Below, piece after piece: positions 1 through 17,150 of a stretch of DNA of 17,150 nucleotides. Within the stretch, counting starts at the first letter, position 1. Each line of letters starts with the position of its first letter. A program made the position numbers and the translations under genes. The notes under the pieces were generated by a model. It was given only the letters and a program-made list of their open reading frames with translations, was not told the origin of the DNA and made no database searches. Source of the DNA: an uncultured Prevotella sp. (GTDB lineage Bacteria > Bacteroidota > Bacteroidia > Bacteroidales > Bacteroidaceae); NCBI GenBank assembly GCA_934202525.1, contig CAKPYB010000054.1, positions 1 through 17,150 on the forward strand. Direction: 5' to 3'.

Positions 1-18
1 GATAGCCCACTTGTTTAA
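1..18 (+). CDS. possible 3' end of an upstream gene
   Basis: Read from base 1, the frame gives D-S-P-L-V followed by TAA, and a strong plus-strand terminator follows 13 bases later. That spacing is what one expects for the last codons of a plus-strand gene that begins outside the window. Five residues cannot identify a product, so this is inference from position only. Confidence 0.3.
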   Translation, partial: DSPLV

Positions 19-31
19 ACAATAATAATAC

Positions 32-78
32 AGAAAACCATCCGATAGCATTAGTTCTATCAGATGGTTTTCTTTTTT
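32..78 (+). terminator. intrinsic terminator of the upstream gene
   Basis: Arms 32-48 and 57-73 form a 17-bp stem with a single C/A mismatch and an 8-base loop, followed directly by an uninterrupted T run to 78. The stem begins in A residues and ends in T residues, so it could also work in the opposite direction. Confidence 0.88.
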
Positions 79-476
79 ATACTAAACCTTAATATCGTAT
101 TTTCCTTTATCATTATGATGAAAGAATGCTTTCTTTAGTATTCTTAAAGGCTATAATTCATAGACGATATGATGAAAGAAGACCAATCTATCACCTTAAA
201 GAATTAGATCTATGTGATTGCTGTCATATGCCAGCAAGGTTGTCGGCAATTGCCCGCAAGGCTGCTGGCATATGACAGCAACAATGTTGGCATATGGCAG
301 CAATCACACAAATCAAGATATTCGAGCCAAATAAACGTGGAAGTATGACTGTTTAAGTAATGAGTTATAGGGTATTAAGATAACACACCTTACGCTTCGA
401 ATAACTATTTTTTCATGAGACAAACTGAAAGAATCAACCAAAATACCATCAAAATAATAGATTTACGCAAAAAAAC
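79..476. other. non-coding stretch between terminator and toxin-antitoxin promoter
   Basis: No convincing gene lies here; the only ATG-initiated frames are a dozen or so codons long. The stretch contains the CATATG inverted-repeat element (listed separately) and two isolated matches to half-sites of the PUL operator, AATATCGTAT at 91-100 and TAGACGATAT at 161-170. A short direct repeat, GATGAAAGAA, occurs near 117 and at 171. The rest is A+T-rich sequence without structure I can support. Confidence 0.6.
213..308. repeat. nested inverted-repeat element with three CATATG-core arms
   Basis: Arm 1 (219-236, TGCTGTCATATGCCAGCA) has a perfect 18-base inverted copy at 263-280. A third, slightly degenerate copy lies at 285-308; it pairs with the longer version of arm 1 (213-236) over 24 bases with two mismatches. 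The spacer between arms 1 and 2 carries the perfect palindrome GGCAATTGCC (245-254) flanked by GCAAGG on both sides. The sequence can therefore fold into alternative hairpins: arm 1 with arm 2, or arm 1 with arm 3. It has no T tract, so it is not an ordinary terminator. It resembles a REP/BIME-like intergenic repeat or a small non-autonomous mobile element, but I do not recognise the family. Confidence 0.75.
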
Positions 477-507
477 TTGGAAGATACCAGAAAATAATGT
501 ATCTTTG
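477..507 (+). promoter_or_regulatory. Bacteroidota-type promoter of the toxin-antitoxin-like operon
   Basis: TATCTTTG at 500-507 matches the Bacteroidota -7 consensus TAnnTTTG exactly, and a TTG at 477-479 lies 20 bases upstream, the expected -33 spacing. Transcription would start roughly at 512-515, leaving a short A-rich leader of about 20 bases before the ATG at 534. The leader has no clear Shine-Dalgarno site, as is common in this phylum. Confidence 0.8.
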
Positions 508-533
508 CAAAGTGATTTTTAAAGATAAACAAT

Positions 534-698
534 ATGGCAACACCAATCAGAGTTATTCCTACCCTTCAAGGTGAAGAGGCAAGGAAGTTTATAGAACAGG
601 CAGAATGGGTTGAAGCTCATCCTGGAACAGACAAGAAATTCTCAAGAAATGATGTCATCCGCTTGAGACAGTATTTACGTGAACAAAATCTGGCATGA
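534..698 (+). CDS. small antitoxin-like protein (54 aa) of a GNAT toxin-antitoxin pair
   Basis: The protein starts MATPIRVIPTLQGEEARKF and ends RQYLREQNLA. It is charged, soluble and probably largely helical, with no signal peptide or membrane segment. The start is fixed by the consensus promoter just upstream and a continuous frame to the TGA at 696-698. Its stop overlaps the start of the acetyltransferase gene in an ATGA arrangement, which implies translational coupling. A short protein in front of a TacT-like acetyltransferase is the classic antitoxin position. Known antitoxins of this class (TacA/AtaR, DUF1778) are ribbon-helix-helix proteins of about 90 residues. This one is much shorter, and I see no obvious ribbon-helix-helix pattern. 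The role is inferred from context; it could instead be a small accessory protein. Confidence 0.75.
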   Translation: MATPIRVIPTLQGEEARKFIEQAEWVEAHPGTDKKFSRNDVIRLRQYLREQNLA

Positions 699-1315
699 CA
701 CAAGACGAGTTATTGGACATGTGTGACTTAGTAGTCATAGATGCCAAAAGACTCGCAGTGTGTGAGTCATTTGAATGTGCTAACAAAGACCTCAATGACT
801 TCTTTGCTAATGATGCCGTGCTTTATGCTAAACGTCTATTAGGAAAAACTTACCTCTTCTGTCTAAAAGAGAATCCACAAATTATAGTTGCTGCTTTTAC
901 TGTTTCTAATGATAGCATCAGAATGACCAACAGGCTTAATGAAGAAGCAAAAGAGCTCTTTTTAAAACAAACTGAGCTTGAAGAAAAAAGACTTCGCAGA
1001 TTTCCTGCAGTCTTAATAGGTAGATTAGCAACCAGCAAGGATTTTGCTGGGAAAGGTATTGGTACCGCTGTTATGGACTTCATCAAATTGTGGTTTAGAA
1101 CAGACAATAAAACAGGTTGCCGTTTCATCATTGTAGATGCTTATAACAGCGAAGCAACCATACATTATTATCTTAAAAATGGCTTTAAGTTTCTGTTGGA
1201 AGACGAAAGATTAGAGGCTAAATATATGGGAATTGGTGTAGGTCGTCTTCCCTTGAATACCCGATTAATGTATTACGATTTATTATCATTGCCTGATGAG
1301 ATAGACACTATATAG
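695..1315 (+). CDS. GNAT-family N-acetyltransferase, TacT/AtaT-like toxin candidate
   Basis: This 206-residue protein has a GNAT fold. The acetyl-CoA pyrophosphate-binding loop is at about 115-123 (KDFAGKGIG), preceded by the GRLAT strand at 109-113. Near the C-terminal side is HYYLKNGF (157-164), where Tyr159 matches the catalytic Tyr of TacT and AtaT. The N-terminal pattern FECANKDLNDFF (26-37) is the F-x-C-x-N-x-x-L signature typical of GNAT toxins that acetylate charged tRNA. Family members inactivate aminoacyl-tRNA by acetylating the amino group, which stops translation. At 206 residues it is somewhat longer than the usual 160-180; the extra length is an insertion at about 75-105 and a C-terminal tail. 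The gene is coupled to the preceding small gene by a 4-bp overlap and followed by a strong terminator. Toxin activity and tRNA target are inferred; a benign GNAT enzyme remains possible. Confidence 0.85.
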   Translation: MTQDELLDMCDLVVIDAKRLAVCESFECANKDLNDFFANDAVLYAKRLLGKTYLFCLKENPQIIVAAFTVSNDSIRMTNRLNEEAKELFLKQTELEEKRLRRFPAVLIGRLATSKDFAGKGIGTAVMDFIKLWFRTDNKTGCRFIIVDAYNSEATIHYYLKNGFKFLLEDERLEAKYMGIGVGRLPLNTRLMYYDLLSLPDEIDTI

Positions 1316-1337
1316 TTGTATGTCATTATATACAGAA

Positions 1338-1373
1338 CCGCCCGATAGCGACAATGCTATCGGGCGGATTTGT
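1338..1373 (+). terminator. terminator of the toxin-antitoxin-like operon
   Basis: A perfect 12-bp G+C-rich stem (1338-1349 with 1356-1367) encloses a 6-base loop and is followed by ATTTGTT, a modest T stretch. It begins 22 bases after the acetyltransferase stop codon. Confidence 0.85.
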
Positions 1374-1414
1374 TAAAAGGAGAAACGAAAGTGTTATCAA
1401 TATGAGCAGAGAAA

Positions 1415-1469
1415 CAAAAAAGTTCCGTTGCATTCCGCAAAACAACAATTTTACGTCAGCAACGGAACT
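1415..1469 (-). terminator. terminator of the susCD-lipoprotein-GH27 operon
   Basis: On the minus strand AGTTCCGTTGC (1469-1459) pairs perfectly with GCAACGGAACT (1431-1421), followed by a run of six Ts. Inside the 27-base loop a second stem can form (CGTAAAA with TTTTGCG, one T-G wobble), making one long hairpin. It lies 9 bases beyond the GH27 stop and faces the terminator of the convergent operon. Confidence 0.88.
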
Positions 1470-1477
1470 AACTATAT

Positions 1478-2716
1478 TTATTTAGCTTTCTTCGAAAGTC
1501 TCACCATCAATACACCATGAGCAGGAATGGTTGCCTTGGTATTCTGAGCAGTAGTACCAATATCTTTATGTTTCCAAAGATCCCTGATAACATATTCATT
1601 GGCATGAATGTTCACCTCATTGGCAAAATAGATGGTCTGGGCTCTCCAGTTATAGTCCAGCTTCCAAGGAAAATCGGTACGGTTCAGGAAGCAGACTGCC
1701 AGTTCGCCATTACTCAGAGGCTTTGCCCAGATTTCCTTCTCTCCCATATCCATGAATCGGCGTCCCTGCTCGCCCATAGGGTCCTGGTCAACGGCAATCA
1801 CTTCCTTGTTGGTCAGTATCTCATGGGTATCCTTATCCATCTTGGTCAAGTCGTTGCCGGCCATCAGCGGAGCTGCCAGCATACACCACATAGAGAAATG
1901 AGTAATATACTCATCCTTGGTCATACCGCCATTACCCACTTCCAGCATCTCGGCATCATTCCAATGACCTGGCCCGGCATACGGATAAAGATCAGCCATC
2001 TTGTCGATGACGTTGAGTACTCCTACGCCACCCCAGTCGAAGAGACATTGGTAGCAATCTCTGATATCGGCAGTAACGCGCCACAGATGTCCGATACCCT
2101 TACCCCATTTCCAAGGTTCATGCTCGCCCCATTCGCAAATACTGAGAATCATAGGTCTTCCCGACTCCTTGATTGCATCGCTCATAGTAGCATAAGCAGC
2201 TTGCGCATTCTGTCCCTCATCAGAGCACCAGTCATACTTCAAGTAATCTACACCCCATTTGGCATACATCAAAGCATCCTGAAACTGATGACCACGGCTA
2301 CCAGGGCGACCTTGACAGGTGTAGCTTCCGGCACAGGAATAAAGTCCGAACTTCAAACCCTTGCTATGAATATAATCAGCCAGGTATTTCATTCCGTGAG
2401 GAAAGCGGTCAGGATCTGCCTGGATGAAGCCAAGCGAGTCGCGTTCTACCTGCCAGCAGTCATCAATAACAACATACTGGTATCCCGCATCCTTCATACC
2501 AGTCTCCACCATTTTATCCGCCATATCCATAATCAGCTTCTCGCTGACATTACAGCCAAACTTATTCCATGAGTTCCATCCCATAGGAGGAGTTTGGGCC
2601 TGAGCCAGATAAGCAGAATCAGAAACTTCCTTTGGCTTACCAAAGAACATCTGGCCATTTGCCGGCTGCGCCATAGCAATCGCTAATGACGCAGCCAATA
2701 AATACTGAAACTTCAA
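1478..2716 (-). CDS. GH27 alpha-galactosidase / beta-L-arabinopyranosidase-type enzyme
   Basis: The 412-residue secreted glycoside hydrolase has a type I signal peptide (about 1-21, cut near ANG-Q), so it is probably periplasmic. The GH27 barrel begins with TPPMGWNSWNKFGC (42-55). Sugar-binding Asp85-Asp86 lie in VIDDCW, and the nucleophile is Asp162 in LKYDWC (159-164). The acid/base is Asp217 in WRVTAD, matching Asp170 and Asp231 of human alpha-galactosidase A. A C-terminal beta-sandwich follows from about 320. All catalytic residues are present and the length is normal. GH27 enzymes remove terminal alpha-D-galactose, and some members remove the stereochemically similar beta-L-arabinopyranose; sequence alone does not decide. 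It is the last gene of the susC operon, 26 bp after the HELGH lipoprotein gene. Confidence 0.95.
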   Translation of the reverse strand: MKFQYLLAASLAIAMAQPANGQMFFGKPKEVSDSAYLAQAQTPPMGWNSWNKFGCNVSEKLIMDMADKMVETGMKDAGYQYVVIDDCWQVERDSLGFIQADPDRFPHGMKYLADYIHSKGLKFGLYSCAGSYTCQGRPGSRGHQFQDALMYAKWGVDYLKYDWCSDEGQNAQAAYATMSDAIKESGRPMILSICEWGEHEPWKWGKGIGHLWRVTADIRDCYQCLFDWGGVGVLNVIDKMADLYPYAGPGHWNDAEMLEVGNGGMTKDEYITHFSMWCMLAAPLMAGNDLTKMDKDTHEILTNKEVIAVDQDPMGEQGRRFMDMGEKEIWAKPLSNGELAVCFLNRTDFPWKLDYNWRAQTIYFANEVNIHANEYVIRDLWKHKDIGTTAQNTKATIPAHGVLMVRLSKKAK

Positions 2717-2742
2717 AATAATAAAAATTAATAAAGTTATAC

Positions 2743-4113
2743 CTAAATCAACTTTGTACCATTAAACTTCACTTGATAAGGCCATTGTGCCAATGGCAAC
2801 TGAGCCAAACTCCAGTGTCCATCCTTTGGACCAGCCGTAACTACAAGCCACAAATGAGCCAATTGCTCATTTTTAGGCAACTCAAATGAAACAGAAGCAT
2901 TACGGTTATCAAAGTCTGCAGTTCCTATTTCACCATAGACAGACTTACCCGACTCTGTTACGCCGACAAATCCAAAACGGTAACTACCACACCACCACCA
3001 ATCACAAGTGTAATTAGGATCACCCATGATGTTGTTGAAACTTACAGATACAGTAGAACCTGCGGCTGGAACTTCTAATTTCAAAGCATTAAAGCCATAA
3101 TTTTCAGGACAGTGGCTTGGATCTACCTGTAACCAACCATCACCAATCTCATTCATATACTCCTTAGCACTAGGCAAAGAGTTGGCATACTTGCGGGTTA
3201 CATCACGCACACGGTCGAAATCAAAGTTTACCAAACGAGCATAACAATCATACATCTCATCAAGGAACTGCTGCTGAGATGTTCCTGTCACATTCTGGTA
3301 TACAACAACTGGATCCTGGTACTCTTGAGCAGCCTTCCAAAGTTTCGCCATAATATCTTTACCATGCTTTTGACTCCAATACTCTAATACATATGGAGAA
3401 TGATAGATATTATCGCCATGCAAGAAAGCTTTGTGAGTCAATCCCTTGAAAGCATCCCAATGGTAAGTTTCATCATCTATCCAGTTTGGATTAATCTGCC
3501 AAAGCATCCATTGTGAGGTCATCTCATAGATACCACCAAACGTACTATCGAAACCATGTGCTCCATCAGCCTGCAATTGCAACTGGAAGCTATGCCCCAA
3601 CTCATGGGCAACAGTATTGAGTTTTGGATCTTTCAGTCGGTTAGGAGCTGCCCAAAAAGCTCCTATTGTATTATCATAAGTACCACCATACGCAGTACCA
3701 TCCAAAGAATACTGCAGCATCACCATCATTCGATACTTGTCAGCCTTAGAACCTTCAGTATGGAAGCCAAGGTCATCACGATAGAACTTATAAAATTTCT
3801 CCAACTGAGTTTTGAGATTTTCCAAGTCTACACTCATATCTGTACCTTCCAAAGAAGGTGGAGATGCTAAGTCCTTGCCAAATCCGCTCTCCCAAAAAAT
3901 GGCGAGATTATCAGTATAAGCGGCACGGTCATAACAATACTGGAAAGTTTCATTACGCCAATCTTGACCAGAGAATTCTCTTGGACGATACAATGATTTG
4001 CCGTCTGGGATAGGATAAGTTACTGTATAAGGGTCGTGCTCAGTATAATCAGTACATGAGGCCATTCCCAAGAGTAAGGCAAAAGCCCCCAATATATATT
4101 TATTTTTTTTCAT
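2743..4113 (-). CDS. lipoprotein with zinc-peptidase-like HELGH motif (DUF6055-like)
   Basis: This 456-residue protein has a lipoprotein signal ending LLGMASC, with lipidated Cys20 followed by acidic residues (TDYTEHD). It is likely anchored to the outer membrane and perhaps exposed at the surface. The centre carries NTVAHELGHSFQ (167-178). His170, Glu171 and His174 form an HExxH motif, and Glu197 in GGIYEMTSQW is a good candidate for the third zinc ligand of a gluzincin-type peptidase. The C-terminal part, from about 335 onward (VPAAGSTVSVSFN and after), looks like a beta-sandwich. I think it resembles the DUF6055 family, but could not check. The gene occupies the slot after susD where SusE/SusF-type glycan-binding lipoproteins usually sit. 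Peptidase activity is inferred; it may be a binding protein that kept the fold. Confidence 0.75.
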   Translation of the reverse strand: MKKNKYILGAFALLLGMASCTDYTEHDPYTVTYPIPDGKSLYRPREFSGQDWRNETFQYCYDRAAYTDNLAIFWESGFGKDLASPPSLEGTDMSVDLENLKTQLEKFYKFYRDDLGFHTEGSKADKYRMMVMLQYSLDGTAYGGTYDNTIGAFWAAPNRLKDPKLNTVAHELGHSFQLQLQADGAHGFDSTFGGIYEMTSQWMLWQINPNWIDDETYHWDAFKGLTHKAFLHGDNIYHSPYVLEYWSQKHGKDIMAKLWKAAQEYQDPVVVYQNVTGTSQQQFLDEMYDCYARLVNFDFDRVRDVTRKYANSLPSAKEYMNEIGDGWLQVDPSHCPENYGFNALKLEVPAAGSTVSVSFNNIMGDPNYTCDWWWCGSYRFGFVGVTESGKSVYGEIGTADFDNRNASVSFELPKNEQLAHLWLVVTAGPKDGHWSLAQLPLAQWPYQVKFNGTKLI

Positions 4114-4142
4114 AAGTATTCATTTTAATATATTGTTTTATC

Positions 4143-4178
4143 GGGAAGGCATCTTGTCGTTTGCCAAGAAGCCTTCCC
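4143..4178 (-). promoter_or_regulatory. intercistronic hairpin downstream of susD-like gene
   Basis: GGGAAGGC (4143-4150) pairs with GCCTTCCC (4171-4178), and TCTTG with CAAGA inside it, giving a 13-bp stem with one A/A mismatch and an 8-base loop. On the minus strand it starts 12 bases after the susD-like stop and is followed by CGATAAAA, without a T tract. It is therefore more likely an mRNA-stabilizing or partial-termination element, keeping susC/susD transcripts above the downstream genes, than a full terminator. Confidence 0.65.
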
Positions 4179-4189
4179 TTTCTATCTCT

Positions 4190-5884
4190 TTACTCATAAG
4201 GAGCTCCATCTATCAAATTAGAACGACGTAACTCATAACGAGGAACAGGCATCCAATAGTGTGCCCCAGCAGGAGCTTCACCATTAAATATACGATTGGC
4301 TACCACATTACCGGTCTGATATTCCTTGTGTCCATCTTTGTATTTATAAATGATGACTCCCGTAACCGGCTTACTATAGCACTCTTCCATCTTCTTCCAA
4401 CGGCGAAGATCAAACCAATGCTGACCTTCAAACACGAGTTCTATCTGACGCTCATAATAATAAGCATCCCAAGCTTGCTCTACATTTGCAGCTGTGGCAG
4501 CAGGAAGAAGTGCACGTGTACGCACCTTATTAATATAAGTCATCGCATCATCGATATTGCCCAACTGAAGTTCGCACTCCGCATAGTTGAGATAAATTTC
4601 AGCCAAGCGAATGAAGAACCAAGGCGTAACATGCTGGGTTGTGCCGTAGTTGTCGTATGAAGGATCCAAGAACTTACGCATAGAATAACCAGTATTGCTG
4701 GCATTCCACCACGATTCACCCTGATTACTATCCTTACCAGTTACAACACCATCCTCAGCCGGAATGAAGGTTTCCACTTCACGGGCAGAGTTGCCATATC
4801 CCCATTTATCACCATCTAAGATAAATGCTGCATTGAAACGGATTTCACGACCACCCCATGGATAAGAGGTATAACGGTCTTGCAGAACAGGCTTGGTACC
4901 ATCAGCCATTTGGAACTTATCTACTATTTCCTGGCTAGGGTCAAAGTTTCCCCAACCTTCAAAACCATTTCCACTGCCACAAGGAGCTTGGAATATATAA
5001 GAATTATTCTCTCCTGCACCATATTTCGGATCAAAGAGTTTCTCAAAGATAACCTCAGGATTTGTTGGGTCCAAGAACAAGGCACCATATTCCTCACTGT
5101 TACTTACCGATTTAAGAGAATATACTCCCAAATCCATGACTGCCTTAGCTGCATCAGCTGCAGCTTGCCATTTTTCACGTGAAGGAGTACCGAAGAGCGG
5201 ACTTGCCTTATAGAGCAGAATTCTTGACTTCAAAGCCAAGGCTGCTCCCTTGGTAGCGCGTCCCAACTCAGAATCATCATATTTTTCGGGTAAGAGAGTT
5301 GCAGCCTCATCCAAATCCTTACAGATAAAATCAGCAACCTCATCCAAATCTGCACGTTTCAACTCAAATTTGTCATTGAGTTGGAAAGTCTTGTCAACCA
5401 ATGGTACACGACCATAGAGACTATAGAGCAAATGATAGTTCCAAGCACGAAGGAAGAGTGCCTGTCCTTTTTGGCAATTGCGCTCCGCCTCATCACCAGG
5501 CACATTATCAATTTTCTCCAACATAAGGTTCAAACTCTTGATATAGCCATAAATTGTGCCCCAAGCATCACCATTGGTCTTATCCCAACCAAAGCTATAG
5601 GTATCACAGTTAAGAAGACCAGCGGTAACCGTTTCTGAACCATAAAGGTGCTTTTGGAACACTTCTTCTGTATAATTTGAATATCGAGTACCCTTCATGT
5701 TTTCTGCCTCAAGATTGGCATACTGAGCATTCAGATAGATTTTTGACAGAGCCAAGTCACCCCACACAGCATCGTCGGAGTAGCTATTGAGCGGGCTCTG
5801 ATCAAGTAAGCCGTCGTCACAACTAGTTGTGAGCGAAAGCGTCATTGCTGCGAAAGCAATCGACATGATATATTTTGTTCTCAT
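4190..5884 (-). CDS. SusD-like surface glycan-binding lipoprotein
   Basis: The 564-residue SusD/RagB-family protein has a lipoprotein signal ending LSLTTSC. Lipidated Cys22 is followed by Asp-Asp, an acidic stretch typical of surface-exposed Bacteroidota lipoproteins. The early motif GLLDQSP and the helical TPR-like segments (FLRAWNYHLLYSLYGRVPLV near 145-164; LAEIYLNYAECELQLG near 430-445) are family hallmarks. So are the C-terminal FEGQHWFDLRRW and YWMPVPRYELRRS. SusD proteins form the lid on the SusC transporter and capture oligosaccharide or glycopeptide ligands. The gene starts 18 bp after the susC-like stop and is certainly co-transcribed with it. Ligand specificity cannot be read from the sequence. 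Confidence 0.97.
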   Translation of the reverse strand: MRTKYIMSIAFAAMTLSLTTSCDDGLLDQSPLNSYSDDAVWGDLALSKIYLNAQYANLEAENMKGTRYSNYTEEVFQKHLYGSETVTAGLLNCDTYSFGWDKTNGDAWGTIYGYIKSLNLMLEKIDNVPGDEAERNCQKGQALFLRAWNYHLLYSLYGRVPLVDKTFQLNDKFELKRADLDEVADFICKDLDEAATLLPEKYDDSELGRATKGAALALKSRILLYKASPLFGTPSREKWQAAADAAKAVMDLGVYSLKSVSNSEEYGALFLDPTNPEVIFEKLFDPKYGAGENNSYIFQAPCGSGNGFEGWGNFDPSQEIVDKFQMADGTKPVLQDRYTSYPWGGREIRFNAAFILDGDKWGYGNSAREVETFIPAEDGVVTGKDSNQGESWWNASNTGYSMRKFLDPSYDNYGTTQHVTPWFFIRLAEIYLNYAECELQLGNIDDAMTYINKVRTRALLPAATAANVEQAWDAYYYERQIELVFEGQHWFDLRRWKKMEECYSKPVTGVIIYKYKDGHKEYQTGNVVANRIFNGEAPAGAHYWMPVPRYELRRSNLIDGAPYE

Positions 5885-5902
5885 TGTATGATCATTTATT
5901 TG

Positions 5903-8900
5903 TTAGAATGTGATGTTTGTACCTATGGTAACCATGCGCTGCAATGGATATCCAAGAATACCATTGGAGTTGATCAAGTAGCCATCATCATTGTAAGAAG
6001 AACCGATTTCAGGATCACAAACCTTCATTTTGTCGATAGTGAAGAGATTATTTCCATTGATATATACACGGAACTTCTCGATACCAATCTTTTGAGTGAT
6101 GCTCTTAGGTATGGTATAACCCAATTCGATAGACTTCAAGCGAAGGAAGGCTGCATTACGTAACCACCAGTCGGAAGCTGGACCATTCCAAGTGTCTCCA
6201 TATGTCTGCTTGATAAAGGCCTTTGGCCATCGAGCCTTCATATTTTCCTCAGCGGTATTGTCAGCGCGCCAACGTCCCTCATAGAAATCAGTAATCATAT
6301 TCATTGTTGGCTGAACAAGTTGCACAGCCTCAGCCTGTCCCTGGAAGAAAACATTCAGGTCGATACCCTTCCAGCTACCGTTTAAAGTCAATCCATACAG
6401 AATCTTAGGCGTAGCCGATTTATTGATTCGGACGGCATCATCCCATGTAATTTTACCATCACCATTGGTGTCTTGATAAATCAAATCGCCAGGCTTGGCA
6501 TTATCCAGGTGAGGAGTGTTATCCACCTGTTCCTGAGTCTGATAGATGCCCAAAGCATGATAAAGTACAAGTCCATCAATAGGATGGTTGGTTGTGCGCT
6601 GCCAGTCTGGGGTACTAGCTGCCTCGTCCATATATTTCACTTTGTTCTCGGCATAAGTAAAGTTACCAGTAACACTCCACTCAAAATCGCCCTTGCGATC
6701 ACGATAGGTAGCCACAAGTTCTATACCTGAGTTGTTCACCTTGCCCAAGTTTTCATCTGGTAATACCAATCCAGAATATGATGGAATAGAAGCATTACGC
6801 CTAATCAAAATATCACGACGGCGAGACTGGAACCAGTCGATATCCAATGAAAATTTGTTATTAAGGAATGTAGAGCTAATACCCAAGTTGAGCGTATTGG
6901 CTGTTTCCCAAGTCACCAATGGATTGGCTGTTCTTGTCAGATAGAATCCTTTGTTAATGGATCCTTTCTCTCCTGCTCCAAAGTAAGCACCTGTTTGTGT
7001 AAACTGGTAAGTTGAAAGGTACTGATACTTAGAGATATTATCATTACCCATCTGTCCCCAAGAACCACGAATCTTCAAGAATTCCACCACATTCTTCAAT
7101 GGTTTGAAGAATGGCTCATCAGAAATAACCCAACCTGCAGAGAATGAAGGGAATGTACCCCAACGATGACCTGGAGCAAAATTCATAGAACCATCCACAC
7201 GCACCGTAACCTCGAAAAGATACTTATCCATATAAGAATAATTGATACGTCCGAAGTAATTCATACGAGTGGTAAGGTCAGAATATCCACCATTATCCTT
7301 ATCAGCAGGCACGTCACTACCAGCAAAAATATCCATCAACTTATTTGAGAGGAAGTTTGTACGATAAGCATTCATGGTGTGATACTTGTACTTGCTCTGC
7401 TCATAAGCCACGAAAGCCCCCACCTTATGCTTTTCAGCAAAGGTTCGGTTATAACCCAAACGACCGTTCAATGTAATAGTATAATAGTAAGAACTCCAAT
7501 CGTTCAGACTTATTTTACTGGTATCATTACGGCGATTGTTATACTCTTGCTTGGCGTTATCATATTCGTAGAGATCGTAAGGCTGATTAATTTGTTTACC
7601 ATTCTGTTGAGTATAGTCTAAACCAGCATATCCCTCCGCATACAGACCTTTAGTAATCAAGTCAAGATCAACATGCAACTTTGGCTTAGCATTAAAGATC
7701 AGATTCTTGGAGTTGTTGGAACCAGGAGCACTCGACACCATGACTGCAGCATTGTTAGTCAGTCCATCATAACCCGTACGTGGAAGTCCATTAGGGAAAT
7801 AAGGTGCACTACCAGGGAAAGTACTCATCAAATAAGAGAAGAGATAAGGGGTGGAATAAATACCACGCTTACGCTCCTCCTGACGGAAATTCAAGTCAAG
7901 ACTTAGCTTTACTCTCTTATTCAGCTTTGCATCCAAATTAGAAGCAAACTGATACTGCTTATAGCCATGGTCAGAATTCTTATAGATAGCATTCTGATTC
8001 ATATACTGGGTTGAGAGATAATAGTTTACCTTGTCTGAACCACCTGAGATAGAGAGGCTATGTTCAGTTTTGGTTGTCCAATCCTTTGCCACTTCGCCCC
8101 ACCAGTCTGTATTTGGATAGTTGACTGGATCATCACCTGTACGATAATGTTCCAAAGCCTCAGGAGAATAAGTAAGACCGGCCTGGCCATGACGTTCGTC
8201 AGCATCATACTCATTCACGTAGGTAGCATACTGATATGAATTAAGCATCTTAGGAATACGGGTAGGCTGAGTGAAAGTAAGACTACCATTATATTGTACT
8301 CGTGTACGTCCACTGCTACCACGCTTGGTAGTTACCAGAATAACACCATTAGCCGCACGTGCACCATAAATAGCAGCAGAAGCATCCTTCAAAACAGAAA
8401 TACTCTCAATATCTTCAGGATTCAAACGGCTAAAGCTACGACCAGCAACACCATCCACTACTATCAGCGGAGAGGTATCACCCAGAGTTCCCTTACCACG
8501 TATGAGGATAGAAGCCTCATCGGCACCTGGTTCACCACTACGGTTGTTGGCTATGATACCAGCAGTTTTTCCAGCCAAAGTATTAGCCACATTTGTAGCT
8601 GCCACTTTCTGGAGATCGTCACCCGAAATCTGGGAAACTGAGCCAGTAAGAGTTGCTTTTTTCTGTGTACCATAACCCACGACTACAAGCTCATCCAAGA
8701 GTTTATTGTCTGACTGAAGTATAATCTTACCACCCTTAGCAGTAGTAACGCTCTTATATCCAATATAGGATATAACTACGGGAACCTTACCACCTTTTTT
8801 TAATTGCAGAACATAGTTACCATCTAAATTGGTAACCGTTCCATTAGAAGAACCCTGTTCTACGACGCTGGCACCTATAATAGGTTCACCCTGTTCATCA

Positions 8901-9079
8901 ACAACCACACCTTTTATGGTGGTACCATTCTGCTGAACAATTTGCACAGAAGGGTTTGACAAGGTCTCACTTGCTGCTAGAGTAGGTAATGCCCCCCCAC
9001 ATGCAAGGACCAAACACGCGATGGCTTTTACATAAGCTTGGCTATGTACAAAGCCTGAAATGTTTTGTGTCTGTCTCAT
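5903..9079 (-). CDS. SusC-like TonB-dependent outer-membrane transporter
   Basis: The 1058-residue SusC/RagA-family importer has an N-terminal signal region with a hydrophobic core at about 18-35. A carboxypeptidase-regulatory-like domain follows at about 52-125 (IKGVVVDEQGEPIIGASV, SYIGYKS). The TonB-box/linker region contains LDELVVVGYGTQKKATLTG (128-146). The plug domain at about 140-254 has IRGKGTLG, PLIVVDGV and the highly conserved SVLKDASAAIYGARAANGVI. The beta-barrel ends in GTNITF with the expected terminal Phe. It moves glycan fragments across the outer membrane using TonB energy. It is the first gene of a four-gene operon, and a strong operator/promoter region lies 48-137 bp upstream. 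The length and all landmarks are normal. Confidence 0.97.
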   Translation of the reverse strand: MRQTQNISGFVHSQAYVKAIACLVLACGGALPTLAASETLSNPSVQIVQQNGTTIKGVVVDEQGEPIIGASVVEQGSSNGTVTNLDGNYVLQLKKGGKVPVVISYIGYKSVTTAKGGKIILQSDNKLLDELVVVGYGTQKKATLTGSVSQISGDDLQKVAATNVANTLAGKTAGIIANNRSGEPGADEASILIRGKGTLGDTSPLIVVDGVAGRSFSRLNPEDIESISVLKDASAAIYGARAANGVILVTTKRGSSGRTRVQYNGSLTFTQPTRIPKMLNSYQYATYVNEYDADERHGQAGLTYSPEALEHYRTGDDPVNYPNTDWWGEVAKDWTTKTEHSLSISGGSDKVNYYLSTQYMNQNAIYKNSDHGYKQYQFASNLDAKLNKRVKLSLDLNFRQEERKRGIYSTPYLFSYLMSTFPGSAPYFPNGLPRTGYDGLTNNAAVMVSSAPGSNNSKNLIFNAKPKLHVDLDLITKGLYAEGYAGLDYTQQNGKQINQPYDLYEYDNAKQEYNNRRNDTSKISLNDWSSYYYTITLNGRLGYNRTFAEKHKVGAFVAYEQSKYKYHTMNAYRTNFLSNKLMDIFAGSDVPADKDNGGYSDLTTRMNYFGRINYSYMDKYLFEVTVRVDGSMNFAPGHRWGTFPSFSAGWVISDEPFFKPLKNVVEFLKIRGSWGQMGNDNISKYQYLSTYQFTQTGAYFGAGEKGSINKGFYLTRTANPLVTWETANTLNLGISSTFLNNKFSLDIDWFQSRRRDILIRRNASIPSYSGLVLPDENLGKVNNSGIELVATYRDRKGDFEWSVTGNFTYAENKVKYMDEAASTPDWQRTTNHPIDGLVLYHALGIYQTQEQVDNTPHLDNAKPGDLIYQDTNGDGKITWDDAVRINKSATPKILYGLTLNGSWKGIDLNVFFQGQAEAVQLVQPTMNMITDFYEGRWRADNTAEENMKARWPKAFIKQTYGDTWNGPASDWWLRNAAFLRLKSIELGYTIPKSITQKIGIEKFRVYINGNNLFTIDKMKVCDPEIGSSYNDDGYLINSNGILGYPLQRMVTIGTNITF

Positions 9080-9126
9080 TTCTATTGTTTGTTAGGTTGA
9101 TAATTGTTTTTTAAAAATTTCAATTG

Positions 9127-9134
9127 CAAAGTAA
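9127..9134 (-). promoter_or_regulatory. -7 element of the susC promoter
   Basis: On the minus strand the sequence reads GTTACTTTGCAA, a near match to the TAnnTTTG element, 47 bases before the susC-like ATG. No good -33 element lies at the right distance, as expected for an activator-dependent PUL promoter. The same GTTAYTTTGCAA sequence sits at the same distance from the same operator in front of the GH146 gene, which supports the call. Confidence 0.65.
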
Positions 9135-9162
9135 CATAATATTTATCATATCATGCCACAAA

Positions 9163-9217
9163 ATCGTCCAAAAGAGTGAAAATATCGTCTAATTTTGATA
9201 TTTTAGACGATATTTTC
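9163..9217. promoter_or_regulatory. susC operator: ATCGTC direct repeat plus inverted arm
   Basis: Half-site A ATCGTCC begins at 9163 and half-site B begins ATCGTC at 9184, exactly 21 bp (two helical turns) later. B extended (9179-9192) forms a perfect 14-bp inverted repeat with arm C (9203-9216), with a 10-bp spacer. Half-site A ends nearest the -7 element, with 27 bases between it and GTTACTTTG. The same layout recurs at 12246-12301. The hairpin could also contribute to ending the GH146 transcript, but its recurrence at a site with no gene end argues for an operator. Confidence 0.75.
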
Positions 9218-9267
9218 GTCTTTTAACCTATATTTCTATTCAGAAATTGCCTGTAACGGCTTATTAT

Positions 9268-12168
9268 TTATTGTTTCATCGCCTTCTTCAATTTTCCCAC
9301 AGCGGCATGAATCATGTCGTGGGTTCCACTTCCGTCGGTTACGTATTTCTGAACCATTCTGCCATAACTGATAGCTTCCTTGAGTTCCTCGCTGGTGTTG
9401 TCATCCGGCCAACCGACACGGCGAAGCAGACCGGAAAGTTCTCGGAGGTCTTCCATCTCGGCAAGGTTGCCAGGGCGCATCGTATTGATGGCACGGTTCA
9501 GAATGGCAGTAGTGCCTTCCAGTTCATCCTGGGTCACCTTCTTCTTGCCCTTTGCCACCAGCTCCTGTGCCTGAGCCATCACCTTCTGCATGCGCTCATA
9601 GCCGAACGGCGCCCATGGAGCATACTCCGGAACCTTCTGAGAGAGGGCATTCCACTTCTCCTGGTCAGCCTTGCGCTCTGCGGCAAGATTCAGGAGAGAA
9701 TTCAGTTCGGTGAAATCTATCTTCACCTTCTTGCTCTTCTTGCTCTTGGCATCGGTCAGGTTGATGCGGTAGTAGTGGGTGCTGTTGGCGTTGCGATAAT
9801 AGTCTGGCTGGAATTCCTTACCATCCAATTTCAGGGTAAGGAGATTGGCTCCTGCACCTGTAGTCACGCCGTTCGATTCGCCCACGGTAATCTTGCTCAA
9901 TCGGGAGTCGATGTTCAGCGTAGCCTGGTTCCAAGTCTGTGCGCCTGTACCTGCCATAGCTAATGGTCCGTACATCAGGGTTCCTACCCAGGATGTCTTC
10001 AGCGGAGTACCGTCCATACTTGCCACATCACTCGAAAGCTTGTCGGCACCATACTCGATATGCTTGCTGAATGGCATGTCGATTTCTACGACATCGCCCG
10101 CCTTCCAGTGCTTCTGCTCCAGTTCTACATAGGTGCTAGGCTGATAGCTCTTTGCCACTTCCTTGCCGTTCACCTTGATGGAGAAACCTTGCGTAGCCCA
10201 GTATGGTACACGGAGTTTCAGGGTGAAATCGCCCTCGCCTTCCGTTATCTTGATGGCTGAATGCTGTGCCGGCCACAGGCAATCCTGCTTGATGGTCACG
10301 CCCTTCTCCTTCCAGTGGAGAGTGGTTGGCATATAGAGACCTACCCAGAGGGTATGATCGTTGGCAAAATAAGCCGACTGCTGGTACTTGGTATGGTTTT
10401 CAGAACCTGTACCGCCACAGCAGGTGCTCTGAGGAGTCTCGTTGCCGAATGGCTTGGTGGCATTCAATCCTACTGCATACTGGTAGCAGGTCTGATACTG
10501 GTCCGGATTGAGCGAACCGATAATCTGATTGTACAGCGTGCGCTCGATATAATCGAGATACTGCGCATTATTTGGGTTATAACAGTTCAGATCCTTGCTC
10601 AGCTTGACGAGGTTATACGCACAGCAGGTTTCGTTGATATCCGGATAAGCCTGCGATTCGCCTTCCTGCAGTCCGTTGGTTGCCATACTCAGAATCTGTG
10701 TGTATGGCTGACGGAACATCTCTCCGTTTCCAACACCACCCATCGCATACATGTATCTGCCCTGCACCAGTCTCCAGAAGTTCTGTGCCAGATTGTAATA
10801 GTATGGCTTCTGATTGCTCTTATAACTGCGCAACGCTCCGATAATCATCGGAATATGCTGATTGGCATGGCGGGTACGGATGTCGTCGATGTTCTTGCTC
10901 AACGGATCGTAGAACTTAGGCGCATCGAAACAGTTGGCCGCCTCAAGGAGCTTCGCCTTCTCATCCGGATTGGAAACCATCTCAGAAAGACGGGAGAGCG
11001 ATTCGCTCATACCTCCCACCTCACCGGCGATATACATGTCCCACATCTCGTAACGGTTGCCTGGCTTGGCTCTGCGTTCATCCTGGGTGCCGTCCTGCTT
11101 CACGTAAGTGCGGTAGTGCATGCGGTTCCATACCCAGAGTCCCATATCCTTGGCAATGAGGAGAGCCTTGTCGCAGATTTCCTTATCATCAAAGTAGGTG
11201 GCGATGTCTATCAGACCGGCAAGCTGCTTATGTACACTATAATAAGGTGCCCAAACCCAATCGGAGTTGTTGTAGGCACGATACATCTCAATAAGAGCAC
11301 AATGCTGAGCCGGAATGGCATTGATATAGCCGTAACCATACAGTTCAGGGTGCTTCTTATATTCATCAAAAGCAGCCCAGGTACCCTTCATCTCTCTGAG
11401 TTCTGCCTCAGGAGCGAAATCACGAGCCTCCCAGTTGCGCTTCAGATCCTTATTATATACGAAGGTTTTCTCCTGACACTCTCGCAACTCATTCACCATA
11501 CGGGTGATGTTCTTGCGGAGGATTGCCTTCTGCTCAGGATTGGTTGCCACGGCGTATGCCTGTGCGATTGCCGACATATAGTGACCTGATCCATGCCCCT
11601 TGAGTTTGGTATCCGGCGAATCCCAGCCATCACTCTTGGTATAACCCTCGGTACTGAGTCCGTAGGTATCGCGATAGTTGTAGAGCTGCTGGGTAACATC
11701 CCAGGAACAGATCTCGCGGATAGCTTCGTCGCGGTTGTGGGTGAGTCGGTTGTCACCATCAATGCTCACATCAGCGAGCGAGAAGGTATGAGCCACTTCC
11801 TTTTCAGGAGTCTGATAACCTCCAGTCACCACCTTGATTTGTGCCTTGACAGGATAACCATTGTCGGTAGTCTCATCACCAATCACAAAACCACCAATCT
11901 CATATTGGCTTCCGGCAGGATGCTTCTGCACATCAGCCTCAGCCTGCTCATCAGCAAGCGGAGAATTAGCCCAGCGCACCTGGCGATACTCTGAATAACC
12001 ATCAGAATAGGTTACCCACACGAGATTAGGAAGTCGGGGAACTGTGCCCACAGGACAATCCACTGATATTACCTCCACCTTAGAGATGGTGCGATAAACC
12101 GTGGCTGCTGTTGTCATTCCCGGCAAACAAGCTACTCCTATTAATAATGTGAACTGCTTTGAATTCAT
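9268..12168 (-). CDS. GH146/GH127-type beta-L-arabinofuranosidase with N-terminal Ig-like domain
   Basis: The 966-residue protein has a signal peptide (about 1-22) and an Ig-like domain (about 26-115, with LVWVTYSDGYSEYRQVRW). A DUF1680-type alpha/alpha barrel then runs from about 128 to 610. The zinc-thiolate active site is intact: INETCC (511-516) supplies Glu513 and Cys515, and STCCGGTGSENH (581-592) supplies Cys583 and Cys584. Cys583 corresponds to the catalytic cysteine of the family. GWDSPDTKLKGHGSGHYMSA (181-200) is also characteristic. Beta-sandwich modules (about 610-820) and a helical tail (about 850-966) follow. The family releases beta-L-arabinofuranose, for example from Hyp-linked arabino-oligosaccharides or from arabinan and RG-II branches. 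GH146 rather than GH127 is favoured by the architecture but not proven. It is transcribed alone from its own operator and divergent to GH97; no clear terminator separates it from susC. Confidence 0.92.
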   Translation of the reverse strand: MNSKQFTLLIGVACLPGMTTAATVYRTISKVEVISVDCPVGTVPRLPNLVWVTYSDGYSEYRQVRWANSPLADEQAEADVQKHPAGSQYEIGGFVIGDETTDNGYPVKAQIKVVTGGYQTPEKEVAHTFSLADVSIDGDNRLTHNRDEAIREICSWDVTQQLYNYRDTYGLSTEGYTKSDGWDSPDTKLKGHGSGHYMSAIAQAYAVATNPEQKAILRKNITRMVNELRECQEKTFVYNKDLKRNWEARDFAPEAELREMKGTWAAFDEYKKHPELYGYGYINAIPAQHCALIEMYRAYNNSDWVWAPYYSVHKQLAGLIDIATYFDDKEICDKALLIAKDMGLWVWNRMHYRTYVKQDGTQDERRAKPGNRYEMWDMYIAGEVGGMSESLSRLSEMVSNPDEKAKLLEAANCFDAPKFYDPLSKNIDDIRTRHANQHIPMIIGALRSYKSNQKPYYYNLAQNFWRLVQGRYMYAMGGVGNGEMFRQPYTQILSMATNGLQEGESQAYPDINETCCAYNLVKLSKDLNCYNPNNAQYLDYIERTLYNQIIGSLNPDQYQTCYQYAVGLNATKPFGNETPQSTCCGGTGSENHTKYQQSAYFANDHTLWVGLYMPTTLHWKEKGVTIKQDCLWPAQHSAIKITEGEGDFTLKLRVPYWATQGFSIKVNGKEVAKSYQPSTYVELEQKHWKAGDVVEIDMPFSKHIEYGADKLSSDVASMDGTPLKTSWVGTLMYGPLAMAGTGAQTWNQATLNIDSRLSKITVGESNGVTTGAGANLLTLKLDGKEFQPDYYRNANSTHYYRINLTDAKSKKSKKVKIDFTELNSLLNLAAERKADQEKWNALSQKVPEYAPWAPFGYERMQKVMAQAQELVAKGKKKVTQDELEGTTAILNRAINTMRPGNLAEMEDLRELSGLLRRVGWPDDNTSEELKEAISYGRMVQKYVTDGSGTHDMIHAAVGKLKKAMKQ

Positions 12169-12209
12169 ATCTGCTAGGTTTAAAATTTATACGTTTTTGT
12201 TTCTGCTTG

Positions 12210-12217
12210 CAAAATAA
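12210..12217 (-). promoter_or_regulatory. -7 element of the GH146-type gene promoter
   Basis: The minus strand reads GTTATTTTGCAA, differing by one base from the susC element GTTACTTTGCAA. The leader to the ATG at 12168 is about 41 bases, similar to the susC leader. It lies 27 bases from half-site A of the adjacent operator, exactly as at susC. Confidence 0.65.
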
Positions 12218-12245
12218 CAGAAAAAAACAACGAAGTCCTAAAATT

Positions 12246-12301
12246 ATCGTACACAAAGATGCAACTATCGTCTAACAGGGGGCTTTTAATACGATATTTT
12301 C
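12246..12301. promoter_or_regulatory. divergent operator between GH146-type and GH97 genes
   Basis: Half-site A ATCGTAC starts at 12246, and half-site B TATCGTCTAA (12266-12275) places its ATCGTC at 12267, again 21 bp away. An inverted arm with ACGATATTTTC is at 12291-12301. B and the last 11 bases of the inverted arm are identical to those upstream of susC. The spacing from B to the arm is one base longer and the inner arm is imperfect. It can serve the leftward GH146 promoter with the same geometry as susC, and the rightward GH97 operon from the other side. Confidence 0.72.
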
Positions 12302-12344
12302 ATCATTTTGGACTTTCTTTGCATTACATAAACAATTCTATTCG

Positions 12345-12352
12345 TAAATTTG
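12345..12352 (+). promoter_or_regulatory. -7 element of the GH97-GH43-GH127 operon
   Basis: TAAATTTG matches TAnnTTTG exactly and would give a leader of about 85 bases. A TTTG at 12318-12321 is upstream at a slightly long spacing. An alternative element, TTTCTTTG at 12314-12321, would lie closer to the operator. The choice between them is not certain. Confidence 0.55.
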
Positions 12353-12445
12353 CAGCAGAAATAAAAACTTGTGGTAATCTGGGTATACAGGCATTACCAT
12401 CAAGCGAACAACAAAACGGACAAAACAACAATAAACCTAGAAGTT

Positions 12446-14431
12446 ATGGTTAAGAAACTCTTTTTCATCGCCACCTTATTATATATAGGGGCAACAGTAT
12501 CGGCAGAGAACTATCTGGTGAAATCACCAGATGGTAAAATCGTGGCAGAACTCAACACCAACAAGTATCTCTCTCTTCAATTTAAATACAACGGCTCCAT
12601 TCTTTTACAGGAGTCTTCAATAGGTGTAACGCTGAACGATGGAATGGACATGGGTAAGAACCCGAAGGTAGCAAGCCACAAGCTTAGCAACCATAAGGAG
12701 ACCATCCATGCCCCATTCTATCGTCAGCAAAACTTTGAAACAGGTTATCAGGAACTGAATCTGAAACTGAAGAACGGTTTCGGCATCATCCTGAGAGCTT
12801 ACGATGAGGGAGTGGCTTACCGATTCTACACCCAGCGAAAGGGCAAGACCATCATTCTGAATGAAACCGCCGCCTACAAGTTTGGCAAGGACAAAAAGGC
12901 ATGGTTGCCTTATACCACGACACCTGAAAAGCCTTTTGCCATGGCTTTCCAGAATATCTATCACGAAACACGGCTCGATACCGCTAAGCAGGATTTAGCT
13001 TTTTTGCCGGCTACCGTAGATTGCGGCAAGGCAAAGGTTACCATCCTAGAGAGCGACTTGGAGAAGTATCCGGGCATGTGGCTGAAGGCTAACAGCAGCG
13101 AACAGGATAAAGAGAAGGGAATCCTGAGAGCCGCCTTCGCTCCTTATCCTAAGGAGATGGCTTACTACCCTTGGCGACACATGAGCCACGTAAAGAGTAC
13201 CTGCGATTATATCGCTACCAGCATCGGCAAGCGCAATTATCCTTGGCGCATCTTCGCCATCACAGAGCACGATACACAGATGCCAACCAACAACCTGGTG
13301 TATGCACTCGCTGCTCCCAACAAGATAGGCGATACCTCCTGGATCAAACCGGGAAAGGTGGCTTGGGACTGGTGGAACGACTGGAATCTGAAAGGTGTGG
13401 ATTTCAAGGCAGGCATCAATTTTGAAACTTACAAGTATTATATAGATTTTGCTCATAATCACGGTTTGGAATACATCGTCCTTGACGAAGGATGGTACAA
13501 CTCGAAAGAGGGAAGCATTCTGAAACCGATAGACGATATCCAATTGCCTAAGCTCATTGAATATGGTAAGAGCAAGGGCGTGGACATCGTACTCTGGGCT
13601 GTGTTCAACGTGATGGACGAGAACCTGGAAACCATCTGCAAGACCTATGCCGATATGGGCATCAAGGGATTCAAGGTGGATTTCATGGACCGCGACGACC
13701 AGACAGCCATCGAAATGGTGGAACGTCTGGCTGCCTGCACCGCCAAGCATCATCTCATCCTCGACCTGCACGGTATCTACAAGCCACACGGCTTGAACCG
13801 CACCTACCCTAACATCCTCAACTACGAGAGTGTCTTCGGTATGGAAGAATGCCGCTGGACGGAGGCTAAGAATGACATGCCGCTCTACGATGTCACCTTC
13901 CCATACATCCGAATGATGGCAGGACAGGTGGATTTCACACCGGGAGCGATGAGAAACGGAACCCGCGATAACTGGAAGGCAATCTACACCAAACCGATTT
14001 CGATGGGTACCCGATGCCACCAGGCTGCCTGCTACATCGTACAGGACAGTCCGTTTACGATGCTCGCCGACACTCCTACCAACTATGAGGCGGATGAGCC
14101 ATACACCCGATATATCGCTTCGCTGCCAGTAGTCTTCGACAAGACCATCGTGCCACAGGGCGAAATCGGAAAGTATATCGTTACCGCCCGAAAGAAGGGC
14201 AACGACTGGTATGTAGGCGGTCAGAGCAACTGGGATGAGCGCACACTCACCCTGAAGTTCGATTTCCTCGCAGATGGCGATTACGAGGCAATCGTACTGA
14301 AAGACGGCATCAATGCCAACCACGATGCCGAGGATTACAAGATAGAGAAATCCGTCATCAATCAGAAATCGGAAATGAAGATTCATCTTGCTTCTGGCGG
14401 TGGATTCGTCATCAAGGTTATCAAGAAATAA
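12446..14431 (+). CDS. GH97 retaining alpha-galactosidase-type glycoside hydrolase
   Basis: The 661-residue enzyme begins at MVKKLFFIATLLYIGATVSA. I chose this start because it gives a clean signal peptide cut before ENYLV; an in-frame ATG at 12371 would add 25 polar residues ahead of it. An N-terminal beta-supersandwich (about 25-260) is followed by the catalytic barrel, with VAWDWWNDW near 305-313 and VLDEGWYNSKEG. FKVDFMDRDDQ carries the probable nucleophile Asp412. NYESVFGMEECRW carries the probable acid/base Glu467, close to Asp415 and Glu470 reported for BT1871. This places it in the retaining branch, unlike the inverting glucosidase SusB. Known retaining members are alpha-galactosidases or beta-L-arabinopyranosidases. 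It heads a plus-strand operon, 28 bp before GH43. Confidence 0.92.
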   Translation: MVKKLFFIATLLYIGATVSAENYLVKSPDGKIVAELNTNKYLSLQFKYNGSILLQESSIGVTLNDGMDMGKNPKVASHKLSNHKETIHAPFYRQQNFETGYQELNLKLKNGFGIILRAYDEGVAYRFYTQRKGKTIILNETAAYKFGKDKKAWLPYTTTPEKPFAMAFQNIYHETRLDTAKQDLAFLPATVDCGKAKVTILESDLEKYPGMWLKANSSEQDKEKGILRAAFAPYPKEMAYYPWRHMSHVKSTCDYIATSIGKRNYPWRIFAITEHDTQMPTNNLVYALAAPNKIGDTSWIKPGKVAWDWWNDWNLKGVDFKAGINFETYKYYIDFAHNHGLEYIVLDEGWYNSKEGSILKPIDDIQLPKLIEYGKSKGVDIVLWAVFNVMDENLETICKTYADMGIKGFKVDFMDRDDQTAIEMVERLAACTAKHHLILDLHGIYKPHGLNRTYPNILNYESVFGMEECRWTEAKNDMPLYDVTFPYIRMMAGQVDFTPGAMRNGTRDNWKAIYTKPISMGTRCHQAACYIVQDSPFTMLADTPTNYEADEPYTRYIASLPVVFDKTIVPQGEIGKYIVTARKKGNDWYVGGQSNWDERTLTLKFDFLADGDYEAIVLKDGINANHDAEDYKIEKSVINQKSEMKIHLASGGGFVIKVIKK

Positions 14432-14459
14432 AAAAGCATTTAGAAAAAAAGAAGTTCAT

Positions 14460-16904
14460 ATGGTTAGTAAAAATATAATTGTAACACTATTCGTAACAGC
14501 AGCTGCGGCAGCGCCTGAGACAGGTGCTGCCCAGAAAGCTGCTTACAACACTCCGGGAGCCGGCAACCCTATCCTGCCTGGCTATTTTGCCGACCCAACC
14601 ATCAAGAAGTTTGGTGACACCTATTATATATATGCTACTACCGATGGTAGCGGAGCCGGTTTCGGACCGGCACAGCTCTGGTGCAGCAAGGATTTCAAGA
14701 ACTGGACCCTGATGCCGATGAACTGGCCAGACAGCCACTGGATCTGGGCACCGGATGTGATGAAGAACGAAGCCGACGGCAAGTATTACTACCTCTACTG
14801 CCAGCCTTGCAAGCTCCATCTGGGTGTGGGCGATACACCTCGCGGTCCTTGGAAGAATGTGCTGGGCGAAAGCGAAGCCGTACTGGTGGAAGATAGATTC
14901 GTAAAGAATGCCATCACCCTCGATGGTCAGACCTTCCGAGATGATGATGGTTCGGTCTATATGTATTGGGGCACCTGGGGCATCTACAAAGGCTTCGGTT
15001 GCGGAGCAGGTAAGCTGAATCCTGATATGAAGTCATTCAGTGAAACCAAGCTCATCCCTAACACCGAGGTTACTCACTTCTTCGAGGCTCCTTTCGTCTT
15101 CAAGCGCAACGGCATCTACTACTTCCTCTACTCCTGCGAACATTGCGAAGATGCCAGTTACCGTGTGGATTACGCCACAGCCAAGAGTCCGCTCGGTCCT
15201 TATACCTACCACGGCACTATCCTCAAGACCAATGCCGATGGAACCGTTCATGGTCCGGGACACAACAGCGTGCTGCAGGAAGGCGACAACTACTACATCG
15301 TATATCATCGCCACGACAATCCGCATTCCAACCGTGGATTCCATCGTCAGGTGGCTATCGATAAACTCGAATTCAATGCAGACGGTACCATCAAGGAGGT
15401 CATTCCAACCCACGAAGGTCTCGATCTGAAACCGGAGATGAAGGTAGCAAAGAACCTCGCCTTCGGAGCCAAGGTTACCGCCTCTTCCTACTACGACAAC
15501 GATTTCCGTCCGGAATATGCAGTAGATGACAACAACGGAACACTCTGGCGCCCTCGCACCACCGGTCCGGCTTGGATCCAGATTGACCTGGGCAAGAAGC
15601 AGAGCATCAAGAGCATCTGGACTCAGTTTGAATACGGAACCCAGTTCTATCAGTATCTCATTGAGACATCGAATGACGGTAAGCACTGGCAGACCTTCTC
15701 CGACAAGCGACAGAACCGTCTGGCTGGTTCGCCGATGGTAGATTTCGGAAATGCCAAGGCACAGTACATCCGCCTCACCTATACTGGCGGACAGAAGAAT
15801 GGTTTCGGTGGCGCCATCTGGAACATCAAGGTTTACGGTTCCGTAGAAGATTCTGCCCCACAGCAGTGGCTCGGTCTGACAGCAGCCGATTTCGACGGCA
15901 CAACCTGGCATAACAACGAGGGAATGCTCGCCGGCAAGTTCTCACTCCTTCAGGGTACAGCACTCAGAGAGCGCATGGCTGCCAAAGATGCCATCACCCT
16001 GCAACCGGGTGCCCAGCTCGTGATGACTCATCCGCAGCTCGGCAAGGCACGCAAGCACACCCTCACCGCCCAGGCTTTCGACAACGGAAGCTGGCATCAG
16101 ATAGATGAAAACGATCCACGTCTGAATCTTTCTGAAGGAAAACTGGAAATCCGTGCAGGCGAAAAGCAATTTACCCTCACCAATCTCCGTTATTATAACT
16201 GGGAACAGGAGGCTGCAGAAAAGGCTTTCGATGCCCAGAGCAACATCGTGCGTGAGGCAATAGCCGATAAGAACAGTCAGGGACTGGTGGTAGATATCAG
16301 CGCTGATTACTACAACGAGGGCGATACCGTGCCTTACATCAAGAACGGCAGTCCGCTGGCTGTTCACCTCAAGGGTGAGTTCGAGACACAGCACGATACA
16401 GCAGCCATCATCAAGACCATAGAGGGCAAGAAGGCATTCACCTTTACCGGCAAGGAGAGTTACAGAAGCAACTTCATGCTCCCAGCCACCATCCGCGACA
16501 ACGCTCCATACACCATCGAGGCATGGATTCTGAATCCGGAGATTGCCGAGAATGAATGCGTAGCCGATTTCACTTCTTCGCACGATGAACTGGAGAAGCT
16601 GATGCTGGTAAACGGCACCGAACCACGCTGCGGTGTGATGAACCACTACGGATGGTACGAGGATGCCGGCTACAAGGAGATGAAGACCCTGGAAGGCAAG
16701 TGGCAGCACGTATATGTATGCTTCGACGGCAGAACCGAGAGCATCTACATCAACGACAAGCTCGTCAGCCAGAAAGATATCCAGCTTCTCGTCAAGCCAT
16801 CGCAGTTTATGCTTCTGGGCAAGAACGCCGAAAAGGCATGGCCTTTCTCAGGCTATCTGCACTCATTGAAACTCTGGGATGAATACATCCCGAAGAAGAA
16901 TTAA
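14460..16904 (+). CDS. GH43 glycosidase with CBM32-like and LamG-like modules
   Basis: The 814-residue protein is taken from the ATG at 14460, which gives the signal peptide MVSKNIIVTLFVTAAAAAPE; the longer in-frame start at 14388 lies inside GH97. The five-bladed GH43 domain spans about 33-320. The base is Asp45 in GYFADPT, the pKa-modulating residue Asp99 in IWAPDV, and the acid Glu209 in HFFEAPF. A discoidin/CBM32-like domain (about 331-461) starts NLAFGAKVTASSYYDNDF and ends WNIKVYG. An unassigned linker module (about 465-620) and a LamG/concanavalin-like domain (about 645-810, with YTIEAWILNPE) follow. The family is mainly alpha-L-arabinofuranosidases, with some beta-xylosidases and exo-beta-galactosidases. 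Arabinofuranosidase is favoured by the neighbours, but the subfamily is not determined. It is probably periplasmic. Confidence 0.9.
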   Translation: MVSKNIIVTLFVTAAAAAPETGAAQKAAYNTPGAGNPILPGYFADPTIKKFGDTYYIYATTDGSGAGFGPAQLWCSKDFKNWTLMPMNWPDSHWIWAPDVMKNEADGKYYYLYCQPCKLHLGVGDTPRGPWKNVLGESEAVLVEDRFVKNAITLDGQTFRDDDGSVYMYWGTWGIYKGFGCGAGKLNPDMKSFSETKLIPNTEVTHFFEAPFVFKRNGIYYFLYSCEHCEDASYRVDYATAKSPLGPYTYHGTILKTNADGTVHGPGHNSVLQEGDNYYIVYHRHDNPHSNRGFHRQVAIDKLEFNADGTIKEVIPTHEGLDLKPEMKVAKNLAFGAKVTASSYYDNDFRPEYAVDDNNGTLWRPRTTGPAWIQIDLGKKQSIKSIWTQFEYGTQFYQYLIETSNDGKHWQTFSDKRQNRLAGSPMVDFGNAKAQYIRLTYTGGQKNGFGGAIWNIKVYGSVEDSAPQQWLGLTAADFDGTTWHNNEGMLAGKFSLLQGTALRERMAAKDAITLQPGAQLVMTHPQLGKARKHTLTAQAFDNGSWHQIDENDPRLNLSEGKLEIRAGEKQFTLTNLRYYNWEQEAAEKAFDAQSNIVREAIADKNSQGLVVDISADYYNEGDTVPYIKNGSPLAVHLKGEFETQHDTAAIIKTIEGKKAFTFTGKESYRSNFMLPATIRDNAPYTIEAWILNPEIAENECVADFTSSHDELEKLMLVNGTEPRCGVMNHYGWYEDAGYKEMKTLEGKWQHVYVCFDGRTESIYINDKLVSQKDIQLLVKPSQFMLLGKNAEKAWPFSGYLHSLKLWDEYIPKKN

Positions 16905-16939
16905 GAATAAAAAAATAATAATCAAGAATACAGAATAGA

Positions 16940-16976
16940 GAACATTGAGCTTTACCAATCATAAAGTTCAATGTTC
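16940..16976 (+). promoter_or_regulatory. intercistronic hairpin between GH43 and the second beta-L-arabinofuranosidase-like gene
   Basis: GAACATTGAGCTTTA (16940-16954) pairs with TAAAGTTCAATGTTC (16962-16976), giving 15 bp with one G-U pair and a 7-base loop. It is followed by A-rich, not T-rich, sequence. It is therefore more likely an mRNA-processing or stability element inside the operon than a terminator. Confidence 0.6.
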
Positions 16977-16993
16977 AAAATTCAAAGTTCAAA
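16966..16993 (+). repeat. tandem heptamer repeat GTTCAAA x4
   Basis: Four consecutive 7-base units, GTTCAAT, GTTCAAA, ATTCAAA, GTTCAAA, end 9 bases before the next start codon. The first unit overlaps the right arm of the hairpin. Seven is not a multiple of three, but the array is outside the coding frame. Changes in copy number would alter leader length and hairpin spacing. Confidence 0.75.
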
Positions 16994-17002
16994 GTAAAAA
17001 AC

Positions 17003-17150
17003 ATGAAGAAGATTTTGATGACATCAGCCTTGGCAGCATTGGCATTGATGCCTGCTTCGGCACAGAAAGTGAGCAAGAGCTCGGGTGGTTATCCTATCAC
17101 TCCGGTGCCTTTCACATCAGTAAAGGTTTGGAACAATACGTTCTGGGGAC
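17003..17150 (+). CDS. N-terminus of a second GH127-like (DUF1680) beta-L-arabinofuranosidase
   Basis: The first 49 codons read MKKILMTSALAALALMPASA, a signal peptide cut at ASA-Q, and then a short linker and YPITPVPFTSVKVWNNTFWG. The pattern PVPFTxVxVxxxFWG is the usual opening of GH127-type DUF1680 proteins. The gene runs off the right edge of the window, so the active-site Glu/Cys motifs cannot be checked. An A-rich leader with the heptamer repeat precedes it, 98 bp after GH43 and in the same direction, so it probably belongs to the GH97-GH43 operon. Confidence 0.75.
   Translation, partial: MKKILMTSALAALALMPASAQKVSKSSGGYPITPVPFTSVKVWNNTFWG

Follow-up and report, generated by a model that had tools for sequence, protein, structure and literature searches.

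Within the window, i.e., the whole 17,150-nucleotide stretch of DNA analysed here, profile searches and sequence alignments revealed a SusC/SusD PUL with GH27, GH97 and GH43 enzymes, a complete GH146-like DUF1680 protein, a partial second DUF1680 gene and a lipoprotein featuring an HELGH motif (Table 1). SusC and SusD are neighbours, separated by 18 bases, and share the cluster with the glycosidases, as is characteristic of a PUL; chance is excluded by the scores of the named genes. Pfam, NCBIfam and TIGRFAM-type scores agree with the initial annotation regarding the positions of the GH43, GH27, GH97, SusC/SusD and HELGH lipoprotein genes. Of the two DUF1680 genes it had listed, one is complete, while the other comprises the first 49 codons only, as the window end (position 17,150) falls inside the locus and truncates it. 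A motif search placed catalytic and zinc motifs in all five complete enzymes, the residue roles being partly those known for such enzymes and partly those given in the papers cited below.

Table 1. Features of the locus, in order along the window.
Feature	Position	Strand	Profile and score	Remark
Terminator-like hairpin	1338..1367	both		13-bp stem; consensus scan
GH27, alpha-galactosidase-type	1478..2716	-	PF16499, 248.8 bits	signal peptide by eye
DUF6055 lipoprotein, predicted gluzincin metallopeptidase	2743..4113	-	PF19527, 414.2 bits (gathering 27)	C-terminal jelly-roll
SusD lipoprotein	4190..5884	-	PF07980, 188.4 bits	
SusC TonB-dependent importer	5903..9079	-	TIGR04056, 973.4 bits	
DUF1680, beta-L-arabinofuranosidase-type, GH146-like	9268..12168	-	PF07944, 170.7 bits	
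GH97, retaining alpha-galactosidase	12446..14431	+	NF053844, 809.7 bits	probable start 12446; open frame from 12371
GH43 with F5/8C and LamG domains	14460..16904	+	PF04616, 170.4 bits	probable start 14460; open frame from 14388
Second DUF1680, first 49 codons, GH127-type by relatives	17003..17149	+		cut by window end

A consensus scan detected 22 terminator-like sites in the window versus a shuffle mean of 14.0, and the hairpin in Table 1, the richest in G-C pairs among the sites listed, probably marks the left edge of the locus. No dedicated regulator was found within the window in the ORF list or in the profile search of the eight genes. In relatives, a recurrent family of about 1,300 residues, which we take to be a hybrid regulator, occurs in 42 of 80 DUF6055 loci, and this type was confirmed in one distant member (28% identical) by a flank scan of the related locus L002. 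The DNA probably stems from a gut bacterium and is 70–74% identical to its best matches in 398 sampled genomes, which belong to the genus of Prevotella sp. P3-122 (L070). Copies of the DUF1680 gene at 98–99% were present in all of the at least 120 protein clusters listed, which suggests an abundant species, conceivably one of the human-gut Segatella copri group.

Regarding the alpha-galactosidase-type enzymes, the best PDB matches of the GH27 protein are alpha-galactosidases (346 bits), and the GH27 entry 3a21, presumably a beta-L-arabinopyranosidase, scored 249 bits. The motifs LKYDWC, WRVTADI, DDCW and CEWG are present, the latter two of which we take to be pocket motifs, and removal of Ser-linked alpha-D-Gal is proposed for this enzyme. 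The GH97 protein was assigned by the "retaining alpha-galactosidase" model with its cut-off of 800 bits, and its catalytic Asp/Glu motifs VDFMDRDD and GMEEC align with 3a24.

The complete DUF1680 protein, which carries the Zn/Cys motifs NETCC and STCC, is closest to the BT0349-type GH146 structure 5opj (157 bits), followed by the bifidobacterial 8k7y (126 bits) and GH127 chains (31–48 bits). For the GH146 enzymes XeHypBA1 and Bll4HypBA1, activity on Araf-beta1-Hyp has been demonstrated (PMC10850190). Family membership is nevertheless no proof of beta-Araf activity, since the DUF1680 relative BT1003 is an aceric acid hydrolase. The 49-codon fragment gave no Pfam match on its own; it aligns at 59% with a complete GH127-type protein of locus L039, which has the GH127 catalytic, middle and C domains, and at 67% over 30 residues with that of L112. 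Both GH127-type genes occupy the same position after GH43 as the fragment does here. In L112 and L124, the DUF1680 protein encoded before SusC is of the GH127 type, in contrast to the GH146-like one of the window. For the GH43 protein, the nearest solved chains are 5msx and 3qz4, the names of which carry no alpha-1,3-Araf activity on Ara4-Hyp; we propose that it acts as alpha-L-arabinofuranosidase on terminal alpha-1,3-Araf.

The DUF6055 lipoprotein, in which a lipobox (...GMASC) was recognised by eye, has DUF6055 as its sole Pfam match, covering positions 37–455 of 456 residues. Its HELGH motif (170–174) is followed after 22 residues by Glu197, giving HEXXHX22E, and H170, E171, H174 and E197 are invariant in all 27 aligned members. 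The same active-site spacing is described for Svx (PMC9266454), and the DUF6055 family has been tied to peptidase family M106 (PMC11241649). The Svx model NF040510 matched residues 97–299 with 50.4 bits (E 1.4e-13), as compared to a curated cut-off of 625 bits, and was matched by 26 of the 27 members, which argues for a remote homologue and not a Svx equivalog. Svx cuts extensin, leaves mucin and concanavalin A uncut, and needs its LbH domain for extensin cleavage (PMC13164431). No LbH acyltransferase-like domain was found in the DUF6055 protein by the Pfam search; Foldseek likened its modelled C-terminus to CBM22/4/16 jelly rolls with weak scores, so that the fold assignment relies on VIA-align, and a PDB sequence search gave no match. 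We therefore propose a surface extensin glycopeptidase, the homology to Svx being, as judged from profile comparison, the strongest support for an extensin substrate; the earlier suggestion that a peptidase-like lipoprotein cuts the backbone gains plausibility from it. One search found 2,137 DUF6055 proteins, and within a single bacterial family, 163 of the 399 genomes sampled encode one. A crude lipobox pattern was passed by 50 of 109 DUF6055 ORFs in 80 loci, with uncertain start calls.

The genomic neighbourhood of DUF6055 gave further hints. In L001, SusC, SusD, DUF6055 and GH27 form an operon flanked by housekeeping genes; in the flank scan of L001 and L002, only L001 has these four genes standing by themselves, as L002 continues with two transport genes and then a GH2 gene, 1.9 kb beyond GH27, and the hybrid regulator. 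Of 15 genomes, 12 have DUF1680 and 12 have GH97 within 20 kb of DUF6055, and ten have DPP-IV, a peptidase of the proline type; AMP_N was near in only two, which counts against the extensin reading. Excluded from this count were 8 of the 90 rows for PF07944, which were weak matches or second pieces, 30 of the 84 for PF00930, which stayed below 62 bits, 1 of the 19 for PF05195, and 8 of the 140 for PF10566 (below cut-off). DPP-IV recurs near DUF6055, DUF1680 and GH97, and aminopeptidase P is found in a few loci. A DPP-IV gene follows the second DUF1680 gene in L003, L004, L009, L019, L039 and L124, and DPP-IV is absent after GH127 in three loci of the genus Prevotella (L111–L113). A locus of this type is also carried by Bacteroides cellulosilyticus DSM 14838 (L010). 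None of GH27, GH97, GH43 and the two DUF1680 types occurs in 37 of the 80 loci with DUF6055; among the 49 loci spanning at least 20.9 kb, 20 lack them all. DUF6055 and orthologues of SusC and GH27 prove linked whichever side one starts from, although every count includes related species; the comparison used the first 68 GH27 and first 30 SusC rows listed and a subset of the DUF6055 rows listed, and its counts of 0/59 and 0/20 are possible undercounts. Because the linkage is visible from both ends, a bystander role of DUF6055 was dropped. Among SusC orthologues of at least 60%, one of ten (G001:C5, L121) is a split gene accompanied by SusD alone. A neighbour gene in L053 encodes an AXE1-type esterase.

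The SusC-SusD-GH27-DUF1680 operons of L119 and L120 lack DUF6055 but contain a metzincin-like lipoprotein from an unrelated family. The two loci stem from sister genomes and hence count as one lineage, a third of the kind (G148) being left out; Pfam and NCBIfam searches with this protein (P0241 family) gave weak matches only.

Sequence, synteny and precedent together support a scenario, which we consider probable, in which degradation of an extensin-type hydroxyproline-rich glycoprotein begins with a surface peptidase, and not a glycanase, before the glycopeptides are imported and trimmed. The substrate may be extensin or other hydroxyproline-rich glycoproteins, e.g., solanaceous lectins. Judged from Svx homology and the lipobox, the DUF6055 zinc gluzincin would cut the glycosylated backbone at the cell surface, and the arabinosylated and galactosylated glycopeptides could then enter via SusC/SusD. 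A periplasmic GH43 would strip terminal alpha-L-Araf, both DUF1680 enzymes would strip beta-L-Araf down to hydroxyproline, and GH27 and GH97 would take alpha-D-Gal off serine; the family functions are known, the linkages presumed. In relatives, the neighbouring DPP-IV and, in some, aminopeptidase P could process the bared Hyp/Pro-rich peptides. The PUL for extensin-type glycopeptides suggested initially is supported by the DUF6055-Svx homology, the DPP-IV neighbours, the L001 operon and the different metallopeptidase of L119 and L120. Counting against it are the low score in the Svx model and the missing LbH domain, the DUF6055 loci devoid of the five glycosidase types, the modest share of ORFs with a lipobox, the Prevotella loci lacking DPP-IV, the GH2 and regulator genes in L002, the split SusC of L121, the GH127-type protein ahead of SusC in L112 and L124, the single lineage behind L119 and L120, the absence of GH121 annotations and of a regulator among the window genes, and the aceric acid hydrolase BT1003.

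An alternative, albeit unlikely, option is an arabinogalactan protein (AGP), likewise a hydroxyproline-rich glycoprotein, from which DUF1680 and GH43 would trim Araf and GH27 and GH97 would remove beta-L-Arap or alpha-Gal caps, the peptidase cutting the AGP core. Beta-L-arabinopyranosidases are known in GH97 too, and such entries (4nx0) were among the GH27 search matches. The GH127-type protein of L039 strongly resembles 6ex6 (1128 bits), presumably BT3674 from an AGP locus, and the GH2 gene of L002 would also fit; moreover, the GH146 enzyme Bll3HypBA1 is active on AGP and arabinan (PMC10850190). Against this stands the lack of a galactanase (beta-1,3/1,6-galactan enzymes) among the eight scanned window genes, with the locus extending beyond the window, and likewise among 25 of the 73 Pfam families matched by 52 unlabelled proteins from 24 related loci, and L001 retains only GH27 and the peptidase.

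Less probable still is pectic arabinan or rhamnogalacturonan-II (RG-II) with beta-L-Araf ends and an incidental DUF6055, in line with which BT0349 (GH146) is active on arabinan-derived oligosaccharides and the aceric acid hydrolase BT1003 is, we assume, linked to RG-II breakdown. The GH43 protein reached 32.9 bits in the endo-arabinanase model (cut-off 480), which, along with the lack of a galactanase, argues against the arabinan and arabinogalactan alternatives that the initial annotation had kept. In addition, Segatella copri DSM18205, which is not known to be the strain of the window, degrades arabinan via a GH43_4/GH51 locus (PMC11784079). It is also hard to see what a peptidase and two alpha-galactosidases would do on arabinan, and the association of DUF6055 with orthologues of SusC and GH27 speaks against an incidental role.

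A host mucin-type glycoprotein, with GH27 as alpha-Gal or alpha-GalNAc enzyme beside a glycopeptidase, is highly improbable, as DUF1680 and GH43 indicate plant arabinofuranose, the DUF6055 homologue Svx, as noted, spares mucin, and among the named DUF6055 carriers are Xylanibacter ruminicola, Bacteroides reticulotermitis and B. luti, whose habitats we take to be rumen, termite and digester. In its favour, the architecture of the locus parallels that of the mucin PUL BT4240-50. On the evidence against each, arabinan, AGP, RG-II and mucin were set aside as primary substrates.

Extensins and related hydroxyproline-rich glycoproteins enter the gut with plant food, and no Bacteroidota locus for them was found in the literature searched. 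We slightly favour the generalisation that such loci are widespread peptidase-first PULs for plant cell-wall glycoproteins, in which the role of glycan-tolerant extensin endopeptidase would fall to DUF6055 and, for the lineage of L119 and L120, to a metzincin-like lipoprotein family outside Pfam that arose convergently. To a core of importer, peptidase and alpha-galactosidase, arabinofuranosidases and proline-specific peptidases would be added, sugars and hydroxyproline-rich protein both being eaten. If true, this would assign a function to DUF6055, which is so far uncharacterised in Pfam, name a second, unrelated peptidase family, connect an extensin peptidase of a plant pathogen to a nutrient role in commensals and reduce the question to testing a few genes. 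DUF1680 and GH97 genes now read as arabinan or AGP enzymes could likewise be reinterpreted.

Bacteroides PULs for arabinan and AGP share DUF1680 (GH146/GH127), GH43 and SusC/SusD with the locus; they begin with surface endo-glycanases and lack the peptidase start proposed here. The HypBA1-HypBA2-HypAA systems of Bifidobacterium longum and Xanthomonas (PMC6085000, PMC7263609) likewise combine a DUF1680 beta-L-arabinofuranosidase with GH43, and xehypAA of X. euvesicatoria has a (pseudo)gene for a prolyl oligopeptidase as its neighbour. Their GH121 arabinobiosidase (HypBA2) is not among the Pfam and NCBIfam annotations of the eight scanned genes of the window, past which the locus runs, and the locus adds TonB-dependent import, an endopeptidase and alpha-galactosidases. 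The mucin PUL BT4240-50 of B. thetaiotaomicron unites a surface zinc peptidase, a SusD-like protein and core O-glycan glycosidases in one locus, with an M60-like peptidase and an alpha-N-acetylgalactosaminidase directed at mucin and GalNAc (PMC11992087), in contrast to DUF6055 and plant Araf/Gal here; the locus is probably a plant counterpart of mucin-glycoprotein PULs. Svx of Pectobacterium atrosepticum (PMC9266454, PMC13164431, PMC10815107) is like DUF6055 an exported gluzincin with HEXXHX22E, and extensin is its demonstrated target and the proposed one of DUF6055. Apart from a score far under the Svx cut-off, DUF6055 differs by its jelly-roll C-terminus in place of the LbH domain and by being a lipoprotein within a SusC/SusD nutrient locus.

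Within the window, the minus strand carries a series that runs, in gene order, DUF1680 (966 residues), SusC, SusD, the DUF6055 lipoprotein and GH27. A divergent series on the plus strand is made up of GH97, GH43 and the opening part of a second DUF1680 gene. The same-strand intergenic gaps range from 18 to 188 bases, which suits an organization in operons. The gene set named in the initial annotation was confirmed, except that the second DUF1680 gene is present as 49 codons only. Catalytic motifs were found in GH27, GH97, GH43, DUF1680 and the peptidase. Another gene of the window encodes a GNAT acetyltransferase, whose start is overlapped by 4 bases by a 54-codon ORF, an arrangement like that of GNAT toxin-antitoxin pairs; the small ORF gave no Pfam or PADLOC match. 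Upstream of this pair, four 22-base units stand in tandem and also form a 52-base inverted repeat.

The neighbourhood of DUF6055 recurs in relatives. Scanning a single genome for each species yielded 335 encoding stretches, and the 80 best of them were retained as loci. In these 80 loci, ORF clustering found SusC/SusD recurring beside DUF6055, together with DUF1680 (28 loci plus 9 in a second cluster), GH97 (22), GH43 (16 proteins), DPP-IV-type S9 peptidases (15), aminopeptidase P (7) and GH27 (5). By tblastn, at least one of GH27, GH97, GH43 and the two DUF1680 types was present in 43 of the 80 loci, and in 29 of the 49 loci of at least 20.9 kb; all of these types were absent from 37 of the 80, partly because contigs end.

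Proximity was quantified in 15 genomes picked from the 80 loci, using 20 kb around the DUF6055 gene and uniform placement as expectation. DUF1680 lay within this distance in 12/15 genomes (25 of 82 copies near vs. 0.83 expected), GH97 likewise in 12/15 (12 of 132 vs. 1.32), DPP-IV in 10/15 (10 of 54 vs. 0.68) and the aminopeptidase P domain AMP_N in 2/15 (2 of 18 vs. 0.23), and in 12/15 genomes DPP-IV stood no more than 5 kb away from a DUF1680 gene (12 of 54 copies vs. 0.60 expected); these counts are not independent trials, since the carriers belong to related species, one of which is represented by two strains.

The same link to DUF6055 is seen from the SusC/GH27 side. When matched against 399 genomes of one family, the window SusC had 10 matches at ≥60% identity (next best 46%) and the window GH27 had 9 at ≥70% (next best 63%). 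DUF6055 was located within 15 kb of 6 of these 10 SusC and 6 of these 9 GH27 matches. Among the matches listed, it was found within this distance of none of 20 SusC matches below 60% and none of 59 GH27 matches below 70%, zeros that cover the first 30 SusC and first 68 GH27 matches against a subset of the DUF6055 matches and possibly undercount.

With respect to sugar chemistry, the first DUF1680 of the window is nearest to GH146, members of which remove Araf from Araf-beta1-Hyp in Xanthomonas and Bifidobacterium, with a GH43 removing the alpha-1,3 cap (PMC10850190, PMC6085000). A relative of the second DUF1680 at locus L039 is a GH127; among GH127 relatives, however, BT1003 acts as an aceric acid hydrolase. 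The window GH97 clears the cut-off of the retaining alpha-galactosidase equivalog. In X. euvesicatoria, xehypAA is adjoined by a prolyl oligopeptidase gene that is now a pseudogene (PMC6085000); this is an independent case of the same sugar chemistry beside a proline peptidase.

Further putative peptidases accompany some of these loci. A second DUF6055 form, encoded by ORFs of 660–800 residues, often adjoins the short form, and one scanned protein has the architecture BACON-DUF6055-DUF4859; side by side, the two forms would give one locus two related peptidases. At L124, a small HEFAH protein between GH97 and GH43 matched two metallopeptidase models, ATLF and M90, at scores below threshold and is a putative further peptidase of that locus. 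A separate lipoprotein family (P0241-P0283), which in L119 and L120 stands in a SusC-SusD-GH27-DUF1680 operon lacking DUF6055, is represented by 43 identified proteins, 42 of them without a Pfam domain; its metzincin-type HELGHxRGxxD motif is invariant in 19/19 aligned sequences, and the predicted fold is adamalysin-like. Other genes at DUF6055 loci of relatives are listed in the table.

Features of the window and of loci in relatives
Sequence	Position	Strand	Feature	Remark
Window	207-314		22-base tandem units	
Window	534-698	+	54-codon ORF	
Window	695-1315	+	GNAT acetyltransferase gene	
Window	1338-1367	both	Terminator-like hairpin	To the left of minus-strand series
L002	13030-14674	+	Zinc-uptake ZnuA and ABC-transporter gene	Directly after SusC-SusD-DUF6055-GH27 set, which encodes a zinc peptidase
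L023	7743-9998	+	Second DUF6055 form	Similar ORFs elsewhere
L051	16897-20391	+	Multidomain protein: M64 (IgA peptidase), BspA leucine-rich repeat, fimbrillin-like	DUF6055 gene lies some 6 kb away
L078	8575-9933		CotH-kinase-domain protein (one scanned)	Immediately before DUF6055; ORFs at like place in other loci
L119	7605-8747	-	P0241-P0283 family	
L120	10979-12124	+	P0241-P0283 family	
L124	6562-7227	-	HEFAH protein	

PULs, including some that carry a peptidase, are already known, as are DUF1680 enzymes and extensin peptidases; a locus for extensin or hydroxyproline-rich glycoproteins was not found among the matches listed from the Bacteroides, Segatella and PUL literature, a search with subscription journals mostly outside its scope. 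Family membership, motifs and gene neighbourhoods are established here at the level of sequence. The lipoprotein signal of the window DUF6055 protein was read by eye, and a crude lipobox pattern is present in only 50 of 109 DUF6055 ORFs from the 80 loci. We propose that glycosylated extensin would be cut at the cell surface and the glycopeptides imported, and that GH43, the two DUF1680 enzymes, GH27 and GH97 would trim them in the periplasm; in relatives, DPP-IV or aminopeptidase P could then clear the peptides. In the mucin locus BT4240-50, an M60-like peptidase is located at the surface (PMC11992087), and the window locus may represent the same way of working, moved to a plant glycoprotein.
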